Shown piece after piece: positions 1 through 64,000 of a DNA stretch of 64,000 nucleotides. Each line of letters opens with the position of its first letter. Within the stretch, counting starts at the first letter, position 1. Origin of the DNA: Rhizobiales bacterium Y(2018) (GTDB lineage Bacteria > Pseudomonadota > Alphaproteobacteria > Rhizobiales > Aestuariivirgaceae); assembly GCA_005502925.1 (NCBI GenBank), contig SCPD01000015.1, positions 123,462 to 187,461 on the forward strand. The letters run 5' to 3'. The notes below the pieces were generated by a model, which was not told the DNA's origin, made no database searches, and saw only the letters and a list, made by a program, of their open reading frames with translations. The position numbers were made by a program, and so were the translations under genes.

Positions 1-3
1 GTC

Positions 4-726
4 TCATGGGGTTTCCACGGCCGGCGCGAACATGTAGCCGCCACCTCTGACGGTCACGATGAAATTGGCGTTCTCCGCGCTCTGGGTGAGCTTGCGCCTG
101 AGCCGGCTCACCAGAATGTCGATGCTGCGGTCGAAGGCCTGCGCCTCGCGACCCTGTGTCAGGTCGAGCAGTTGATCGCGGCTCAGCGTGCGGCGTGGAT
201 GGGTGACGAAGACGGTCAGGAGGTCGAATTCGGCGGTCGTCAGCGTGACGACGACATTGTCGTCGCTCCACAGCCGGCGCTGCGCCAGGTCGATAGTCCA
301 GCCGCTGAACTTATAGGTCTGGGCCGGCCGCGTCTGGCGCTCCGCCTCGCCGGCGGCGGCGAATCGGCGGATCACCGCGCGGACCCGCGCCAGGAGCTCG
401 CGCGGCTCGAACGGTTTGGCGAGATAATCGTCGGCGCCCATTTCAAGACCAACGATGCGGTCGGTCGTTTCACCGACCGCCGTCACCATGATGATCGGCA
501 CCTGCGACTTGGCGCGGATGTCGCGGCACAGCTCCAGGCCGTTGCGGCCGGGCAGCATGACATCGAGCACCACGAGATCGAAATTCGAACGCCGCAGATG
601 CGCCTGCATCTGCGCCTCGTCATGCGCCACCGACACGCGATAGCCGTGGCGTTCGAAGAAATGCCGGATGAGATCGCAGATCTCGCGATCGTCGTCGACG
701 ACGAGAAGATGGCCGCTCGTCGTCAT
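4..726 (-). CDS. OmpR/PhoB-family response regulator
   Basis: Cytoplasmic two-component response regulator of about 240 residues. The N-terminal receiver domain has the acidic DDD pocket just after the start, the phospho-acceptor Asp in VVLDVMLPGRNG and the conserved Lys in LAKPFEP. The C-terminal winged-helix trans_reg_C domain is complete, with the DILVSRLRRKL recognition-helix region and the closing VRGGGYMF strand. I chose the ATG that places MTTSGHLLVVDDD directly before the receiver domain; an ATG 15 bases upstream is also possible. The stop lies at the window edge, so any partner histidine kinase downstream is out of view. The target genes are unknown. Confidence 0.93.
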   Translation of the reverse strand: MTTSGHLLVVDDDREICDLIRHFFERHGYRVSVAHDEAQMQAHLRRSNFDLVVLDVMLPGRNGLELCRDIRAKSQVPIIMVTAVGETTDRIVGLEMGADDYLAKPFEPRELLARVRAVIRRFAAAGEAERQTRPAQTYKFSGWTIDLAQRRLWSDDNVVVTLTTAEFDLLTVFVTHPRRTLSRDQLLDLTQGREAQAFDRSIDILVSRLRRKLTQSAENANFIVTVRGGGYMFAPAVETP

Positions 727-805
727 GCTACGACGTTCCATGACAGCTTTGTAATGCAGATGAGTCTCATGACGGTTGGGCCATAACACGGGCTTTCGCG
801 GCGAT

Positions 806-817
806 CCAGTTAACTGG
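806..817. promoter_or_regulatory. Perfect 12-bp palindrome upstream of the response regulator
   Basis: CCAGTTAACTGG is its own reverse complement and lies in the 225-bp gap between the response regulator (minus) and the small exported protein at 952 (plus). It could be an operator for either gene. A second, looser inverted repeat (GTATCC, 13 bases, GGATAC) lies at 830-854. No protein can be assigned from sequence alone. Confidence 0.35.
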
Positions 818-951
818 ACGACAGTTTTTGTATCCGTCTCCGTGGCGTGGATACATCTTGTTACTCGGGCCGCGATGTTCGGAAAAAATACGGAAAAGCA
901 GGAAGCCTATCCGTTGTTGCGACAACGATGCGCAACTCTGGTTCCTCCACT

Positions 952-1263
952 ATGTCCCACGTGAGCTGCAGGTTCCGGAACCTGCGCATCGCTTGTCTCG
1001 CGGCACTGGCAGGCGTGTTCGCTCTGCTGGCGGGTTCAGTCGGTGTTGCGGCGGAGCAGACGAGGTCTGACCGTTGCACCATCCTGCAGGACCAGCTCGC
1101 CGAGCAGATCAAGACCCATGTCGGGTCCAATCGCTCTGCCAAGGCCACGACGATGGGAGCGAAGGCGAGGAAGCTCTGCGCTGATGGCAAACAAGCGCAA
1201 GGCCTCAGAGCCTATGTCAAAGCGCTCCAGCTGTTTGGGGTCCAGCCGATCGATCCGAAGTAA
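952..1263 (+). CDS. Small exported hypothetical protein
   Basis: About 103 residues. The chosen ATG gives a classic signal peptide: Arg-rich n-region (CRFRNLR), hydrophobic core (ACLAALAGVFALLAG) and probable cleavage after GVAA. The mature part is about 70 residues with two Cys (RCTIL and KLCADG) that could form a disulphide. An upstream in-frame ATG at 847 would add 35 residues with no signal character and is less likely. No family recognised. It precedes another small exported protein by 54 bases on the same strand. Confidence 0.6.
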   Translation: MSHVSCRFRNLRIACLAALAGVFALLAGSVGVAAEQTRSDRCTILQDQLAEQIKTHVGSNRSAKATTMGAKARKLCADGKQAQGLRAYVKALQLFGVQPIDPK

Positions 1264-1317
1264 TGACCGAAGCCGACATGCCTCGTGCTTCTTGAAACGA
1301 ATGGAAAGGATACTGAG

Positions 1318-1569
1318 ATGAACAAACTTACTTTGGCCGCACTGAGCCTCGCCACGGCTCTCGCCTTCACGGCGCCGGCCCTCACGGTGACCCCGGTGCA
1401 GGCGGCGACCACGACCGCCGTCACCCAGGCGCCGGCCAAGGCGAAGACCGCCGCGGCCACCAAGACCTCGGCGACGATGAAGACCACCAAGCACAAGGTG
1501 ACCAAGCACAAGAAGCTCTGCAAGGACACCAAGACGCACAAGTGCCCGGTGACCAAGAAGAAGAAATAA
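1318..1569 (+). CDS. Lysine-rich small exported protein, acid-shock-like composition
   Basis: An 83-residue protein with an N-terminal signal peptide (MNKLTLAALSLATALAFTAP..., cleavage near VQAA). The mature chain is low complexity, Ala/Thr/Lys-rich, with several KHK and TK units and two Cys in the tail, and ends in KKKK. The start is supported by GGAAAGGA just upstream. The composition recalls the Asr acid-shock proteins of enterobacteria, which are exported and very basic, but I see no sequence homology strong enough to claim that family. A perfect hairpin follows at 1585-1609. Confidence 0.6.
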   Translation: MNKLTLAALSLATALAFTAPALTVTPVQAATTTAVTQAPAKAKTAAATKTSATMKTTKHKVTKHKKLCKDTKTHKCPVTKKKK

Positions 1570-1584
1570 CGAGGACGGCGACGA

Positions 1585-1609
1585 GCGCGCGATCACAAAG
1601 ATCGCGCGC
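1585..1609 (+). terminator. Perfect 10-bp hairpin after the Lys-rich protein gene
   Basis: GCGCGCGATC and GATCGCGCGC flank the loop ACAAA. There is no following T-run, so it may stabilise the mRNA end or act as a Rho-dependent stop rather than a classical intrinsic terminator. Confidence 0.45.
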
Positions 1610-1689
1610 CAACTCTGAGATCGGGCGGATCACCCTCACCAAGGATTCACCCGGTCTCATTTCACGTTTCACTCTGACGAGGAGGTCTC

Positions 1690-1917
1690 ATGTCTGCTGC
1701 CGCTGCTGCCTTTCTCTGGTATGTCGTCGTTGCCGGTCCGCAAGGCGGTGTAACCGTGCTGCCGAGCCCCTTCGATCAGCAGGATCAGTGCCTCGCCGCC
1801 ATCAAGGCCTTTGAGGCGACGAAGCCCGCCGCCAATTGGAGCCTGCAATGCATTCCGGCCGCCGCGGCGATCGGCGATGAGGAAGTGCCGGAAGACGGCG
1901 CGCCGGCCGAGCAGTAA
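1690..1917 (+). CDS. Small hypothetical protein
   Basis: A 75-residue protein preceded by a strong GAGGAGG ribosome-binding site. The N-terminus (MSAAAAAFLWYVVVAG) is hydrophobic and may be a short signal or membrane segment. The rest has two Cys (DQCLAA, LQCIP) and an acidic tail (GDEEVPEDG). No family recognised. It is convergent with the ABC permease gene ending at 1934. Confidence 0.5.
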   Translation: MSAAAAAFLWYVVVAGPQGGVTVLPSPFDQQDQCLAAIKAFEATKPAANWSLQCIPAAAAIGDEEVPEDGAPAEQ

Positions 1918-1933
1918 GTACGACAGATTACGC

Positions 1934-2869
1934 TCAGCGCCGCTCTTCGCGTACGAAGGGTGTGCCGAGCGACGCCGGCTGGCCGGTGCGCGGTGAGCGC
2001 AGCAGAGCGGCCCAGATCATCACCGCGAGCGTGGCGACATAAGGCGTCATCAGCATGAAATATTGCGGCACCTGGATGCCGGCGGCGGCGATGCGTGGAA
2101 TGAGCGCCTCGATGCAGCCGAACAGCACAGCGCCGGCCAAGGCCCGCCAGGGCTGCCAGCGCGCGAAGATCACCAGCGCGATCGCGATCCAGCCGCGCCC
2201 GCCCGCCATGCCGTCGACCCAGATCTTGGCGACGCCGACCGACAGATAAGCGCCCGCCAGCCCGATCAGCGCCGCGCCGCACAGCACCGCACCGAAACGA
2301 TAGAGCCCGACATTCACGCCCGCGGCATCGGCGGCGTCCGGATTTTCTCCAACCGCCTTGAGCCTGAGTCCCAGAAGCGACCGGGTGGATACCCAGTGGA
2401 ACGCGATGAAAATCACGATCGTCGCATAGAAGACCGCGTCCTGATGGAAGAGCAGACGCCCGAGGACCGGCAATTCGGACAAGGGCCACAGCGCAATGGG
2501 GTCCAGGCCGGAAATCGGCCGGTTCGTCCAGCCTTGCTGCGTCGAGATCAGGCTCGTCAGCCCCTGGCAGAGAAACACCATGCTCAGGCCGGCGATGATC
2601 TGATCGACCCGCAGCACCACGACGAGAAAGGCGAAGATGAGCGAGACCAGCGCCGCCGCCAGCATCGCGGCGAGAAGCGCCAGCAGCGGATGGCCGCCCA
2701 TGACGATGAGAGCCCCTGCTCCGGTCATCGCGCCGACCAGCATGAAGCCCTCGGCGCCGAGAAACAGGACGCCGGATTTTTCCGCCACAATGAGACCGAG
2801 CGCCGCCAAGGCGAAGGGAACGGCGAAGGCGGGCGAGACGACGAGCCAGTTGAGGATGAAGTCGGCCAT
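1934..2869 (-). CDS. ABC transporter permease (BMP/nucleoside-type importer, second permease)
   Basis: Inner-membrane permease of 311 residues with about eight to nine hydrophobic segments (SPAFAVPFALAALGLIVAE at the start). It belongs to the branched-chain permease (BPD_transp_2) fold, in the subgroup that partners BMP-type binding proteins. The ATG at MADFILNW is two bases from the stop of the preceding permease, as expected for coupled translation. It is the last gene of the unit that begins with the molybdenum hydroxylase (10500). The substrate is probably a nucleoside, nucleobase or similar heterocycle, inferred from the binding-protein type. Confidence 0.87.
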   Translation of the reverse strand: MADFILNWLVVSPAFAVPFALAALGLIVAEKSGVLFLGAEGFMLVGAMTGAGALIVMGGHPLLALLAAMLAAALVSLIFAFLVVVLRVDQIIAGLSMVFLCQGLTSLISTQQGWTNRPISGLDPIALWPLSELPVLGRLLFHQDAVFYATIVIFIAFHWVSTRSLLGLRLKAVGENPDAADAAGVNVGLYRFGAVLCGAALIGLAGAYLSVGVAKIWVDGMAGGRGWIAIALVIFARWQPWRALAGAVLFGCIEALIPRIAAAGIQVPQYFMLMTPYVATLAVMIWAALLRSPRTGQPASLGTPFVREERR

Positions 2870-2871
2870 GT

Positions 2872-3978
2872 CTACCTCGTCCACTTCAGCCGGTGGCGGA
2901 TGAAGAACTCGGCCGCGGCCACCGAGATGACCACGATGGCCTGGATCAGCTGCACGATCGCGCCGGGGATCTGGTAGAAGACCTGCAGGCTCTGCCCGGC
3001 GACGAAGAGAATGGCGACGAAAAAGGCGACGATGATCACGCCGATCGGATTGTTGCGGGCGAGGAAGGCGATGAGGATGCCGGAGAAGCCGTAGCCGAAG
3101 AAGAATGATTGTGTCATCCGGTACTCGATGCCGGCGCTGATCGCGAAGCCGGCCACACCCGCCAGAGCCCCCGACAGCAGCGCCGCCGCGCAGGTGACGC
3201 CCAGCACCGGTATGCCGATGGCTTTCGCCATCTTGGGGTTCGCATGCACGAAGCGGGTGAAGAAGCCGAACCGGCTGATATTGAGGGCCCACCACAAGAG
3301 GAGTGCCAGCAGCAAGGCCAATGGCAGGGCCAGGGTGACATTCTCCCAGCCGAGCGGACTGAGCCGCTCAATGGCGTCATATTGCTCGGAATGCGGGAAA
3401 CTGCTCTTCGGATCCTGCCAGCTGCCATACAGAAGATGGAGAAGGAAGTTGAGCGCGACATAGTTGAGAAGCAGCGTGGAAACGACCTCGCTGATGCCGA
3501 GCTTCAGCTTGAGCGCGACGGGAACGAAGATCCAGCCCATGCCGCCCAGCGCGGCGGCCATCAGCATCACGACGAGGCGCAGCGCCGGCGGCCCGAAATC
3601 GGTGATGGCCACGAGGGTAGCGGCAATCGAGCCGAAGATCATCTGCCCTTCGATGCCGATATTCCAGAACCGTACCCGGAAGGCGACACAAGCGGCGAGC
3701 CCTGCAATCAGGAGCGGCGCCATTTGGATGAGGACGCTAGCCACGCTCCGGCTGTCCGAGAAGATCGCATAGACGAACTCATTGGCGAGATTGCCGAGGC
3801 CGACGCCCGCCCAGGCGAGGATGGCCACGGAGATCGCGAGACCGATCAGCAGACCCGCGCCGCGGATCAGGATCTTTTGCCCCGCCGGGCTCGTCTGCCG
3901 GATCTCGACCGTCATCCGGCCGGGTCGGCGGGAGGGCGCGGGCATTGCCGCATCGAGCGCGACAATTGGCTCAGCCAT
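2872..3978 (-). CDS. ABC transporter permease (BMP/nucleoside-type importer, first permease)
   Basis: Inner-membrane permease of about 368 residues with multiple hydrophobic segments after a short polar N-terminus. The central EGQMIFGSIAAT segment is typical of the YufP/NupP-like permeases that accompany BMP binding proteins. The start at MAEPIV overlaps the end of the ATPase gene by 8 bases; an upstream ATG would add 16 residues overlapping the ATPase further. It works with the ATPase at 3971-5473, the permease at 1934-2869 and the binding protein at 5498-6583. Confidence 0.87.
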   Translation of the reverse strand: MAEPIVALDAAMPAPSRRPGRMTVEIRQTSPAGQKILIRGAGLLIGLAISVAILAWAGVGLGNLANEFVYAIFSDSRSVASVLIQMAPLLIAGLAACVAFRVRFWNIGIEGQMIFGSIAATLVAITDFGPPALRLVVMLMAAALGGMGWIFVPVALKLKLGISEVVSTLLLNYVALNFLLHLLYGSWQDPKSSFPHSEQYDAIERLSPLGWENVTLALPLALLLALLLWWALNISRFGFFTRFVHANPKMAKAIGIPVLGVTCAAALLSGALAGVAGFAISAGIEYRMTQSFFFGYGFSGILIAFLARNNPIGVIIVAFFVAILFVAGQSLQVFYQIPGAIVQLIQAIVVISVAAAEFFIRHRLKWTR

Positions 3979-5473
3979 GACTGACCATGGCCTCTCCCAC
4001 CGCCTGACGGTCGGCGGGTGCTGCAAATTCGGCCACCAGCCTGCCGCGGTTCATGACACCGATGCGATCGGCAAGCAGCAGGATCTCGTCGAGATCCTCG
4101 CTGATGAGCAGGATGCCGGCGCCGCCGTCACGTGCCGACCGCAACCGCGCATGGACTGCGGCGGCGGCCCGCACATCGAGACCGCGGCTTGGACTGTGGG
4201 CCAGGATCACCCGCGGCGCGCCGGCGAATTCGCGGGCAATCACGAGCTTCTGCGCATTGCCGCCGGACAGCAGCGCCGCTTTATGCGCGAGGCTGCGCAC
4301 GCCTTGCACGTCATGCGCGGCGACTGCCACACCGGCGGCCGATTGTGCCACCGACGACTTCATGCGCAGGACACCGCCATATTTGCCGGAATAGACATCG
4401 CCGATCGCGTAGTTGTCGGCGATCGAGAGTTCGCTGGCCAGACCGTAGGAATGCCGGTCCGCCGGGATGACAGCCAGGCCCTTGGCGCGCCGCGTCTTTG
4501 GCGCGGCATGTGTTATGTTGACCGTCTCTTCCAGCATGATCCGCCCGGCGGCCGCGGTGGCGACTCCCATGAGGATCTCGGCCAGCTCGGTCTGGCCGTT
4601 GCCGCCGACACCGGCGAGACCATAGATCTCACCGCTGCAAATCCGCAATGTCACATCGCTCAGCGTCTCGCGCCGGCCATTGCCGCCGCTGCTGACGCTA
4701 GTGAGGGAAAGAACCGGTGCGCCGACATTCTGCGCCGGAGCCGCGCATTCGGTCGTGGTGGTGCCGACCACCAGCTTCGTAAGCTCGCCGGCGTTAAGCG
4801 TCCCGGGGGTGGCGGTGGCGATGGTCTTGCCGTTGCGCATGACGGTCAGCCGATCGGCATGGCGCATGACATCGCCGAGCTTATGCGTGACGAGGATGAC
4901 CGCCGCGCCCTCGCTGGCGAGATGGCGCAGCATCGCCAGCAACCTCTCGGCTTCCATATCGGTGAGCACCGCGGTCGGCTCATCGAGGATGAGGAGCCGC
5001 GCGCCACCGACCAGCATTTTCAGAATCTCGACACGCTGCTGCTCGGCGATGGAAAGCGCCCCCACCGGTTTCGTCAGATCGACGGTGAAACCGATACTGT
5101 CGGCGAGGCGGGCAAGCGCGGTGTCGATCGTGGCGCGGCCGCGCGCGAAACCGCCTTCCGGATTGGCCAGGAGGATGTTCTCGAGCGCCGAGAAGCTCTT
5201 CACCAGCTTGTAATGCTGATGGACCATGCCGATGCCTAAGCGCCGCGCATCGAGCGGCCCTCCGATGCGCACCGGACGGCCCTGCACGCGGATGGTGCCT
5301 TCATCCGGCGCATAGAGGCCGGCGACGATATTCATGAGCGAGGACTTGCCGGCGCCATTCTCACCCAGCAGGGCATGGACTTCACCGCTGCGAACGTCGA
5401 GATCCGCAGCGGCGATGGCGCGAAAGCCGTCGAATGACTTGGATATGCCCGAAAGCTCGAGAGCCGAAGTCAT
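3971..5473 (-). CDS. ABC transporter ATP-binding protein, two nucleotide-binding domains
   Basis: A 500-residue double ATPase of the sugar/nucleoside (MglA/RbsA/YufO) type. Domain 1 has Walker A GENGAGKSS, signature LSIAEQQRVEI and Walker B LLILDEPTAVL. Domain 2 is degenerate as usual in this family: the Walker A position reads GVGGNGQTE, the signature is LSGGNAQKLVIAREF and the Walker B region is VILAHSPSRGLD. A GTG four codons upstream is an alternative start. The gene follows the binding-protein gene by 24 bases and overlaps the next permease gene. Confidence 0.92.
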   Translation of the reverse strand: MTSALELSGISKSFDGFRAIAAADLDVRSGEVHALLGENGAGKSSLMNIVAGLYAPDEGTIRVQGRPVRIGGPLDARRLGIGMVHQHYKLVKSFSALENILLANPEGGFARGRATIDTALARLADSIGFTVDLTKPVGALSIAEQQRVEILKMLVGGARLLILDEPTAVLTDMEAERLLAMLRHLASEGAAVILVTHKLGDVMRHADRLTVMRNGKTIATATPGTLNAGELTKLVVGTTTTECAAPAQNVGAPVLSLTSVSSGGNGRRETLSDVTLRICSGEIYGLAGVGGNGQTELAEILMGVATAAAGRIMLEETVNITHAAPKTRRAKGLAVIPADRHSYGLASELSIADNYAIGDVYSGKYGGVLRMKSSVAQSAAGVAVAAHDVQGVRSLAHKAALLSGGNAQKLVIAREFAGAPRVILAHSPSRGLDVRAAAAVHARLRSARDGGAGILLISEDLDEILLLADRIGVMNRGRLVAEFAAPADRQAVGEAMVSHG

Positions 5474-5497
5474 CAGATTGTCCACACAGAGGGGCCG

Positions 5498-6583
5498 TCA
5501 CTTCTGACTGATGACGCCCTTGACGAACCAATCCATTTTCCACAGATCGGCATCCGACAGCACTTGTCCCGCCGGGACACGTTCCTTGCCGTCGCGATCG
5601 GCGAGCGGACCGGCATAGACCTGCTTGCCGTTCACGATCGCGTCGCGCTCGGCGGTGATCTTGTCGGCCGCGTCTTTCGGCACCGCGTCACCGCAGCAGG
5701 CGATGTCGGTACCGCCGTCCTTGATCGACAGGAAGGCGCCATAGGCAGGCGGCGTCCAGTCACCGGCGATGATCTTCTTGATCTCCGGGTCGAGAAAACG
5801 ATCCCAGACCCAGACCGAGGAGCATTGTGTCGCTTTCGGCGCGAATTCACGCAGGTCGCGGTGATGGCCGGTCGCGTAGACACCCTTCTCCTGGGCGACG
5901 ATCTGTGTCGCCGGCGTGTCGACATGCTGGCCGATGACGTCGATGCCCTGCTCGATCAGCGCTTCCGCCGCGGCCCGCTCCTTGACCGGATCGTTCCAGG
6001 CGCCCGTATAGATCACGGTGACGGTTGCATTGGGATTGATCTGCTGGGCGCCCAGCGCATAGGCGTTCACCGTCCAGTTCACGAGCCCGAAGGGATTGGC
6101 CGCCACGAAGCCGAGCTTGCCTGATTTCGAGGCCGCACCGGCGGCCATGCCGCACAGATACTGGCTTTCATAGGTGCGCCCATAGAAGGATTCGAGATTG
6201 GGCCCGTTGGTGATGCCCGCCGGATTGAGGAAGGCGACCTCCGGATACTTCTCCGACAGCTCCTTGAACGTGTCGGAATAGCCGAAAGCCGAGCCGATGA
6301 TGATGTTGAAGCCGCGGCTGATCAGCAATTCCACCGCCGGCCTGATCGCCGTGGCGTTTTCCGGCACGTTCTCCACCACCGGGATCTTGACGCCCATCGA
6401 CGCCTCCAGGCGCTGGCGCGCCTCGTCGAGCGCCTGCGACCAGCCGCCGTCATTCTTCTGGGTGAAGATGACGAGCGCGATCTTGGGCTCGCCATTGAGC
6501 TTGAACGCCGCCATTGCCGGCAGAGCCGACAAGCCGACTAAGGCCAGTCCGAAGGCGAGAAGTCTCAATATATGTCGTGTCAT
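5498..6583 (-). CDS. BMP-family ABC substrate-binding protein (PnrA-like)
   Basis: Periplasmic binding protein of 361 residues with a signal peptide (MTRHILRLLAFGLALVGLSALPAMA). There is no lipobox Cys. The mature chain matches the basic membrane protein family: IALVIFTQKNDGGWSQA near the start, then IIIGSAFGYSD, FLNPAG and TGAWNDPVKERAAAEALI. Characterised members of this family bind purine or pyrimidine nucleosides. A strong ribosome-binding site (AAGGAAGGACAGG) precedes the ATG. The 105-bp gap to the molybdenum hydroxylase gene holds two small hairpins but no T-run for this strand, so read-through from the hydroxylase unit is likely. Confidence 0.9.
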   Translation of the reverse strand: MTRHILRLLAFGLALVGLSALPAMAAFKLNGEPKIALVIFTQKNDGGWSQALDEARQRLEASMGVKIPVVENVPENATAIRPAVELLISRGFNIIIGSAFGYSDTFKELSEKYPEVAFLNPAGITNGPNLESFYGRTYESQYLCGMAAGAASKSGKLGFVAANPFGLVNWTVNAYALGAQQINPNATVTVIYTGAWNDPVKERAAAEALIEQGIDVIGQHVDTPATQIVAQEKGVYATGHHRDLREFAPKATQCSSVWVWDRFLDPEIKKIIAGDWTPPAYGAFLSIKDGGTDIACCGDAVPKDAADKITAERDAIVNGKQVYAGPLADRDGKERVPAGQVLSDADLWKMDWFVKGVISQK

Positions 6584-6688
6584 GTGCCCTGTCCTTCCTT
6601 GCTTCCCATCCGCGGCGAACGCCGCTTGTGCTTCTTCACGGCTTGTTTTTCGGCCGTCCTCTATGGGACGGCTTGTCGTCGGCAGCGC

Positions 6689-9076
6689 TCAGGCGGCGTC
6701 GAGCGCCGCGTGAATCATGCTGGGTGTGATCGGGGTATGCCGGAATGTTCCGCCGCCCAGCGCTTTCAACGCATCTTCCACCCCCGAGGCGACCACGGCG
6801 CCGACCGCGATGCAGCCCGCCTCGCCGACACCCTTCACGCCGAGCGCGTTGAGCGGCGATGGTGTCTCGAGATGGTGGATTTCGACATCGGGAATCTCGG
6901 TCGCATAGGGGACGAGGAAATCGACAAAATTGGCGTTGAGCATATTGCCGGTCTCGTCGAACTCGATCCGCTCATACATGGCGCCGCCGAGCCCTTGCGC
7001 GATACCGCCCATGACCTGGCCTTCGACGATCATCGGATTGATCATGTTGCCGCAGTCATGGATGCAGACATATTTGCGGATGGTCACGCTGCACAGTTCC
7101 GGATCGACCTCGATGAGGGCGCCATGCACGCCATAGGCCCAGGTGGCGCAGGGCGGGCTGTAATAATCAGTAGCTTCGAGACCGGGATGCTCGCCCTCAT
7201 CCAGCGAGGGGCCGTCATGACGGCTCGCCGGCGCGAACTGGGTCGCCGCCTGTGCCGCCTCGTTGAAGGCATAACGCAGCGGATTGGTCGCCGTGGCGAC
7301 CGCCGATAACGGCACTTTGCGGTCGGTGCCTTTGATCCACGCGGCGCCGTCCTTGAGCTCGACGTCGCCGACATCGGCCTCCAGCATGTTGGCGGCCGCC
7401 TGGAGCGCCTTGCGCTTGACGATCATCGCCGATTTGTGGATGGCATTGCCCGAAACCACCGCGGCGCGGCTGGCGAAGGTGGCCACACCCCAGTCGAAGG
7501 CCTTGGTGTCGCCTTCGACCAGGATCACGTCTTCGGGCTTCACACCCAGCTGATCGGCGGCGATCTGCGCGAAGACCGTGTCATGCCCCTGCCCTTGCGA
7601 AGTCAGGCCGGTATTCACATAGACCTTGCCGGTGATCGGATGAATGCGGACATGTCCGCCTTCGTAAGGCCCAAGCCCGGTGCCTTCGACATAGAAGGCG
7701 AGACCGAGGCCGAGATGTTTGCCCTCGGCGCGCGCTTTGGCCTGCTCGGCAGCGAATGAGGGGGCATCGAGCCGCTCCTCCATCATCGCCAGCGCCTTGT
7801 GATACTGGCCGCTGTCCAGGCTCACTTTCAGGCCATCGGCGAAGATCAGCCCTTCGCGATCGTACGGAAACTCATGGTCGGCGATGAGATTGCGCCGGCG
7901 GATCTCGAAGCGGTCGAGGCCCAATTCGTCGGCGAGCTGATCCATCGCGCGCTCGATCGCGAAACAGGCTTGCGGGCGACCACAGCCACGATAGGGCGTG
8001 ACCGGCACGGTCGGCGTGTAGATGGCCTTGAACTCGACCCAGATATTCGGAATGCGATAGGGGCCGGCGATCGAGGTCGACGCGACCTGCGCCACGGCGA
8101 TGCCATAGGGGATGAAGGCGCCGGTGTCGTGCAGGAAGCTGTCGCGCAGCGCGATCACCTCGCCCGTCTTTTTGGCATAGAGCTCCATGAAGTGGATCTG
8201 GGTGCGCTCCTGCGAGGAGCCGACGAAGTTCTCGCGCCGGTCCTCGATATATTTCACCGGCCGCCCCAGCTGCATCGCCGCCATAGGCACCAAGAGCTCG
8301 TCGGGATAGAACAGCAGCACCTTCTGCCCGAAACCGCCGCCGACATTGGGCGCAATGACCCGGACTTTGTCCTCGTCGAGCTTGAAGATGGAGGCGAGGC
8401 CGCCGCGCACCGAGATCGGCGCCTGGGTTCCGTCCCACACGGTGAGCTCGCCCGTCACTTCGTCGAACTGGGCCGCGACGGCGCGGCATTCCATCGGCGC
8501 CGCGGTGGAACGGTCGACCTGCACGCGGATCTTGGTCACATGCTCGGCCTGGGCGATCGCGCTGTCGGGATAGCCGCAGACCTGCACGAAATGGGCGGCG
8601 ACATTACGTTCATGTGTGTCGTGCACCAATGGCGCATCATCGAGGATCGCTTTCTCCAGGTCGATCTCGACGTCACGCGGATCATAGTCGACATCGACGA
8701 GGGCCGCGGCATCCTCCGCCGTATAGCGGTCGACCGCGACGACCATCGCCACCGTCTGTCCGACATAATAAACATCGTCGCGCGCCAGCGGCCGCTGGGT
8801 GCGCGCATCATGCATGGAGGAATGCGGGATGAGCAGCGGCATCTCGATATCGAGCGGCCCGACATTGTCGCATGTATAGACTGCGGCGACGCCCGGATGC
8901 GCCACCGCCGCCGAGATGTCGATGGAGTTGATGCGGGCCCGCGCGAAGGGGCTGCGCACGAAGGCCACATGCAGCGCCTGGGCAAGCGGAATATCGTCGA
9001 TGAAGGAGCCTTCCCCGCGCAACAGCTGGGGATCGATATTGCGCTTGATCCGGGCACCGAACAGTCGTGTCGACAT
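6689..9076 (-). CDS. Molybdenum hydroxylase large subunit (xanthine dehydrogenase / CoxL family)
   Basis: About 795 residues, molybdopterin-cytosine-dinucleotide-binding subunit of an XDH-family hydroxylase. The N-terminal aldehyde-oxidase a/b hammerhead region begins GARIKRNIDPQLLRGEGSF. The core has NVGGGFGQK, and the active-site loop reads YRGCGRPQA rather than the AYRCSFR loop of true CO dehydrogenase. The catalytic Glu lies in KGVGEAG (about residue 752). It therefore probably hydroxylates a heterocycle or aldehyde at a carbon, not CO. The ATG at MSTRLFG lies 5 bases after the 2Fe-2S subunit stop. Substrate not determined; the context suggests a pyrimidine-like ring. Confidence 0.92.
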   Translation of the reverse strand: MSTRLFGARIKRNIDPQLLRGEGSFIDDIPLAQALHVAFVRSPFARARINSIDISAAVAHPGVAAVYTCDNVGPLDIEMPLLIPHSSMHDARTQRPLARDDVYYVGQTVAMVVAVDRYTAEDAAALVDVDYDPRDVEIDLEKAILDDAPLVHDTHERNVAAHFVQVCGYPDSAIAQAEHVTKIRVQVDRSTAAPMECRAVAAQFDEVTGELTVWDGTQAPISVRGGLASIFKLDEDKVRVIAPNVGGGFGQKVLLFYPDELLVPMAAMQLGRPVKYIEDRRENFVGSSQERTQIHFMELYAKKTGEVIALRDSFLHDTGAFIPYGIAVAQVASTSIAGPYRIPNIWVEFKAIYTPTVPVTPYRGCGRPQACFAIERAMDQLADELGLDRFEIRRRNLIADHEFPYDREGLIFADGLKVSLDSGQYHKALAMMEERLDAPSFAAEQAKARAEGKHLGLGLAFYVEGTGLGPYEGGHVRIHPITGKVYVNTGLTSQGQGHDTVFAQIAADQLGVKPEDVILVEGDTKAFDWGVATFASRAAVVSGNAIHKSAMIVKRKALQAAANMLEADVGDVELKDGAAWIKGTDRKVPLSAVATATNPLRYAFNEAAQAATQFAPASRHDGPSLDEGEHPGLEATDYYSPPCATWAYGVHGALIEVDPELCSVTIRKYVCIHDCGNMINPMIVEGQVMGGIAQGLGGAMYERIEFDETGNMLNANFVDFLVPYATEIPDVEIHHLETPSPLNALGVKGVGEAGCIAVGAVVASGVEDALKALGGGTFRHTPITPSMIHAALDAA

Positions 9077-9081
9077 GGGGG

Positions 9082-9624
<543 letters not shown>

Positions 9625-9636
9625 GGTGTCGATCTC

Positions 9637-10500
9637 CTATTGCGCCCGCGCCGCGGCTTTTTCCACCGCGCGGCGGACGAGCGAAGCGAAAAGATGCTTG
9701 CGATAGCCGGCGGTGGCATGCATGTCGCCCGGCGCCGTCACGACGGCGCAGGCCGCGTCGCCGGCGGCTTTGATATCGGCGGCGGTGAGCCGGGTGCCGG
9801 CAAGGATCTGCTCGGCGGCGAAAAGGCGCAGCGGCTTCGAGGAAACGCCGCAGGCGGCCAGCGCCACGGTGGCGACGGCACCGGCGCCGTTGCGCGTCAG
9901 GATGCAGCCTGCCGCGGCGATGGCATAGTCGCCATGGCGGCGCGTGAACTCCTCGAAGGCGAAGCCGGCACCCGGCGGCAGAACGGGAAATTGCGCTTCC
10001 ACCACCATCTCGTCCGGCTGGCGCGATGTCGTCATGTGAAACTGGAAGAAATCCTGAGCGGCGATCTCGCGCCGGCCATCCGATCCCGCCACCAGCACGC
10101 TGCCGCCGGTGAGCACGAGGATCATCGGCATCTCGGCGGCGGCATCGGCATGACAGAGGCTGCCGACAACGGTGCCGCGATTGCGGATCGGGATATGGGC
10201 GACATGACCGAGAGCCGCGCGCAGAACCGGGTTGGCGGCGGCGGCGCCGTCATGCAACTCGACCTCGCGGTGACGCGCCATGGCGCCGACGGCGATCTTG
10301 CCGTTGCCGACGGTGATATGCGCGAGGCCTGGAATGTTCTGGATGTCGATCAGGCGCGACGGGCTGGCGAGGCGCATATTCATCGCCGGGATCAGGCTCT
10401 GTCCGCCGGCCAGGATCATGGCCCCCGAATCTTCCTTCAGCAGAGAGATCGCCTCATCCACCGAGCGCGGCGCCACATAGTCGAACAGGGAAGGCTTCAC
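9637..10500 (-). CDS. Molybdenum hydroxylase FAD subunit (CoxM-type)
   Basis: A 287-residue FAD-binding medium subunit. It has the first FAD-binding loop AGGQSLIPAMNMRLA (about residues 31-45) and the second, TVVGSLCHADAAAEMP, followed by the C-terminal CO-dehydrogenase flavoprotein domain. It passes electrons from the 2Fe-2S subunit to an acceptor. It is the first gene of the unit, with the regulatory element at 10630-10661 about 130 bases upstream. Confidence 0.94.
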   Translation of the reverse strand: MKPSLFDYVAPRSVDEAISLLKEDSGAMILAGGQSLIPAMNMRLASPSRLIDIQNIPGLAHITVGNGKIAVGAMARHREVELHDGAAAANPVLRAALGHVAHIPIRNRGTVVGSLCHADAAAEMPMILVLTGGSVLVAGSDGRREIAAQDFFQFHMTTSRQPDEMVVEAQFPVLPPGAGFAFEEFTRRHGDYAIAAAGCILTRNGAGAVATVALAACGVSSKPLRLFAAEQILAGTRLTAADIKAAGDAACAVVTAPGDMHATAGYRKHLFASLVRRAVEKAAARAQ

Positions 10501-10629
10501 GGGCGCACCTCCCGCCTGCTGCCGCGGGATCTCGGTGAGATCCCGGATGTCGCCATGTTCCGCTGCGAAGCCATTTTCGGCACTGCGTTTCCCCGGCTAT
10601 GGAGGCTCTTCGAGGAGCCTTCGTGTTTT

Positions 10630-10661
10630 ATCCACATAATGGATATGATATCGAATATGAT
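10630..10661. promoter_or_regulatory. Candidate IclR operator, site A (molybdenum hydroxylase unit)
   Basis: ATCCA-CATAA-TGGAT (10630-10644) followed by ATGATATCGAATATGAT. It matches sites at 13050, 22648 and 28784 in the same orientation. It lies between the end of the EamA transporter gene and the start of the FAD subunit gene. Assignment to the IclR protein at 13164 is inference from shared occurrence. Confidence 0.6.
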
Positions 10662-10694
10662 GATACTGATCGACGCCTTGCCCTGTCAATACTG

Positions 10695-11606
10695 TTATCT
10701 GGGCTGCTGCTCGCGATTGACCAGCGCGACACCGGCGAGGATCAGGGCCACCGCGACCCACACCACGGCGGACAGGGGCTCGGCGAAGAACAGGACGGCA
10801 AAGGCGACGCCGACTCCGGTATGCACATAGCTGATCTGGCTGAGATAGACAGGACCGCCGATCTGCTGCAGCCGGAAGAACAAGGCATAGCCGATGCCGC
10901 TTGCGAGACTTTGCAAGACGATGAGATGCCATCCGGCGCCAAGGCCCGCGACGACATCCGTCTTCTGGCCGAACAGCCAGGCGATCAGAAGAAAGGCGGT
11001 GAGCCCCAGCGCCGCGGCCGCCAGCGTCATCGCCGCGAGTGGCAAAGGTTTCTCAGCCTTGGGCCAGGCAACCGTCCTGAACACATTGCCGGCGGCAAGC
11101 GCGAGCGGCGTCACCAGCGCGGCGAAGTACCAGATGGCCGGCGCCGTCTCACCGAAGCTGCCGGCATTGCGTGAGATCAGGATGAGCAGCGCGCCGGCGA
11201 GACCGGAGGCAAGGCCCACGAGCCGCAAAAGGCTCGGACGCTCGAGGCCGAGCGCAGCGACGATGGCCAGCGTGATGATGGGAGCCAGCGATTGCAGGAT
11301 CGCAGGGATGCCCGAGCCCAGATGCGGAATCACCGCCACCAGCATGCCGAAGGGGATGGCGAAGGTCAGTTGCCCGGCAACCAGCGCATATTTGACGACA
11401 CCCAGGCGCGCTGTCGTCGGAGCGCCGGAAAGCCACGCGGCCAGGAACAGCACCAGGCTCGCCCCGAAGGCGCTCGCCGCAGCGTAGAGGAGCGGCGGCA
11501 CGCCGGCCTCTCCGGCCAGCCGGCCGAGAGGAAAGATCAGCCCGATGCAGCTTCCCGCCGCGAAGAGAAGCAGCACCGGCTCGAGCCTGAGCGACGAACT
11601 GCTCAT
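10695..11606 (-). CDS. EamA/DMT-family transporter
   Basis: Integral membrane protein of 303 residues with about ten hydrophobic helices in two EamA halves, as in drug/metabolite exporters. The second half ends with AVLFFAEPLSAVVWVAVALILAGVALVN, typical of the family's last two helices. The ATG overlaps the amidase stop by four bases (ATGA), so the two are translationally coupled. It may export a product or an excess intermediate; the substrate cannot be read from sequence. Confidence 0.88.
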   Translation of the reverse strand: MSSSSLRLEPVLLLFAAGSCIGLIFPLGRLAGEAGVPPLLYAAASAFGASLVLFLAAWLSGAPTTARLGVVKYALVAGQLTFAIPFGMLVAVIPHLGSGIPAILQSLAPIITLAIVAALGLERPSLLRLVGLASGLAGALLILISRNAGSFGETAPAIWYFAALVTPLALAAGNVFRTVAWPKAEKPLPLAAMTLAAAALGLTAFLLIAWLFGQKTDVVAGLGAGWHLIVLQSLASGIGYALFFRLQQIGGPVYLSQISYVHTGVGVAFAVLFFAEPLSAVVWVAVALILAGVALVNREQQPR

Positions 11607-13021
11607 GCGGCGCCCCTCGGTTCGATCGGCCGCGCCAGCGATGCCGCAAGCACACTCTCGCACCATGCCGCGACCCGAAGCAGTTCGGCTTCCCCATGAG
11701 GCTTGCCGATGATCTGCAGCCCGACCGGCAGGCCATTCTCGCTCAAGCCACAGGGGATCGAGATCGCCGGGCATCCGCAAACGGTGACGGCATAACCGAG
11801 CAGCAACCAGTCGAGATAGGTCTCGAGCGTTTCGCCGTCGATTTCGCGCACGAAGCGCTCGGTCACCGGAAAGGCCTCGACCGGTGCGGCGGGCGCGATC
11901 AGGAAGTCGTGCTCCTCCAGGAAAGCCAGCATGTCGCGGCGCGACTGTGCGCGGCGCGCTTCGGCGAGCGCGATCTCGGCCGCCGTGAGCTTGAGGCCCT
12001 GCTCGATATTCCACACCACTTCCGGCTTGAGCTTGTTCCGCGCGGTCTGCAGAACCTCCTGCCGCAAAGCCGCGAACTGGAAGGCGCGCAATGTCCGGAA
12101 GGCGCCGTCGGCGAGGCTCAGATCAGGATGCGTCTCGGCGACCGCGAGTCCCGCAGCGGCGAGCTTCCCGACCGCCTGTTCGATCGTCGCGCGTACCGGG
12201 CGCGCGACCCGCGCGACGCCGAGATCCATGCTGAAGGCGACCCGCTTCGGCCGTTCAGCCGTCATGGCGGCGGCCCGGTAGCCCATGGGCGATACCGGCC
12301 GCGACAGCGGATCGCGCCGGTCGAAGCGGGCAAATCCATCGAGGCCGAGCGCCACATCGGCGACGCTGCGGGCCAGCGGCCCGATCACCGACAGCACCTG
12401 GAACGGCAAGGCATTGGGCCCTTGCGGCACGAGGCCGGGGCTGGGCCTGAGGCCGACGATATTGCAGAAGGCCGCCGGATACCGCACCGAGCAGGCGAAG
12501 TCCGATCCTTGCGCGATGAAGGCCATGCCGCTGGCGACCGCCGCCGCGGCCCCACCGGACGATCCCGCCGCCGACAAAGCGATATTCCAGGGATTGCGCG
12601 TGGCGCCGAACACATCGTTGAACGTATTGGCCCCCGCCTCGAATTCCGGCGTGTTCGACTTCGCATAGACGACGCCGCCGGCGGCCTCGATGGCCTGGAC
12701 GCAATAGTCCGACCTGGCCGCGATATGATCGGCGAAGGCGCGCGAGCCCCAGGTGGTGCGCACCCCTTCGACTTCATATGAATCCTTGATCGGCACCGGC
12801 AGGCCGGCCAGCACCCCGCGTTCGCCGGGCGGCAGTTTCTCGAGCGCCGCGGCCCACGCGCGGGCCCGCTCGAAACAGGTGGTCGGGAGCGCATTGAGCG
12901 CCGGATTGACTGCACTGACCCGTTGCTCCAGTGCGGCGATCAATTCGCTTGGCGACAGCTCGCCTTGGCGAAGTCCGTCGACCGCGGCGCATGCCGAGAG
13001 AGTGTGAAGAAGATCATCCAT
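11603..13021 (-). CDS. Amidase-signature-family hydrolase
   Basis: A 472-residue cytoplasmic amidase. The catalytic Lys is in VPIKDSYEVEG and the cis-Ser loop is AAGSSGGAAAAVASG. The nucleophile Ser is in ACSVRYPAAF, where the usual GGS is ACS. The start at MDDLLHTL has GGAGGAG just upstream. It is divergent from the IclR regulator, with a candidate operator at 13050. Members of this family cleave linear amides, including ureido acids such as ureidomalonate in described oxidative pyrimidine pathways. That role here is inference. Confidence 0.9.
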   Translation of the reverse strand: MDDLLHTLSACAAVDGLRQGELSPSELIAALEQRVSAVNPALNALPTTCFERARAWAAALEKLPPGERGVLAGLPVPIKDSYEVEGVRTTWGSRAFADHIAARSDYCVQAIEAAGGVVYAKSNTPEFEAGANTFNDVFGATRNPWNIALSAAGSSGGAAAAVASGMAFIAQGSDFACSVRYPAAFCNIVGLRPSPGLVPQGPNALPFQVLSVIGPLARSVADVALGLDGFARFDRRDPLSRPVSPMGYRAAAMTAERPKRVAFSMDLGVARVARPVRATIEQAVGKLAAAGLAVAETHPDLSLADGAFRTLRAFQFAALRQEVLQTARNKLKPEVVWNIEQGLKLTAAEIALAEARRAQSRRDMLAFLEEHDFLIAPAAPVEAFPVTERFVREIDGETLETYLDWLLLGYAVTVCGCPAISIPCGLSENGLPVGLQIIGKPHGEAELLRVAAWCESVLAASLARPIEPRGAA

Positions 13022-13049
13022 GCGCCCTCTCCTCCACAAGCCTACTGGC

Positions 13050-13088
13050 ATCCGATGAGCGGATAGAGTATATGCTATTTGAATATCG
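13050..13088. promoter_or_regulatory. Candidate IclR operator, site B (regulator/amidase intergenic)
   Basis: ATCCG-ATGAG-CGGAT (13050-13064) followed by AGAGTATATGCTATTTGAATATC. The half sites differ from the others by one compensated base pair (A/T to G/C), which supports a real dyad. It lies between the divergent amidase and IclR genes, so it would allow autoregulation. Confidence 0.55.
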
Positions 13089-13163
13089 GGATCGATCGAT
13101 ATCCCGCCCCTGGCAGGGACGGCTGCCGGCGGATGTTACCCCAGACAATGGCAGGAGTCGCCT

Positions 13164-13973
13164 GTGGCGAAAGCGAAAGTCAAATCCAGTCGGGCGGCGG
13201 ACGGCGATCGGGCCAGCCAGTTGCGCGGCATGTCGCGGTCTTTCGCGGTGCTCGAGCAGATCGCCGCCTCGCCGAGCCGCGTTGTGGATGTCACACGCGC
13301 GCTCGACCTCCCCTGGGCCACCGTTCACCGCACCATCATCCAGCTCGAAAAGGCGCAATTCCTGCGCCGCGATCCGGAAAGCAACCGCTACGAGATCGGC
13401 CCTCGCCTCTGGTATATCGGCTCGGCCTATCTGTCGAACAACCGCGTGCTCAACACCGCGATGGCCTATCTCGGCCAGATGCAGGACGTCGAGGGCGTGG
13501 CGGTGCAGATCGTCGAGCGCAGCGGCTGGCAGTCGGTGGCGATCTATTCGGCCCAGCGTTTCGGCGAGGACATCACCAAGGCGCATTACGGCCACCATTT
13601 TCCGCTGCATTGCGGATCGAAAGGCCAGATCCTTCTCGCTTATGAGGACCCGGCCTTCATCGCGCTTTATCTCAAGCGCAATCTCGAAAAGCTGACCAGC
13701 GAGACGATCACCGATCCGGCGGAATTGCGTAAACGCCTCGCCGAGATCCGCGAGGCGGGCTTCGCGCAGACCGTCGCCGATGTGCAGCCTTTCACCGGTT
13801 CGCTCGCCGCCCCCATCCGCGACAGCAGCGGCCGTGTCGTGGCATCGCTGTGTTTCGTCTTCCGCAAGACGATGCTGCGCAACGAGAAGCGCCGCGAGGA
13901 GCTGCAGGAGCGCATTGTCCACACGGCGCATTCCATTTCCTTCGATCTGGGCTGGCGCCCGGGGCAAGGCTGA
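13164..13973 (+). CDS. IclR-family transcriptional regulator
   Basis: A 269-residue DNA-binding regulator. The N-terminal winged helix (about residues 20-80) carries SFAVLEQIAASPSRVVDVTRALDLPWATVHRTI. The effector-binding domain follows with HCGSKGQILLAY and GFAQTVADVQPFTGSLAAPI. The start is a GTG with a CAGGAG motif 8-10 bases upstream; an out-of-frame ATG precedes it. Its central place among five units sharing one dyad makes it the likely controller of the 1.9-28.8 kb cluster. Members of this family often bind the pathway substrate or a ring-cleavage intermediate. Confidence 0.93.
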   Translation: MAKAKVKSSRAADGDRASQLRGMSRSFAVLEQIAASPSRVVDVTRALDLPWATVHRTIIQLEKAQFLRRDPESNRYEIGPRLWYIGSAYLSNNRVLNTAMAYLGQMQDVEGVAVQIVERSGWQSVAIYSAQRFGEDITKAHYGHHFPLHCGSKGQILLAYEDPAFIALYLKRNLEKLTSETITDPAELRKRLAEIREAGFAQTVADVQPFTGSLAAPIRDSSGRVVASLCFVFRKTMLRNEKRREELQERIVHTAHSISFDLGWRPGQG

Positions 13974-13981
13974 CGCCCGCC

Positions 13982-14761
13982 TCACTTGCGCTCTTCGTAG
14001 GAACCGCGCAGCGTCTTGAACGTCTCCTCGAGCGCCGCCACGGTGGTGTGGATGAAGACTTCTCCAGCTTCCGCGGTCGCATGTGTCGGGTCGCCGAAGA
14101 TCGCGGCATGGCCCGCTTCCGGACGCGGCCGGCGCATATAGGTCCGGGTCGGATTGGTCGGCGCCACCAGATCCCAGCCGACCGGCCCGTATTTGGCGCC
14201 GGCGAGTCTCTCCATTTTCACCAGATGCGGCCTTGTGGCGAGCTGGAAGGCGGTCTCGAACTCGCAGCCATGCCCCATGCCGCCGGCAACCGATTTGCGC
14301 AGCTCATTGATCTTGGCCGCGCCCGGCTCCCAATAGCTGACCGCCGAGACCTTGAATGTATGCTGGGTATCGAGCTCATCCACCAGGTGACGCGCCACCG
14401 CATCATTCGCCGTGCCATTGGGCCGGTTGCCATTGAGGATGATCAGATGCTCGAAGCCCTGGCGCAACAGCGCCGCGCCGATTTCGAAGAGCATCATCTG
14501 ATAGGTGGGAATGGAGAGCGATATCGTTCCCGGAAAAAATTCGAAAGTCTTGGAGATGCCATAGGCGACGGGGGGCGCGACCAGCGCGTTGATGCGCTCC
14601 GCCAGGAGCCAGGCGATGTGCTCGACCTGATGCGTGTCGGTGTCGGTCGGCATATGCGGACCATGCGCCTCGGTGGCGCCGGTCGGCAGGATGACGGCGC
14701 GTTTCGCCTTGATCGCCTCGGCGATTTCCATCTGCGTCATATTGGACATGCGGTGTTCCAT
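13982..14761 (-). CDS. Creatininase-family protein with altered metal site
   Basis: A 259-residue member of the creatinine amidohydrolase fold. The first metal motif is intact: TGATEAHGPHMPTDTD supplies Glu31, His33 and Asp42. The second motif, normally NGHGGN or NGHYEN, reads LNGNRPNG, so the metal-binding His is Asn112. I checked the codons directly (AAT GGC AAC CGG CCC). The enzyme may bind one metal, use another ligand or have lost activity. It is convergent with the IclR gene (8-base gap) and divergent from malonyl-CoA decarboxylase, with candidate site C between. Confidence 0.85.
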   Translation of the reverse strand: MEHRMSNMTQMEIAEAIKAKRAVILPTGATEAHGPHMPTDTDTHQVEHIAWLLAERINALVAPPVAYGISKTFEFFPGTISLSIPTYQMMLFEIGAALLRQGFEHLIILNGNRPNGTANDAVARHLVDELDTQHTFKVSAVSYWEPGAAKINELRKSVAGGMGHGCEFETAFQLATRPHLVKMERLAGAKYGPVGWDLVAPTNPTRTYMRRPRPEAGHAAIFGDPTHATAEAGEVFIHTTVAALEETFKTLRGSYEERK

Positions 14762-14811
14762 GGCCGGCTTTCCCTCTTCTCGGGCTTGCGCTCGCCCGCA
14801 ATGACATTCAT

Positions 14812-14848
14812 ACTCAAAATATGGATACGATAGCTAATATATGAACAT
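14812..14848. promoter_or_regulatory. Candidate IclR half site, site C (creatininase / malonate genes)
   Basis: TGGATACGATA (14822-14832) is followed by GCTAATATATGAACATG, close to the right part of site D (TTCATATTATGCACATG). The left ATCCA half is not conserved. It lies in the 152-bp divergent region between the creatininase-family gene and the malonyl-CoA decarboxylase gene. Confidence 0.4.
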
Positions 14849-14913
14849 GTAAAGCGGGCGTAGTGCAAGCGTCATCTGCACCCCATATTTGTGGGTAAAC
14901 AGCTGGGAGACCC

Positions 14914-16344
14914 ATGATGAACGCCATCAACCCGGAAAATGCCTTCTGGAGCGACCTCTTCGCCAGGATCGCCGAGCGCGGGCGCCAATGGCTCGGCCGG
15001 CCACTGCCGGCGGGTGCATCGGCCGAAAGCCGCATCGGTGAACTGGCCTCGAGTCTCATCTCGACCAAGGGCGAGGCATCCGGCGTTGCTCTGGCGCGCG
15101 CCCTCGTCGCGCAATGGAAGAGCATGGATAAGCCGGCGCGACGCGCCTGGTTCGAGATGCTGGCGCAGGATTTCGGTCCCGATGCGGAGAAGCTCACCGA
15201 TGCCGTCGGGCAATGGCAGGCGCAGCCGACGCCCGCTGCAGCACAGAAATTGCACGCCGCCGCCGAGCCGCTGCGCCAGGAACTCTTACGCCGCATCAAC
15301 CTCGCGCCCGGCGGCACCGCAGCGCTCGTCGAGATGCGCGCGGAGCTACTCACCCATTTGCGCGACACACCCGCGCTGGAGGCCGTCGAGGCCGACTTCG
15401 TCCATCTCCTGACCTCGTGGTTCAATCGCGGCTTCCTGCTGCTGCGCCCGATCGACTGGGCCTCGCCGGCGAATGTCCTCGAGAAGATCATCCATTATGA
15501 AGCGGTGCATGAGATCAAGGACTGGAACGATCTGCGCCGCCGCCTCGCTCCGCGCGACCGCCGCTGCTTCGCCTTCTTCCACCCGCAGATGCCGGACGAG
15601 CCTTTGATCTTCGTCGAGGTGGCCTTGACCTCCGGCATTCCCGGAAATATCGGTGAGCTCCTGTCGGAGGAGCGCACCGCGCTCGAGCTTCCCAGCACCG
15701 ACACGGCGGTCTTTTATTCCATTTCCAACACGCAGGTCGGGCTCAAGGGCGTTTCCTTCGGCAATTTCCTGATCAAGCAGGTCGTCGAAGAGCTGCTGCG
15801 CGAAATGCCGTGGCTCAAGACCTTCGTCACCTTGTCGCCGGTGCCGGGCTTCGCGGCCTGGCTGAAAGCCGCGCGCCAGGACGACTCCCCGCTTCTCGCC
15901 GCGATCGCCGATCACGACCAACTGGCGGCACTCGACCAACCCGGCTGGCAGGAGAATGCCGAGGACCGCGAGGCGCTGGCACCGGCGCTCCGCCAGGCCG
16001 CGGCAACCTATTTGCTGCAGGCGAAGGGCGCCAATCGCCGGCCGCTCGATCCCGTCGCCCGATTCCATCTCGGCAATGGCGCCAGGCTCGAACGCATACA
16101 CGCTTCGGCCGACTTGTCCGCCAAGGGGCTGCGCCAGTCCCATGGCGTGATGGTCAATTATCTTTATGATCTCGGCGCCATCGAGAAGAATCATGAGGAT
16201 TATGCCGACAGTGGAGAGGTTGCGCATTCATCTGCGATCCGGAAGATTCAGGCCGGCGATCTGTCGGCAAACATGTTGACCCGAAACGTCCAGAGCCTGC
16301 TCGGCTCGGAAAAACCAAGAAAGAAGGAAGCCAAGATCTCATGA
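14914..16344 (+). CDS. matA: Malonyl-CoA decarboxylase
   Basis: A 476-residue enzyme converting malonyl-CoA to acetyl-CoA and CO2. The N-terminal half is the helical oligomerisation domain. The C-terminal GNAT-like catalytic domain contains RRCFAFFHP, EVALTSGIPGNI, VFYSISNTQVGLKGVSFGNF and TLSPVPGF, all characteristic of the family. A GGGAG ribosome-binding site precedes the ATGATG start. The stop overlaps the malonyl-CoA synthetase start by four bases (ATGA), giving a coupled malonate-use pair. The C-terminal RKKEAKIS tail is not a peroxisomal signal here. Confidence 0.95.
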   Translation: MMNAINPENAFWSDLFARIAERGRQWLGRPLPAGASAESRIGELASSLISTKGEASGVALARALVAQWKSMDKPARRAWFEMLAQDFGPDAEKLTDAVGQWQAQPTPAAAQKLHAAAEPLRQELLRRINLAPGGTAALVEMRAELLTHLRDTPALEAVEADFVHLLTSWFNRGFLLLRPIDWASPANVLEKIIHYEAVHEIKDWNDLRRRLAPRDRRCFAFFHPQMPDEPLIFVEVALTSGIPGNIGELLSEERTALELPSTDTAVFYSISNTQVGLKGVSFGNFLIKQVVEELLREMPWLKTFVTLSPVPGFAAWLKAARQDDSPLLAAIADHDQLAALDQPGWQENAEDREALAPALRQAAATYLLQAKGANRRPLDPVARFHLGNGARLERIHASADLSAKGLRQSHGVMVNYLYDLGAIEKNHEDYADSGEVAHSSAIRKIQAGDLSANMLTRNVQSLLGSEKPRKKEAKIS

Positions 16345-17885
16345 GCTGGTCCTATGCCGATGATCCGCAGTTGCGCAATCTGCCTGCTCTCGTGCACCGG
16401 CGGATGACCGCGCCGGACAAGCTCTTCATCCGCAATGGCGACGGCCGTGACTTCACCTTTTTCGATTTCTGGACGCTTGCCGGCCAGATGGCCAATGCCT
16501 TGGCGGCGCAGGGCGTGAAGACCGGTGACCGGGTGGCGATCCAGGTCGATAAAAGCCCGGAAGCCATCGCGCTCTTCCTCGCCTGCGCCAAGCTCGGCGC
16601 CGTCTATCTGCCGCTCAACACCGCTTATACCGAGCCGGAAGTGGATTATTTCGTCGGCGACGCCGAGCCCTCCGCTTTGATCGTCATGCCGGAGCGTCTC
16701 GAAGCTCTCGCGGACCTTGCCAAACGCCGCAATGTCGCCGCCCTGCTCTCGCTCGGTATCAAGGGCGACGGGACATTTATGGACGCGACACGCCAGCAGG
16801 CGCGCGGTTTCACCGCTGCGAAAGTGGGCTGGTCGGATCTTGCCGCGATCCTCTACACCTCGGGCACGACGGGCCGTTCGAAAGGCGCCATGCTCACCCA
16901 TGGCAATCTCGCCTCCAATGCGCTGACGCTCATCGACACCTGGCGGTTCAGCGCGGCCGATACCCTCATCCATGCCTTGCCGGTCTATCACACGCATGGT
17001 CTTTTCACCGCGACCAACACGCTGCTGCTGTCGGGCGGCACCATGCTGTTCCGGCAGAAATTCGACGCCGACGACGTGATGCGGCTGATGCCCGGCGCCA
17101 CGACGATGATGGGCGTTCCGACCTTCTATACGCGCCTTCTCCAGCATCCATGCTTGAGCCGCGCGGCAACCGCCCATATGCGTCTCTTCATCTCGGGCTC
17201 GGCGCCCCTCCTCGCCGACACGCATCGCGAATTCCGCGAGCGCACCGGCCATGCGATCCTCGAGCGCTTCGGCATGACCGAGACGAATATGAACACGTCG
17301 AACCCCTATGATGGCGAGCGCATCGCCGGAACGGTCGGTCTTCCCTTGGCCGGGGTCAATGTCCGTATCAGCGATCCCGACAGCGGAAAGCCGCTGGCGC
17401 AGGGCGAGATCGGCATGATCGAGGTGCGCGGGCCTAATGTGTTCAAGGGCTATTGGCGGATGCCGGAGAAGACGGCGGCCGAATTCCGCGCCGACGGCTT
17501 CTTCATCACCGGCGACCTCGGCCGCATCGACGACAATGGCTATGTGTCGATCGTCGGCCGCGGCAAGGACCTCATCATCACCGGCGGCTTCAATGTCTAT
17601 CCGAAGGAAGTCGAGAGCGAGATCGACAGCATCGAAGGCGTCGTCGAATCGGCGGTCATCGGCCTGCCGCATCCCGATTTCGGCGAAGGCGTCACCGCCG
17701 TAGTGGTGCGCTCCGGCGACAGCCTTCTCGAACGCGAGATCCTGCAGCGGCTCGAAGGCAGGCTCGCCAAGTTCAAATTGCCCAAGCAGGTGATCTTCGT
17801 CGACGACCTGCCGCGCAATGCGATGGGCAAGGTGCAGAAGAATGCCCTGCGCCAGACCTATGCCGATCTCTATCGCCCGCGGTAG
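16341..17885 (+). CDS. matB: Malonyl-CoA synthetase (malonate-CoA ligase)
   Basis: A 514-residue acyl-adenylate-forming enzyme making malonyl-CoA from malonate, ATP and CoA. Motifs: phosphate loop YTSGTTGRSKGAMLTHGN, ALPVYHTHGLF, adenine motif RFGMTETN, the YWRMPEKTAAEFRADGFFITGD hinge area, and the catalytic Lys in PRNAMGKVQK. Pairing with the decarboxylase upstream is the known mat arrangement and separates it from generic acyl-CoA ligases. It yields acetyl-CoA from malonate released by the cluster's amide hydrolases (inference). Confidence 0.94.
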   Translation: MSWSYADDPQLRNLPALVHRRMTAPDKLFIRNGDGRDFTFFDFWTLAGQMANALAAQGVKTGDRVAIQVDKSPEAIALFLACAKLGAVYLPLNTAYTEPEVDYFVGDAEPSALIVMPERLEALADLAKRRNVAALLSLGIKGDGTFMDATRQQARGFTAAKVGWSDLAAILYTSGTTGRSKGAMLTHGNLASNALTLIDTWRFSAADTLIHALPVYHTHGLFTATNTLLLSGGTMLFRQKFDADDVMRLMPGATTMMGVPTFYTRLLQHPCLSRAATAHMRLFISGSAPLLADTHREFRERTGHAILERFGMTETNMNTSNPYDGERIAGTVGLPLAGVNVRISDPDSGKPLAQGEIGMIEVRGPNVFKGYWRMPEKTAAEFRADGFFITGDLGRIDDNGYVSIVGRGKDLIITGGFNVYPKEVESEIDSIEGVVESAVIGLPHPDFGEGVTAVVVRSGDSLLEREILQRLEGRLAKFKLPKQVIFVDDLPRNAMGKVQKNALRQTYADLYRPR

Positions 17886-17931
17886 CGCGTGATCAGGAAA
17901 AGTGGACGCCGGTTTTCCGTCCGATCACGCG
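17886..17931. repeat. Dispersed 45-bp palindromic repeat, copy 1
   Basis: Outer arms CGCGTGATC and GATCACGCG bracket GGAAAAGTGGACGCCGGTTTTCC. Related copies at 38286 and 60044 share the core GAAAAGTG-N(6-8)-GGTTTTC. Such elements are common between rhizobial genes. It starts at the malonyl-CoA synthetase stop codon. Confidence 0.75.
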
Positions 17932-17947
17932 CCAAATAAGAGATTTC

Positions 17948-17995
17948 GATCACGTTTATCACTTTAGGTCGACCCGACCTAAAGTGATCGTGATC
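17948..17995. terminator. Long nested hairpin between convergent genes
   Basis: A perfect 14-bp stem (17958-17971 with 17975-17988, loop ACC) reading ATCACTTTAGGTCG, enclosed by outer arms GATCACG and CGTGATC. It lies between the convergent ends of the malonyl-CoA synthetase and CoxG-like genes, so it probably ends transcription from both sides. There is no T-run. Confidence 0.6.
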
Positions 17996-18010
17996 TAAAC
18001 GCGCGGGCTT

Positions 18011-18607
18011 TTACGCCCGGCCGAACAGCCGCCTGAAGAAGGATGAGATGAGTGCGCCGAGAAGGGCCGCGACGCTGATCTGATTGGCCGGCGCCGGCTT
18101 CGCTTCGTTCACGGCCTTCGCCACCGACTCGGCTTCTACGGCCGGCGGCGCCACCGTCTGGGCTGGCGCGAGCTTCTGCTCGATATTGCGGGCGAATTGC
18201 GCGATCAGCACATTCGCCGTTTCGGTGATGACGCCGGTGCGGCCGAACTGGGCGACAGGCCCTGAAAGCTGCAGGTCGGCCTTGATGTCGACGGCGGTGA
18301 GATCGCCCGATTCCGACAGGCTGTAGTCCATCACGAGTTTGGAGCGGCTGCCGCCGCGCTTGTCCATCCCCTTGCCTTCGACATGTCCGGTATGCGCTGC
18401 AGCATCGGCCTTGACCCTCGCCTCGCCTTCGAAGGACGCATTGAACGGCCCGAGCTTGATGCCGACACGCCCGAGATAATTGCCATCCCCCTTGTCCTCG
18501 ATGAGCTCGGCGCCCGGCATGCATCTGGCGATCTCAGGAATATCCTGGAACAGCGCCCAGACGGCCGGCAGCGGCCTCGCAACCTTGAAGGACTGTGTGA
18601 TCTGCAT
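18011..18607 (-). CDS. CoxG-like SRPBCC-family protein
   Basis: A 198-residue protein. Residues 1-150 are the CO-dehydrogenase subunit G (SRPBCC) domain, with ALFQDIPEIARCMPGAEL and the repeated strands of the helix-grip fold. An Ala/Pro/Val linker follows, then a hydrophobic C-terminal segment (ISVAALLGALISSFFRRLFG) that may anchor it to the membrane. CoxG-type proteins accompany molybdenum hydroxylases and recruit or mature them. Here it is the last gene of the HyuA-HyuB unit, although its likely partner is the hydroxylase of the other unit. Confidence 0.88.
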   Translation of the reverse strand: MQITQSFKVARPLPAVWALFQDIPEIARCMPGAELIEDKGDGNYLGRVGIKLGPFNASFEGEARVKADAAAHTGHVEGKGMDKRGGSRSKLVMDYSLSESGDLTAVDIKADLQLSGPVAQFGRTGVITETANVLIAQFARNIEQKLAPAQTVAPPAVEAESVAKAVNEAKPAPANQISVAALLGALISSFFRRLFGRA

Positions 18608-18667
18608 CGAACCGGGCCTTTCTCACTGAGAAACGAAAGAGCTGATTGCCAAGCCGGCCGCGCGCCG

Positions 18668-20563
18668 TCAATCGATCGCGGTCGCTACCCAGCCCGCATC
18701 CGGGTCCTTCCACTTGTCGGGATAGGTCACCGCGCCCTTCTTCTTCAGTTTCTCGAAGTAAGGTCCGCGGTCGAACATCCCCAGTCGCCCGCGCGCCTTG
18801 CTCATCTCGCGGCGCAACGCTTTGGTCGCGGTGACATCGGCCGTCCATTTGCGCCCGGCTTTCTTGAGAACGACGCCATAGAAGTCGCGCGCCGCCTTGC
18901 GCGAGACGAGACCGCACTGGACGTCATAGACGACCTTGTCGATTTCGCGCTTGAGCGGATCGCCCCAGCCGCCGCCGCCGGTCGTCACCACGCGCACGCT
19001 GGTGCCGGCCTTGACCTTGACCGTGTCGCTCATGCCCGGATGGACGGTCTCCTTGCCCTTTTTGTCGATCACCGACACCTGGTAGTTGAGGCCGGCGCGG
19101 CCGCCATTGACGCCATAGCAGCCGAGCATCGAGCGGTCGGCATTGGAGATGAGACGGCAGTCGCCCAGCGCCCGGATGATCTTGTCATAGCCGAAGCCGC
19201 CACGCCGGAAACCGGCGCCGCCTGAATCCTCCTTCAGCGCCAGCTGTTCGACCAGGATCGGATAACGGGTCTCCGAGAATTCCGCCGGCAGGTTCTTCGA
19301 ATTCGGCACGATATGAACGACATCCGACCCGTCGGCCCATGGCCTTCCGGGGCTTCCGCCGCCCAGAACCTCGCGGAACAGGTAGAAATCATTCTGGGTG
19401 CTGCCGCCGGTGAGCCCCCAGATGCGGATGGTTTCATGATCCGCCGGCATCTTGCCGCCGGTCGCCTTCGACAGGCAGGCGGTGAACACGCCGAGCGAGC
19501 GCAGCATGAGGAAGAAACGCATGCCGGTCGGCTTGCCGAAATTGGGCGTGATCAGCGTGCCCTTGGCCGGGAAGATCACATCGATGATGTCGAGCACGCC
19601 TTCATTGGAGTCGATCTCGGCGGCGCGCTCGGGCGAGCCCGCGAGCGAGCGCAGCGCCGGGGCGAGCCATTTGCGGAAATAGCGCCCTTCCATCTCATCG
19701 AGCGCCCAGTTGATCGGCCCCTTGGCCTCAGGGTCGGTGCCGTTGAAATCGAGGACGATCTTCTCGGGCGTCTTCGTCATGGTGAGGCGCAGCGCGTGGA
19801 GCCGTGGCTCATCGACGCCATCCGCTTCGATATAGTCCTCGAAATGATAGACGCCGTCCTTGATCTTGGGCAGGATTTCGCGCCGGAAGATCTCGGCCGT
19901 GTTCTTCAGGATCTGATCGAATGCTTCTTCCAGTGTTTCGATCCCATAGCGCTCGGCCAGCGCCACGATGCGCCGCGAGCCGAGCCTTGCGGCGCCGATC
20001 TCGGCGTCGAGATCGCCGGCCAGATGTTCCGACAGGCGCGAATTGCGGGTGATGATCTTGAACGCCGCCTTGTTGAGCTTGCCGCCTTCATAGAGCTTGA
20101 TCGGCGGGATGAGCGCGCCTTCCATCCAGCTGTCGGTCGCATGGACCGGCAGACTGCCGGGCACCGCACCGCCGATATCGTCGTGATGGCCGAAGACCTG
20201 GCTGAAGCCGATCAGCCGGTCGCCGAAGAAGATCGGCACCGTGGTGCACAGATCCGGCACATGTCCGATGCCGCCGCAGGAATTATAGGGGTCATTCCAG
20301 AAGAACACATCGCCTGGATGGATGTCGCCTTCCTCGAAATAGGTGAAGACGGGTTCGACGATTGCCGAATAGGAGCGCCCGGTGAGCTTGCGGCCCTTGG
20401 CGTCGAACAGCGCCACGCGATAATCATGCTGGTCGCGGATCATCGGCGAGCGGGCGGTGCGCTCCACCGCCGCTTCGATCTCGAGCTCCGCCGCGCGGAT
20501 GGTCCCGTGGATGACCTCGAGCTCGATGGGTCCGAGCTTGGTACGGCTTACCTTGTTCAACAT
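18668..20563 (-). CDS. hyuB: Hydantoinase B / oxoprolinase-family subunit
   Basis: A 631-residue partner of HyuA in an ATP-dependent cyclic amide hydrolase. It shows ARSPMIRDQHDYRVALFD, the DVFFWNDPY motif followed by GIGHVPD, GGSTQNDF and the Gly-rich TTGGGGWGDPLKR near residue 540. The C-terminus extends about 65 residues beyond the usual YGVVL end of the family. The ATG at MLNKVSRT lies 14 bases after the HyuA stop. The pair opens lactam or cyclic ureide rings at the cost of ATP; the ring used here is not known. Confidence 0.93.
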   Translation of the reverse strand: MLNKVSRTKLGPIELEVIHGTIRAAELEIEAAVERTARSPMIRDQHDYRVALFDAKGRKLTGRSYSAIVEPVFTYFEEGDIHPGDVFFWNDPYNSCGGIGHVPDLCTTVPIFFGDRLIGFSQVFGHHDDIGGAVPGSLPVHATDSWMEGALIPPIKLYEGGKLNKAAFKIITRNSRLSEHLAGDLDAEIGAARLGSRRIVALAERYGIETLEEAFDQILKNTAEIFRREILPKIKDGVYHFEDYIEADGVDEPRLHALRLTMTKTPEKIVLDFNGTDPEAKGPINWALDEMEGRYFRKWLAPALRSLAGSPERAAEIDSNEGVLDIIDVIFPAKGTLITPNFGKPTGMRFFLMLRSLGVFTACLSKATGGKMPADHETIRIWGLTGGSTQNDFYLFREVLGGGSPGRPWADGSDVVHIVPNSKNLPAEFSETRYPILVEQLALKEDSGGAGFRRGGFGYDKIIRALGDCRLISNADRSMLGCYGVNGGRAGLNYQVSVIDKKGKETVHPGMSDTVKVKAGTSVRVVTTGGGGWGDPLKREIDKVVYDVQCGLVSRKAARDFYGVVLKKAGRKWTADVTATKALRREMSKARGRLGMFDRGPYFEKLKKKGAVTYPDKWKDPDAGWVATAID

Positions 20564-20577
20564 GGTCGTGTCTGCCC

Positions 20578-22629
20578 CTATGCCGATTTTTCGAGAATGA
20601 GATTGCCGTAGCTGTCCGAGCGCAGTGTCCAGGAGGCCGGAACAACGACCGTCGAGCCATATTCCTCGATGACCGCCGGGCCTTCGATATTCTGGCCGAT
20701 GGCGAGCTCGGTGCGCCGATAGAGCGGACAGTTCACCCAGCCGGAGTTGCGCCAATAGACCTTGCGCTTGGCGAAGGGAACCGCCGGTTGGCGTATGGCG
20801 ATATCCTGCTTGAGGCTGGGCCGATGCTGTGTGCCGACCGCCTGCACGCGCAGGTTCACCAATTCGACATCCTGCTCGCCTTCATAGTGGAAGCCGAAGG
20901 TCTGATCATGCACGCGATGCAGATTCTTCCACATATAGTCGATCGCTTCCGCATCGCTGAGCTCGGGCGGAATATCGACCTGCACCTCATGGCCTTCGCC
21001 GAAGTAGCGCAGATCGGCGACCTTCTGGATCATGATCTTCTCGCGCGGAATGCCCTCGGCGCGGATATCGTCGACGCCGAGCTTCGTGAGATCGGCCCAG
21101 GCCTCGATGATCTCGGCGGCGTTGGCGCTCGACTGCTGGCGCACCAGGGTGCGGATATAATCGCGCCGAACGTCCGAGACATGCAGGCCGAAGGCGCAGA
21201 GATTGCCGGGATTGGGCGGCGAGATGATCGTCTTGATGCCGAGGAAATCGGCGACTTCCGCAGCGAACAGGCCGCCCGCACCGCCGAACGCGACCATCGC
21301 ATACTGCCCCGGCTCGCGTCCGCGTGACGTCGTCACCTGCCTGATGCCGAAGACCTGGTTGACGGCGGCGATCTCCAGCGCGCCGGCGGCGATTTCTTCC
21401 GCCGGCATGCCGAATTGCCGCCCGAGCTCGTCATAGGCCCTGCGCGCCGCGTCGAGATCGAGCTTGATCTCGCCACCGATCAGCGCCGCCGGCAGTCGCC
21501 CGAGGACGATGGCCGCGTCGGTCACCGTGGGTTTCGTGCCGCCCTTGCGGTAGCAGATCGGTCCCGGATCGGCGCCGGCGCTGCGCGGCCCCACTTTCAG
21601 GCTGCCATAGGGATCGGTCCAGGCGATCGAGCCGCCGCCCGAGCCGACGGTGACGATGTCGAGCATCGGCGTCTTGACCGGATAGCTCTCGACCATCGAC
21701 GCCGAGGTGTACATCGGCTTGTAGTTCTCGATGATCGCGACGTCGGTTGAGGTGCCGCCGACATCGATAGTGAGAATATCCTTGTAGCCGGCGAGCTGCG
21801 CCATATGGATCGAGCCCAATATGCCGGCGGCCGGGCCCGACAGGAGCATCGTGACGGGACGCTCGCCCGCCGTCGAATGTTTTACCACCCCGCCATTCGA
21901 TTGCATGATCAGGAACGGAATGTCGCCCGACTTCGCCCTGATCTTGTCGGCAGCGTTCTGCAGGTAGGTTTTGCAATAGGGTTTGACCAGAACATCGATG
22001 AGCGTCGTCATGGCGCGCTCATATTCGCGGTATTCGGGCAGCACGACGGACGACAGTGAGACGAAGACGTCCGGATAGGTCTTGCGGATCAGCTCACCGA
22101 TCCGCTGCTCGTGATCGCCATTGGCATAGGAATGAAGCAGGCACACGCCGATGCAGCGCACGCCGTCTTCCACCAGCTCCTTCACCGCCTTCAGCGTCGC
22201 CTTTTCGTCGATGGGCTCGAGCTCCGAGCCGTCGAAGCGCATGCGGCCGGGAACTTCACGCACCAGATGCAAGGGGACGAGCCGCGGCGGCTTCACCCAG
22301 AAGAACGAGTTGCCATAGCCGTCGGGAACCGACTGGCGCGCGATCTCGATCATATGGCGGGTGCCACGGGTGACCAGCAGACCCAGTCCGTCGAACTTGT
22401 GTTCGAGCACGGCATTCGTCGCGACCGTCGAGCCATGTAGCAGCATGCGCACGTCTTCGGCGCCGCGGTCCAGTGTGTCGAGGATCTTCTGGACGCCCTC
22501 CACCAGGCCGATGCTGGGATCGGCCGGTGTCGAAGGTGTCTTGACCGCCGCGATCTCTCCCGTTTCCTCGTCGATCGCCACAACGTCAGTGAAGGTTCCG
22601 CCGGTGTCGATGGCTATGCGCAGTCCCAT
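20578..22629 (-). CDS. hyuA: Hydantoinase A / oxoprolinase-family subunit
   Basis: A 683-residue ATP-binding subunit of the actin-like ATPase fold. The first phosphate motif is AIDTGGTFTDVV at the N-terminus and the second is TIDVGGTSTDVAII. The region LLSGPAAGILGS and the C-terminal HyuA_C domain are intact. A GGAGG ribosome-binding site precedes the ATG, and candidate operator site D begins 19 bases upstream, overlapping the leader. With HyuB it would hydrolyse a cyclic amide such as a hydantoin, N-methylhydantoin or barbiturate-like ring. Confidence 0.94.
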   Translation of the reverse strand: MGLRIAIDTGGTFTDVVAIDEETGEIAAVKTPSTPADPSIGLVEGVQKILDTLDRGAEDVRMLLHGSTVATNAVLEHKFDGLGLLVTRGTRHMIEIARQSVPDGYGNSFFWVKPPRLVPLHLVREVPGRMRFDGSELEPIDEKATLKAVKELVEDGVRCIGVCLLHSYANGDHEQRIGELIRKTYPDVFVSLSSVVLPEYREYERAMTTLIDVLVKPYCKTYLQNAADKIRAKSGDIPFLIMQSNGGVVKHSTAGERPVTMLLSGPAAGILGSIHMAQLAGYKDILTIDVGGTSTDVAIIENYKPMYTSASMVESYPVKTPMLDIVTVGSGGGSIAWTDPYGSLKVGPRSAGADPGPICYRKGGTKPTVTDAAIVLGRLPAALIGGEIKLDLDAARRAYDELGRQFGMPAEEIAAGALEIAAVNQVFGIRQVTTSRGREPGQYAMVAFGGAGGLFAAEVADFLGIKTIISPPNPGNLCAFGLHVSDVRRDYIRTLVRQQSSANAAEIIEAWADLTKLGVDDIRAEGIPREKIMIQKVADLRYFGEGHEVQVDIPPELSDAEAIDYMWKNLHRVHDQTFGFHYEGEQDVELVNLRVQAVGTQHRPSLKQDIAIRQPAVPFAKRKVYWRNSGWVNCPLYRRTELAIGQNIEGPAVIEEYGSTVVVPASWTLRSDSYGNLILEKSA

Positions 22630-22647
22630 TTTTTACCCGCCTCCAAT

Positions 22648-22684
22648 ATCCATATAGTGGATACGATATTCATATTATGCACAT
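22648..22684. promoter_or_regulatory. Candidate IclR operator, site D (hyuA unit)
   Basis: ATCCA-TATAG-TGGAT (22648-22662), then ACGATATTCATATTATGCACATG. The 22-base core ATCCATATAG plus TGGATACGATAT is identical to site E at 28784, about 6 kb away. It lies immediately upstream of the hyuA ribosome-binding site, a position suited to repression. Confidence 0.65.
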
Positions 22685-22751
22685 GAAGCCTTGACGGCAC
22701 AAGAGCGGAAATTACCCGCGAAGGTGTCCTAAAGAGGCTTCAGGCGTTGGC

Positions 22752-24005
22752 TCACCGCGCCGTCCAGACGCTTCCTTCCACACCGCCCACCAGCCGGCCG
22801 TTTTTGATATGCACGCGCCGGCCGGGAAGATTGCGGAACATATCGACGAGATTGGCCGCCGAATGCACGACAAGGTCGGCGCGCCCGCCAATGCCGGCCC
22901 GGTGGTCGGTCAGTCCCATGAGCCGCGCCGGGCGCGATGTCGTCATGTCGAAGGCCTCGCGCACTTCCGCATCGCTGCGCATGCCGGTGCTCAGGCAGGT
23001 CATATAGGCGGTGTCGACGGGATCCATGCGGTTGAACCTGAACCAGATGTCGAACATGTTGTCGGCGCCGGCGCAGACATTGACGCCCGCCGCCAGCAGC
23101 TCCTTGGCCCGCGAGGAGCCGCGATTGATCGGTGTCGCCCCGTCGCCGCCGAGCATCTGCAGATTGGCGATCGGCAGGATCGTCACGCTCATATCGGCCG
23201 CTTTGACCTTGTCGATCACGCGTTTGGCTTCATCGTCCGGATAGACCGCGAGAGCGCAGCAGTGACCGGCGGTGACCTTGCCTTGATAGCCGCGCTCGAC
23301 GGTCATGTCGGCCACCATTTCCAGCGTCTTGTAAGGCGCCAGATCGGTGTAGTCGCAGTGGAAGTCGATCGGCACTCCGCGTTCCATCGCAATGTCGAAA
23401 ATGGTGCGGATATGGGTCCTCTGGTCCGCGAGGGAACGCTCGAATTCCGGCAGGCCGCCGACCAGTGTCGCCCCCATGCCGAGCGCCGCGCGCAACAGCG
23501 CCGGCGCCTCCGGATCGGTGACGATGCCCTCTTGCGGGAAAGCGACGATCTCGAGATCGATGAGGTTGTGGAAGCGCTCCTGCGCCCTGAGCACGCCTTC
23601 CAGCGAGACGAGCCTGGTGGCGAAGTCCACATCGACCTGCGTACGGATGCGCCCTATTCCCTGCGCCACGGCCAGGTCGAGCGCGCTGCACACACGCGCC
23701 TCGACATCGGCCACGGTGAAATTCTGCTTCGCCTCGCGCGCCCGCGCAAAGGCCTCTTGATAGGAGATCGCACCGACATAATTGCGCGACAGGACCTTGT
23801 CGAGATGGAAATGCGGATCGATGAAGCTCGCCGTGACGAGCCCCCCTTGCGCATCCACGGTACGGGCGGCGGCACCACCGATATGCGCGGCGATCTCCAC
23901 GATGCGGCCGCCGGTGATCGCGATATCGCAGATGTCTTCGCGATCGAGGAGTCGTGCTTTCCTGATAAGCAGGTCGTGGGAGCCGGTGGCCGGTTGAGCT
24001 GACAT
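22752..24005 (-). CDS. Cytosine-deaminase-like amidohydrolase
   Basis: A 417-residue metal-dependent amidohydrolase. Metal ligands follow the CodA pattern: DPHFHLDK (His65, His67), FHCDYTD (His216), AGHCCA (His248) and the Asp in GADNMFD. The catalytic Glu that follows HCD in cytosine deaminase (HCDE) is Tyr219 here; the codons read CAC TGC GAC TAC. Deamination by the usual route is therefore doubtful, and a ring-opening or amide-hydrolysing role is possible. It is the last gene of the branched-chain-type importer unit, 15 bases after the ATPase. Confidence 0.88.
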   Translation of the reverse strand: MSAQPATGSHDLLIRKARLLDREDICDIAITGGRIVEIAAHIGGAAARTVDAQGGLVTASFIDPHFHLDKVLSRNYVGAISYQEAFARAREAKQNFTVADVEARVCSALDLAVAQGIGRIRTQVDVDFATRLVSLEGVLRAQERFHNLIDLEIVAFPQEGIVTDPEAPALLRAALGMGATLVGGLPEFERSLADQRTHIRTIFDIAMERGVPIDFHCDYTDLAPYKTLEMVADMTVERGYQGKVTAGHCCALAVYPDDEAKRVIDKVKAADMSVTILPIANLQMLGGDGATPINRGSSRAKELLAAGVNVCAGADNMFDIWFRFNRMDPVDTAYMTCLSTGMRSDAEVREAFDMTTSRPARLMGLTDHRAGIGGRADLVVHSAANLVDMFRNLPGRRVHIKNGRLVGGVEGSVWTAR

Positions 24006-24020
24006 TATTGTTCCTTCTCC

Positions 24021-24725
24021 TTAAGATCCCAGATAGGCCTTGATGACCTGCGGATCGCGCCGCACCTCCTGCGGCGGACCGGAGGCGATCACCTTGCCTT
24101 CGCTGAGCACGACCACCCGGTCGCAGACATTCATGATGACATTGAGATCATGATCGATAATGACGATGCCGCATCCCCGGCGCCGCCTGATGGCCTGCAC
24201 GATCGTGACGATCTCTTCCGATTCGCCGTGATTGAGCCCTGCCGTCGGCTCGTCGAGCAGCAGGAACTCCAGCTTGCCGGCGATGGCGCGGGCGATCTCG
24301 AGCCGGCGCTGCATGCCATAAGCGAGCTCGGTGGCCATGCGATCGCGGTGCTGGGTGAAATGCAGCTCGTCCAACGCGTTCAGCGCATTTTCCCGCCGGT
24401 CGCCTGTGCCGAGCCAGGCCGAGGCCACTTCGACGGTTTCGAGCACAGTCAAAGAATTGAAGAGCCGGATATTCTGGAACGTCCGGCGGATGCCGCGCCG
24501 CGCCGCATCGCGCAGCGAAATTTTGGACCAGATCTCAGCGCCCATGCTGAAGCTACCGCTGGTCGGCGAATAAACGCCGGATGTCACATTGAGGAGCGTC
24601 GTCTTGCCGGACCCGTTGGGACCGATCAGGCCGACGATCTCGCCTTTGGCGACCTCCAGGCTGACCCCGTCAAGGGCGGTGAGGCCCTTGAATTTCATGA
24701 CTACATCGCTCGCCTTGAAGTTCAT
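24021..24725 (-). CDS. ABC transporter ATP-binding protein, LivG-type
   Basis: A 234-residue cytoplasmic ATPase with Walker A GPNGSGKTTLL, signature LAYGMQRRLEIARA (a LivG-type variant of LSGGQ), Walker B LLLDEPTAGLN and the H-loop His in IIDHDLNVI. The chosen ATG (MNFKASDVV) has GCGGAAG just upstream; a longer frame would overlap the binding-protein gene. Fifth gene of the importer unit; the partner ATPase is at 28008-28778. Confidence 0.93.
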   Translation of the reverse strand: MNFKASDVVMKFKGLTALDGVSLEVAKGEIVGLIGPNGSGKTTLLNVTSGVYSPTSGSFSMGAEIWSKISLRDAARRGIRRTFQNIRLFNSLTVLETVEVASAWLGTGDRRENALNALDELHFTQHRDRMATELAYGMQRRLEIARAIAGKLEFLLLDEPTAGLNHGESEEIVTIVQAIRRRRGCGIVIIDHDLNVIMNVCDRVVVLSEGKVIASGPPQEVRRDPQVIKAYLGS

Positions 24726-24758
24726 TCTTCCGCTCCGAAACGCGTGCCGAGGAGCGCT

Positions 24759-24784
24759 GGGCGGGGGCCACACATCCCCCGCCC
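24759..24784 (-). terminator. GC-rich hairpin after the binding-protein gene
   Basis: GGGCGGGGG and CCCCCGCCC pair around an 8-base loop, between the binding-protein stop (24794) and the ATPase start (24725). Hairpins at this place usually protect the upstream mRNA and reduce read-through, raising binding protein over ATPase. No T-run. Confidence 0.5.
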
Positions 24785-24793
24785 GCGCCAGAG

Positions 24794-25984
24794 TCATTTC
24801 ACCGGCGGGAACTTCTGCGGAAATCCGACTTCCACGACGACGAATTTGCGGTTGGCGCGATCGAAGGTCACCACCGCATAGTCCTTCTTGGGGATCCCGC
24901 GTCCGATCGGGCTGTTCTTGTAGGAGATGAGACCGGTGGCGCCGGCGACATTCTCGACATTATCCAGGGCATCGCGCACCGCCGCCCCTTCCGTCGATCC
25001 GGCAGCTTCCACCGCCGCGGCGACGCTGACGACCAGATCATAACCGAGCGCGGTCTGCAGCGATTCAGGATCAGCGCCGAATTTCGCCCGGTATTCCTTC
25101 TCGAAAGTCTCGAAAGCCGAACCCGGCGTCCGGTTGCCGCCATAGGTCGTCATCGCCGAAATGTCGAGCTGGCCGCCAGCATCGAATATGACCGGCGTGT
25201 CGTTGCCATCGACCATGATGATCGGCTTGGTGTTGCCCAGCCTCTCCAGATCCTTGAGAAAGGCCGTCGTATCGGGCGGGAATGTGTTGGTCATGATCAC
25301 GTCGGCATCGGAGCTCGCCATCTTGGTCGCGGTGACCCGATAGCTGCTGTCGCCCAGTGTGTAATAGGCCTCGCCGACGATCTCGCCGCCGAGCTCGCGG
25401 AAGCGCTCTTCGAACGCGACTCCGAGCGTGTGTGTATAGCCTTCACTCTTCGATTTCAGCGTGAAGGCCTTCTTATATCCCTTCTTGGCCGCGTATTCCG
25501 CCAGCATGGCGCCCTGGGTCAGCGTGCCCGGCACATTGAGGAAGCCGAAACCGCCCGGCACCTGGCTCGGTCCGGCGGCATCGGCGCCGCAGCTGCTGAT
25601 GACCGGAAGCGAGGCCTTGGCGGCCATCTGCGCGCCCGGCAGCGAAACGTCCGTGTCGCAGGTCGTGACGATGAAATTCGCACCGGCGGCGATCAGCTCC
25701 TGGACGACGGTGGCGCCGAGCATGGGATCCGATTTCATGTCGCGCCGGTCGAGCTCGATCTTCACTTTGCCGGCGATGCCGCCCTTGGCATTGATCTCCT
25801 CGATCGCGATCTCCATGCCTTTGGCGAGCGGCTCGTCGACAAAGGACAGATAGTTCGATTTGTCCGACGCCCAGCCGATCTTGTAGACCGTGCCCGGCTT
25901 CAATTCGGCTGCGGCGCCTAACGGCCACAGCATCAGGGCCGCGGCGGCCGTCATCAAGGCAATGCGTTTCATTCTTATGTTCAT
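24794..25984 (-). CDS. ABC transporter substrate-binding protein, type 1 (branched-chain amino acid/amide family)
   Basis: A 396-residue periplasmic protein with a signal peptide (MKRIALMTAAAALMLWPLGAAA). The mature chain has the Peripla_BP_6 pattern: GMEIAIEEINAKGGIAG, DPMLGATVVQELI and ISSCGADAAG. The family binds branched-chain amino acids, urea, short amides and aromatic acids. Its place in a unit with an amidohydrolase, under the same dyad as the hydantoinase genes, suggests a cyclic or linear amide rather than leucine (inference). Confidence 0.92.
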   Translation of the reverse strand: MNIRMKRIALMTAAAALMLWPLGAAAELKPGTVYKIGWASDKSNYLSFVDEPLAKGMEIAIEEINAKGGIAGKVKIELDRRDMKSDPMLGATVVQELIAAGANFIVTTCDTDVSLPGAQMAAKASLPVISSCGADAAGPSQVPGGFGFLNVPGTLTQGAMLAEYAAKKGYKKAFTLKSKSEGYTHTLGVAFEERFRELGGEIVGEAYYTLGDSSYRVTATKMASSDADVIMTNTFPPDTTAFLKDLERLGNTKPIIMVDGNDTPVIFDAGGQLDISAMTTYGGNRTPGSAFETFEKEYRAKFGADPESLQTALGYDLVVSVAAAVEAAGSTEGAAVRDALDNVENVAGATGLISYKNSPIGRGIPKKDYAVVTFDRANRKFVVVEVGFPQKFPPVK

Positions 25985-26014
25985 CGTTTCCTCTCCTCTT
26001 CGTTTTTTGTCTTG

Positions 26015-27112
26015 TCAGGCTGCCGGGTTGCGCTCCCGATCTTTTTCGAATGGCAGTGCGGTGCCGTTTGCAGCCGGCCGCCGTTTCGCCAGCCAGCGCG
26101 CGGTCAGATCATCGAGCTCCCAGCGCCCGACCAGGCCCTGCGGCCGCATTGTCAAGGTGAAGACGATCAGCAGCGCCAGCACCGCGGTGGTGAGTCCGGG
26201 CGCCTCGCTCAAGCTGAAGGAACCCAGTGAAAAGCCGTTTTCGAGGCGACGCAGCGCCTCCGCCAGAATGGTGATGAGCAAGGTCCCGACGATCGCGCCG
26301 GTGATCGACTGGCCGCCGACGATGACCATCGTGACGACGAGGAAGGTCAGCTCGAAATGGAACGCCTTGGGCAGGATGGCGCCGATATAGTGAGCATAGA
26401 GAGCGCCGGCGACGGCCGAACAGGCAGCGCTTGCAACCCACATGACATAGCGGCTGTTGACGACGTCGACACCCGAGGCCTGCGCGGCGATCGCGTCGTC
26501 ACGGCTGCTGCGCAGGCCGAGGCCGGTATCCGACTCGCGCAGAAGCCGCGCGATCACCAGGATCACCGCGAAGGCACCCATGCACCATCCCATCGTCGTA
26601 TAGGCCGGTATGCCGCTGAAGGCCTTGGCGCCGCGTGTCCATTCTTCCGCATTCGAAAGCACGGTGAAGACCATGACCATGAAGCCGAGTGTCGCCACCG
26701 CCGCAGCCGACCCGCCGAGCCGGACGAAGACGCGGCCGATGACCGCGGCGACCATTGCCGCTACGCCGACGCCGATGAGCATCGCCGGCAGGAAACCCAT
26801 GGCGGAGGTCAGGATGAAGTCCGGCGCATTCGGGATCCCCATCGCCTTGATGGCGGGATCGGCGGTGAAAAGCGCCGATCCATAGGCGCCCAGCGCCATG
26901 AACCCGACATGGCCGAAGGAGATGATGCCGGATGTGCCGGTATAGATCTGCAGGCCTATCGCGGCGATGAGATTGATGAGGAACACCGTCAGGATGCGCT
27001 GATCGGTGGAAGAGCCAAGCAGGCTGACGGCGGCCACAAGAAGGCTCACCAGCACGAGGATCTGGGCCGATCCGATAAGGGCGCGCAGCCACCATTTTTG
27101 CGACATTGCCAT
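26015..27112 (-). CDS. ABC transporter permease, LivM-type
   Basis: A 365-residue inner-membrane permease with about ten hydrophobic segments. The LivM signatures GTSGIISFGHVGFMALGAY and LRSSRDDAIAAQASGVDV are present. The ATG shares one base with the stop of the LivH-type gene (TGATG), which indicates translational coupling; a second ATG lies two codons downstream. Confidence 0.93.
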   Translation of the reverse strand: MAMSQKWWLRALIGSAQILVLVSLLVAAVSLLGSSTDQRILTVFLINLIAAIGLQIYTGTSGIISFGHVGFMALGAYGSALFTADPAIKAMGIPNAPDFILTSAMGFLPAMLIGVGVAAMVAAVIGRVFVRLGGSAAAVATLGFMVMVFTVLSNAEEWTRGAKAFSGIPAYTTMGWCMGAFAVILVIARLLRESDTGLGLRSSRDDAIAAQASGVDVVNSRYVMWVASAACSAVAGALYAHYIGAILPKAFHFELTFLVVTMVIVGGQSITGAIVGTLLITILAEALRRLENGFSLGSFSLSEAPGLTTAVLALLIVFTLTMRPQGLVGRWELDDLTARWLAKRRPAANGTALPFEKDRERNPAA

Positions 27113-28005
27113 CACACCCGTAGATCTTCCGTCATGCGCACGCCGAAGAGCCCGCCAGGCCGCCATCTGAGCAGAATGATCGCGATGCCGAAGACGATTG
27201 CGTCGAGATACGGGCTGAGGCTGTTGGACAGGATGGCGTCACTGCCGACTTCGAGAAAGGCGAGCAGGAAACCGCCGACGACCGCTGCCGGCAGACTGCC
27301 CAGCCCCCCGATGACGCAGGCGATGAAGCCTTTGAGCATGGGCTCGAAGCCCGATGAGGGAACGACATTCGGCACGGTCGCGAAATAGAACAGCGCGGCA
27401 ATGCCGGCGAGCGCCCCCGACAGCATGAAAGCGCCCACGACCACCGCATTGGCTTTGATGCCCATGAGTCGGGTGGTGCGGAAGTCGTCGGCGGCGGAGC
27501 GCAGCGCCAGGCCGATCACCGTCTTCTTGAGGAACAGATGGAGCGAGAGCACGATCAGCCCCGTGATCACGATGATGAAGACGTCGAGCCACTGGACGCG
27601 CAACTGCCCGATGCGGAAGCCGGCATCGACGAAGGCCGGCAGCTCGATGCCCTTGGGCCGCGCGCCGAAGAACAGCAGGAACAGGCTCTGCAGCGCGACG
27701 GAGACCGCGAAGGAGGTGATGAGAAGGGTCAGCGGATTGGCCGATCTGAGCCGGCGATAGGCGAGGCGTTCGAGCAGCAGCGCCGCTATGACCGAGGCCG
27801 CGATGGCGGCCAGGGCGGCGAGGAACCAATGCACGCCGGCAAGCAGTGTCGCATAGAGCGTATAGCCCGCGACCGTCATGAGTTCGCCATGAGCGAAATT
27901 CGCCAGCCGCAGGATACTGAACACGATGGCGACGCCGAGCGCCACCAATGCATAGATCGATCCGAGCGATACGGCATTGATGAATTGTTGAAGCATCAAT
28001 TCCAT
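27112..28005 (-). CDS. ABC transporter permease, LivH-type
   Basis: A 297-residue inner-membrane permease. The N-terminal segment LQQFINAVSLGSIYALVALG and the motif LRLANFAHGELMTVAGY are typical of LivH. The EAA-like loop RSAADDFRTTRLMGI and the C-terminal SLPAAVVGG region are intact. I chose the ATG with GGAGCGTGACC upstream; a GTG two codons earlier overlaps the LivF-type stop. Confidence 0.93.
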   Translation of the reverse strand: MELMLQQFINAVSLGSIYALVALGVAIVFSILRLANFAHGELMTVAGYTLYATLLAGVHWFLAALAAIAASVIAALLLERLAYRRLRSANPLTLLITSFAVSVALQSLFLLFFGARPKGIELPAFVDAGFRIGQLRVQWLDVFIIVITGLIVLSLHLFLKKTVIGLALRSAADDFRTTRLMGIKANAVVVGAFMLSGALAGIAALFYFATVPNVVPSSGFEPMLKGFIACVIGGLGSLPAAVVGGFLLAFLEVGSDAILSNSLSPYLDAIVFGIAIILLRWRPGGLFGVRMTEDLRV

Positions 28006-28007
28006 GG

Positions 28008-28778
28008 TCACGCTCCAGCCGTTCCGAGATAGGCGTTTTCGATCGCGCTCGCCTGAAGATCGGCCGCCCTTCCGGCCGCTTCGACCACTCCATTCGACAT
28101 CACATAACCCCGATCGGCGATCTTCAGGGCGCGTTCGGCATTCTGCTCGACCAGCAGGATCGTCACCTTGCGGCGGCGCAGTTCCTCGATGATCTCGAAA
28201 ACACGATTGACGATGATCGGCGCCAGTCCGAGCGAGGGTTCATCGAGCAGCAGCAGACGTGGACGTCCGACCAGCGCTCGCGCAATGGCGACCTGCTGCT
28301 GTTCACCGCCCGACAGGAGGCCTGCTTGTGAATCGGCGCGTTTGCGCAGGATGGGGAAGAGATCGTGCAGACGTTCGAATTCGCGTTCGAATTCGGCTGG
28401 CCTGAGCGCCGCGCCGCCCAACCTCAGATTCTCCCGGACGGTCATGTTGGAGAACAGGCGGCGGCCCTCGGGAACCAGCGAGATGCCGGAACGCACGATC
28501 ATTTCGGTGCTTTTGCGTGTTATATCGTGGCCTTCGAAGGTGATGCTGCCGCCGACGCGCGGCGACAATCCGACGATGGCGTTGAGCATGCTGGACTTGC
28601 CCGCGCCATTGGCGCCGAGAAGAACGACGATCTCACCGGCGGCGACTTCGAGGTCGAGATTGCGCACCGCCTCGACCGCGCCGTAGGCCACCGCGAGCCC
28701 CGTGGCCCTGAGAATGACGTCAGCCGCCGGGTTTGCCGGGCTGGCTGAGCTGTCTTTCTGGTTCCCCAGGCTGGACAT
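28008..28778 (-). CDS. ABC transporter ATP-binding protein, LivF-type
   Basis: A 256-residue ATPase and first gene of the importer unit. Walker A is GANGAGKSS, the signature LLSGGEQQQVAIARA and Walker B LLLLDEPSLGLAP. The EGRRLFSNMTVRENLRLGG segment is a LivF hallmark. The N-terminus carries about 20 extra Ser/Ala-rich residues. Candidate site E begins only six bases upstream of the ATG and covers the expected ribosome-binding region, so translation or transcription from here may be tightly controlled. Confidence 0.92.
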   Translation of the reverse strand: MSSLGNQKDSSASPANPAADVILRATGLAVAYGAVEAVRNLDLEVAAGEIVVLLGANGAGKSSMLNAIVGLSPRVGGSITFEGHDITRKSTEMIVRSGISLVPEGRRLFSNMTVRENLRLGGAALRPAEFEREFERLHDLFPILRKRADSQAGLLSGGEQQQVAIARALVGRPRLLLLDEPSLGLAPIIVNRVFEIIEELRRRKVTILLVEQNAERALKIADRGYVMSNGVVEAAGRAADLQASAIENAYLGTAGA

Positions 28779-28783
28779 TGAAC

Positions 28784-28805
28784 ATCCATATAGTGGATAC
28801 GATAT
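28784..28805. promoter_or_regulatory. Candidate IclR operator, site E (Liv-type importer unit)
   Basis: ATCCA-TATAG-TGGAT (28784-28798) followed by ACGATAT. It is identical to the core of site D. It lies directly before the LivF-type start codon at the head of the six-gene unit that ends at 22752. Confidence 0.65.
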
Positions 28806-28857
28806 CCGACAGGCTAACATCACGCTAAGTTGCCCGCAAGGGCCGGAATCATCCCGC

Positions 28858-28890
28858 AAAAAAATTGGGACCGGATTTTCATCCGGTCCC
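28858..28890 (-). terminator. Intrinsic terminator of the peptide-type ABC operon
   Basis: Perfect 10-bp stem GGGACCGGAT / ATCCGGTCCC with a 4-base loop, followed on the minus strand by AATTTTTTTG. It lies 30 bases after the enolase-superfamily gene stop and separates this operon from the Liv-type unit. Confidence 0.85.
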
Positions 28891-28919
28891 GCTGACATTC
28901 TAGATTGCGTCAGATCGAT

Positions 28920-30095
28920 CTAGACACTGCGCGCGCTCCGGAACAGCACCTTGCCGTTGACCTTGATCTCGACATCCTGGGCATATTGCGTCAGCGCATC
29001 TGGATTGACCTCGATGCCGAGGCCCGGCGCGTCCGGCACATGGATCTCGCCATTCTTGTCGGGCACGATGTGATTGCGCGTCAGGTCCACCGCCAGTTGC
29101 TTGAGCGTCGTCGGATATTCGCAGATCCGGTGATCCTTGAGGCCGGCGAAAGGCTGCATCGACGCGCTCAGCGCCAGGTTCGACGTGAAAGTGTGGTTGA
29201 TATAGGTGACGCCCCGCTTCACCGCATAGTCGGCCACCTGCTTCGCCGGCCACAGGCCGCCGATGCGGCCGCAATCGATCTGCACATAGCCGACCTTGCC
29301 GAAGTCAATCAGATGCTCGGCCATATGGCGGTTATGCGCCGCTTCACCGCCGGCCGTCTTCACCGTCTTCACGCGGGCCGACAGCGCGCCATAGGCGCCA
29401 TAGGCCGAGCCATGGAACGGTTCCTCGAAGAAGGTGACGCGGTTGCGCTCCATCGCGTCGAGCCGGAGTGCTGCCGCCTCGACATTCTCGTTGAAGATCT
29501 GGCCCGCATCGATGAGCAGGATGCCGTCCGGCCCCAGTCCTTCACGCGCCGCATCGAGATGAGCGATGTCGCTTTCGAGCGAAGCGCCGAAGGGCGCCCA
29601 GCCGAATTTCGCCGCCCGGAAACCGCGGCCGCGCATCTCGCGTGCCCGCTCCAGCGTGCCTTGCGGTGTCGTGCCGAACAGCACCGAGGCATAGGGGATC
29701 TTCGGATGGGCGGCGTCATAGCCGAGCAGTTTCCAGGTCGGCACGCCTCGGACATGGCCGAGCAGGTCCCACATCGCCATCTCGATGCCGGACCAAGTAT
29801 GGGCGGCCTGCAGCAGGTCCATGCTGTTATAGGCGACCGTCGCGGTCATGCGATGGATATCGTCCGGGCCGGCCAACGTTTCGCCCAGCACCGAATCCGC
29901 CACCGGGCGGCAGGCGCCATGCGACATCGGACAGACGAAGGCGGCGATCGACGGCAAAGGCGCCGCTTCGCATTCGCCCCAGCCGACATGCCCGCCAGAG
30001 CTGACCCGCACCACCAGCGCGTCCTGGCTGCCATCGGCCTCGGTCGTGACCTTCGGCATGGCCAGATAGAAGAAATCAACACTATCGATTTTCAT
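28920..30095 (-). CDS. Enolase-superfamily enzyme (mandelate racemase / muconate lactonizing type)
   Basis: A 391-residue protein with the MR/MLE N-terminal capping domain and TIM-barrel domain. Mg-binding acids appear in order: Asp in LLIDAGQ, Glu in FFEEPF and Glu in AGGEAAHN. The second-strand Lys motif is KFG instead of KxK. A His in INHTFTSNLALS is placed like the general base of the mandelate racemase subgroup. It probably acts as a racemase, epimerase or dehydratase on a carboxylate; the substrate is unknown. Last gene of the peptide-type importer operon. Confidence 0.88.
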   Translation of the reverse strand: MKIDSVDFFYLAMPKVTTEADGSQDALVVRVSSGGHVGWGECEAAPLPSIAAFVCPMSHGACRPVADSVLGETLAGPDDIHRMTATVAYNSMDLLQAAHTWSGIEMAMWDLLGHVRGVPTWKLLGYDAAHPKIPYASVLFGTTPQGTLERAREMRGRGFRAAKFGWAPFGASLESDIAHLDAAREGLGPDGILLIDAGQIFNENVEAAALRLDAMERNRVTFFEEPFHGSAYGAYGALSARVKTVKTAGGEAAHNRHMAEHLIDFGKVGYVQIDCGRIGGLWPAKQVADYAVKRGVTYINHTFTSNLALSASMQPFAGLKDHRICEYPTTLKQLAVDLTRNHIVPDKNGEIHVPDAPGLGIEVNPDALTQYAQDVEIKVNGKVLFRSARSV

Positions 30096-30118
30096 TATGA
30101 GTTTGCCTTTGTTGAGAG

Positions 30119-31609
30119 TTAGGTCCGCCGCCGATAGGTCACGGCGCGGGGGGTGAAGGGAGTGTCGGCTTCGATCGGATAGATCGGGCGGGCGCAGAGC
30201 GTGTGGCCGAGGCCCGCGACATAGGCCGAGGTCGATCCCGGCGCATCGACATTGAAGTTCTTCGCCACCCACTGGTCATACATGTGGAACTCGGTATGGG
30301 GCGATTTGACGATGGTGAGATCGAAGCGTTCAGGATCGAGGCCATTGGCGTAATACAGCGCACGGTCGAACAGGAAGGCCGGCTTGCTGATCACGAGCAC
30401 GGTGAAATTCTCGAAGCTCAGCACCGCGCTCATGCCCGCATCGAGCGGCAGTCCCATCGTCTCCAGCACCGCCTTGCCGCGCGACAGGCTTTCAACGGTG
30501 GCGCGGACTTTCAGCGGCCGGAAACGTTTGGCATCGACCGTGCCGCCGAGCGCGACATCGATTGTGGCGCCGACGCCCGCGTCATGCGCCGCCTTGGCGG
30601 CCGGCGCATCGACGATCTGGGCCAGCACGCGTTTCTTGTAGCCCCCCTCCTTCAGCGCCTTGATCAGCGCGTTGGAATCGCCGCTCGCCCCCGATGAGGT
30701 GGCGTCCGCCGCATCGGTGAAGATGATCGGCTTGTCGAAATGATGCGCCAGCGCCACCGCTTTGTCCGGCGCGATCAGCTTGCCGACGAGACGATGACGG
30801 CCGGCCCACATGGCCTCCGCCAGCCTGATCGCCGCGGCTTCGGCCGAGCCGTCATTCTTTTCCGTCACGACGATCGCCTGCGTGCACAGTTCCGGCGCGT
30901 CGGTGAAGGGATTGCCGATCATCACGCCGGCGGCCAGCGCCTTGCCCGAATGTTCGAGCAGTTGCCCGTCCGCCAGCACATCGCCATAGAGTCCGTTCTT
31001 GGTGACGCATTCATCGCCGCGCGCCAGCAGCGGCACCACGACGCGCGCAATGGTGGGTTTGAGCTTGCGGTCGACGATATCGAGCAGCAGCCGCGCCGCC
31101 CGCACGCCCGTATCGGCGAAATCGATATGCGGATAGGTCTGGTAGAGGGTGAGCCCGTCGATCTGGCGCAGCATGCGATCGGTCAGGATGCCATGCAGGT
31201 CGAGCGAGATGACGATCGGCACATCCGGCCCGAAGCTTTTACGGATTTCTTCGAGGAGATAGCCCTCGGGGTCGGGCTCGCCGACCGCGCCCATCGCGCC
31301 ATGAAGCGAGATATAGAGCGCATCGACCGCCCCCTTATGCGGCAGCACCGCCGCCAGGACCTCCGCCGCGAGAAGCTGCCAGCCCTCCGCCGAGAGGATG
31401 CCGGCACTGTCGGCGCGCGCCGAAATCGTCGGCAGGATGCTGACATCGCTCCGCTGGTCGAAGACCGCCAGCGCGCCGCCGATCGACGTATTGAGGCCGC
31501 GCCGCTTCAGCAACGCGTCACCTTTGTCGATCTTGAAGTCTTTATATTGCGACGGCAGCGGATTGAAGGAGGAAATCTCCTGCATGCATTCGGCGATCAG
31601 GATCTTCAT
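30119..31609 (-). CDS. M81-family metallopeptidase (MlrC-like)
   Basis: A 496-residue protein of the microcystinase C family. Conserved blocks include [12 protein letters not shown] at the N-terminus, [41 protein letters not shown] and [18 protein letters not shown], with His and Asp residues for Zn. The family cleaves short modified peptides or amides. The start overlaps the upstream ATPase stop by four bases (ATGA). Linked to the importer, it probably processes imported oligopeptide-like compounds in the cytoplasm. Confidence 0.88.
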
Positions 31610-32631
31610 GCGGCGGCTCCGGAATTTGGCGACGAGCGTGGCGGGACGGCCAGGCTGCCGTCGGCCACGAGATGGCAGGCGACCGACCGTCCGTCGGCGA
31701 TGATGGAAAGGGCGGGATCTTCCGACCGGCAGCGCTCCACCGCGAAGCGGCAGCGCGGCGCAAAGCGGCAGCCTTGCGGGATCGCCAGCGGGCTCGGCAC
31801 ATCACCTTTGAGCTTCTCACGATCACGTTTGGCGCGCGGATGGCCGGGCGGGATGGCGGAGAGCAGTGCCCGCGTATAGGGATGCGCCGGCGCCTTGAAC
31901 AACGTGTCGGCATCGGCCAGCTCGACGATGCGACCGAGATACATCACCGCCACCCGGTCCGAAATGTGCCGCACCACCGACAGATTATGCGAGATGAAGA
32001 GATAGGTGAGGCCGAGCTCCCGCTGCAGGTCCTGCAGCAGATTGATCACTTGCGCCTGCACCGAGACGTCGAGCGCCGACACCGCCTCGTCGCAGACCAG
32101 GAACTGCGGCTCAAGCGCCAGCGCCCGGGCGATGCCGATGCGCTGGCGCTGGCCGCCGGAGAACTGATGCGGATAGCGGTCGGCGGCGGCGCGGGGAAGC
32201 CCGACAAGATCAAGCAGCCTTGCGACACGGCGCTCGCGCTCCGCTCCCTTGGCGAGACGGTGGATGGCGAAGGGCTCACCGATGATGGCGCCCACGCTCA
32301 TCCGCGGATTGAGCGAGCCGAACGGGTCCTGGAACACGATCTGCAGGTCGCGCCGCCGCGCCTCGAGCTCCTTGGGCGGGAGCGACATGAGGTCCCTGCC
32401 CTTATGCAGGATCTGGCCCGAGGTCGGCTCGAGCAGGCGCAAGAACAGCCGGCCGACCGTCGACTTGCCGCAGCCGGATTCGCCGACAAGGCCGACGGTT
32501 TCCTTTGCCGCGATGGCGAGATCGACGCCATCCACTGCCCTGACCGCCGCGGTGTTTTTCTTCTTGAGAAACAGCCCACGCGATTCGAAATGTTTGACGA
32601 GCCTACGCGCCTCGATGAGGGTCTCAGCCAT
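31606..32631 (-). CDS. Peptide-type ABC transporter ATP-binding protein (OppF/DppF-like)
   Basis: A 341-residue ATPase with Walker [11 protein letters not shown]-loop [16 protein letters not shown], signature [15 protein letters not shown] and a Walker B region [16 protein letters not shown], followed by the oligopeptide C-terminal domain with its Cys cluster ([15 protein letters not shown]). The start overlaps the OppD-like gene end by 8 bases. Works as a heterodimer with the product of 32624-33619. Confidence 0.93.
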
Positions 32632-33619
32632 GTGTTGGCGTCTCCTCACGTCGGACATAACCGAACGGCCGCAGGCAGGCGACGCTCTGCGAAGCCTCGA
32701 GTATCGCCAGAGGCGGTGGTGCCGGACGGCAGGCTTCCTTTACATGCGGACAGCGCGGCGCGAAGCGGCAGCCTTTCGGCATCAGGCCGACACCCGGCAC
32801 CGAGCCCGGTATCGTCACCAGCCGGTCGCCGCCCGAATCGAGTGACGGGATCGAGGCGAGCAGCGCCTGCGTATAGGGATGCGCCGGTGCATCGAACACC
32901 GTCTTGACATCGGCCATCTCGGCGACACGGCCGGCATAGAGAACCATGACCTTGTGCGCCATCTCGGCGACGACACCGAGATCATGAGTGATCAGCATCA
33001 GCGCCATGCCGCTTTCGGCCTGGATGTCGCGCAGGAGATCGAGGATCTGCGCCTGGATGGTCACATCGAGCGCCGTCGTCGGCTCATCGGCGATGAGGAG
33101 TTTGGGTTCGGCGGCGAGCGCCACCGCGATCATCACGCGCTGGCGCATGCCACCCGACAATTCATGTGGGAAAGCGGCGAGCCGCGACGCCGCCGCCGGG
33201 ATCTCGACGCGTTCGAGCAGCTCGACCGCCCGGCGCCGCGCTTCGTCGGCACTCATTCCCTTGCGCAGCCGCAGCACCTCGCCGATCTGCTCGCCGACCC
33301 GCATGATCGGATTGAGCGAGGTCATCGGCTCCTGGAAGATCATCGACAGATCGCGGCCGCGCCGCTGCCGCCAGGCCGAAGTGCCACCGGCGGTGATGTC
33401 GTCGCCATCGAGAATGATGCGGCCGCCGGCGCGCCGCACCGGGAAACCGAGCAGGCCCATGATGGTGAGCGCCAGCATCGACTTGCCGCTGCCCGATTCA
33501 CCGACGACGCATAGCACTTCGCCGGCATCGAGCGTGAAGGAGACATCTTCCAGCACACTCGGCGCTGACGCACCCGACCCGACCACGGTGGTGAGGTTCT
33601 CGACCTTGAGCATGCTCAT
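32624..33619 (-). CDS. Peptide-type ABC transporter ATP-binding protein (OppD/DppD-like)
   Basis: A 331-residue ATPase: Walker [11 protein letters not shown]-loop [16 protein letters not shown], signature [15 protein letters not shown], Walker [17 protein letters not shown]. The C-terminal oligopeptide domain has [16 protein letters not shown]. The ATG overlaps the permease stop by four bases. Confidence 0.93.
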
Positions 33620-34527
33620 ACCCTGATCCTCGGATCGAGCACGTCGCGCAGGCCGTCACCCAAAAGGTTGAGGCCGAGCACGACCACCAGGATGATGAGG
33701 CCGGGAAACAAGGTCACCCAGGGCGCTTCCACCATGAAGTCGCGGCCATTGGCGATGATGCCGCCGAAGGTCGCGGCGGGCGGCGGCGGGCCGACGCCGA
33801 TATAGGAGAGCAGCGCTTCGGCGAGGATCGCGGACGCGAAGACATAAGTGAGCCGCACGATGAGCGGCGCCATCGCATTGGCGAGGATGTGGCGGAACAG
33901 GATGCGCATATGGCTGGCGCCCAGTGCCCGCGCCGCCTCGACGAACTCCATCTCGCGCACCACCAGCACCGAGGCGCGCACGATGCGCGCGGTATGCGGT
34001 GTCGTGGCGATACCGAGCGCCAGGATGACATTCTGCACCGACGCGCCGAGCGTCGCCGCCACCGTGATGGCGAGCAGGATAGCCGGGAACGCCATCAGCG
34101 CGTCCATGATGCGCATCAGGATATTGTCGAGCCGGCGGAAATAGCCTGACGCGGCGCCGATCAGCGTGCCGAAGACGCCGGTGAACAGCACGACCGACAG
34201 GCCGATGAACAGCGACAGCCGCCCGCCATGGATGGCGCGCGAAAGGATGTCGCGGCCGAAATGATCAGTGCCGAACCGATGCACCGCACTTGGCGCTTCG
34301 AGCCGGGCGCGGAAATTGTTGGCGCCCGGCTTGAAGGGCGCGATCTGGTCGGCGAAGACCGCCAGAACCAGCACGATGAGGAACAGCGAGCCGCCGATGA
34401 CGAAGGCGCGGTTACCCGAAAGCCGGCGCAGGAACAGCAGGAACGGGCTCTGCCGCTCCGGCAGCGCCTCATGCGCCAGATTGGTGTCGAGGCTACTCAA
34501 GGCGCACCCTTGGATCGATGGTGGCAT
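33616..34527 (-). CDS. Peptide-type ABC transporter permease (OppC/DppC-like)
   Basis: A 303-residue inner-membrane permease with a cytoplasmic N-terminal tail, about six helices and the EAA loop EAARALGASHMRILFRHILAN. HRFGTDHFGRDILSR is a DppC hallmark. The ATG at 34527 overlaps the OppB-like gene by 35 bases; a TTG at 34500 preceded by AAGGGTG is a credible alternative that removes nine residues. Confidence 0.92.
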   Translation of the reverse strand: MPPSIQGCALSSLDTNLAHEALPERQSPFLLFLRRLSGNRAFVIGGSLFLIVLVLAVFADQIAPFKPGANNFRARLEAPSAVHRFGTDHFGRDILSRAIHGGRLSLFIGLSVVLFTGVFGTLIGAASGYFRRLDNILMRIMDALMAFPAILLAITVAATLGASVQNVILALGIATTPHTARIVRASVLVVREMEFVEAARALGASHMRILFRHILANAMAPLIVRLTYVFASAILAEALLSYIGVGPPPPAATFGGIIANGRDFMVEAPWVTLFPGLIILVVVLGLNLLGDGLRDVLDPRIRV

Positions 34528-35437
34528 AGAGCAGGTCGACGACGAGATTGATGAGGAGATAGATCACCGTCAGGAACAGGAGCCCCCCCTGGATGATCGG
34601 GTAATCGCGGCTCAATATGCCGCCGATGATGAGCCGCCCGACACCCGGCAGCGCAAAAACCTGCTCGACCACGACGGCGCTGCCGAGAAGCGCGCCGGCA
34701 ATGATGCCGGTGACGGTGAGGATCGGCATCATCGCATTGGGCAGGCCGTGGCGCAGGATGATGTAGAGGCCGGACAGCCCCTTCGAATCCGCCGTGCGCA
34801 TGAAATCCTGGCTGATCACATCGAGCATCGCCGAGCGTGTCATGCGGGCGATGAAGCCCACCTGCACCACTGCGAGCGTGATGGTCGGCAGCACCATGGA
34901 TTTGGCCCAGCCCAGCGGATCATCGAGCAGCGGCACATAGCCGCCGGAGGGCAGCCAGCCGAGCTGCACCGAAAAGACGACGATCAGCAGAAGCCCGAGC
35001 CAGAAATCCGGCACCGAGAGGCCGAGCAGCGCCAGGCTCATCACCGATTGGTCGGCCCACGTCCCGCGCCGCGTCGCGGCAAAGGTACCGGCCGCCACGC
35101 CGAGGCCCACCGCGAGAATGAGAGCGAGCGTGGCGAGAAGGAGGGTCAGCGGCAGGCGCTCCAGGATGGCGGAGAGCACGGGGATACGCAGCAGGATCGA
35201 CTGGCCGAGATCGCCGGTCAGCACCCGTCCATACCATTCCGCCATCTGCACCAAGGGCGGCTTGTCGAGGCCCAGCATCTCGCGCAGGCGCGCCACGTCT
35301 TCGGGCGTCGAGCTCGCATCCAGGAAAGCGGCGGTCGGATCGCCCGGAATGATCCAGATGACCGCGAAGGACATCAAAGACACGAGGAAGAGGACCGGAA
35401 TGACGGATACGAGCCGCCGCAGCAGGTAGTCGCGCAT
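34493..35437 (-). CDS. Peptide-type ABC transporter permease (OppB/DppB-like)
   Basis: A 314-residue permease beginning MRDYLLRRLVSVIPVLFLVSL, typical of DppB. It has GDPTAAFLDASSTPEDVARLREMLGLD in the first periplasmic part and an EAA-like loop DFMRTADSKGLSGLYIILRHGL. GAGGAGG lies seven bases before the chosen ATG. It pairs with the OppC-like permease. Confidence 0.93.
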   Translation of the reverse strand: MRDYLLRRLVSVIPVLFLVSLMSFAVIWIIPGDPTAAFLDASSTPEDVARLREMLGLDKPPLVQMAEWYGRVLTGDLGQSILLRIPVLSAILERLPLTLLLATLALILAVGLGVAAGTFAATRRGTWADQSVMSLALLGLSVPDFWLGLLLIVVFSVQLGWLPSGGYVPLLDDPLGWAKSMVLPTITLAVVQVGFIARMTRSAMLDVISQDFMRTADSKGLSGLYIILRHGLPNAMMPILTVTGIIAGALLGSAVVVEQVFALPGVGRLIIGGILSRDYPIIQGGLLFLTVIYLLINLVVDLLYATIDPRVRLE

Positions 35438-35467
35438 GGGGCCCTCCTCTCGCGGGTTTACGGGAGA

Positions 35468-35493
35468 CACCGCCGCCTGTCATGGCGGCGGTG
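35468..35493 (-). terminator. Hairpin after the peptide-binding protein gene
   Basis: CACCGCCGCC and GGCGGCGGTG form a 10-bp stem with loop TGTCAT. It lies between the binding-protein stop (35516) and the first permease start (35437), where it can raise the binding-protein to permease ratio. No T-run. Confidence 0.5.
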
Positions 35494-35515
35494 CCGGTTC
35501 ATCGAACTTCTACAC

Positions 35516-37054
35516 TTACGGAGCGAGCGTCACACCCCACATGCGCGGAATGCGGAAGGGCACGAAGTCCTTCACCTTGTCGCTCGTCACCTGGAAGAGA
35601 CCGTAATTGCCGGCCTTGATCGCGACCATGTTGTCATACATGCGCTGCTGGAACTGCTTGAACAATTCCTTCTTCTGGGCGTCGTCGAGGGTGGCGTAGA
35701 ACTCCTTGGCGATCCGGTCGATCTCGGGATCGGCCACCATCTGCGCATTGCCGCCGACAAAGGCCGACATCACCGTGCCGGGGCCTTCGAAGGGCTCGAT
35801 GCCGAAGCCATGCGTCCAGAAATTCCAGCCCGTTTTGGTGAAGCCGATCTTCGACGTCGTCGGCCAGTCGGCGACCTTGATGTCGACCTTGACGCCGATC
35901 TCGGCAAGGCGCGCCTGGACGACGGTGGCGATGTCGACATTGGGCCTGAGATTGTCGGTGATGAAGGTCACCGTCTCGCCCTTGTAGCTTGACTTGGACA
36001 GGAACGCCTTGGCCTTCTCGAAGTCGGCGACATTATATTGATCGAGGCCGGCATCGTTGGCGAAGGCCGATTTCGGGAACACCCAGCCGCCATCGACCTG
36101 GTTGATGCCGGAATAGGAGATCTCCATCACCTCCTGCATGTCGAGCGCGGCCTGCACCGCCTTGCGGAAGTTCACATCGTCCGACGGCGCCTGGGCGTGG
36201 TTGAACTTGATGACCTGGAAGGCGAAGGGCAGCACGTCATGGACGACATATTTGCTGTCCTTGCGCAGCCGCTCGGCGGTCGGGCCATCGACCGTCTCGA
36301 CGATCTGCACCGCGCCCGATTCGAGCGCCGCGGTGCGGGCACCCGCTTCCGGGATGAAGCGGAAGGTGACGCGGTCGATCAGCACTTCCTTCTTGCCGGC
36401 GAGACCATCACGCTTCTGATAAGCGGGATTGGGCACGTAATCGGCGAATTTTTCGAGCGTGACATGGCTGTCCGGCTTGTATTCGACGAATTTGAACGGG
36501 CCGGTGCCGATATACTGGATCTCATTGGCGCCCTTGGCCGCCTCTTCCGTCGGATAGATGGCGATCGGCGCGCGCGGCGATGAGATATTGTCGAGGAAGA
36601 CCGACTGCTTCACCTTGAGCTTGATCGCCACCTCATAGGGGCTGACCGCGCTCACCGTGTCGATCGCGGCGACCAGCGCCGGCGACACGCCGATCTTGCG
36701 GTAGCGCTCGATCGAGGCGACGACATCGGCCGAGGTCATCTCCTTGCCATTGTGGAACTTGACGCCCTGACGCAGCTTGAAAGTATAGGTGAGCCCGTCA
36801 TCGGAGACGCTCACCCCTTCGGCGAGGTCGGGAACCGGCTCGGCATTTTCATTGCGCGCATAGAGCGTCTCATAGATGTGCAGCGTGATGTTGCGCGCCA
36901 CCTGCGCATTGGTGACATGCGCATCGAGCGACGGCGGGCCTTGCACCGAAGCGATGACGATCTCACCGCCCGCGGCTTCGACGGCGGGCGTTACGCCCAC
37001 CAATGCCGTCATCAATCCGAAGGCGAAGGCTAGTGCTTTCAAGCTAGGTCGCAT
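35516..37054 (-). CDS. Peptide-type ABC substrate-binding protein (SBP family 5)
   Basis: A 512-residue periplasmic binding protein with a signal peptide (MRPSLKALAFAFGLMTALVGVTPAVEA). It has the family 5 pattern: HIYETLYARNENAEPVPDLAEG, YTFKLRQGVKFHNGKEMTSADVV and the later YNVADFEKAKAFL. GGGAGGAAAG lies before the ATG. The family binds oligopeptides, opines and other large polar ligands. Confidence 0.93.
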   Translation of the reverse strand: MRPSLKALAFAFGLMTALVGVTPAVEAAGGEIVIASVQGPPSLDAHVTNAQVARNITLHIYETLYARNENAEPVPDLAEGVSVSDDGLTYTFKLRQGVKFHNGKEMTSADVVASIERYRKIGVSPALVAAIDTVSAVSPYEVAIKLKVKQSVFLDNISSPRAPIAIYPTEEAAKGANEIQYIGTGPFKFVEYKPDSHVTLEKFADYVPNPAYQKRDGLAGKKEVLIDRVTFRFIPEAGARTAALESGAVQIVETVDGPTAERLRKDSKYVVHDVLPFAFQVIKFNHAQAPSDDVNFRKAVQAALDMQEVMEISYSGINQVDGGWVFPKSAFANDAGLDQYNVADFEKAKAFLSKSSYKGETVTFITDNLRPNVDIATVVQARLAEIGVKVDIKVADWPTTSKIGFTKTGWNFWTHGFGIEPFEGPGTVMSAFVGGNAQMVADPEIDRIAKEFYATLDDAQKKELFKQFQQRMYDNMVAIKAGNYGLFQVTSDKVKDFVPFRIPRMWGVTLAP

Positions 37055-37082
37055 TTTCTTTCCTCCCTTTTGAACTTCTGGC

Positions 37083-38123
37083 TCAGGCAGCGGCCAGCGC
37101 TTCGTCATAGTCCCTCATCACCACGCCGATCGTGTCGCCACGCGCCACGCGGCCCGGCCCCGCCGACATCCACAACACGCCGTCACGCTGGTATTTGACT
37201 TCGATCGGCGCGCGGTCGACTTCCTCGACGAAATGCAGGAGTCCGGCGGGCTCGCCCGCTGTGATCGTATCGCCGACGACCTTGGTCGGCTCGAACAGGC
37301 CGGCGGCCGGTGCGAAGGAATAACCGGCGGGATCGCGCACCATCATGTGGCGCGTGCCGGCCGATCCGTCGCGCTGCTGCGTCTCGGGCTTGCCCTCGAT
37401 GACGCCGAAATGCTTGAGGATATTGTCGACGCCGCGCCTGCCAATGCGCACGCCTTCGATATTGACGCGGCCCCAGCCGCCGAGCTCGGTGCCGAGCGAG
37501 ATGATGCCTCGGCGCTCGACGCAGGAGGTGAAGGTGGCGCCCTCATCGACGCCCCAGAATACCGTGTTGAAGGGCGCGCCGAAAGCCGACGCCGCATCCA
37601 TCGTCTTTTTCCGTAAGCCCGGATCGGGCAGATAATGCATGTTCGTCGAAAGGGCCGAATCCGCGCTGTGGCCGGCGGTGTGCATGTCGACCGACACGTC
37701 GGCGAGCGGCAGAATATAGCCGTCAAGGAAATGCGCCAGCATCTCGGAGAAGGTGCCTTTCGGATTGCCGGGGAAACAGCGGTTCATGTCGCGATTGTCG
37801 ACCGGGCTGAGCCGCGTGTCGTTGAGCACGGCGGGGATGTTGTAAGCGGGAATCATGATCACCCGGCCCTGCACCTTGGCCGGATCGAGCGTGCGGGCGA
37901 GATGCGAGATGGCGATCGGCCCTTCATATTCATCGCCATGGATTCCGCCGGTGAGCAACACGGTCGGGCCCTTGCCGTTCTTCACCGAGATGATCGGAAT
38001 CTCGATCACACCCCAGGCGGAGGTGTTGCGCGCCAGCGGTGCTCTGAGCACGCCGGCCTGGCGCCCGTTCTTGTCGAAATCGATGGGATTCGAGATGCGA
38101 CTTTTCTCGACCTGCACTGCCAA
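37083..38123 (-). CDS. Succinylglutamate desuccinylase / aspartoacylase-family deacylase
   Basis: A 346-residue Zn-dependent deacylase. Metal ligands are His62 and Glu65 in GGIHGDEYEG and His148 in DMHTAG; the catalytic Glu is likely in GTELGGWG. RDMNRCFPG is also conserved. Related proteins deacylate N-acyl amino acids, including N-acetyl-diaminobutyrate in ectoine breakdown (DoeB), but no other ectoine gene is nearby. The first codon is TTG with GGGGGA five bases upstream; a GTG two codons on is the alternative. First gene of the operon. Confidence 0.87.
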   Translation of the reverse strand: MAVQVEKSRISNPIDFDKNGRQAGVLRAPLARNTSAWGVIEIPIISVKNGKGPTVLLTGGIHGDEYEGPIAISHLARTLDPAKVQGRVIMIPAYNIPAVLNDTRLSPVDNRDMNRCFPGNPKGTFSEMLAHFLDGYILPLADVSVDMHTAGHSADSALSTNMHYLPDPGLRKKTMDAASAFGAPFNTVFWGVDEGATFTSCVERRGIISLGTELGGWGRVNIEGVRIGRRGVDNILKHFGVIEGKPETQQRDGSAGTRHMMVRDPAGYSFAPAAGLFEPTKVVGDTITAGEPAGLLHFVEEVDRAPIEVKYQRDGVLWMSAGPGRVARGDTIGVVMRDYDEALAAA

Positions 38124-38183
38124 GATGTTCCCCCATATTTGTACGCCGAGGCCTCCGCCTCGCGAGGTTCACTCATCCTTGCG

Positions 38184-38197
38184 TACGGTATACCGTA
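38184..38197. promoter_or_regulatory. Perfect 14-bp palindrome, probable GntR-type operator
   Basis: TACGGTATACCGTA equals its own reverse complement and lies 61 bases upstream of the first gene of the peptide-type importer operon. GTATAC-centred palindromes of this kind are typical operators of FadR/VanR-type GntR regulators. No GntR gene is in the window, so the protein is unassigned. Confidence 0.6.
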
Positions 38198-38285
38198 TGT
38201 CAAGCTTCTTATCGGTAATGGGAACTTCGCCCTAATTTGACCACGGGTCGCCTGTGAATTTACATCCCTGTCAGGATGGTGCAGA

Positions 38286-38330
38286 GCATCGGCCCGAAAA
38301 GTGCGAAGCGGTTTTCGGATAAGCCGATGC
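38286..38330. repeat. Dispersed 45-bp palindromic repeat, copy 2
   Basis: Arms GCATCGG and CCGATGC enclose CCGAAAAGTGCGAAGCGG and TTTTCGG. The core GAAAAGTGCGAAGCGGTTTTCGG is identical to copy 3 at 60044. It sits in the 262-bp intergenic region upstream of the exported protein at 38386. Confidence 0.8.
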
Positions 38331-38385
38331 GCAAACAAAAGCATCGGACTGGCGGGGCGAACCAAGGGTTTGGAGCGAACTGATT

Positions 38386-38835
38386 GTGAAGTTTTTGCAA
38401 GTGCCTGTGATCGCTTTATTGTGCCTCGCCTCGCCGGCCATCGCTTCGGCCGACAATGATGATGCGATCTTCCCCCGGAAGATCGATTGCGGCGCGTCCA
38501 CCGAGCCCAAGAACTGCAAGGCGCATCAGCGCCTGCTTCCCTTGATCACGGGCGGCGCCTTGGGGGGCCGGCGCGCCTCGATGCGTTCCGTCGCGCGTTA
38601 TTCCTGGGAATTTTCGAACGACATCTTTGTTCGCGATCAGAAACTGAGCTGCGCGTGGCGGATGGTCATTGTCGGCTCGCCGAAAGTTCGCAGCACGACA
38701 GATGATCAATCGGCTTTCGAGAAGACCTGCCTCGCTTTGAGCAAATCCGACTACGCTGCTGCCGAAGTGATGGCCAGGAAGATCGCGCTTAGGGTCTTCC
38801 GCGCAAATGCCTTCGTGCTGCCGGCGAACAACTAG
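38386..38835 (+). CDS. Exported hypothetical protein
   Basis: A 149-residue protein starting with GTG and a signal peptide (MKFLQVPVIALLCLASPAIASA). The mature part has four Cys (DCGAS, KNCKA, SCAWR, TCLAL) which could form two disulphides in the periplasm. No family recognised. Its TAG stop overlaps the TAG of the convergent SRPBCC gene within the four bases CTAG. Confidence 0.65.
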   Translation: MKFLQVPVIALLCLASPAIASADNDDAIFPRKIDCGASTEPKNCKAHQRLLPLITGGALGGRRASMRSVARYSWEFSNDIFVRDQKLSCAWRMVIVGSPKVRSTTDDQSAFEKTCLALSKSDYAAAEVMARKIALRVFRANAFVLPANN

Positions 38836-39278
38836 CGCGCTTTGCAGTTCGAATCCGGACCGGGATCACCACCCGCTGCGACGACGCCAAGCCTGTCGAG
38901 ATAATGTGTCCAGCCCTCTTCATGGCCGGCGCACTCCTCGGCATCCGGCAGCCCGCTATGGGTGAGCCGCAGCAGCGTGCCGCCTTTTTCCTCGAGGAGA
39001 TCGATCTCGATCAGGCTCGATCCCGGCGGCACCTTCGGGTTTTCCTCCCAGCCGAAGCTGTAGGCCAGCCGATGGACGGGAACGACCTCGATGAATTTGC
39101 CGCGCGCGATATTCTTGCCGGTGACATTGACGAGATAGAGTCCACCCGTCTGCGGCTCGACCGTCGCCTCTGTTCCCATCCAGCGCAGCAGCTTGTCCTG
39201 ATCGGTCAGGAACGCGAAGACCGTGGCGGGCGGCGCCGCGATCTGGATTTCGCGGCGAACGACGAGTGGTTCGACCAT
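38832..39278 (-). CDS. SRPBCC / AHSA1-family protein
   Basis: A 148-residue single-domain protein of the activator-of-Hsp90 / polyketide-cyclase-like fold. It has REIQIAAPPATVFAFLTDQDKLLRWMG at the start and GGTLLRLTHSGLPD later, both common in this family. The ATG at MVEPLVV has AAGGAGG upstream; an upstream in-frame ATG would add 22 residues. The function is not predictable; such proteins bind small hydrophobic ligands. Confidence 0.85.
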   Translation of the reverse strand: MVEPLVVRREIQIAAPPATVFAFLTDQDKLLRWMGTEATVEPQTGGLYLVNVTGKNIARGKFIEVVPVHRLAYSFGWEENPKVPPGSSLIEIDLLEEKGGTLLRLTHSGLPDAEECAGHEEGWTHYLDRLGVVAAGGDPGPDSNCKAR

Positions 39279-39407
39279 GAGGGGCCTCCTTGCGGCTGAC
39301 ACTCCATCCCCAACCATCGTCGCGGTCAAGATGCTTTCGGCCACGGTGTATGTCCTTGCGTTAGATCACCCGATGACAGGCGCGTCGCGGAACGGCATGA
39401 TCCGCTG

Positions 39408-40487
39408 ATGCAGCTTCCCCCGCCTCTCGCCTGGCTCATCGACGATGCCGGCAGCCTGGCCGGCGCCGATCAATTCCTGGCGGCGCTCGGCGCGCGTCTC
39501 ATCGCCGAGGGCCTGCCGCTCTCCGGCGGCGCGCTGACGCTCTCCGCGCCGCATCCCATCATTGCGCGGCGCGTCTGGCTGTGGCGGGCGGATAATGGCG
39601 TCGTGATCGAGGCTTTGGGTTTTGCCTCGATGAGTATCACCGTGCCCGAGCCGGTCACTGTCGGGCGCGACTGGCTCTCGGGTCTGGGGCCCCAATCGAT
39701 CCGCGAGGATGTCGCGGGCTCAGGCTCCGACGGCCCGGTCCTCGGCTGGGCGCTGACCAGGCCTCTGAGCGAGGATCAGGCGGCACTCCTCGACGCCGTC
39801 GCGCGTTTCGCCTCGGCACCGCTCGCTATTCTCGCCATGAACGCCACGCTTGTCGCGCTGCTCGAGACCTATCTCGGCCGCCGCAGCGCCGCCCAGGTTC
39901 TGGCCGGCCGCTTGCACCGCGAGCCGGGCGAGACCATTCGTGCGGCTCTCCTCTATGCCGACCTGCGCGGCTTCACCGAATTGTCGGAACGCGCGGCGCC
40001 CGAGATGGTGGTGGCCGCGCTTGGCGCCTGGTTCGATCGCATCGCCGGTGCCGTGCATGCCTTTGGCGGCGAGGTGCTGAAATTCATCGGCGATGGCGTG
40101 CTGGTCATCTTCCCCGTAGGCGGCAATCCGCCCTCCGTCGCCTGCGATGGCGCGCTCAGCGCCGTTGCGGCGGCGCTGGCCGGCATGGCGCATCTCGACG
40201 AAACCCGCGCCCGGCAAGGCCTGCCGCCTTTGCCCTTCGGCATGGCCTTGCATCTGGGCGACATTCTCTGGGGCAATATCGGCACCGCCGACCGGCTCGA
40301 CTTCACCGCCATCGGCCGCGCCGTCAATCTCGTCAGCCGGCTCGAAGGCCTGTGCAAGCCGCTGCAGCGCACGGTGCTGATCTCGGGCGCCTTCGCCGCC
40401 GAAGCGACTAACCCGCTGCTGCCCCTGGGAGCTCATGAATTGCGCGGCATCGATGAGCCGTGCGAGGTCTTCACGCTCTCCGATTGA
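39408..40487 (+). CDS. Class III adenylate/guanylate cyclase with N-terminal sensor region
   Basis: A 359-residue soluble cyclase. Residues 1-165 form an unassigned N-terminal region without membrane segments. Residues 175-359 are the catalytic domain: metal-binding Asp185 in LLYADLRGFT and Asp229 in KFIGDGVLVIF, then HLGDILWGNIGTADRLDFTAIGRAVNLVSRL. The order suggests a ligand-regulated cAMP-forming enzyme, as often found many times in rhizobial genomes. The 3' end overlaps the convergent M20 peptidase gene by 17 bases. Confidence 0.9.
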   Translation: MQLPPPLAWLIDDAGSLAGADQFLAALGARLIAEGLPLSGGALTLSAPHPIIARRVWLWRADNGVVIEALGFASMSITVPEPVTVGRDWLSGLGPQSIREDVAGSGSDGPVLGWALTRPLSEDQAALLDAVARFASAPLAILAMNATLVALLETYLGRRSAAQVLAGRLHREPGETIRAALLYADLRGFTELSERAAPEMVVAALGAWFDRIAGAVHAFGGEVLKFIGDGVLVIFPVGGNPPSVACDGALSAVAAALAGMAHLDETRARQGLPPLPFGMALHLGDILWGNIGTADRLDFTAIGRAVNLVSRLEGLCKPLQRTVLISGAFAAEATNPLLPLGAHELRGIDEPCEVFTLSD

Positions 40488-41751
40488 TCGGCCGCGCCGC
40501 ATCGGGCCGGCTCAGATAATCATAGGCCGACAGCACATGGGTGCGCACCACATGGAGGAACTCCTCGATGTCGACATGCTCGTCATGCGAGCCCATGCCA
40601 TGCGGATAGGGGCCATAGACATAGGCCGGCACGTTGTTGTGCCGCCACAGCCGCGCATCGGTGCCGCCGATGCTGACGATCGGCGTCGGCTTCGGGCGGC
40701 CGAAGGCGGTGACATTGTTCTGGATGATGCCGACCATCTCGTGATCGGGATCGCACCAGGACGGCTCGTCGCCGCCGATCTCGCGCCACGTCGCTTCCGG
40801 GTAACGACCGGCGATTTCGGCGATCTTCGGCAGGAGATCGGCCTTGCCCATGCCGACGGGCAGACGCAGATCGGCCGTGAAGGTGCAATGCGACGGGATC
40901 ATGTTGACCTTGTCGCCGCCATTCATCAGCCCGATATTGAGCGTGACCTTGGAGACGAGATCGCCGGCGCCCTTGCCCATCATGCGGTCCATCGTCGGCC
41001 GGCCGAGATCGATGGCGCGCTGCACATTGTCGCTGACCCGCCCCTCGATGTCGGTCAGCACTTCCAGCTCGGTCGCGAGCTTCATGGCGATCTTGGTGGC
41101 GCTGCCGGTGGCATGCACATAGGCGCCATGGGCGCCCCGCGTGCGCACCGTGAACTCGATCCACAACGGCCCGCGCTCACCGAAGCGGATCGATTCGGGT
41201 CCGCTCGGCTCGCCATTGAGCAGGCAGTCGCCATGCACTTCCGGATGATGCTCCATCAGATAGCGCGCCCCCCAGGGGCCGAAGGTCTCCTCGTCGGACA
41301 CACAGGTGAGCGTCAGTTGGCCGTGGAGCTTGTCGCGCAGGCGCGACAAAAGAGCATAGGTGATGAGGGAAGCGGTCGTGCCCGGCTTCATGTCGCAGGC
41401 GCCGCGGCCGTAGATCTTGCCATCGGCGATCTCGGCGCCCCATGGATCCCTGCTCCAGCCGGCATTGCCGGGCGCCAGCGGAAACACGTCCATATGGCCG
41501 TTGAGCACCAGATGGCGCCCGGGCCGCGCCGCCTGGAAATTGGCGATGATGTTGGGCATTTCGGGATGCGGCGAGATGATCCGGTAGTCGAGCCCCTGCC
41601 CGCTCAGATAGCGCGTGACGACATCGGCGGTCGAGCGTGTGTCGCCCGGCGGATTGGGCGAGCGCTCGCGCAGGAGAGCCCTGAGCAATTCGATGATGTC
41701 GTCCTTCTCATTGTGGAGCCAGTCGAGCAATTGCTTGCGGTCTTCAGTCAT
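40471..41751 (-). CDS. M20-family metallopeptidase/deacylase (ArgE/DapE-like)
   Basis: A 426-residue Zn-dependent hydrolase. Motifs in order: NGHMDVFPL (His and Asp), GRGACDMKPG (bridging Asp), SDEETFGPWG (catalytic Glu), LNGEPSG and the late His in GMGSHDEHVD. The dimerisation domain lies between. It acts on N-acyl amino acids or dipeptides. ATG at 41751 has GGGGTGACA upstream; a GTG two codons earlier is possible. Confidence 0.9.
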   Translation of the reverse strand: MTEDRKQLLDWLHNEKDDIIELLRALLRERSPNPPGDTRSTADVVTRYLSGQGLDYRIISPHPEMPNIIANFQAARPGRHLVLNGHMDVFPLAPGNAGWSRDPWGAEIADGKIYGRGACDMKPGTTASLITYALLSRLRDKLHGQLTLTCVSDEETFGPWGARYLMEHHPEVHGDCLLNGEPSGPESIRFGERGPLWIEFTVRTRGAHGAYVHATGSATKIAMKLATELEVLTDIEGRVSDNVQRAIDLGRPTMDRMMGKGAGDLVSKVTLNIGLMNGGDKVNMIPSHCTFTADLRLPVGMGKADLLPKIAEIAGRYPEATWREIGGDEPSWCDPDHEMVGIIQNNVTAFGRPKPTPIVSIGGTDARLWRHNNVPAYVYGPYPHGMGSHDEHVDIEEFLHVVRTHVLSAYDYLSRPDAARPINRRA

Positions 41752-41889
41752 TGTCACCCCGATCGATCATCTCCGTGTGCTGGCCTTCTCTCCGCGTCTC
41801 GTCAAGCCTCGTTATTTATTCCCTTGCGGCACGCCTTCAGTTTCACCAAATATGCACTGAGGACCAAGATCCTGACCGAGAGACGCGCG

Positions 41890-42270
41890 ATGAAGGATCA
41901 GACCTACGCCTTGCTGGCCGCCTTGTTCTGCGTCGCGCTGGCGGTCGCCGGCATCTATTACCTGACCGCCGACACGCCGATCTGGAACGACTGGAAAATT
42001 GACGAGCAGCCCACGACCGAGGCGCCTTCCCCGTCATCCGGCAAGCAGATCGACGAACGTATTCCGCGGGACGAGAATGCGCCGGCCGTGGAGACATCGA
42101 CCGGCGGCGACCGGATCATCACCAAGCAGGCGCCGGGCGAGACTATCGACATAAGGCCGCCTGAGAAAGACGCAGGCTCCGATTCCGTGACGCCGCCAAA
42201 ATCAGGCTCCCCGGCATCCCCCGCATCCGGCAAGGAGCTGACCGACCGCATTCCTGAAACGGACGGCTGA
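41890..42270 (+). CDS. Membrane-anchored hypothetical protein with disordered tail
   Basis: A 126-residue protein: one N-terminal transmembrane segment (YALLAALFCVALAVAGIYYL) followed by a Pro/Ser/Asp/Glu-rich region, probably periplasmic and disordered. A short unit recurs, GKQIDERIPRDE near residue 50 and GKELTDRIPETDG at the C-terminus. No family recognised. The next gene is convergent. Confidence 0.6.
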   Translation: MKDQTYALLAALFCVALAVAGIYYLTADTPIWNDWKIDEQPTTEAPSPSSGKQIDERIPRDENAPAVETSTGGDRIITKQAPGETIDIRPPEKDAGSDSVTPPKSGSPASPASGKELTDRIPETDG

Positions 42271-42281
42271 GGGCCGACAGG

Positions 42282-42557
42282 CTACTTCATTTTTTTAAGA
42301 CAGGTCCCTGCGGCTTCGCCGGCGGTCTCGCCTTCGGAGAGTGTCAGCTTGCCTTCTGCCATCATCTTTTCGACGATGCCGATCACGATGCTGCGGCCGG
42401 TTTCCTCGGTCGGGTGGCTCGCCTGGGTGGTTTCATAGATGTATTTGGCATTGGCCGGCAGCGATGCGGCGCACTCATCGGCGGCCTTCCGGTCGGCTTG
42501 AGCCGCCGTCGTCATGCCGGCGATGAACAAGACGCAGTAAACGACTTTCAATTTCAT
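42282..42557 (-). CDS. Small exported hypothetical protein
   Basis: A 91-residue protein with a signal peptide (MKLKVVYCVLFIAGMTTAAQA) and a mature region of about 70 residues, including two Cys (ADECAAS, GTCLKK). GAGGGAG lies eight bases before the ATG. No family recognised. Confidence 0.65.
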   Translation of the reverse strand: MKLKVVYCVLFIAGMTTAAQADRKAADECAASLPANAKYIYETTQASHPTEETGRSIVIGIVEKMMAEGKLTLSEGETAGEAAGTCLKKMK

Positions 42558-42602
42558 CTGAAACTCCCTCTCTGTTGATCGCGACACGTCACAATGCTTA
42601 TT

Positions 42603-43793
42603 TCAGGCGTCTTTCTCCAGCATGTAGTCCCGCGTGTTCGGCAGGACATCGATGCGCCGGGTCAGCTGGAACTGCATCACCATGTGGCCCGCATAGCGGA
42701 AGCCCATCTCCGAGCCCGCCAGGTAGAACTCCCACATCCGGCGGAACGGCTCGGGATAGAGAGCGGGGATTTCCGGGTCGGCCATGAAGCGCTCGCGCCA
42801 ATGCTTCAGCGTCTCGGCGTAGTGCAGGCGCAGGACCTCCACATCGGTGATCCACAGCCCCGCCTCCTCGATGGCCCTGGTGACCTCGGACATGGCCGGC
42901 ACATAGCCGCCCGGAAAGATGTACTTCTGGGTGAAGGCATTGGTGGCCCGTGGGCCTTCCATCCGGCCGATGGTGTGGATCAGCGCCACCCCATCGGTAT
43001 CCAGCAGCCGGCGCACCGTCTCGAAATAGGCGCGCAGATTCGGGGCGCCCACATGCTCCAGCATTCCGACGGAGACGATCCGGTCGAAGGAGCCGGCCAG
43101 GTCGCGATAGTCCCGAAGCTCGAAGGTGATCCGTTCCGCCAGCCCCGCGCCCGCCACGCGGTCACGCGCCAAATTGAGCTGTTCCGTCGAAAGCGTGACC
43201 CCGGTGACCTTGGCGCCATAGTCCTTGGCGAGCGTCATGGACATCCCGCCCCAGCCGGAGCCGATGTCCAGCACGCTCTGGCCCGGCTCGATCCTCAGCT
43301 TGTCGGCGATATGGGCCTTCTTCGCCGCCTGGGCCTCTTCCAAAGTCATGTCCGGTCGGCTGAAATAGGCGCAGGAATACTGCATGTCGGCATCGAGGAA
43401 GCGCCGGTAGAGGTCGTTCGACAAGTCGTAGTGGTGGGCGACATTGCGACGCGAGGCCAGCCGGCCATTGGCTTGCTGGAGGCGTCGCTTGAGCGACTGC
43501 TTGAGGCGCTTCAGCAGCGAGGGGCGCCCCTTGGCGGGCGCCCGGCCTCCGCTGCGGCCTACCATATCCAGCAGATCCCAGAGACTACCCTGCTCGATGA
43601 CCAGTTCGCCTTTCATATAGGCCTCGCCAAAGGCCAGTCCCGGATGCAGCGCGATTCGACGCAACGTCTTGGCCGACATGCGCAGGACCACCGGCGCCCC
43701 GCTTCCATCCCCGGCCTTGAGCGTGCGGCCGCCGGCCAGGCGAACCGTCAGGTCGCCAACCTTGATCATCCTGCGGAGAAAGGACTCGATCAT
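42603..43793 (-). CDS. cfa: Cyclopropane-fatty-acyl-phospholipid synthase family methyltransferase
   Basis: A 396-residue SAM-dependent enzyme that adds a methylene bridge to unsaturated membrane phospholipid chains. An N-terminal lipid-binding domain (about 1-105) is followed by the methyltransferase domain with NVAHHYDLSNDLYRRFLD, MQYSCAYFSRPDMTLEEAQ, SAM loop LDIGSGWGGMSM and LRLHYAETLKHW. Conserved residues of the family appear intact. Confidence 0.94.
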   Translation of the reverse strand: MIESFLRRMIKVGDLTVRLAGGRTLKAGDGSGAPVVLRMSAKTLRRIALHPGLAFGEAYMKGELVIEQGSLWDLLDMVGRSGGRAPAKGRPSLLKRLKQSLKRRLQQANGRLASRRNVAHHYDLSNDLYRRFLDADMQYSCAYFSRPDMTLEEAQAAKKAHIADKLRIEPGQSVLDIGSGWGGMSMTLAKDYGAKVTGVTLSTEQLNLARDRVAGAGLAERITFELRDYRDLAGSFDRIVSVGMLEHVGAPNLRAYFETVRRLLDTDGVALIHTIGRMEGPRATNAFTQKYIFPGGYVPAMSEVTRAIEEAGLWITDVEVLRLHYAETLKHWRERFMADPEIPALYPEPFRRMWEFYLAGSEMGFRYAGHMVMQFQLTRRIDVLPNTRDYMLEKDA

Positions 43794-43894
43794 TGCCCAA
43801 GCCTAACGTGAGCATGGCCGCTTGCGCCAGCCGAGAGTTCCGCTGCGGCGCACTCAGAAAAGAGGCTGGAAAATCATGATGTTAAGGAATTGAA

Positions 43895-43970
43895 TGGCGC
43901 CCCCTAGGGGACTCGAACCCCTGTTTCAGCCGTGAGAGGGCCGCGTCCTGGGCCGCTAGACGAAGGGGGC
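43895..43970 (-). tRNA. tRNA-Glu (anticodon CTC)
   Basis: The minus strand folds as a cloverleaf: acceptor stem GCCCCCT with AGGGGGC, anticodon stem CGGCC/GGCTG with loop CTCTCAC (anticodon CTC, reading GAG), and T arm AGGGGTTCGAGTCCCCT. The discriminator base is G and CCA is encoded at 43897-43895. Confidence 0.95.
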
Positions 43971-44295
43971 GCACTGTTCGAGGGGCCCGATATAAGGGGC
44001 TCCGTGGCAAAGCGCAAGACATCCCGTGAAGGACCGGACCGGTCCGGCGCGCACCGGCCCTCACGCCTCCCGGAAGGCACGCGCGACCTCATCGTTGAGT
44101 TGCATCATCGGCCAGGCACTCCTCTTTCGACGGCACGACGCGGGGTCAACAAGCGAGGTCCCGATTGTTGTACATAAGCAACATTTGCAACAACGCTCCG
44201 GTGTATGTGAAAATATCATGAACTCATCGGCAAACGACGGATACGATCGGGACAGTACGGCGCGCTCCGACGCAAGATCCTTGAAAGGACAAAAA
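43971..44295. other. Gene-free stretch between tRNA-Glu and the FkbM methyltransferase gene
   Basis: It holds the tRNA promoter. I see no convincing CDS; a frame open from 44026 joins the methyltransferase frame but its residues up to 44295 are of poor character. TTGTTG and CAACAA (44166-44194) form a loose inverted repeat. No direct copy of the tRNA 3' end was found by eye. Confidence 0.5.
43989..44017 (-). promoter_or_regulatory. Probable sigma-70 promoter of tRNA-Glu
   Basis: On the minus strand TTGCGC (44017-44012) and TATATC (43994-43989) are separated by 17 bases. The predicted start is about 12 bases upstream of the tRNA. Confidence 0.6.
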
Positions 44296-45009
44296 ATGCT
44301 TCGCCCATATGCGCGATCCCTACGCAACAGTCTGGCGACCCTGATGCTCCGCAACACACCCGCGGTAACACTCGACGGCGTGCATCTGTCTCTCCATCAT
44401 CCGGCTATTTCCAATCAGATGCGGTATGTTCTATGGCGCGGATACGAGCAGCGCGACATTCCCCTCCTCAAGGAGATGATGGCGCCAGACGACAGCGTCC
44501 TGGTGGCCGGCGCTTCCATTGGCTTCCTGTCGATCTACTGCCGCAAGATTATCGGCGTGAAACATGTCGCAATGGCCGAAGCCAACGACGCGCTCCGCTC
44601 GCTCCTCGCCGAGAATTTTCGTCTCAATGGCCTCGCGCAGGAACCATTCATTCTGGGAGCGGTCGCCGGGCATGATGGTGATATCGAATTTCACGCGCAC
44701 GAGAATTTCTGGTCATCGAGCATCCTGGCCCGGTCGGCGACGGAGAAAGTGAGCGTCGTCCCGGCAATGACCCTCCCCACGATACTCGCCCGGCTCCCCT
44801 TTCGACCCACGACATTGATCATGGACATAGAGGGCGGAGAAGTGGAGATCCCGGGACATCACTTCGATCACTTCAAGAAGATCATGATCGAGCTGCACCC
44901 GAAGCTGACCGGCAAGGAACCGGCGGACAAGCTTCTCGCCTCACTGGAACAGCAAGGCTTCCGCATTCTTCGTGCGGCCGGGCATTCCTATGCGCTCCGG
45001 CGCCCCTAG
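44296..45009 (+). CDS. FkbM-family methyltransferase
   Basis: A 237-residue SAM-dependent methyltransferase. The SAM-binding loop reads DSVLVAGASIGFLSIYC, a divergent form of the usual DxGAxxG; TTLIMDIEGGEVEIP and KKIMIELHP are FkbM hallmarks. I chose the ATG preceded by AAAGGA; an ATG at 44218 would add 26 polar residues. FkbM enzymes methylate hydroxyls of sugars or secondary metabolites, and isolated copies near tRNA genes often come from transferred surface-polysaccharide islands. Confidence 0.82.
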   Translation: MLRPYARSLRNSLATLMLRNTPAVTLDGVHLSLHHPAISNQMRYVLWRGYEQRDIPLLKEMMAPDDSVLVAGASIGFLSIYCRKIIGVKHVAMAEANDALRSLLAENFRLNGLAQEPFILGAVAGHDGDIEFHAHENFWSSSILARSATEKVSVVPAMTLPTILARLPFRPTTLIMDIEGGEVEIPGHHFDHFKKIMIELHPKLTGKEPADKLLASLEQQGFRILRAAGHSYALRRP

Positions 45010-45122
45010 AGCATAGGATCGAATAGAGCGCGGTTAGCAGGGCGAACGCAAGACCGGGCGAAGTCTTACGGTTGAGAAGCACGCATCCAAGCCAAAGCTG
45101 CACACTGGATCAAAATACGAAC

Positions 45123-45467
45123 TCAGTTGAGCGCACTGTCTCCGAAATCCTTCCCTTGCTCATCGCAAATGTCCCGCATTCTCATTGTGAAATCGTGGCC
45201 CAAGTTGTAAAATTCGCTCATGAAAACATGGCCGGGGACGTCGACTATATTGTATCCCAACGAGTGAATACGCCTCTCGAAATGGGTAGATAACCTGACA
45301 ATGACCATCAGCCTGTCAAAATGGACACCAAACTTTCTTTCGTGATCCTCCGTTTCATCTTTAAACATCACGCAAATGTCATTTATCCCACCGGGAAACT
45401 TGCGTTCATACTCTAAAACAATCTCGTCAATCTGCTCTTGAGAATAGTAACGCGCCTCAAACCACAT
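45123..45467 (-). CDS. AT-rich hypothetical protein, probably acquired
   Basis: A 114-residue soluble protein, acidic and aromatic-rich (YYSQEQIDEIVLEYERKFPGG at the start). No family recognised. The codon use is clearly AT-richer than its neighbours, with many A/T-ending codons, which points to transfer. It sits alone between the methyltransferase and DUF6476 genes. A 203-bp stretch after it (45468-45670) shows nothing I can assign. Confidence 0.5.
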   Translation of the reverse strand: MWFEARYYSQEQIDEIVLEYERKFPGGINDICVMFKDETEDHERKFGVHFDRLMVIVRLSTHFERRIHSLGYNIVDVPGHVFMSEFYNLGHDFTMRMRDICDEQGKDFGDSALN

Positions 45468-45670
45468 TGGATATTGTGTCCTATTGTGACTATTGACTCT
45501 GCGCGGTAGCCGCCGTTACGGCACGTGAATATAGCTTCCGGCCACTTGTCTCGATCCTCGCCCATGCACTCATATTGAAGCGTGAGTTGCCCGATTAAAA
45601 CAAGCCGCTCAGATCGCTGAAACCCACTGACCGGATCGGGAAGCAGTCAATTTAGCCCGGGGCCTATCGT

Positions 45671-46018
45671 TCACTGCCCTTCCGGCTTCAACCTCACCCG
45701 GCTGACGATGACACCCTTCTTCGTATCGACGACCACCACTTCCTGGTTTCCACCGGCCGTCACCTGCACCGCCATGGTGTTCCCATCGAGCGTCACGGAC
45801 CCGATCGTGGCGCCGGCCGGCACGCCGATCTCGACCAGGCTGGCTTTCGGCGGTTCTTCCGGCGCCTTGCCGCGCGTCGCCTTCCAGGCGATGCCGCCGA
45901 GCAGCACAACGAGCATGATGACGAGCAGCCCGCCCATGATATAGACGGTCCATTCGAGGAATCGTAAGCCCGGCTGCGGCGGGGTATCCCCCATATCCGG
46001 TTGCTGGTTGTCCGTCAT
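45671..46018 (-). CDS. DUF6476-like single-pass membrane protein
   Basis: A 115-residue protein with a cytoplasmic Pro-rich N-terminus, one transmembrane segment (VYIMGGLLVIMLVVLLGGIAW) and a small beta-rich periplasmic domain ending VIVSRVRLKPEGQ. Alphaproteobacteria carry a similar protein beside the RluA-type gene. The start codon overlaps the start of the divergent pseudouridine synthase gene (CATGATG); GGAGA four bases upstream supports it. Confidence 0.7.
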   Translation of the reverse strand: MTDNQQPDMGDTPPQPGLRFLEWTVYIMGGLLVIMLVVLLGGIAWKATRGKAPEEPPKASLVEIGVPAGATIGSVTLDGNTMAVQVTAGGNQEVVVVDTKKGVIVSRVRLKPEGQ

Positions 46019-47009
46019 GATGTCTCCATCGCTAGATCACTTGGAAGCGGCCGCCCCGCCCGAAGCCGCGGGCGAGCGGCTCGACCGCTTTCTCTCGCAC
46101 CAGTTCCCCGAGGTGAGCCGGGCGCGATTCCAGACCCTTATTGCCAATGGGTGCGTCGATGTCGAGGGGGCGCCCGTTACCGAGGCGCGCCGCAAGATGA
46201 AGGCCGGCGACAAGGTGATCGTCCGCCTGCCGCCCCCCGTACCGGCCGAACCTTTGCCCGAAGCCATCGACCTCACCATCGTTTATGAGGACGACGCGCT
46301 CATCGTCATCGACAAGCCGGCGGGCCTCGTCGTCCACCCGGCCGCCGGCCATGATTCAGGCACCCTCGTCAACGCCCTCCTCGCCCATTGCGGCGACAGC
46401 CTCTCCGGCATCGGCGGCGTCAAGCGGCCGGGCATCGTCCACCGCCTCGACAAGGACACGTCTGGCCTGCTCGTCGTCGCCAAGACCGACCAGGCCCATA
46501 AAAGCCTCTCCGAGCAGTTCGCCGCCCATGGCCGCGACGGAAGGCTCGAGCGCGCTTATATCGCCGTCGCCTGGGGCGCGCCTGAGCGCCGGCGCGGCAC
46601 CATCGACGCGCCGATCGGCCGCCACGGCGTCAGCCGCGAGAAGATGACCGTCTCCCGCAGCCCCCAGGCCCGCGTGGCCATCACCCACTACGACGTGGAG
46701 CAGAGCTTCGGTACGCCACCGGTGGCGAGCCTCATCACCTGCCGGCTCGAAACCGGCCGCACCCACCAGATCCGCGTGCATATGGCCCATATCGGCCACC
46801 CGCTCTTAGGTGACGAGACCTATGGCAAGGGTTTCAAGACCGCCATCCACAAGCTCCCCGAAGGCGCCCAGGTGGCGCTGAGGGCGCTCAGCCGCCAGGC
46901 GCTCCATGCCGCGGTGCTGGGTTTCGAGCATCCGGTCACGGGCGAGCCGATGTCGTTCGAAAGCGATCCGCCGCCCGATCTCTCCGCTCTTATTTCGGCC
47001 CTTTCATAG
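46017..47009 (+). CDS. RluA-family 23S rRNA pseudouridine synthase (RluD-like)
   Basis: About 330 residues. An N-terminal S4 RNA-binding domain (ERLDRFLSHQFPEVSRARFQTLI) precedes the catalytic domain with the signature GIVHRLDKDTSGLLVVAKT, whose Asp is the nucleophile, and RLETGRTHQIRVHM. The product modifies uridines in 23S rRNA. The start is uncertain between ATGs at 46017 and 46020. It lies upstream of rpoH with a convergent DUF4239 gene between. Confidence 0.93.
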   Translation: MMSPSLDHLEAAAPPEAAGERLDRFLSHQFPEVSRARFQTLIANGCVDVEGAPVTEARRKMKAGDKVIVRLPPPVPAEPLPEAIDLTIVYEDDALIVIDKPAGLVVHPAAGHDSGTLVNALLAHCGDSLSGIGGVKRPGIVHRLDKDTSGLLVVAKTDQAHKSLSEQFAAHGRDGRLERAYIAVAWGAPERRRGTIDAPIGRHGVSREKMTVSRSPQARVAITHYDVEQSFGTPPVASLITCRLETGRTHQIRVHMAHIGHPLLGDETYGKGFKTAIHKLPEGAQVALRALSRQALHAAVLGFEHPVTGEPMSFESDPPPDLSALISALS

Positions 47010-47762
47010 ACCTCTCGCCGCGGCGACGATCGCCTCGGGGCCGAGGGCCTCATAGCCGATGAACGGCCGGTCATGCATGATCATGAGCAGCAGCGCCGTC
47101 GCCACCATGACGGTGACGAGGCCCAGCGCCACGGCGCGCGCTTTGTCCTCCTCGACATGGACGAAGGTGACGGCGGCGCCCAGGATCAGCGCCAGGATCA
47201 GCATCACCACCCACTGGTCCTGATTGACGCTGTTGCGCGCGATGTCGAGGCGGCGCTCACGCGCATCGCCCACCGCATTGAGCGCCTGCATGATCTCGCC
47301 CGACAGCATCTGTTCGGCTCCCGCCAGCGACACGGCGGCGCCATAAAGCGCGGTCAGCACCTGCTCGGCGCCGCGCCCGCCGCCGGCTTCGGTCATCAGC
47401 GGCCATTCCGCCGCCGTCTGCCCGGCATATTCGGACACCAGATTGACGAGCTCGGAGCGCCTGGGCTCAGGAAAAAGATGTGCCAGCGTGCGCAGCTGGC
47501 GCACCTGGCGCGCCTCGATTGCCACCGCCTCATAGGCCTTGTCCTCAGCCGTCCACACGCTCGACGACAGGAAGGTGGTGGCGAGCACGAACAAGGTGCC
47601 GCAAATGCTCTGCATGACCGGCGACATGGCCTTGCCCCAGCGCATCAGCGGCGCCACGGGCGGCAGCTTCGGCAACGCCCACAGGATGGCGCTGACGAAC
47701 CCGGTCATGATCAAAAGGACCAGGAACAGGGTGGGGAAGGACAGGAAATAGAGCCAGGTCAT
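47004..47762 (-). CDS. DUF4239 (bestrophin-like) membrane protein
   Basis: A 252-residue membrane protein with two N-terminal helices (LSFPTLFLVLLIMTGFVSAILW and the SICGTLFVLATTFLSSSVW segment), a central helical domain of about 110 residues and two C-terminal helices. The ATTFLSSSVWTAEDKAYEAVAIEARQVRQL region fits the DUF4239/bestrophin-like family, whose function is unknown. Its 3' end overlaps the convergent rluA-type gene by 6 bases. Confidence 0.78.
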   Translation of the reverse strand: MTWLYFLSFPTLFLVLLIMTGFVSAILWALPKLPPVAPLMRWGKAMSPVMQSICGTLFVLATTFLSSSVWTAEDKAYEAVAIEARQVRQLRTLAHLFPEPRRSELVNLVSEYAGQTAAEWPLMTEAGGGRGAEQVLTALYGAAVSLAGAEQMLSGEIMQALNAVGDARERRLDIARNSVNQDQWVVMLILALILGAAVTFVHVEEDKARAVALGLVTVMVATALLLMIMHDRPFIGYEALGPEAIVAAARGL

Positions 47763-47949
47763 GCACCGGTTACCCGCAAGTTAGCCTGTTACTGATATAC
47801 CCCAGCGACAGTTTGTCCATGGTCCCCTGGTCCAACTGGACCAAAGCCGATCCCCGATATATTTCAAGGGATTGAACACGTTTCCCAGCCCTGCGCCCGG
47901 CGCAGGCCAATATTGCAACTTGTTTAGTTTCTTTTTTGGCGGGAACGGT

Positions 47950-47977
47950 CTTAAATTTCGCACATTGATCCCTATAT
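47950..47977 (+). promoter_or_regulatory. Probable sigma-32 promoter of rpoH
   Basis: CTTAAA (47950-47955) and CCCTATAT (47970-47977) are separated by 14 bases, close to the heat-shock consensus CTTGAA-N(13-14)-CCCCATNT. It lies 58 bases before the rpoH ATG, consistent with autoregulation as known for Caulobacter rpoH. Confidence 0.6.
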
Positions 47978-48034
47978 CCTCATCACCGGAGAAGGCGTTG
48001 CCTTCCACCCGGCCCGTGAAAGGGGGGAAAACTA

Positions 48035-48949
48035 ATGGCCAACAGATCTATGTCAGCACTGCCGAGCATCTCGAGCGAAGGCGGCCTTTCCCGCTATTTG
48101 CAGGATATCCGCCAGTTCCCGATGCTGCAGCCGGACGAGGAATTCATGCTCGCCAAGCAGTGGAAAGAGCATGGCGACCGCGAGGCCGCGCACAAGCTCG
48201 TCACCTCCCATTTGCGCCTCGTGGCCAAGATCGCCATGGGTTATCGCGGCTATGGCCTGCCCATTTCCGAGGTCGTCTCGGAAGGCAATGTCGGCCTCAT
48301 GCAGGCGGTCAAGCGCTTCGAGCCCGACAAGGGCTTCCGCCTTGCCACCTACGCCATGTGGTGGATCAAAGCCTCTATACAAGAATTCATTCTGCGCTCG
48401 TGGAGCCTCGTGAAGATGGGCACCACGGCCAGCCAGAAGAAACTGTTCTTCAACCTGCGCAAGGTGAAGGGCCAGATCCAGGCCCTGGAAGAGGGCGACC
48501 TGCGCCCCGACCAGGTCAAGGAGATCGCCCGTCGACTCGGCGTGCCGGAAGAAGATGTCGTGTCGATGAACCGCCGCCTGTCAGGCGACGCCTCGCTCAA
48601 CGCGCCGGTGCGCGCCGAGTCGGAAGGCGAATGGCAGGACTGGCTCGTCGATGACACCGACACGCAGGAAGACGTCCTCGTCGAAAGCGAAGAGAAGCGC
48701 ATGCGTCTCGAGCTTCTGACCGAGGCGATGGACAAGCTCACCGACCGCGAGCGCCGCGTCTTCGAGGCGCGCCGCATGCAGGAAGACCCGGCCACCCTTG
48801 AAGACCTGAGCCAGGAATTCGGCGTGTCGCGCGAGCGCATCCGCCAGATCGAGGTTCGCGCTTTCGAGAAGGTGCAGAAAGCGGTCAAGAACGCCGCCCA
48901 GAAGGCGCTGGCGCCCAAATCCGCCCTCGCCGCCGAGGCCCGCGTCTAA
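48035..48949 (+). CDS. rpoH: RNA polymerase heat-shock sigma factor (sigma-32)
   Basis: A 304-residue sigma factor. Region 2 is present (FRLATYAMWWIKASIQEFILRS), then the RpoH box QKKLFFNLRK that separates sigma-32 from other group 3 factors, and region 4 with LEDLSQEFGVSRERIRQIEVRAFEKVQ. It directs transcription of chaperone and protease genes such as the ftsH-type gene nearby. A probable sigma-32 promoter precedes it and a strong terminator follows. Confidence 0.97.
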   Translation: MANRSMSALPSISSEGGLSRYLQDIRQFPMLQPDEEFMLAKQWKEHGDREAAHKLVTSHLRLVAKIAMGYRGYGLPISEVVSEGNVGLMQAVKRFEPDKGFRLATYAMWWIKASIQEFILRSWSLVKMGTTASQKKLFFNLRKVKGQIQALEEGDLRPDQVKEIARRLGVPEEDVVSMNRRLSGDASLNAPVRAESEGEWQDWLVDDTDTQEDVLVESEEKRMRLELLTEAMDKLTDRERRVFEARRMQEDPATLEDLSQEFGVSRERIRQIEVRAFEKVQKAVKNAAQKALAPKSALAAEARV

Positions 48950-48971
48950 GACCAGCCTGAACGAATTAAAG

Positions 48972-49009
48972 AGCGCCGTCCCGCATCAAACCGGGGCGGC
49001 GCTTTTTTT
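48972..49009 (+). terminator. Intrinsic terminator of rpoH
   Basis: AGCGCCGTCCCG pairs with CGGGGCGGCGCT (one G-T pair) around GCATCAAAC-type loop bases, followed by seven T. It is 22 bases past the rpoH stop. Confidence 0.88.
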
Positions 49010-49010
49010 G

Positions 49011-49201
49011 CCCTCGCCCCTCGAAGAGGGGAGAGGGAGGGGCACAACGCGCCAGCGTTGGGAGGGTGAGGGGCATCCCTGTTACCTCTTCTCAATTCTG
49101 CTGAGCGTTCACTACGACATTGCGCCAGGCGACCGGTCGCCCCTCACCCTCCCATTGCTTCGCAATGGGTCCCTCCCTCTCCCGCTCGCGCGGGGCGAGG
49201 G
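49011..49201. repeat. Large inverted repeat of dispersed type (CCCTCACCCTCCC family)
   Basis: Left arm 49011-49074 and right arm 49139-49201 are inverted relatives: GGAGGGTGAGGGGC faces GCCCCTCACCCTCC, and both arms contain GAGGGAGGG-type tracts and short internal hairpins (for example CCCATTGC / GCAATGGG). Noncoding elements like this are widespread between genes in rhizobial genomes. Confidence 0.75.
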
Positions 49202-49205
49202 TATC

Positions 49206-49808
49206 CTACTGAATCAAAAGCAACGGATTGCTGCCGGGCTCCATCTTCTTCGACCAGAAGATCTGCACCGCCCATAGTTCATTGCCGCGCTGGATGACGC
49301 CGGTCGACACGAACTCGTAATCCCGCTTCATCAGATTACGCCGGTGGCCGCTGCTGTCGAGCCACAGGTCGAACAGCCCCTTCGCCTTAACGAGGTCGGC
49401 CGGGCCTTTCTTGCGGTCGCTGGCGGCGTTCTCGCCGCGCGCTTTATAGAGCTCGGCCGCCTCCACATAAGCGCCGAAGCGCTGGTCGAAGGAGTGGCCG
49501 GCGCGCGAGACATGGCGCGATTTGCCGGCATACATCATATCGGCCGCCTGCGCCCGCGCCGCCTCGCGCAGCATGTCGCTGGCGGCGAGCCCCTTGCGGC
49601 CATTGGCCTGCCGGTAGGACGAGACGAGCTTGTCGAGATAGGCCTCGAGATCGGGCCGGGGCTCGCTATTGGCGGGCAGGCTGCTCAACACCTGGCGGGC
49701 ATACTGGGCGTAATTGCCGGCCGCCTCGGCCGGTGCCGTCGCGAGCCCTGCGCCCACGACCGGCAGCAGAAGCAAAACACTCAAGGCGGAACGGCGGGTC
49801 TGGCGCAT
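49206..49808 (-). CDS. Exported CAP/SCP-domain protein
   Basis: A 200-residue protein with a signal peptide (MRQTRRSALSVLLLLPVVGAGLATAPAEA) and one CAP (cysteine-rich secretory / YkwD-like) domain. The usual central His occurs in SRAGHSFDQRFG, the Glu region in ARGENAA and the second His motif in DSSGHRRNLMKRDYEFVSTGV. Bacterial CAP proteins are extracytoplasmic with unknown activity. The ATG has GGAGAG upstream; longer frames lack a signal. Confidence 0.85.
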   Translation of the reverse strand: MRQTRRSALSVLLLLPVVGAGLATAPAEAAGNYAQYARQVLSSLPANSEPRPDLEAYLDKLVSSYRQANGRKGLAASDMLREAARAQAADMMYAGKSRHVSRAGHSFDQRFGAYVEAAELYKARGENAASDRKKGPADLVKAKGLFDLWLDSSGHRRNLMKRDYEFVSTGVIQRGNELWAVQIFWSKKMEPGSNPLLLIQ

Positions 49809-49890
49809 GGGCACTCTCCGGAGAACGACGCGACGCGGCTTGACGGGACCTTCTGGCTTTCTTATGGCGGACATACGAGGGAGAGTCACG

Positions 49891-50685
49891 ATGACCCGGA
49901 AGCTACCGGCCGGCACCTGCATCGGCCATGCCATCAACAGCGTGCGCCACAATATCGTCTATGCCTTCCGCATCAGCTGGCCGTGGTATGTGGTCGTCAT
50001 TCCCCTGACCATCATTGTAAGCCTGGTCCTGAGCACAGCCGCGGGCGGCGACCTGGCCCAGAACCAGGGCCTCGCCTTCCTCAACAACATGATCTCCGGT
50101 CTCCTTCTCGGCTTCGCCTTCGCCTCGATCGCGGTGAACTGGCATCGTTACATCCTGCTCGACGAAGTGCCGGACGCCCGCGGCATTTTCCGCCTCGACG
50201 ACAAGGTCTGGCGCTATTTCGGCAATATCATCCTCATCTTCCTCATCCTCGTGGTGGCGGGCTTCCTGGTCGGCATTCCGCTCGGCATCGTCGCGGCACT
50301 CACCTCGCTTGCCGCGAGCCCGCTGTTTCCGCTCCTGCTCTTCATCATCATCGTTCCCGTCGCCGGCACCATTGCGCTGCGCCTCAGCGTCAAGCTGCCC
50401 GCCATCGCCTTGGGCCGCACCGACTTCAGCCTGAAGAACGCTTTCGCGGTGACGCGGGACAACAACCTGCCGATCTTTCTGATCGCACTGTTCGAGATCG
50501 TCTGCCTCATGGGGTCGCTCATCGTCATCGGCCTCCTCGCCGCGGCGCTCAATCAGCTGAGCCCGGCTCTGGCCATCGCCGTCGCTTATGTCCTGCATTT
50601 CGCGACGAACTGGCTCATCACGATCTTCAGCATCACCGTCCTCACCTCGCTCTATGGCTTCTTCGCCGAGGGACGCGACTTCTGA
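49891..50685 (+). CDS. Integral membrane protein, tandem pair member 1
   Basis: A 264-residue membrane protein with about six hydrophobic helices. It shares blocks with the next gene: LPAGTCIGHAINSVRHNI / AFRISWPWY, FASIAVNWHRYILLD, RLSVKLPAIA, TRDNNLPIFL and the C-terminal TSLYGFFAEGRDF. A GAGGGAGAG ribosome-binding site precedes the ATG. The family is not one I can name; the WHRYILLD block between helices looks like a conserved cytoplasmic loop. Confidence 0.75.
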   Translation: MTRKLPAGTCIGHAINSVRHNIVYAFRISWPWYVVVIPLTIIVSLVLSTAAGGDLAQNQGLAFLNNMISGLLLGFAFASIAVNWHRYILLDEVPDARGIFRLDDKVWRYFGNIILIFLILVVAGFLVGIPLGIVAALTSLAASPLFPLLLFIIIVPVAGTIALRLSVKLPAIALGRTDFSLKNAFAVTRDNNLPIFLIALFEIVCLMGSLIVIGLLAAALNQLSPALAIAVAYVLHFATNWLITIFSITVLTSLYGFFAEGRDF

Positions 50686-50716
50686 GCTCTCGGATTAAGG
50701 GAAAAGGAAACGGCAT

Positions 50717-51526
50717 ATGAATACGACTGCCAATCCGGTGCCCCGCCGGCTCCCGGCCGGGGCGTGCATCAGCCACGCCATCAAAAGCGTGCGCAACAAT
50801 ATCGGCTATGCCTTCCGCATCTCCTGGCCCTGGTATCTCGTCCTGGCTGCGATGAATATCGGCATATTTGCCATTGCCGGCTTTGCTGGCACCACTGAAG
50901 CCGAGATCAATTTCGGCATCTATATCCCGCTCGTCATCGTCGCGGCTATTGTCACCATCTTGGCCTTCGCCTCCATCGCCGTGAACTGGCACCGTTATAT
51001 TCTGCTCGATCAGGTGCCCGTCGGGGGTGAGCTCTTCCGGCTCGACGGTCTGACTTGGCGCTATGTGGGCAACGTCTGGCTCATCGGCCTGATCGTCGGC
51101 CTCGTCTTTATGGCCGGCATGCTGCCCTTGATGCTCTTGGCGGGCTTGTCGGATGCCATCGGCGTCGCCGCCATCATCATCGGGCTGGCCGGTTTCGTCT
51201 TCGTGATGATTTCGACCTACCGCCTCAGCGTCAAGCTGCCGGCGATCGCCATCGGCCGCCGCGACTTCGCGCTCCGCGACGCCTGGGCGGCGACGCGCGA
51301 CAACAAGCAGCCGATCTTTCTCGTCATCCTGTTCCAGTTCCTGCTGCTGATCGGCGTGGCGATTGTCTTCCTGGCCATCGATTTTACGCTGGCGCTCATC
51401 GGCCCCACCATCACCCTCGTCATCTCCCAGTTGATCCAGGCCTTCCTCGGCTGGCTGCTGGCCATCTTCAACGTCACCATTCTGACGTCGCTTTATGGCT
51501 TCTTCGTCGAGGGGCGGGACTTCTGA
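50717..51526 (+). CDS. Integral membrane protein, tandem pair member 2
   Basis: A 269-residue paralogue of the preceding gene, 31 bases downstream and probably cotranscribed. Same block order: LPAGACISHAIKSVRNNI, AFRISWPWY, FASIAVNWHRYILLDQVP, YRLSVKLPAIAIGRRDF, TRDNKQPIFLV and TSLYGFFVEGRDF. The two differ most in the helices, so the duplication is old. A terminator follows at 51532. Confidence 0.75.
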   Translation: MNTTANPVPRRLPAGACISHAIKSVRNNIGYAFRISWPWYLVLAAMNIGIFAIAGFAGTTEAEINFGIYIPLVIVAAIVTILAFASIAVNWHRYILLDQVPVGGELFRLDGLTWRYVGNVWLIGLIVGLVFMAGMLPLMLLAGLSDAIGVAAIIIGLAGFVFVMISTYRLSVKLPAIAIGRRDFALRDAWAATRDNKQPIFLVILFQFLLLIGVAIVFLAIDFTLALIGPTITLVISQLIQAFLGWLLAIFNVTILTSLYGFFVEGRDF

Positions 51527-51531
51527 TCATC

Positions 51532-51563
51532 ACGCCGGTGCGGCGTCAGCGCGCCGGCGTTTT
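51532..51563 (+). terminator. Intrinsic terminator of the membrane-protein pair
   Basis: ACGCCGGTGC pairs with GCGCCGGCGT (one G-T pair) around a 9-base loop, followed by TTTT. It overlaps the last codons of the convergent hydrolase gene. Confidence 0.7.
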
Positions 51564-52412
51564 ATTCTTGATGTAATCGACGATCGGGCCGAACTGCTCC
51601 TCGAACAGGAGCATCGGCGGGTGGCCTCCCTTCATGTCACCATTATAGGTGATGAGAGGTGACTTCTGAGCCAGGGCCACATAGTCCGGCGGCCAGCGAT
51701 GCGGGCTGGCGGCTCCATAGAGAAACAGCGTATCGAAACTGAAGCGCTTCAGCTCACCGAAATAATTGTATTTCCAGCTCGCGCTTCCGCTCAACCTGCC
51801 TATCGCCAGGGGATCGAAGCTAAAAATAAGGCGATCGCCTTCGGCGCGGTAGCGCTCCTGATCGAGATAAGCCTTGTATTTCGCCGGCACATCCACCAGC
51901 AATGGCCGCAGCTGAGCCAGGAACGCATTGCCTTCGGCGGCAGATGCAAAACTTTGGCCCACCTGCCGGCCGAGTATTTCGCCATGACGCGTCGTCTCGG
52001 GCGCGGTCCGGATCGGGACATCGACGAAGATTGCCGATTGCGGGCGCACCCGCAACGACAGCAGGAACATGAGCAGGATCGCGCCGCCCCAGGACGTTCC
52101 CACATAATGGGTCACCGGCCCATGATGGTGCCTGACGATCGCCGTCAGGCATTTGACGTAGTTCGTCCAGTCATAGTCTTCGAGATTGCTGAGATAGTCG
52201 CTGTCGCCGTGCCCCATCCAATCCGGGGCCAGCACGTCGAAACCGGCCTTGTTCAGGCCTTCCGCCATAGGCGCATATTCGGCGCCGTTCACGCCCAGCC
52301 CATGCAGGCAGATCACCCGGCCCTTCGGCTTGCCGATGCGCCATTCCCGCACGCTGATGGCGACGGGTCTATCCGCGAGCATGACTTCAAATCGTGTCTT
52401 CTGCTCGTTCAC
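51546..52412 (-). CDS. Alpha/beta hydrolase
   Basis: A 288-residue hydrolase. Oxyanion region CLHGLGVNGAEY, nucleophile elbow GTSWGG (Ser107), and a late His likely in KGGHPPM. GTG start with no strong ribosome-binding site. It lies 7 bases after the acyl carrier protein gene, so it may act as a thioesterase or release enzyme for the ACP-bound product made with the P450 (inference). Confidence 0.87.
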   Translation of the reverse strand: MNEQKTRFEVMLADRPVAISVREWRIGKPKGRVICLHGLGVNGAEYAPMAEGLNKAGFDVLAPDWMGHGDSDYLSNLEDYDWTNYVKCLTAIVRHHHGPVTHYVGTSWGGAILLMFLLSLRVRPQSAIFVDVPIRTAPETTRHGEILGRQVGQSFASAAEGNAFLAQLRPLLVDVPAKYKAYLDQERYRAEGDRLIFSFDPLAIGRLSGSASWKYNYFGELKRFSFDTLFLYGAASPHRWPPDYVALAQKSPLITYNGDMKGGHPPMLLFEEQFGPIVDYIKNKTPAR

Positions 52413-52419
52413 GGAAAGC

Positions 52420-52671
52420 TCACGCCCGTTCGGGCCGCCGCGTCGCGATGAAGCGCGCCAGATTGCTCAAAGTGGCCTGCTTCATGACATCGGCCGGCTC
52501 GATGATGAACTCATAACGTTCCTCGAGGGCGACACAGAGATCCATGAGCGTCAGGCTATCGGCGTTGAGATCCGCGAAGGTGATGTCCTCGGTCACATCG
52601 CCAGGCGCGGCCTCGATCAGGCCAAGTTCCGCAAAGACGTTACGCAGTTCAGTTTCGATCTTCTCACTCAT
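52420..52671 (-). CDS. Acyl carrier protein
   Basis: An 83-residue carrier protein with the phosphopantetheine-accepting Ser39 in LNADSLTLMDL and the acidic helix II (LCVALEERYEFIIEPADV). It is distinct from the housekeeping AcpP by sequence and context. Its start overlaps the P450 stop by four bases (ATGA), so the P450 and carrier are made together, which suggests an ACP-tethered substrate. Confidence 0.9.
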   Translation of the reverse strand: MSEKIETELRNVFAELGLIEAAPGDVTEDITFADLNADSLTLMDLCVALEERYEFIIEPADVMKQATLSNLARFIATRRPERA

Positions 52672-53705
52672 CGGGCGTGCTCGGTCCTTAAGAATTGCGG
52701 CATCACGAATATATTGTTGGATTCGAACTCGCAGCTGACCGAGATCAGCCGCGACGAAAACCCCTTGCAGGTCTCGATCATCGCGCGCCAGACGTCAAGG
52801 GAGATTGGCCGGCCCAGGCAGGAATGCGCGCCGGCGCCGAACAAGGCCTGCTTGTTGGCGCTGCTCATGTCGCTTATAGGCTGGAAATACATTCTTACCC
52901 GGTCGCCGGCGGCGATCGTCCGCGCTCCCACCGTGATATCCGTCGTCGCGATCCGTTCGGCGATGGCGACACCGGTCTCCGGCGGAAAATCCGGGAACTC
53001 GATGTCGGCGAAACATTTGCCCTGGTTCTCGCTGAGAATTGTATGAAAGGCCGTGGCCAGCGTGCCGAGCAGCGAATCCCGCCCCAGAACCAGAAGGGCG
53101 ACGACATAGGCCTGATCGACATGGGGCGCTGTCTCGGCAAGTCTCTGGCGCAACTGGCCGGCATGCTTCTCAGCCTCGCCGAGTGCCGCCAGGCTGACGA
53201 AACGATCGAACAGCCTGGTCAATGCCAGCTTGGGAAAGGGCAATGGAACCGGGCAATCGCACATGAGGCCGAATATCTCGCCGACCAGCGGCGAAAGCCT
53301 GGCCGAAACCCATTCCGGGTGGGTTTCCTGATCCAGGGGCGTGATGTGACGGGCCATCAGCTCCGGCAATCCGGCGAGGATCCTCGGCCTGCCCCGCGAC
53401 ACGATCTCGGCTAAACCGCGCCGGATGTCGCGATGCACGTCGCCATTGAGCAGCAAGGGGATGTGGCTCACCGCATAGATGAGATTGGGGAACTGCCGCT
53501 TGTAGCGCGCCTCCAGCATTTTGATGTTGGCGACGGTGTCGGGCACGATGAGCCGGTCATCGTCGCGCAGCAAGTCGATGACCAGCTCTGGCTTGAAGAC
53601 GAACCAGCTCTTCAATTCCAGATTGAAGAATATGTCATCTATGGTCTTGAACTCGGCGCGCCGGGACGCCCGATAGTGCAAAGACAGCAAGTCCATGGAA
53701 TTCAT
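52668..53705 (-). CDS. Cytochrome P450-like protein lacking the ExxR motif
   Basis: A 345-residue protein, about 50 residues shorter than typical bacterial P450s. The heme-binding loop FGAGAHSCLG (289-298, Cys296) is intact. The I-helix motif (A/G)GxDT reads LGRDS (207-211). The K-helix ExxR is not found; at its expected place is DIEFPDFPPETG, with Asp where Arg is expected. RIATTDITVGARTIAAGDRV aligns with the usual strand after the K helix. First gene of a three-gene unit with ACP and hydrolase. Confidence 0.83.
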   Translation of the reverse strand: MNSMDLLSLHYRASRRAEFKTIDDIFFNLELKSWFVFKPELVIDLLRDDDRLIVPDTVANIKMLEARYKRQFPNLIYAVSHIPLLLNGDVHRDIRRGLAEIVSRGRPRILAGLPELMARHITPLDQETHPEWVSARLSPLVGEIFGLMCDCPVPLPFPKLALTRLFDRFVSLAALGEAEKHAGQLRQRLAETAPHVDQAYVVALLVLGRDSLLGTLATAFHTILSENQGKCFADIEFPDFPPETGVAIAERIATTDITVGARTIAAGDRVRMYFQPISDMSSANKQALFGAGAHSCLGRPISLDVWRAMIETCKGFSSRLISVSCEFESNNIFVMPQFLRTEHAR

Positions 53706-53807
53706 TGCGGCGGCCGGGAGCTTTCGAACAAGGCTGGAATAAACGGGTGACGGCCCTGCTGTTTACGCCACGACAGCGGGCCCGTCCAGGCATCCAGATG
53801 GCCCGTT

Positions 53808-55628
<1,821 letters not shown>

Positions 55629-55709
55629 CCGGCCGGCCTCCGAAACTATTCACAGGCGAGACTAACAAGGCCCGGAGGGCATGTCACGCAGCGCCCTCGT
55701 CTCTCCTAT

Positions 55710-55893
55710 TTTCCCCTTCTCCCGCCTGCGGGAGAAGGTGGCCGAAGGCCGGATGAGGGTGTTCCCTCAGCCTCTATAGACCCGCAAGCATGGGAAGTAT
55801 TAGGGCCTCGTCTTCTTTGTTCTGTCGTGAGCTGAACCAACACCCTCATCCGCCCTATCGGGCACCTTCTCCCGCAAGCGGGAGAAGGGGAAA
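55710..55893. repeat. Large inverted repeat, CCCTTCTCCCGC family
   Basis: Left arm 55710-55763 and right arm 55839-55893 are inverted copies: TTTCCCCTTCTCCCGC, internal hairpin, GGAGAAGGTG and GGATGAGGGTGTT face AACACCCTCATCC and CACCTTCTCCCGC, ending GGAGAAGGGGAAA. It fills most of the 279-bp gap between ftsH and the exported protein gene. Confidence 0.8.
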
Positions 55894-55907
55894 TGAGGCT
55901 GAGGAAC

Positions 55908-56237
55908 TCACGGCCAGCGCTTGAAGCCGCCTAGCCGCTTACCATGGCGGCGCCAGTCGCTCGCGCGGATGACATAGGTATTGGCGCGCGTCGAGGTCGC
56001 TCCGCACATCATGATGTTGACCATGGTCGGGTGATAGAGCTTCTTCATCGAGCGGATCGCAATGCCGAGCCGGCGCAGCGCCTGTGCATCACGGGCGAGG
56101 CTGCGCCCCGTTTTCCCCTCCTCGCACTGCTTGCTGCCGTCGAGGCGGTAGATGCGCAAAGTGTCGGCGGCGCTGGCAGGGACGGCCGCCAGGCCACAGA
56201 GGAGAAGAAGGACGCAGAGGCCGGGTTTAATCCGCAT
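55908..56237 (-). CDS. Exported hypothetical protein
   Basis: A 109-residue protein with a signal peptide (MRIKPGLCVLLLLCGLAAVPASA). The mature region has two Cys (KQCEEG, MMCGAT) and is basic, ending KRLGGFKRWP. No family recognised. The start overlaps the stop of the upstream membrane-protein gene by 11 bases. Confidence 0.6.
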   Translation of the reverse strand: MRIKPGLCVLLLLCGLAAVPASAADTLRIYRLDGSKQCEEGKTGRSLARDAQALRRLGIAIRSMKKLYHPTMVNIMMCGATSTRANTYVIRASDWRRHGKRLGGFKRWP

Positions 56238-57072
56238 GGTTTGTTTCCGGTACGGCGACGGCGCGCCGATAAGCGAGGGAGAGAATACTCAATCCCCACA
56301 GGAAGCAGAAGAAATAGATCACGACCCCGAGGATTGTCATGAGAACGCTAGGCACGAGATGGAGCTGGACGCTCATCGGCACCGCCACGGAGTAGATCGT
56401 CCCCAGTATGGAAGGCAGGAAATAAACGATGAGCAGCGCGCCGACCAACCCTGCAGAATGATTGAGGCCCTCCTTGATCGCGCCATAGTGAGGTTCAGTC
56501 GAGCGTATGGAGATATAGGGAAACACCGGCAGCCATGTCCGCCCGAACCAGAGAACGACGGAAGTCAGAACGATCGCGCTCGCAAGCGTGGCGATCTGGA
56601 TCGGCCAGACGGCCAGGCGCCAGCGCTCCAGCACCTCGACCGGTGCATTGGTCAGATCGATGCCGCCAAGCGACGAGGTGAATATGGAATGCAGATAAGG
56701 CAGTGTAAAGGATGAGATCGCCATATGTCCGATCAGGAAGATGATCACGAAAGTGAGCACCGCCAGTGCATATTTGAGGCTGCGCCGGCGTGGTATCGGC
56801 GAAATCCAACTGGCGGTCTGCTTCAAGAGAACACGACGGTGCCAGCCGACGGCGCCCTGACAGAGCGCCAGAAACACATAGACCGCTCCGGCCACGCCTG
56901 AGAGCAGCAAAGCGACAGTCGCTGCCGTGCTCTCCAGGGCCGCGAAAAAGCCTGCGACGGCAGAGATGAGCACCATTGCAAGATAGCCGAACGCCACCGG
57001 CCAGAATAGTTTTACTGCCGCACCAATGCCGCCCAGAACCTCGGCAGCACCTTCAGTCAGAAATGCTTTCAT
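56227..57072 (-). CDS. Integral membrane protein, remote relative of the 49.9-51.5 kb pair
   Basis: A 281-residue membrane protein with about six helices. The loop GAVGWHRRVLLKQTASWISPIPRRRSLKYAL is placed and patterned like SIAVNWHRYILLDEVP in the tandem pair, and the C-terminus LWGLSILSLAYRRAV recalls ITVLTSLYGFF. GAGGGGAG precedes the ATG. Function unknown. Confidence 0.7.
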   Translation of the reverse strand: MKAFLTEGAAEVLGGIGAAVKLFWPVAFGYLAMVLISAVAGFFAALESTAATVALLLSGVAGAVYVFLALCQGAVGWHRRVLLKQTASWISPIPRRRSLKYALAVLTFVIIFLIGHMAISSFTLPYLHSIFTSSLGGIDLTNAPVEVLERWRLAVWPIQIATLASAIVLTSVVLWFGRTWLPVFPYISIRSTEPHYGAIKEGLNHSAGLVGALLIVYFLPSILGTIYSVAVPMSVQLHLVPSVLMTILGVVIYFFCFLWGLSILSLAYRRAVAVPETNHAD

Positions 57073-57200
57073 CGCGCTCCCCTCTGCCGCAACGATATCG
57101 TTTCTGTCTTGCCACGTCGAGTGGAACATGGCTCTGGCAGTTTTGGGCGCAGATGTGCAATTGGAGAAATCCAGGCGCGGTATCGCCTCGGGCACGAAAA

Positions 57201-57283
57201 CAGGGGAATTTCGAAATTCCCTGCAGATCCCTGCAGATCCCCTGTTGATCCGCTGCTGATTCCGCTGCAAAAAACAGCGGAAT
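57201..57283. repeat. Cluster of nested palindromes and a tandem 10-mer
   Basis: GGGAATTTCGAAATTCCC (57204-57221) is a perfect 18-bp palindrome. It is followed by two tandem copies of CTGCAGATCC (57221-57240), all enclosed by CAGGGGA and TCCCCTG. A second hairpin, ATTCCGCTG / CAGCGGAAT with a CAAAAAA loop, is at 57259-57283. It lies between the 38-residue protein gene and the membrane-protein gene. Confidence 0.6.
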
Positions 57284-57289
57284 TCCCGC

Positions 57290-57406
57290 TCAGAGCCGGC
57301 CGCTTTTCCAATAGGCCCGGATGAACAGCACCAGCCCCACTATGGCGATGATGGCGACGACGATCTTGAGCGCCAGCGACGGGTTGAAGAGCAGGATCGG
57401 TTGCAT
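57290..57406 (-). CDS. 38-residue single-pass membrane protein
   Basis: A small ORF beginning MQPILLFNPSLALK, with one hydrophobic helix (IVVAIIAIVGLVLFIRAYW) and a basic end (KSGRL). GGGAG lies seven bases before the ATG, and the ORF sits 29 bases after the upstream gene on the same strand. Too small for homology; the ribosome-binding site and amphiphilic design support it. Confidence 0.5.
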   Translation of the reverse strand: MQPILLFNPSLALKIVVAIIAIVGLVLFIRAYWKSGRL

Positions 57407-57435
57407 CGGCGAACTCCCAGGTGATGAGATCGAGC

Positions 57436-58284
57436 CTAGCCGCCGACCTCGACATGAATATGGTCGTCATGGCGCGCCGCGCGGCAGCCCTGGAACCGGA
57501 TCAAAGGCGACGCGACGCCGAGCCGTTTCACCATATGGGGCTCGAGCAGGATCTTGGCTACGCCATGCTCAGGGCCTTTCTCGACGAGCCAGCGCAGCAT
57601 TGCCGCGGTGCGCTCCTCATCGAGCGTCCGGTCCTTGCGCACGAAGAACTGGAACCAGTCCATGTCCCAGCGAAAGGTCAGCCAGCGGGTCTTGTCCGTG
57701 CAAGCCGCATCCGCAGGTATGAGCGGCTCCTCGAATCCCCAATAGCCGAGGAACGAAGGTGCGGCGAGCGGCAGCGGGTTGCCCGCCGCATCCTTGTAGA
57801 AATAAGCGAGATCGACGCGCGTCCCATCGTCATGCGAAAGATGCGGCGGCAACGGAAAGCCGTCGATAAGGGGAAAATTCGCATCGAGCGTGGCGACGAC
57901 GAGGCCCGGATCATCGCGGCCAAGATCGCGCCCCATCGCCTCGAGCATCGCCTGGACTTCCGGCCGGACATAATTGCGGCCGAGCACGCAGTAGACGGGC
58001 GACAGAGCGGCATAGGGCTTCTCGGCGCTCATCTCGCACGGCAGAGCCACGCGGCCATGGAGCGTGGCCAGCGACGGCGCGATGAACAGATTGGCGAGCG
58101 GCACGCCGGCGAGGAAGAGGACAATGCCGGCGAAAACGGCCATCGCTTTGGTCGATCCGGTACGGCGCAGGAACCAGGCGAGCGCGAGGCTCGCCAGGAA
58201 AATGACGCCGCCCAGCTGCGTGAGCGCCGTCAGGACTACGAAAAGGAAACCGGCGCCGCTGAGGAGGATGAGGCGCCGGAGCAT
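57436..58284 (-). CDS. Membrane-anchored protein with LAS-type zinc peptidase ligands
   Basis: A 282-residue protein. Two N-terminal helices (residues about 8-38 and 47-70) precede an extracytoplasmic domain. The domain has His151 and Asp158 in LSHDDGTRVDL (HxxxxxxD) and His275 and His277 in DDHIHVEV (HxH) at the C-terminus. This is the metal-ligand pattern of LAS enzymes (D-Ala-D-Ala carboxypeptidases, MepA). A peptidoglycan peptidase role is therefore plausible but unproven. It begins one base after the purA stop region on the same strand. Confidence 0.7.
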   Translation of the reverse strand: MLRRLILLSGAGFLFVVLTALTQLGGVIFLASLALAWFLRRTGSTKAMAVFAGIVLFLAGVPLANLFIAPSLATLHGRVALPCEMSAEKPYAALSPVYCVLGRNYVRPEVQAMLEAMGRDLGRDDPGLVVATLDANFPLIDGFPLPPHLSHDDGTRVDLAYFYKDAAGNPLPLAAPSFLGYWGFEEPLIPADAACTDKTRWLTFRWDMDWFQFFVRKDRTLDEERTAAMLRWLVEKGPEHGVAKILLEPHMVKRLGVASPLIRFQGCRAARHDDHIHVEVGG

Positions 58285-58285
58285 G

Positions 58286-59578
<1,293 letters not shown>

Positions 59579-59796
59579 GAAGTTCCCAGTCCTGACATGA
59601 AACCGGCCCCGTTAACGCTTGACGCGCCGGGGCCGTTGCAGGCTTTTACACGGGCCGGGCCGAAAGGCAAAGCACGATCGCCCGCCCCAAAACAGGACAC
59701 ATCGCCGCTCCAAAACCAGGAGTTCCCGAGAACCTCGTTTAAAAGTGATCAGTGATGACTTGAGGTAAGTGATCGCAAGGATTAAAATCGCCGACC

Positions 59797-60042
59797 ATGG
59801 CCAAGAAACAGAATACCAGTCAGCTTCGAGCCCTGAGAACCGTCGCCGTAATCATCGTGCTTGCCGCGATTCTCGCTTATTTCGGTCCCTGGCTCTCCGA
59901 AAATATCGGGCAGTTCAATTCCAGCCTGGTGATCGCGGTGCTGATCGTCGCCTATTTCCAGAGCGAGACCAGCGACCTCTCCGCACGCATCGCCTTTCTC
60001 GAAAGGCGCATGCTCGGCGTGACCACCAAGGAGAATCGCTGA
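59797..60042 (+). CDS. Small membrane hypothetical protein
   Basis: An 81-residue protein with two hydrophobic helices (TVAVIIVLAAILAYFGPWL and SSLVIAVLIVAYF) and a C-terminal segment with heptad-like pattern (SDLSARIAFLERRM) that may be a short coiled coil. No family recognised. A 45-bp repeat begins just after the stop. Confidence 0.6.
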   Translation: MAKKQNTSQLRALRTVAVIIVLAAILAYFGPWLSENIGQFNSSLVIAVLIVAYFQSETSDLSARIAFLERRMLGVTTKENR

Positions 60043-60043
60043 A

Positions 60044-60088
60044 GCACCGGACCGAAAAGTGCGAAGCGGTTTTCGGTCAATCCGATGC
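60044..60088. repeat. Dispersed 45-bp palindromic repeat, copy 3
   Basis: Shares GAAAAGTGCGAAGCGGTTTTCGG exactly with copy 2 at 38286; arms GCACCGG and CCGATGC are nearly complementary. Located between the small membrane protein and the convergent DUF4139 gene. Confidence 0.8.
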
Positions 60089-60137
60089 GAAAAATGAAGA
60101 GATAGAGCGCCGGTGCGCGTCCGGCGCCCTAGCGCCC

Positions 60138-61817
60138 TCACTCGCCATTGAGGCCGAGCTGGAGCGTCTGCGGCCAGCTGATCTTATAGCCGTGCTTGAT
60201 CACCTTGGTATCCTGGCTGGTGAGATCGAAGCTCCAGGCCAGGACGCCGCGCCGGCGCTCATAGTCCTTCACCGTCGCCGGCGTCATGCCGGACAAGGTC
60301 TCGACGGTGATCTTCTGGTCGGTCGAATAAGGCATCTGGTCGAGGATGGTGACCGGGATCGACGCCTGATGCAGGTTCTTGATCGTGATGTCGAAGGCCC
60401 GCTCATCGACATTGGACGTCGACAGCAGTCCCTCTTCGGCGGTGCGCCGCTTCACTTCGATGCGCTTGACCTTGATGAGGTCGTCGGCGCCGAAGCCGAG
60501 CTTGGTCTCCTCACCGGGCGACAGCATCGGCAGCATGCCCTGCCCCATGAAGACGCCGTCGCGATAGAGCATCACGGGGCCCGGCAGCAGCGGCGTGTCG
60601 CCTGAAAGCGTGAAGGCGGCGGTGAGATAGGCATTGGGATCGAGCTTGGGCGCGGCCTGCGCTGATAATTTCGCCTCGATCTCGTCGGTGGCGATGCGCA
60701 CCTTCTTGGCGGTGCCGGTATTGTCGACCGTCACCCGGTCCTGGATGCCGTAAAGCGCCTGGAAACCGGCGATCTCGACCCGCGCCTGCTTCTGCACCGC
60801 GCGTTTTACATCCATGTCTTGCGCCGGAGCGGCCTGCAGCGATTCCTCGGCCACGATGGGGGCCTGCTGCGCGCCATTGCCGACGCCGCGCGAGGTGTAG
60901 TTCTCGCTTCGGCCATCGATGAAGCCGCTGACCGCCATCGGCGCCAGATCGGGCGCCGCGGTGGCGCCCATCGGACGCGCCGTCGACAGGGTCAGCGCCA
61001 CATTGTCCCAGCTTTCCGCCGTCGCCTGCATGACATCGGCGCGCCGCACGATCTCGATCTTGGCCTTGCCGTCCTTACCCATCTCGCCGAGGCGGGCGTC
61101 ATAGATCGGCTGCCAGCCGGCATTCTGGACCCGATAGCTCAGGCGGAACGTGCCCGCCGTCTCGGCCGGGGCCGAGAGATGCACGCTCACCCGCATGCGC
61201 TGGTCCTCGCGAGGGGCGAGATCGGTGAGTTTGTTGTTGAGCTCCTCAACCAGGCGGTCGATCTCGCGCTGCCGCGTCCGGGCGTCGAGGATGGTCTTGC
61301 CGAGGCTCGAAAGCTTGCTGCCGACGAGATCGAGCACGCCGCTCAGGCCTTGCGCATCGAGAATGCGGGTAGCACCTTCCTGCGGCTTCTGGGTCAGCGT
61401 CGCCGAGGCGAGCTGCTGCATCAGGGTTTTCTGGTATTCGGCATCGCCGATCGTCTGGTCGAGCGCCGCGCGCTCATCGCCCAGCGCCTCGATATCCTTC
61501 TCGATGCGCTTGCGGTTCTCATCGAGCGTGTCGGTCGGCAGGAACACGATCTTGGAGTCGACCGAGCCGATTTCCAGCTTGGCACCGCCCACACCTTCGA
61601 CCCGCAGGGTCTCGGGCGACAGCTCCGCCGGCAGCCCGTCGAAGATCAGCGTATGCTCGCCCTGGCCGATCCGGGCCTCGGCGATGCGGGTCACTTCCGC
61701 ACCCTGCGGAAAGACCGTGACCTTGTCGATGCGCGAGGCAGCCGTGATGTCCGCGGCGAAGGCCGGGGCCGTCAAGGCGGTGGTGGCGAGGAAAAAGGCG
61801 GCGGCGGCGTGACGCAT
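60138..61817 (-). CDS. Exported DUF4139 (MuiA-like) protein, copy 1
   Basis: A 559-residue protein with a signal peptide (MRHAAAAFFLATTALTAPAFA). The N-terminal DUF4140 region has KVTVFPQGAEVTRIAEARI, a central coiled-coil part follows (RIEKDIEALGDERAALDQTI), and the C-terminal DUF4139 beta domain has YDARLGEMGKDGKAKIEI and VKRRTAEEGLLSTSNVDERAF. Start chosen for the signal peptide and GGAG upstream. The family includes so-called mucoidy inhibitor A; no activity is established. Tandem with a close paralogue 162 bases upstream. Confidence 0.85.
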   Translation of the reverse strand: MRHAAAAFFLATTALTAPAFAADITAASRIDKVTVFPQGAEVTRIAEARIGQGEHTLIFDGLPAELSPETLRVEGVGGAKLEIGSVDSKIVFLPTDTLDENRKRIEKDIEALGDERAALDQTIGDAEYQKTLMQQLASATLTQKPQEGATRILDAQGLSGVLDLVGSKLSSLGKTILDARTRQREIDRLVEELNNKLTDLAPREDQRMRVSVHLSAPAETAGTFRLSYRVQNAGWQPIYDARLGEMGKDGKAKIEIVRRADVMQATAESWDNVALTLSTARPMGATAAPDLAPMAVSGFIDGRSENYTSRGVGNGAQQAPIVAEESLQAAPAQDMDVKRAVQKQARVEIAGFQALYGIQDRVTVDNTGTAKKVRIATDEIEAKLSAQAAPKLDPNAYLTAAFTLSGDTPLLPGPVMLYRDGVFMGQGMLPMLSPGEETKLGFGADDLIKVKRIEVKRRTAEEGLLSTSNVDERAFDITIKNLHQASIPVTILDQMPYSTDQKITVETLSGMTPATVKDYERRRGVLAWSFDLTSQDTKVIKHGYKISWPQTLQLGLNGE

Positions 61818-61935
61818 GGTGGTGCTCCGTGGTTCCCCGGTCGCGGGGTGGTGCATCAAATCCCGGCGTCACGGCAAATTCACGGCGGGATCACGTCAGG
61901 TCAGAGGCGGATATGAAACAGTAGGTACCGCAGAT

Positions 61936-61963
61936 ATCTCCCCTCCCCTTGCGGGAAGGGGTA
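61936..61963. repeat. Short degenerate copy of the CCCTTCTCCCGC-type repeat
   Basis: CTCCCCTCCCCTTGCGGG followed by AAGGGGTAG forms a small hairpin (CCCCTT / AAGGGG) and resembles the arms of the 55710 element. It lies between the two DUF4139 genes. Confidence 0.4.
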
Positions 61964-61979
61964 GATGACGACTTGAGGA

Positions 61980-63674
61980 TCAAGGAAGTCGACCGAGCTT
62001 GACATCGCGCGGCCAGCTAATCTTGTAGCCATGCTTGATGACCTTGCTGTCCTGGCTCGCCAGATCGAAGCTCCACGCCAGGACGCCGCGCTGGCGCTCA
62101 TAGTCCCTCACCGTCGCCGGCGTCATGCCGGACAAGGTCTCGACCGAGATCTTCTGGTCGGTCGAATAAGGCGCCTGGTCGAGAATGGTGACGGGAATCG
62201 AAGCCTGATGCAGGTTCTTGATGGTGATGTCGAAGGCACGCTCATCAATATTCGACGTGGTGAGCAGTCCTTCCTCGGCGGTGCGCCGCTTCACCTCGAT
62301 GCGTTTAACCTTAATGAGATCGTCGGCACCGAATCCGAGCTTCGTCTCCTCACCGGGCGACAGCAACGGGAGAACGCCTTGTCCCATGAAGACGCCCTCG
62401 CGATAAAGGAGGATCAGGCCCGGCAGCAGCGGCGTGTCGCCCGTGAGCGTGAAGGCGGCCGTCAGATAGGCATTGGGGTCGAGCTTGGGCACGGCAAGCG
62501 CCGACAGCTTCGCGTCGATCTGATCGGTCGCGATCCGCACTTTTTTAGCCGTACCCGCATTGTCGATGCTCAACCGGTCCTTTATGCCGTAGAGTGCCTG
62601 GAAACCGGCAATTTCCACATTGGTCTGCGCCTGCTGGAGCGCCACATCGAGCGGTGAGGCGATATCGGCATCACCCACATCGACGCGCCGCACCTTGAAC
62701 TTTGACTGCGAGGGAGTTTCCTCGGCGGCGATCCGCTCTTCATCTTTGGCTTCCGAATAACCCCCACCCTGGGTTTCGACGAGTTTGTCGATCACCGCGG
62801 GCGTGAGTTCAGGCGCCGCGGTCTCGCCAAGCGGCCGCCCCGTCGAAAGGGTCAGCGCGACATTGTCCCAGCTTTCCGCCGTCGACTGCGAGACTTCGGC
62901 GCGGCGCACCAACTCGATCCGGGCTTTGCCATCTTTGTCCATCGCGCCGAGCCGCGCGTCATAGAGGGGCTGCCAACCGGCATACCAGATGCGATAGCTG
63001 AGCTTGAAGGTACCTTCGGTTTCGGCAGGAGCCGAAAGATGCACGGTGACGCGCGTGCGTTGGCCGCCACGTGGGGCGAGTTCGGTGAGCTTGTTGTTGA
63101 GATCCTCGGTCAGCCGGTCGATCTCGCGCTGGCGCTGCCGGGCATCGAGGCTAGTCTTGCCGAGACTCGTAAGCCTTGCGCTGACGAGGTCGAGCACCCC
63201 GCTTAGGCCCTGCGCATCGAGGATATGCGTATCGCCTACCCCTGGCTTCCGGGCAAGCGTCCCCGCCGCCAGCTGCTGCATCAAGCCTTTCTGGTAGTCG
63301 GCGTCCTGGATCGCCTGATCAAGGGCGGCGCGCTCGTCCGCCAGCGTCTCGATATCCTTCTCGACGCGCCGGCGATCCGCATCGAGCTCAGACCGCCGCA
63401 AAGCGACCGTCTTGGAATCGACCGACCCGATCTCGATAGCTCCCTTGCCTGTGCCCTCGATACGCAAGGTCTCGGGTGAAAGGTCGCCCGGCAGGCCTTC
63501 GAAGATCAATGTGTGTTCACCCGCGGCGATCCGCGCCGCGGCGATGCGGGTCACTTCCGCCCCTTGTGGAAAGACCGTAACGGCGTCGACGCGCGACACC
63601 GCATTGATATCGGCAGCAAAGGTGGTGCTCAACGATGTGGTGGTGAGAAGTAGCGCGACAACAAGTGTACGCAT
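61980..63674 (-). CDS. Exported DUF4139 (MuiA-like) protein, copy 2
   Basis: A 564-residue paralogue of the next gene downstream. Signal peptide MRTLVVALLLTTTSLSTTFAAD, then VDAVTVFPQGAEVTRIAAARI, the coiled-coil RVEKDIETLADERAALDQAI and the DUF4139 domain. The two copies are nearly identical in long blocks of the C-terminal domain (for example IDERAFDITIKNLHQASIPV) but differ strongly in the linker around residues 305-350, where this copy is Glu/Asp/Gln-rich. Function unknown. Confidence 0.85.
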   Translation of the reverse strand: MRTLVVALLLTTTSLSTTFAADINAVSRVDAVTVFPQGAEVTRIAAARIAAGEHTLIFEGLPGDLSPETLRIEGTGKGAIEIGSVDSKTVALRRSELDADRRRVEKDIETLADERAALDQAIQDADYQKGLMQQLAAGTLARKPGVGDTHILDAQGLSGVLDLVSARLTSLGKTSLDARQRQREIDRLTEDLNNKLTELAPRGGQRTRVTVHLSAPAETEGTFKLSYRIWYAGWQPLYDARLGAMDKDGKARIELVRRAEVSQSTAESWDNVALTLSTGRPLGETAAPELTPAVIDKLVETQGGGYSEAKDEERIAAEETPSQSKFKVRRVDVGDADIASPLDVALQQAQTNVEIAGFQALYGIKDRLSIDNAGTAKKVRIATDQIDAKLSALAVPKLDPNAYLTAAFTLTGDTPLLPGLILLYREGVFMGQGVLPLLSPGEETKLGFGADDLIKVKRIEVKRRTAEEGLLTTSNIDERAFDITIKNLHQASIPVTILDQAPYSTDQKISVETLSGMTPATVRDYERQRGVLAWSFDLASQDSKVIKHGYKISWPRDVKLGRLP

Positions 63675-63785
63675 GGAGGTGCTCCCTGGTTCCGTCCCGT
63701 CACCATCTGAGCCAGCCGGCGACGGCAGAATCGGTGCCGGATAGCGTCGGACTCGGGGCGAAACTGAAACAGGGAGACAGAGATA

Positions 63786-63813
63786 TCCGGCGAAGTGGCT
63801 ACACTTCGCCGGA
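63786..63813 (-). terminator. Perfect 12-bp hairpin after the partial gene
   Basis: TCCGGCGAAGTG and CACTTCGCCGGA flank the loop GCTA. It lies 20 bases past the stop of the partial minus-strand gene; the following bases are not T-rich, so it may be a Rho-dependent or mRNA-stabilising hairpin. Confidence 0.55.
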
Positions 63814-63833
63814 ACATGCGCCGAAAGCGGGAT

Positions 63834-64000
63834 CTAGAAGCCGGCGATCTGCCCGAGAACGCGGCAGACCTTTACCGCGTCGCCACTATAGGCGGCGGGA
63901 TTCTGCAGGACCGACGGGCATTTCCGCATGAGCTCGCGGCGCTCGCCGCCAGAGAGCGCGGCAACTTCCTGGCTGATGCCGCCTCCGCCACCTCCGCCAC
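63834..64000 (-). CDS. Partial CDS, C-terminal part of a Gly-rich hypothetical protein
   Basis: The last 54 codons of a gene that begins beyond the window. They start with a run of seven Gly, followed by ISQEVAALSGGERRELMRKC and a C-terminal half ending VCRVLGQIAGF, with two Cys. The frame and the hairpin after the stop support it. Probably an exported small protein, but the N-terminus is not visible. Confidence 0.5.
   Translation of the reverse strand, partial: GGGGGGGISQEVAALSGGERRELMRKCPSVLQNPAAYSGDAVKVCRVLGQIAGF

Follow-up and report, generated by a model that had tools for sequence, protein, structure and literature searches.

The 22 genes at positions 1934-28778 of the window (the whole 64-kb stretch of DNA analysed here) bring together a molybdenum hydroxylase, HyuA/HyuB proteins and malonate genes, raising the question of which nitrogen heterocycle is broken down and by which enzyme its ring is opened. 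Profile scans of 20 of the 22 proteins (18 against Pfam; livG and livF against NCBIfam alone, below its cut-offs) agree with the families assigned in a preliminary description of the locus (Table 1). LivM and livH were outside the scans and were identified from matches in locus L009 (98-99%) and in Mesorhizobium sp. Root552 (72-82%) and from the flanking Liv genes. The borders given earlier are also right, being the end of perm2 and the start of livF. The sequences suggest an IclR regulon that may take up an N-heterocycle of the pyrimidine type and hydroxylate it, then open its ring through ATP-dependent HyuA/HyuB in barbiturase's stead and convert malonate to acetyl-CoA, a reading for which we find belief and doubt evenly balanced.

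Table 1. Genes and operator-like sites of the cluster (window positions; shuffles are those that reached the match).
Feature	Positions	Strand	Basis
perm2, permease of BMP/PnrA-type importer	1934..2869	-	PF02653
perm1, permease of BMP/PnrA-type importer	2872..3978	-	PF02653
ABC ATPase of BMP/PnrA-type importer	3971..5485	-	PF00005, two stretches
BMP/PnrA-like binding protein	5498..6583	-	PF02608; 6pi5 E 2.8e-61
coxL, molybdenum hydroxylase large subunit	6689..9076	-	PF02738/PF20256; NF040766 988.7 bits (cut-off 950); motifs
coxS, [2Fe-2S] subunit	9082..9624	-	PF01799
coxM, FAD subunit	9637..10500	-	PF00941/PF03450
Predicted operator TATCC-N7-GGATA, exact, ahead of coxM	10629..10645	.	pattern searches; 0/500 shuffles
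EamA exporter	10695..11606	-	PF00892
Amidase-signature hydrolase, candidate ureidomalonate hydrolase	11603..13021	-	PF01425; Lys-Ser-Ser motifs
Operator-like site, one mismatch, amidase/iclR gap	13049..13065	.	12/500 shuffles
IclR-family regulator	13164..13973	+	PF01614/PF09339
Creatininase-family hydrolase	13982..14761	-	PF02633; TIGR04448 107.6 bits (cut-off 235); NGNRPN motif
Weak operator-like site, two mismatches, creatininase-like/matA gap	14811..14827	.	34/500 shuffles
matA, malonyl-CoA decarboxylase	14914..16344	+	PF05292/PF17408
matB, malonyl-CoA synthetase	16341..17885	+	NF005702 806.6 bits (cut-off 558)
coxG, CoxG-like helper of hydroxylase	18011..18607	-	PF06240
hyuB, hydantoinase B / oxoprolinase subunit	18668..20563	-	PF02538; nearest solved 7hk5
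hyuA, hydantoinase A / oxoprolinase subunit	20578..22629	-	PF01968/PF05378/PF19278; nearest solved 7hk5, then 6yra
Predicted operator TATCC-N7-GGATA, exact, ahead of hyuA	22647..22663	.	pattern searches; 0/500 shuffles
CodA/AtzC-like amidohydrolase	22752..24005	-	PF07969; K-Q-Y-H-N-W active-site set; model pLDDT 90.3
livG, ATPase of second importer	24021..24725	-	NCBIfam LivG best, below cut-off
livK, Liv-type binding protein	24794..25984	-	PF13458
livM, permease	26015..27112	-	ORF; 98% in L009, 72% in Root552
livH, permease	27112..28005	-	ORF; 99% in L009, 82% in Root552
livF, ATPase	28008..28778	-	NCBIfam LivF best, below cut-off
Operator-like site, one mismatch, ahead of livF	28783..28799	.	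15/500 shuffles

The shared dyad noted earlier proved real. A 25-base repeat occurs four times in the window (starts 10627, 14809, 22645 and 28781), and searches with the dyad as a 23-base pattern, allowing up to three mismatches, found three matches in 7.1 Mb, all inside the cluster; the reversed pattern found none in the same 7.1 Mb. Besides the two exact copies of TATCC-N7-GGATA, less perfect ones lie ahead of livF and in two further gaps (Table 1). CoxG and the BMP gene, both of which sit within longer gene runs, have no such site in front of them. Four of the five control stretches gave nothing (3-4 mismatches), and the fifth (790-1933) contains a one-mismatch copy at 837, reached by 0 of 100 shuffles. 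The same operator is exact ahead of livF and hyuA in Root552, and ahead of hyuA and, directly, matB in genome G079; the IclR proteins of these genomes are 52% and 51% identical to the window protein, respectively. The IclR-family regulator is the likely binder of this operator. At the sequence level the single regulon proposed before is supported, and the 22 genes are likely to be under common IclR control.

This core, consisting of IclR, the creatininase-like and CodA-like proteins, HyuA/HyuB, the molybdenum hydroxylase, the amidase, MatA and MatB, recurs in Root552 and G079. The Root552 locus has a molybdenum hydroxylase and counterparts of hyuA (77% identity), hyuB (82%), the CodA-like (77%) and creatininase-like (78%) genes, the amidase (63%), matB (57%), matA (49%) and livFHMKG (68-82%). 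The corresponding values in G079, which also has a molybdenum hydroxylase, are 68% for hyuA, 70% for hyuB, 65% for the CodA-like protein, 68% for the creatininase-like protein, 53% for the amidase, 54% for matB, 50% for matA and 45-46% for the BMP-type permeases and ATPase. Neither of these loci showed EamA or coxG; liv genes were not seen in that of G079, nor BMP genes in that of Root552.

Among the features sought for an oxidative pyrimidine pathway, malonate handling to acetyl-CoA is represented by matA and matB. All four genomes with the full set (G000, which contains the window, G079, G398 and G400, one being a near copy of the window genome) have one malonyl-CoA decarboxylase gene, inside the cluster. 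Among known ring systems, the C4-C5-C6 part of pyrimidine would be the most direct source of malonate, and malonate as the end product, as put forward in the preliminary description, is supported as likely. Alternatively, a malonate/malonamate utilisation module, for which the malonamidase E2 of rhizobia is the model, might merely lie beside a separate heterocycle module. The amidase, MatA and MatB do occur together, and their genes are consecutive in G079 in the order matB-matA-amidase. However, many other amidases match the window amidase better than malonamidase E2, a distant match (E about 1e-14), and the mat genes of G079 have the same operator as hyuA. Separate control of the malonate genes, or their conservation without the rest, had been named beforehand as speaking against a common pathway; instead, matB of G079 is preceded by an exact operator, and all four genomes have their sole decarboxylase within the cluster. 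We therefore regard two adjacent modules as highly improbable.

As described in PMC3758960, the oxidative pyrimidine pathway employs uracil/thymine dehydrogenase, barbiturase (Bar) and ureidomalonase, ends in malonate, and is rare, with AtzD/Bar homologues in 3% of surveyed genomes. The cluster resembles that pathway in oxidation, ring opening, amide hydrolysis and the predicted malonate end product, whereas its genomes have no AtzD/Bar-fold match, contain HyuA/HyuB and a creatininase-like protein instead, and, in the window, add their own MatA/MatB and the shared operator. The search for an AtzD/TrzD-type barbiturase suggested earlier gave no PF09663 match in G000, with the control genomes silent, and none in G079, G398 and G400; the same search was positive in G397, G399 and G401. 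Barbiturase loci of three other genomes (L081, L026 and L074) combine a CodA-like gene with an amidase matching the window's at 41%, joined by a Cox-type hydroxylase at L081 and a malonyl-CoA decarboxylase at L026, the latter gene sitting where L016 and L081 have none. Their ring-openers have 62-67% identity to 5hwe, a barbiturase of solved structure, with which they agree at four of five signature positions; the NCBIfam name of those at L026 and L074 is cyanuric acid hydrolase, against the Bar signature. Compared with these loci, HyuA/HyuB holds the place of barbiturase. Of the two replacements considered before, HyuA/HyuB is the supported candidate, and the role of the CodA-like protein is refined below.

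To our knowledge, AtzD/Bar is the only enzyme family known for this ring-opening step, and we know of no HyuA/HyuB member that opens barbiturate. Barbiturase works without ATP. Like the ATP-dependent N-methylhydantoinase and caprolactamase, the window proteins have both subunits with HyuA and HyuB domains over their full lengths, but they fall below the caprolactamase CapAB cut-offs (NF050156 and NF050157, 511.2 and 224.4 bits vs. 1000). The family has many paralogues, with 10 HyuB in G000. Because of the conserved core, the shared operator, the single decarboxylase and the lack of a barbiturase match, malonate as the end product and HyuA/HyuB as the putative ring opener are both well motivated. 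In genome G687, hyuA, hyuB and the CodA-like gene form a single run (66, 72 and 61%) adjoining an M24-family gene. The ORFs called in 35 kb there gave a second HyuAB and BMP-type genes as the sole related matches, with no mat, creatininase-like, IclR, amidase or hydroxylase match, and no malonyl-CoA decarboxylase was found genome-wide. The presence of HyuAB and the CodA-like protein without this decarboxylase counts against a simple form of the pathway.

The nearest folds to the predicted model of the CodA-like protein are AtzC (N-isopropylammelide isopropylaminohydrolase; model-based TM 0.86, Foldseek E 1e-33) and CodA (model-based TM 0.88-0.90). Equivalents of AtzC Lys65, Gln160, His249, Asn304 and Trp309, active-site residues given in PMC4577212, are all present at 28-29% identity, whereas AtzC His219, which corresponds to CodA Glu217, is Tyr. 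CodA, of the same superfamily, is nearer by sequence score (190 vs. 163 bits) and has the metal ligands, Gln156, His246 and Trp319 in common with the window protein, but its Thr66, Glu217 and Asp314 are replaced by Lys, Tyr and Asn. This Tyr is found in 120 of 120 listed homologues (the best 120 of 1125), among which at least 15 are automatically named cytosine deaminase and one cytosine/creatinine deaminase. Because of the Tyr, the protein is unlikely to deaminate cytosine or creatinine. Genome G401 carries a barbiturase at L074, a locus that also contains a creatininase-family gene of low similarity (26%). A CodA-like gene of the Tyr type occurs at another place in the same genome (L011) with no hyuAB alongside; thus, this type does not exclude barbiturase.

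CodA-like, HyuAB and creatininase-family proteins are also the classic set for creatinine and N-methylhydantoin, in which the CodA-like protein would deaminate creatinine, HyuAB open N-methylhydantoin and the amidase cleave N-carbamoylsarcosine, with the creatininase-like protein as a side entry; the one homologue named for creatinine fits this route. However, it has no use for the hydroxylase or for MatA and MatB, all of them conserved across the three lineages, and no sarcosine-forming or sarcosine-oxidising family was found among the 20 scanned proteins. The creatininase-like protein has the family domain with Glu, His and Asp of the first motifs, but scores far below the creatininase equivalog TIGR04448, and the metal-binding His of NGHxxN is Asn in the window and in 120 of 120 listed homologues. 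Together with the Tyr, these differences make a creatinine route very doubtful. Many of these 120 homologues are named creatinine amidohydrolase, and Hyphomicrobium, Methylobacterium and Aminobacter have relatives at 75-86%.

The slot of the hydroxylase is conserved and its type is not, being Cox-type in the window and XDH-type in Root552 and G079; these two genomes have a further XdhB above the cut-off outside the cluster. CoxL has a YRGCGR loop and GVGEAG; CSFR, the active-site loop of form I CO dehydrogenase, is not present. In the XDH-type enzymes, the purine site retains its GGKE and Arg. The nearest solved relative of the BMP/PnrA-like binding protein is AtzT, which binds guanine and 2-hydroxyatrazine according to PMC6834077. 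By eye, its aromatic pair is kept, whereas Glu165 and both Asn are replaced. Dihydropyrimidinase over the cut-off and, by eye, preT/preA-like genes were found in G000, where a search for the reductive pathway had been suggested, and in Root552; G000 also has an ordinary CodA with its Glu elsewhere. Uracil and cytosine therefore have another route, and plain uracil, the substrate first envisaged, is unsupported. Since reductive genes are present, an unusual, amino- or alkylamino-substituted pyrimidine is likelier and is probably the substrate. The purine-site residues, the kinship to AtzT and the reductive genes would suit a different heterocycle (e.g. purine-like, triazine-like or N-methylated) giving malonate or a homologue, with HyuA/HyuB opening another lactam or ureide and barbiturate not an intermediate. 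A trimethylamine dehydrogenase-like flavin oxidoreductase (by eye), present near the Root552 cluster and next to a CodA-like gene in L012, also favours this. However, the direct derivation of malonate from pyrimidine, and the CodA-like gene and amidase common to barbiturase loci (with the hydroxylase in one), make a different ring rather unlikely.

In the proposed pyrimidine route, the heterocycle would enter through the BMP and Liv importers and be oxygenated at a ring carbon by the molybdenum hydroxylase. The CodA/AtzC-like enzyme would then strip an amino or alkylamino group to give barbiturate or a close analogue, for which AtzC, removing such a group from a dioxo-triazine, is the model. 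HyuA would use ATP to activate the ring amide, and HyuB would finish the opening to a ureidomalonate-type acid, from which the amidase, whose family and PDB matches include biuret and allophanate hydrolases, would free malonate. The creatininase-like enzyme might hydrolyse an amide between these two steps, a guess. MatB would form malonyl-CoA and MatA acetyl-CoA. More tentatively, the oxidative pyrimidine pathway may have been built twice. In the version here, an AtzC-like deaminase clade (Lys-Gln-Tyr-His-Asn-Trp) would turn amino-pyrimidines into barbiturate for an ATP-driven HyuA/HyuB that replaces the ATP-independent 'Toblerone'-fold barbiturase; an altered creatininase would take part as well, all under one IclR operator common to three lineages.

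The cluster is a predicted variant of the oxidative pyrimidine route with HyuA/HyuB instead of barbiturase. If HyuA/HyuB opens barbiturate-type rings with ATP, genomes free of barbiturase could still run the route, and genes automatically named cytosine deaminase or creatinine amidohydrolase would be misnamed. The defined operator offers a direct way to the inducer and hence the substrate. The CodA-like protein as query led to 18 loci, eight of which have a coxL-like match. Nucleobase-type permeases, named by eye, lie near the CodA-like gene in L014, L017, L020 and L021.

The cluster comprises 22 genes, whose starts are predicted, and lies on contig 6 of a 7.10 Mb genome of 37 contigs (G000). 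The families named in the preliminary description were recovered by Pfam for 18 proteins and by NCBIfam for two more, in scans covering all but livM and livH; MatB scored 806.6 against the malonyl-CoA synthase cut-off of 558 in NCBIfam. The likely transcription units are livF-H-M-K-G with the CodA-like gene, hyuA-hyuB-coxG, the creatininase-like gene, matA-matB, iclR, amidase-eamA, and coxM-S-L with the BMP-type importer. A plain CO dehydrogenase was rejected for coxL on the basis of its YRGCGR loop, and the amidase was rejected as a malonamidase E2 orthologue by sequence search. Ten HyuB genes are present in G000, in 10 places.

Features located in the window and in the compared loci (prefix L; positions without a prefix refer to the window)
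Feature	Position	Strand	Remarks
Gene cluster	1934-28778		
Response-regulator gene	4-789		
Palindrome TGTATCC-N13-GGATACA	829-855		Upstream of the response-regulator gene; source of the window's only off-cluster operator-like match
Operator matches outside clusters	837; L075:10555; L072:17175		One mismatch; near chance level
Operator match in L071	6489 of L071		Off a cluster promoter or a second match there, as is 837 in the window
Block directly after the cluster	28920-38123	-	MR_MLE enolase-type enzyme, M81/MlrC-family peptidase, oppBCDF-type importer and binding protein, DoeB-like deacylase
tRNA-Glu (ctc)	43895-43970	-	Sole tRNA detected in the window
Tyr-type CodA-like gene	L012:1500-6983		Stretch with adjoining TMADH-like flavin oxidoreductase, PuuE-like deacetylase and RidA-family genes (by eye)
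Two divergent HyuAB sets of G687	L084:5330-13325 and onward		Each adjoining an M24-family gene, with a LysR gene between

Searching named genomes for the CodA-like protein yielded 18 loci, in which genes were called with a simple composition-based script that may miss short or oddly composed genes. Aestuariivirga sp. YIM B02566 (L009, 97%) has the same cluster, continuing into a second stretch (L077); MR_MLE, M81, oppF, oppD and part of oppC adjoin it there as well. The locus of Mesorhizobium sp. Root552 (G398; L010, 77%) carries liv genes, the CodA-like gene, a different hydroxylase, hyuAB, the creatininase-like gene, iclR and the amidase, and matB/matA occupy its opposite end. Among 397 genomes scanned at the order level, 124 match the CodA-like protein at 1e-60; own genome aside, only G079 (65%) exceeds 40% identity, the next being at 39%, and the one other same-genus genome in this sample has no match at that threshold. 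G079 has the core genes (IclR, creatininase-like, CodA-like, HyuA/HyuB, molybdenum hydroxylase, amidase, MatA and MatB) together with BMP-type permeases and an ATPase. The Root552 and G079 loci showed neither EamA nor coxG, the G079 locus no liv genes and the Root552 locus no BMP genes. G400, which is 97% like G000, was not counted as a separate lineage, and the same genes were met more than once in L063/L074, L069/L071, L026/L062 and L013/L061/L081. On plasmids, the CodA-like and HyuA proteins had matches only below 60% identity, and the creatininase-like protein had none at 1e-40. No paper describing this gene combination was found in the open-licence literature, in searches that included the creatinine route.

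A 25-base repeat in four copies was picked out in the first 40 kb of the window. The shared dyad noticed earlier was confirmed genome-wide: a 23-base pattern with up to three mismatches has three matches, all in the cluster, and its reverse has none. Comparison with relatives trimmed the repeat to TATCC-N7-GGATA. In the window, exact copies of this operator precede coxM and hyuA, one-mismatch copies lie upstream of livF and between the amidase gene and iclR, and a two-mismatch copy lies between the creatininase-like gene and matA. Root552 has exact copies upstream of livF and hyuA and a two-mismatch copy between iclR and the amidase gene (22 of 500 shuffles), with none upstream of the creatininase-like gene. 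Exact copies in G079 lie upstream of hyuA (0 of 100 shuffles) and matB (2 of 500), with a one-mismatch copy between the CodA-like and creatininase-like genes (7 of 500). In 20 random sequences per stretch, matched in first-order composition, exact matches averaged 0.0 in each of the three cases (window, L010 and L071). When one mismatch was allowed, the matches numbered 5 vs. 1.0 at random in the window, 2 vs. 0.1 in L010 and 4 vs. 0.15 in L071; these counts include one match in the window and one in L071 that is off a cluster promoter or a second match there. At one mismatch, the operator is absent from the block directly after the cluster and from two stretches of G687. IclR is the likely binder of the putative operator, because each of the three clusters encodes an IclR protein 51-52% alike. 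The cluster is real and conserved and, judged from sequence, it looks co-regulated.

Profile searches found one MCD (malonyl-CoA decarboxylase, MatA) domain per genome in G000, G079, Root552 and G400, always inside the cluster. No other single finding speaks as strongly for malonate as the predicted end product as this sole, in-cluster MCD. A class-level scan of 385 genomes with the CodA-like protein at 1e-85 matched three, namely the own genome, G595 and G687. G595, apparently an assembly of L011 (same genes), has no hyuAB near its CodA-like gene and has split hydroxylase genes (25-30%) about 9 kb from it. G687 carries the run M24-family gene-hyuA-hyuB-CodA-like gene, with a second HyuAB and BMP-type genes close by; the ORFs called near its CodA-like gene gave no match to mat, creatininase-like, IclR, amidase or hydroxylase genes, and the whole genome has no malonyl-CoA decarboxylase. 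Thus, HyuAB and the CodA-like protein are the tightest unit, to which the malonate genes are tied in the three core lineages but not in G687. One of the M24-family genes of G687 was scanned and is DoeA/PepQ-type under the cut-offs; the other was named by eye.

The hydroxylase slot is filled differently: a Cox-type enzyme with CoxG in the window vs. XDH-type enzymes, above xanthine dehydrogenase cut-offs, in Root552 and G079. These two are 66% alike, compared with 52-59% to the other XdhB copies of G000, G400, Root552 and G079, each of which is kept outside the cluster, and 50% to the G687 copy. The GGKE and Arg motifs of the purine site, which contact the pyrimidine half of xanthine, are present in both, and this would suit a dioxopyrimidine as well as a purine. 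A purine xanthine dehydrogenase is less likely as the cluster enzyme, because each of the five genomes searched has an above-cut-off XdhB outside the cluster.

HyuA/HyuB or the CodA-like protein had been proposed to take barbiturase's place, and a genome search with the AtzD/Bar profile PF09663 gave no match in G000 (control genomes of that search were also silent), G079, Root552 or G400; the identical search gave matches in G397, G399 and G401. L081 of G399 (the reverse of L013) carries coxM, coxS, coxL, barbiturase, an AtzB-like hydrolase, transport genes, a CodA-like gene and an amidase. L026 of G397, a stretch without hydroxylase, carries barbiturase, transport, CodA-like, amidase and MCD genes, and L074 of G401 two CodA-like genes, barbiturase and an amidase. 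NCBIfam labels the ring-openers of L026 and L074 cyanuric acid hydrolases. However, the L026 protein scores 506 bits to the solved barbiturase 5hwe vs. 313 to the best cyanuric acid hydrolase, and in all eight rows examined (four distinct genes) the first four Bar positions read Asn, His, Lys and Val and the fifth reads Asp; the label was overturned on both grounds. The positions are those given for Bar in PMC3758960. Two further PF09663 matches in G397 (L065 and L066; 258 and 238 bits) failed the motif filter of this comparison. At 1e-20, the creatininase-like protein is present in G079, Root552 and G400 and has no match in G397, G399 or G401, and L074 has a distant relative (26%). Similar partners thus accompany barbiturase in one genome group and HyuAB with the creatininase-like protein in another, in a small sample of three barbiturase genomes and three independent HyuAB lineages.

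The metal ligands, Gln156, His246 and Trp319 of E. coli CodA are conserved in the CodA-like protein, which differs at Thr66 (Lys), Glu217 (Tyr) and Asp314 (Asn); the 1r9z row of this comparison is a D314S mutant, and L013, L027, L028, L059 and L080 were left out as repeats. Tyr occupies the 217 position in 8 of the 56 aligned rows (two being one gene), and relatives from barbiturase loci carry Glu there. Having Tyr is in itself compatible with barbiturase, because G401 has both barbiturase and a lone Tyr-type gene (L011). Among the best 120 of 1125 homologues, Tyr is invariant, Lys is found in 117 (3 gapped), and the third position is Asn in 109 and Ser in 11. AtzC has Lys65, His219 and Asn304 where the CodA-like protein has Lys, Tyr and Asn, and its H219A mutant is reported to remain active (PMC4577212). 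Sequence scores are 190 bits to CodA vs. 163 to AtzC, and the predicted model (pLDDT 90.3) matched both with near-equal structure-search scores. An ordinary cytosine deaminase was rejected, given Tyr for Glu217 and a Glu-keeping CodA elsewhere in G000. The outline of the preliminary description stood, with its cytosine-deaminase-like assignment refined to a member of a Tyr-type clade with AtzC-like features; by analogy, it may remove an amino or alkylamino group from a dioxo ring. Oxidoreductase and RidA genes similar to those of L012 occur close to the cluster of Root552 (L075). Glu-type CodA-like genes with molybdenum hydroxylase subunits occur in L014, L017, L020, L021 and L023 (Firmicutes, haloarchaea), with nucleobase-type permeases (by eye) in the first four and a KynB-like cyclase in L014, L020 and L021.

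In the creatininase-like protein (predicted model pLDDT 80), whose family also occurs in methylotrophs, the His of the NGHxxN motif is Asn, as in all of the best 120 of 510 homologues. The BMP-type binding protein, read by eye, retains an aromatic pair (Trp/Trp) from the guanine site of AtzT. It differs from the AtzT site described in PMC6834077 in Glu165 to Leu, Ser97 to Ala and Asn218/Asn220 to His/Asp.

The genomes were also searched for other pyrimidine routes. RutA is above cut-off in none of the five genomes searched, and G079 has no dihydropyrimidinase match at 1e-80. Plain uracil is not the obvious reason for G000 to retain 22 genes, since reductive pyrimidine genes are present; the route described earlier holds in outline, but its substrate is probably not plain uracil. 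Dihydropyrimidinase is above cut-off in G000 and Root552. The preT and preA genes (by eye) share its contig in G000, at a distance of about 16 kb, and lie no more than about 9 kb from it in Root552; the Glu-keeping CodA of G000 adjoins preT.
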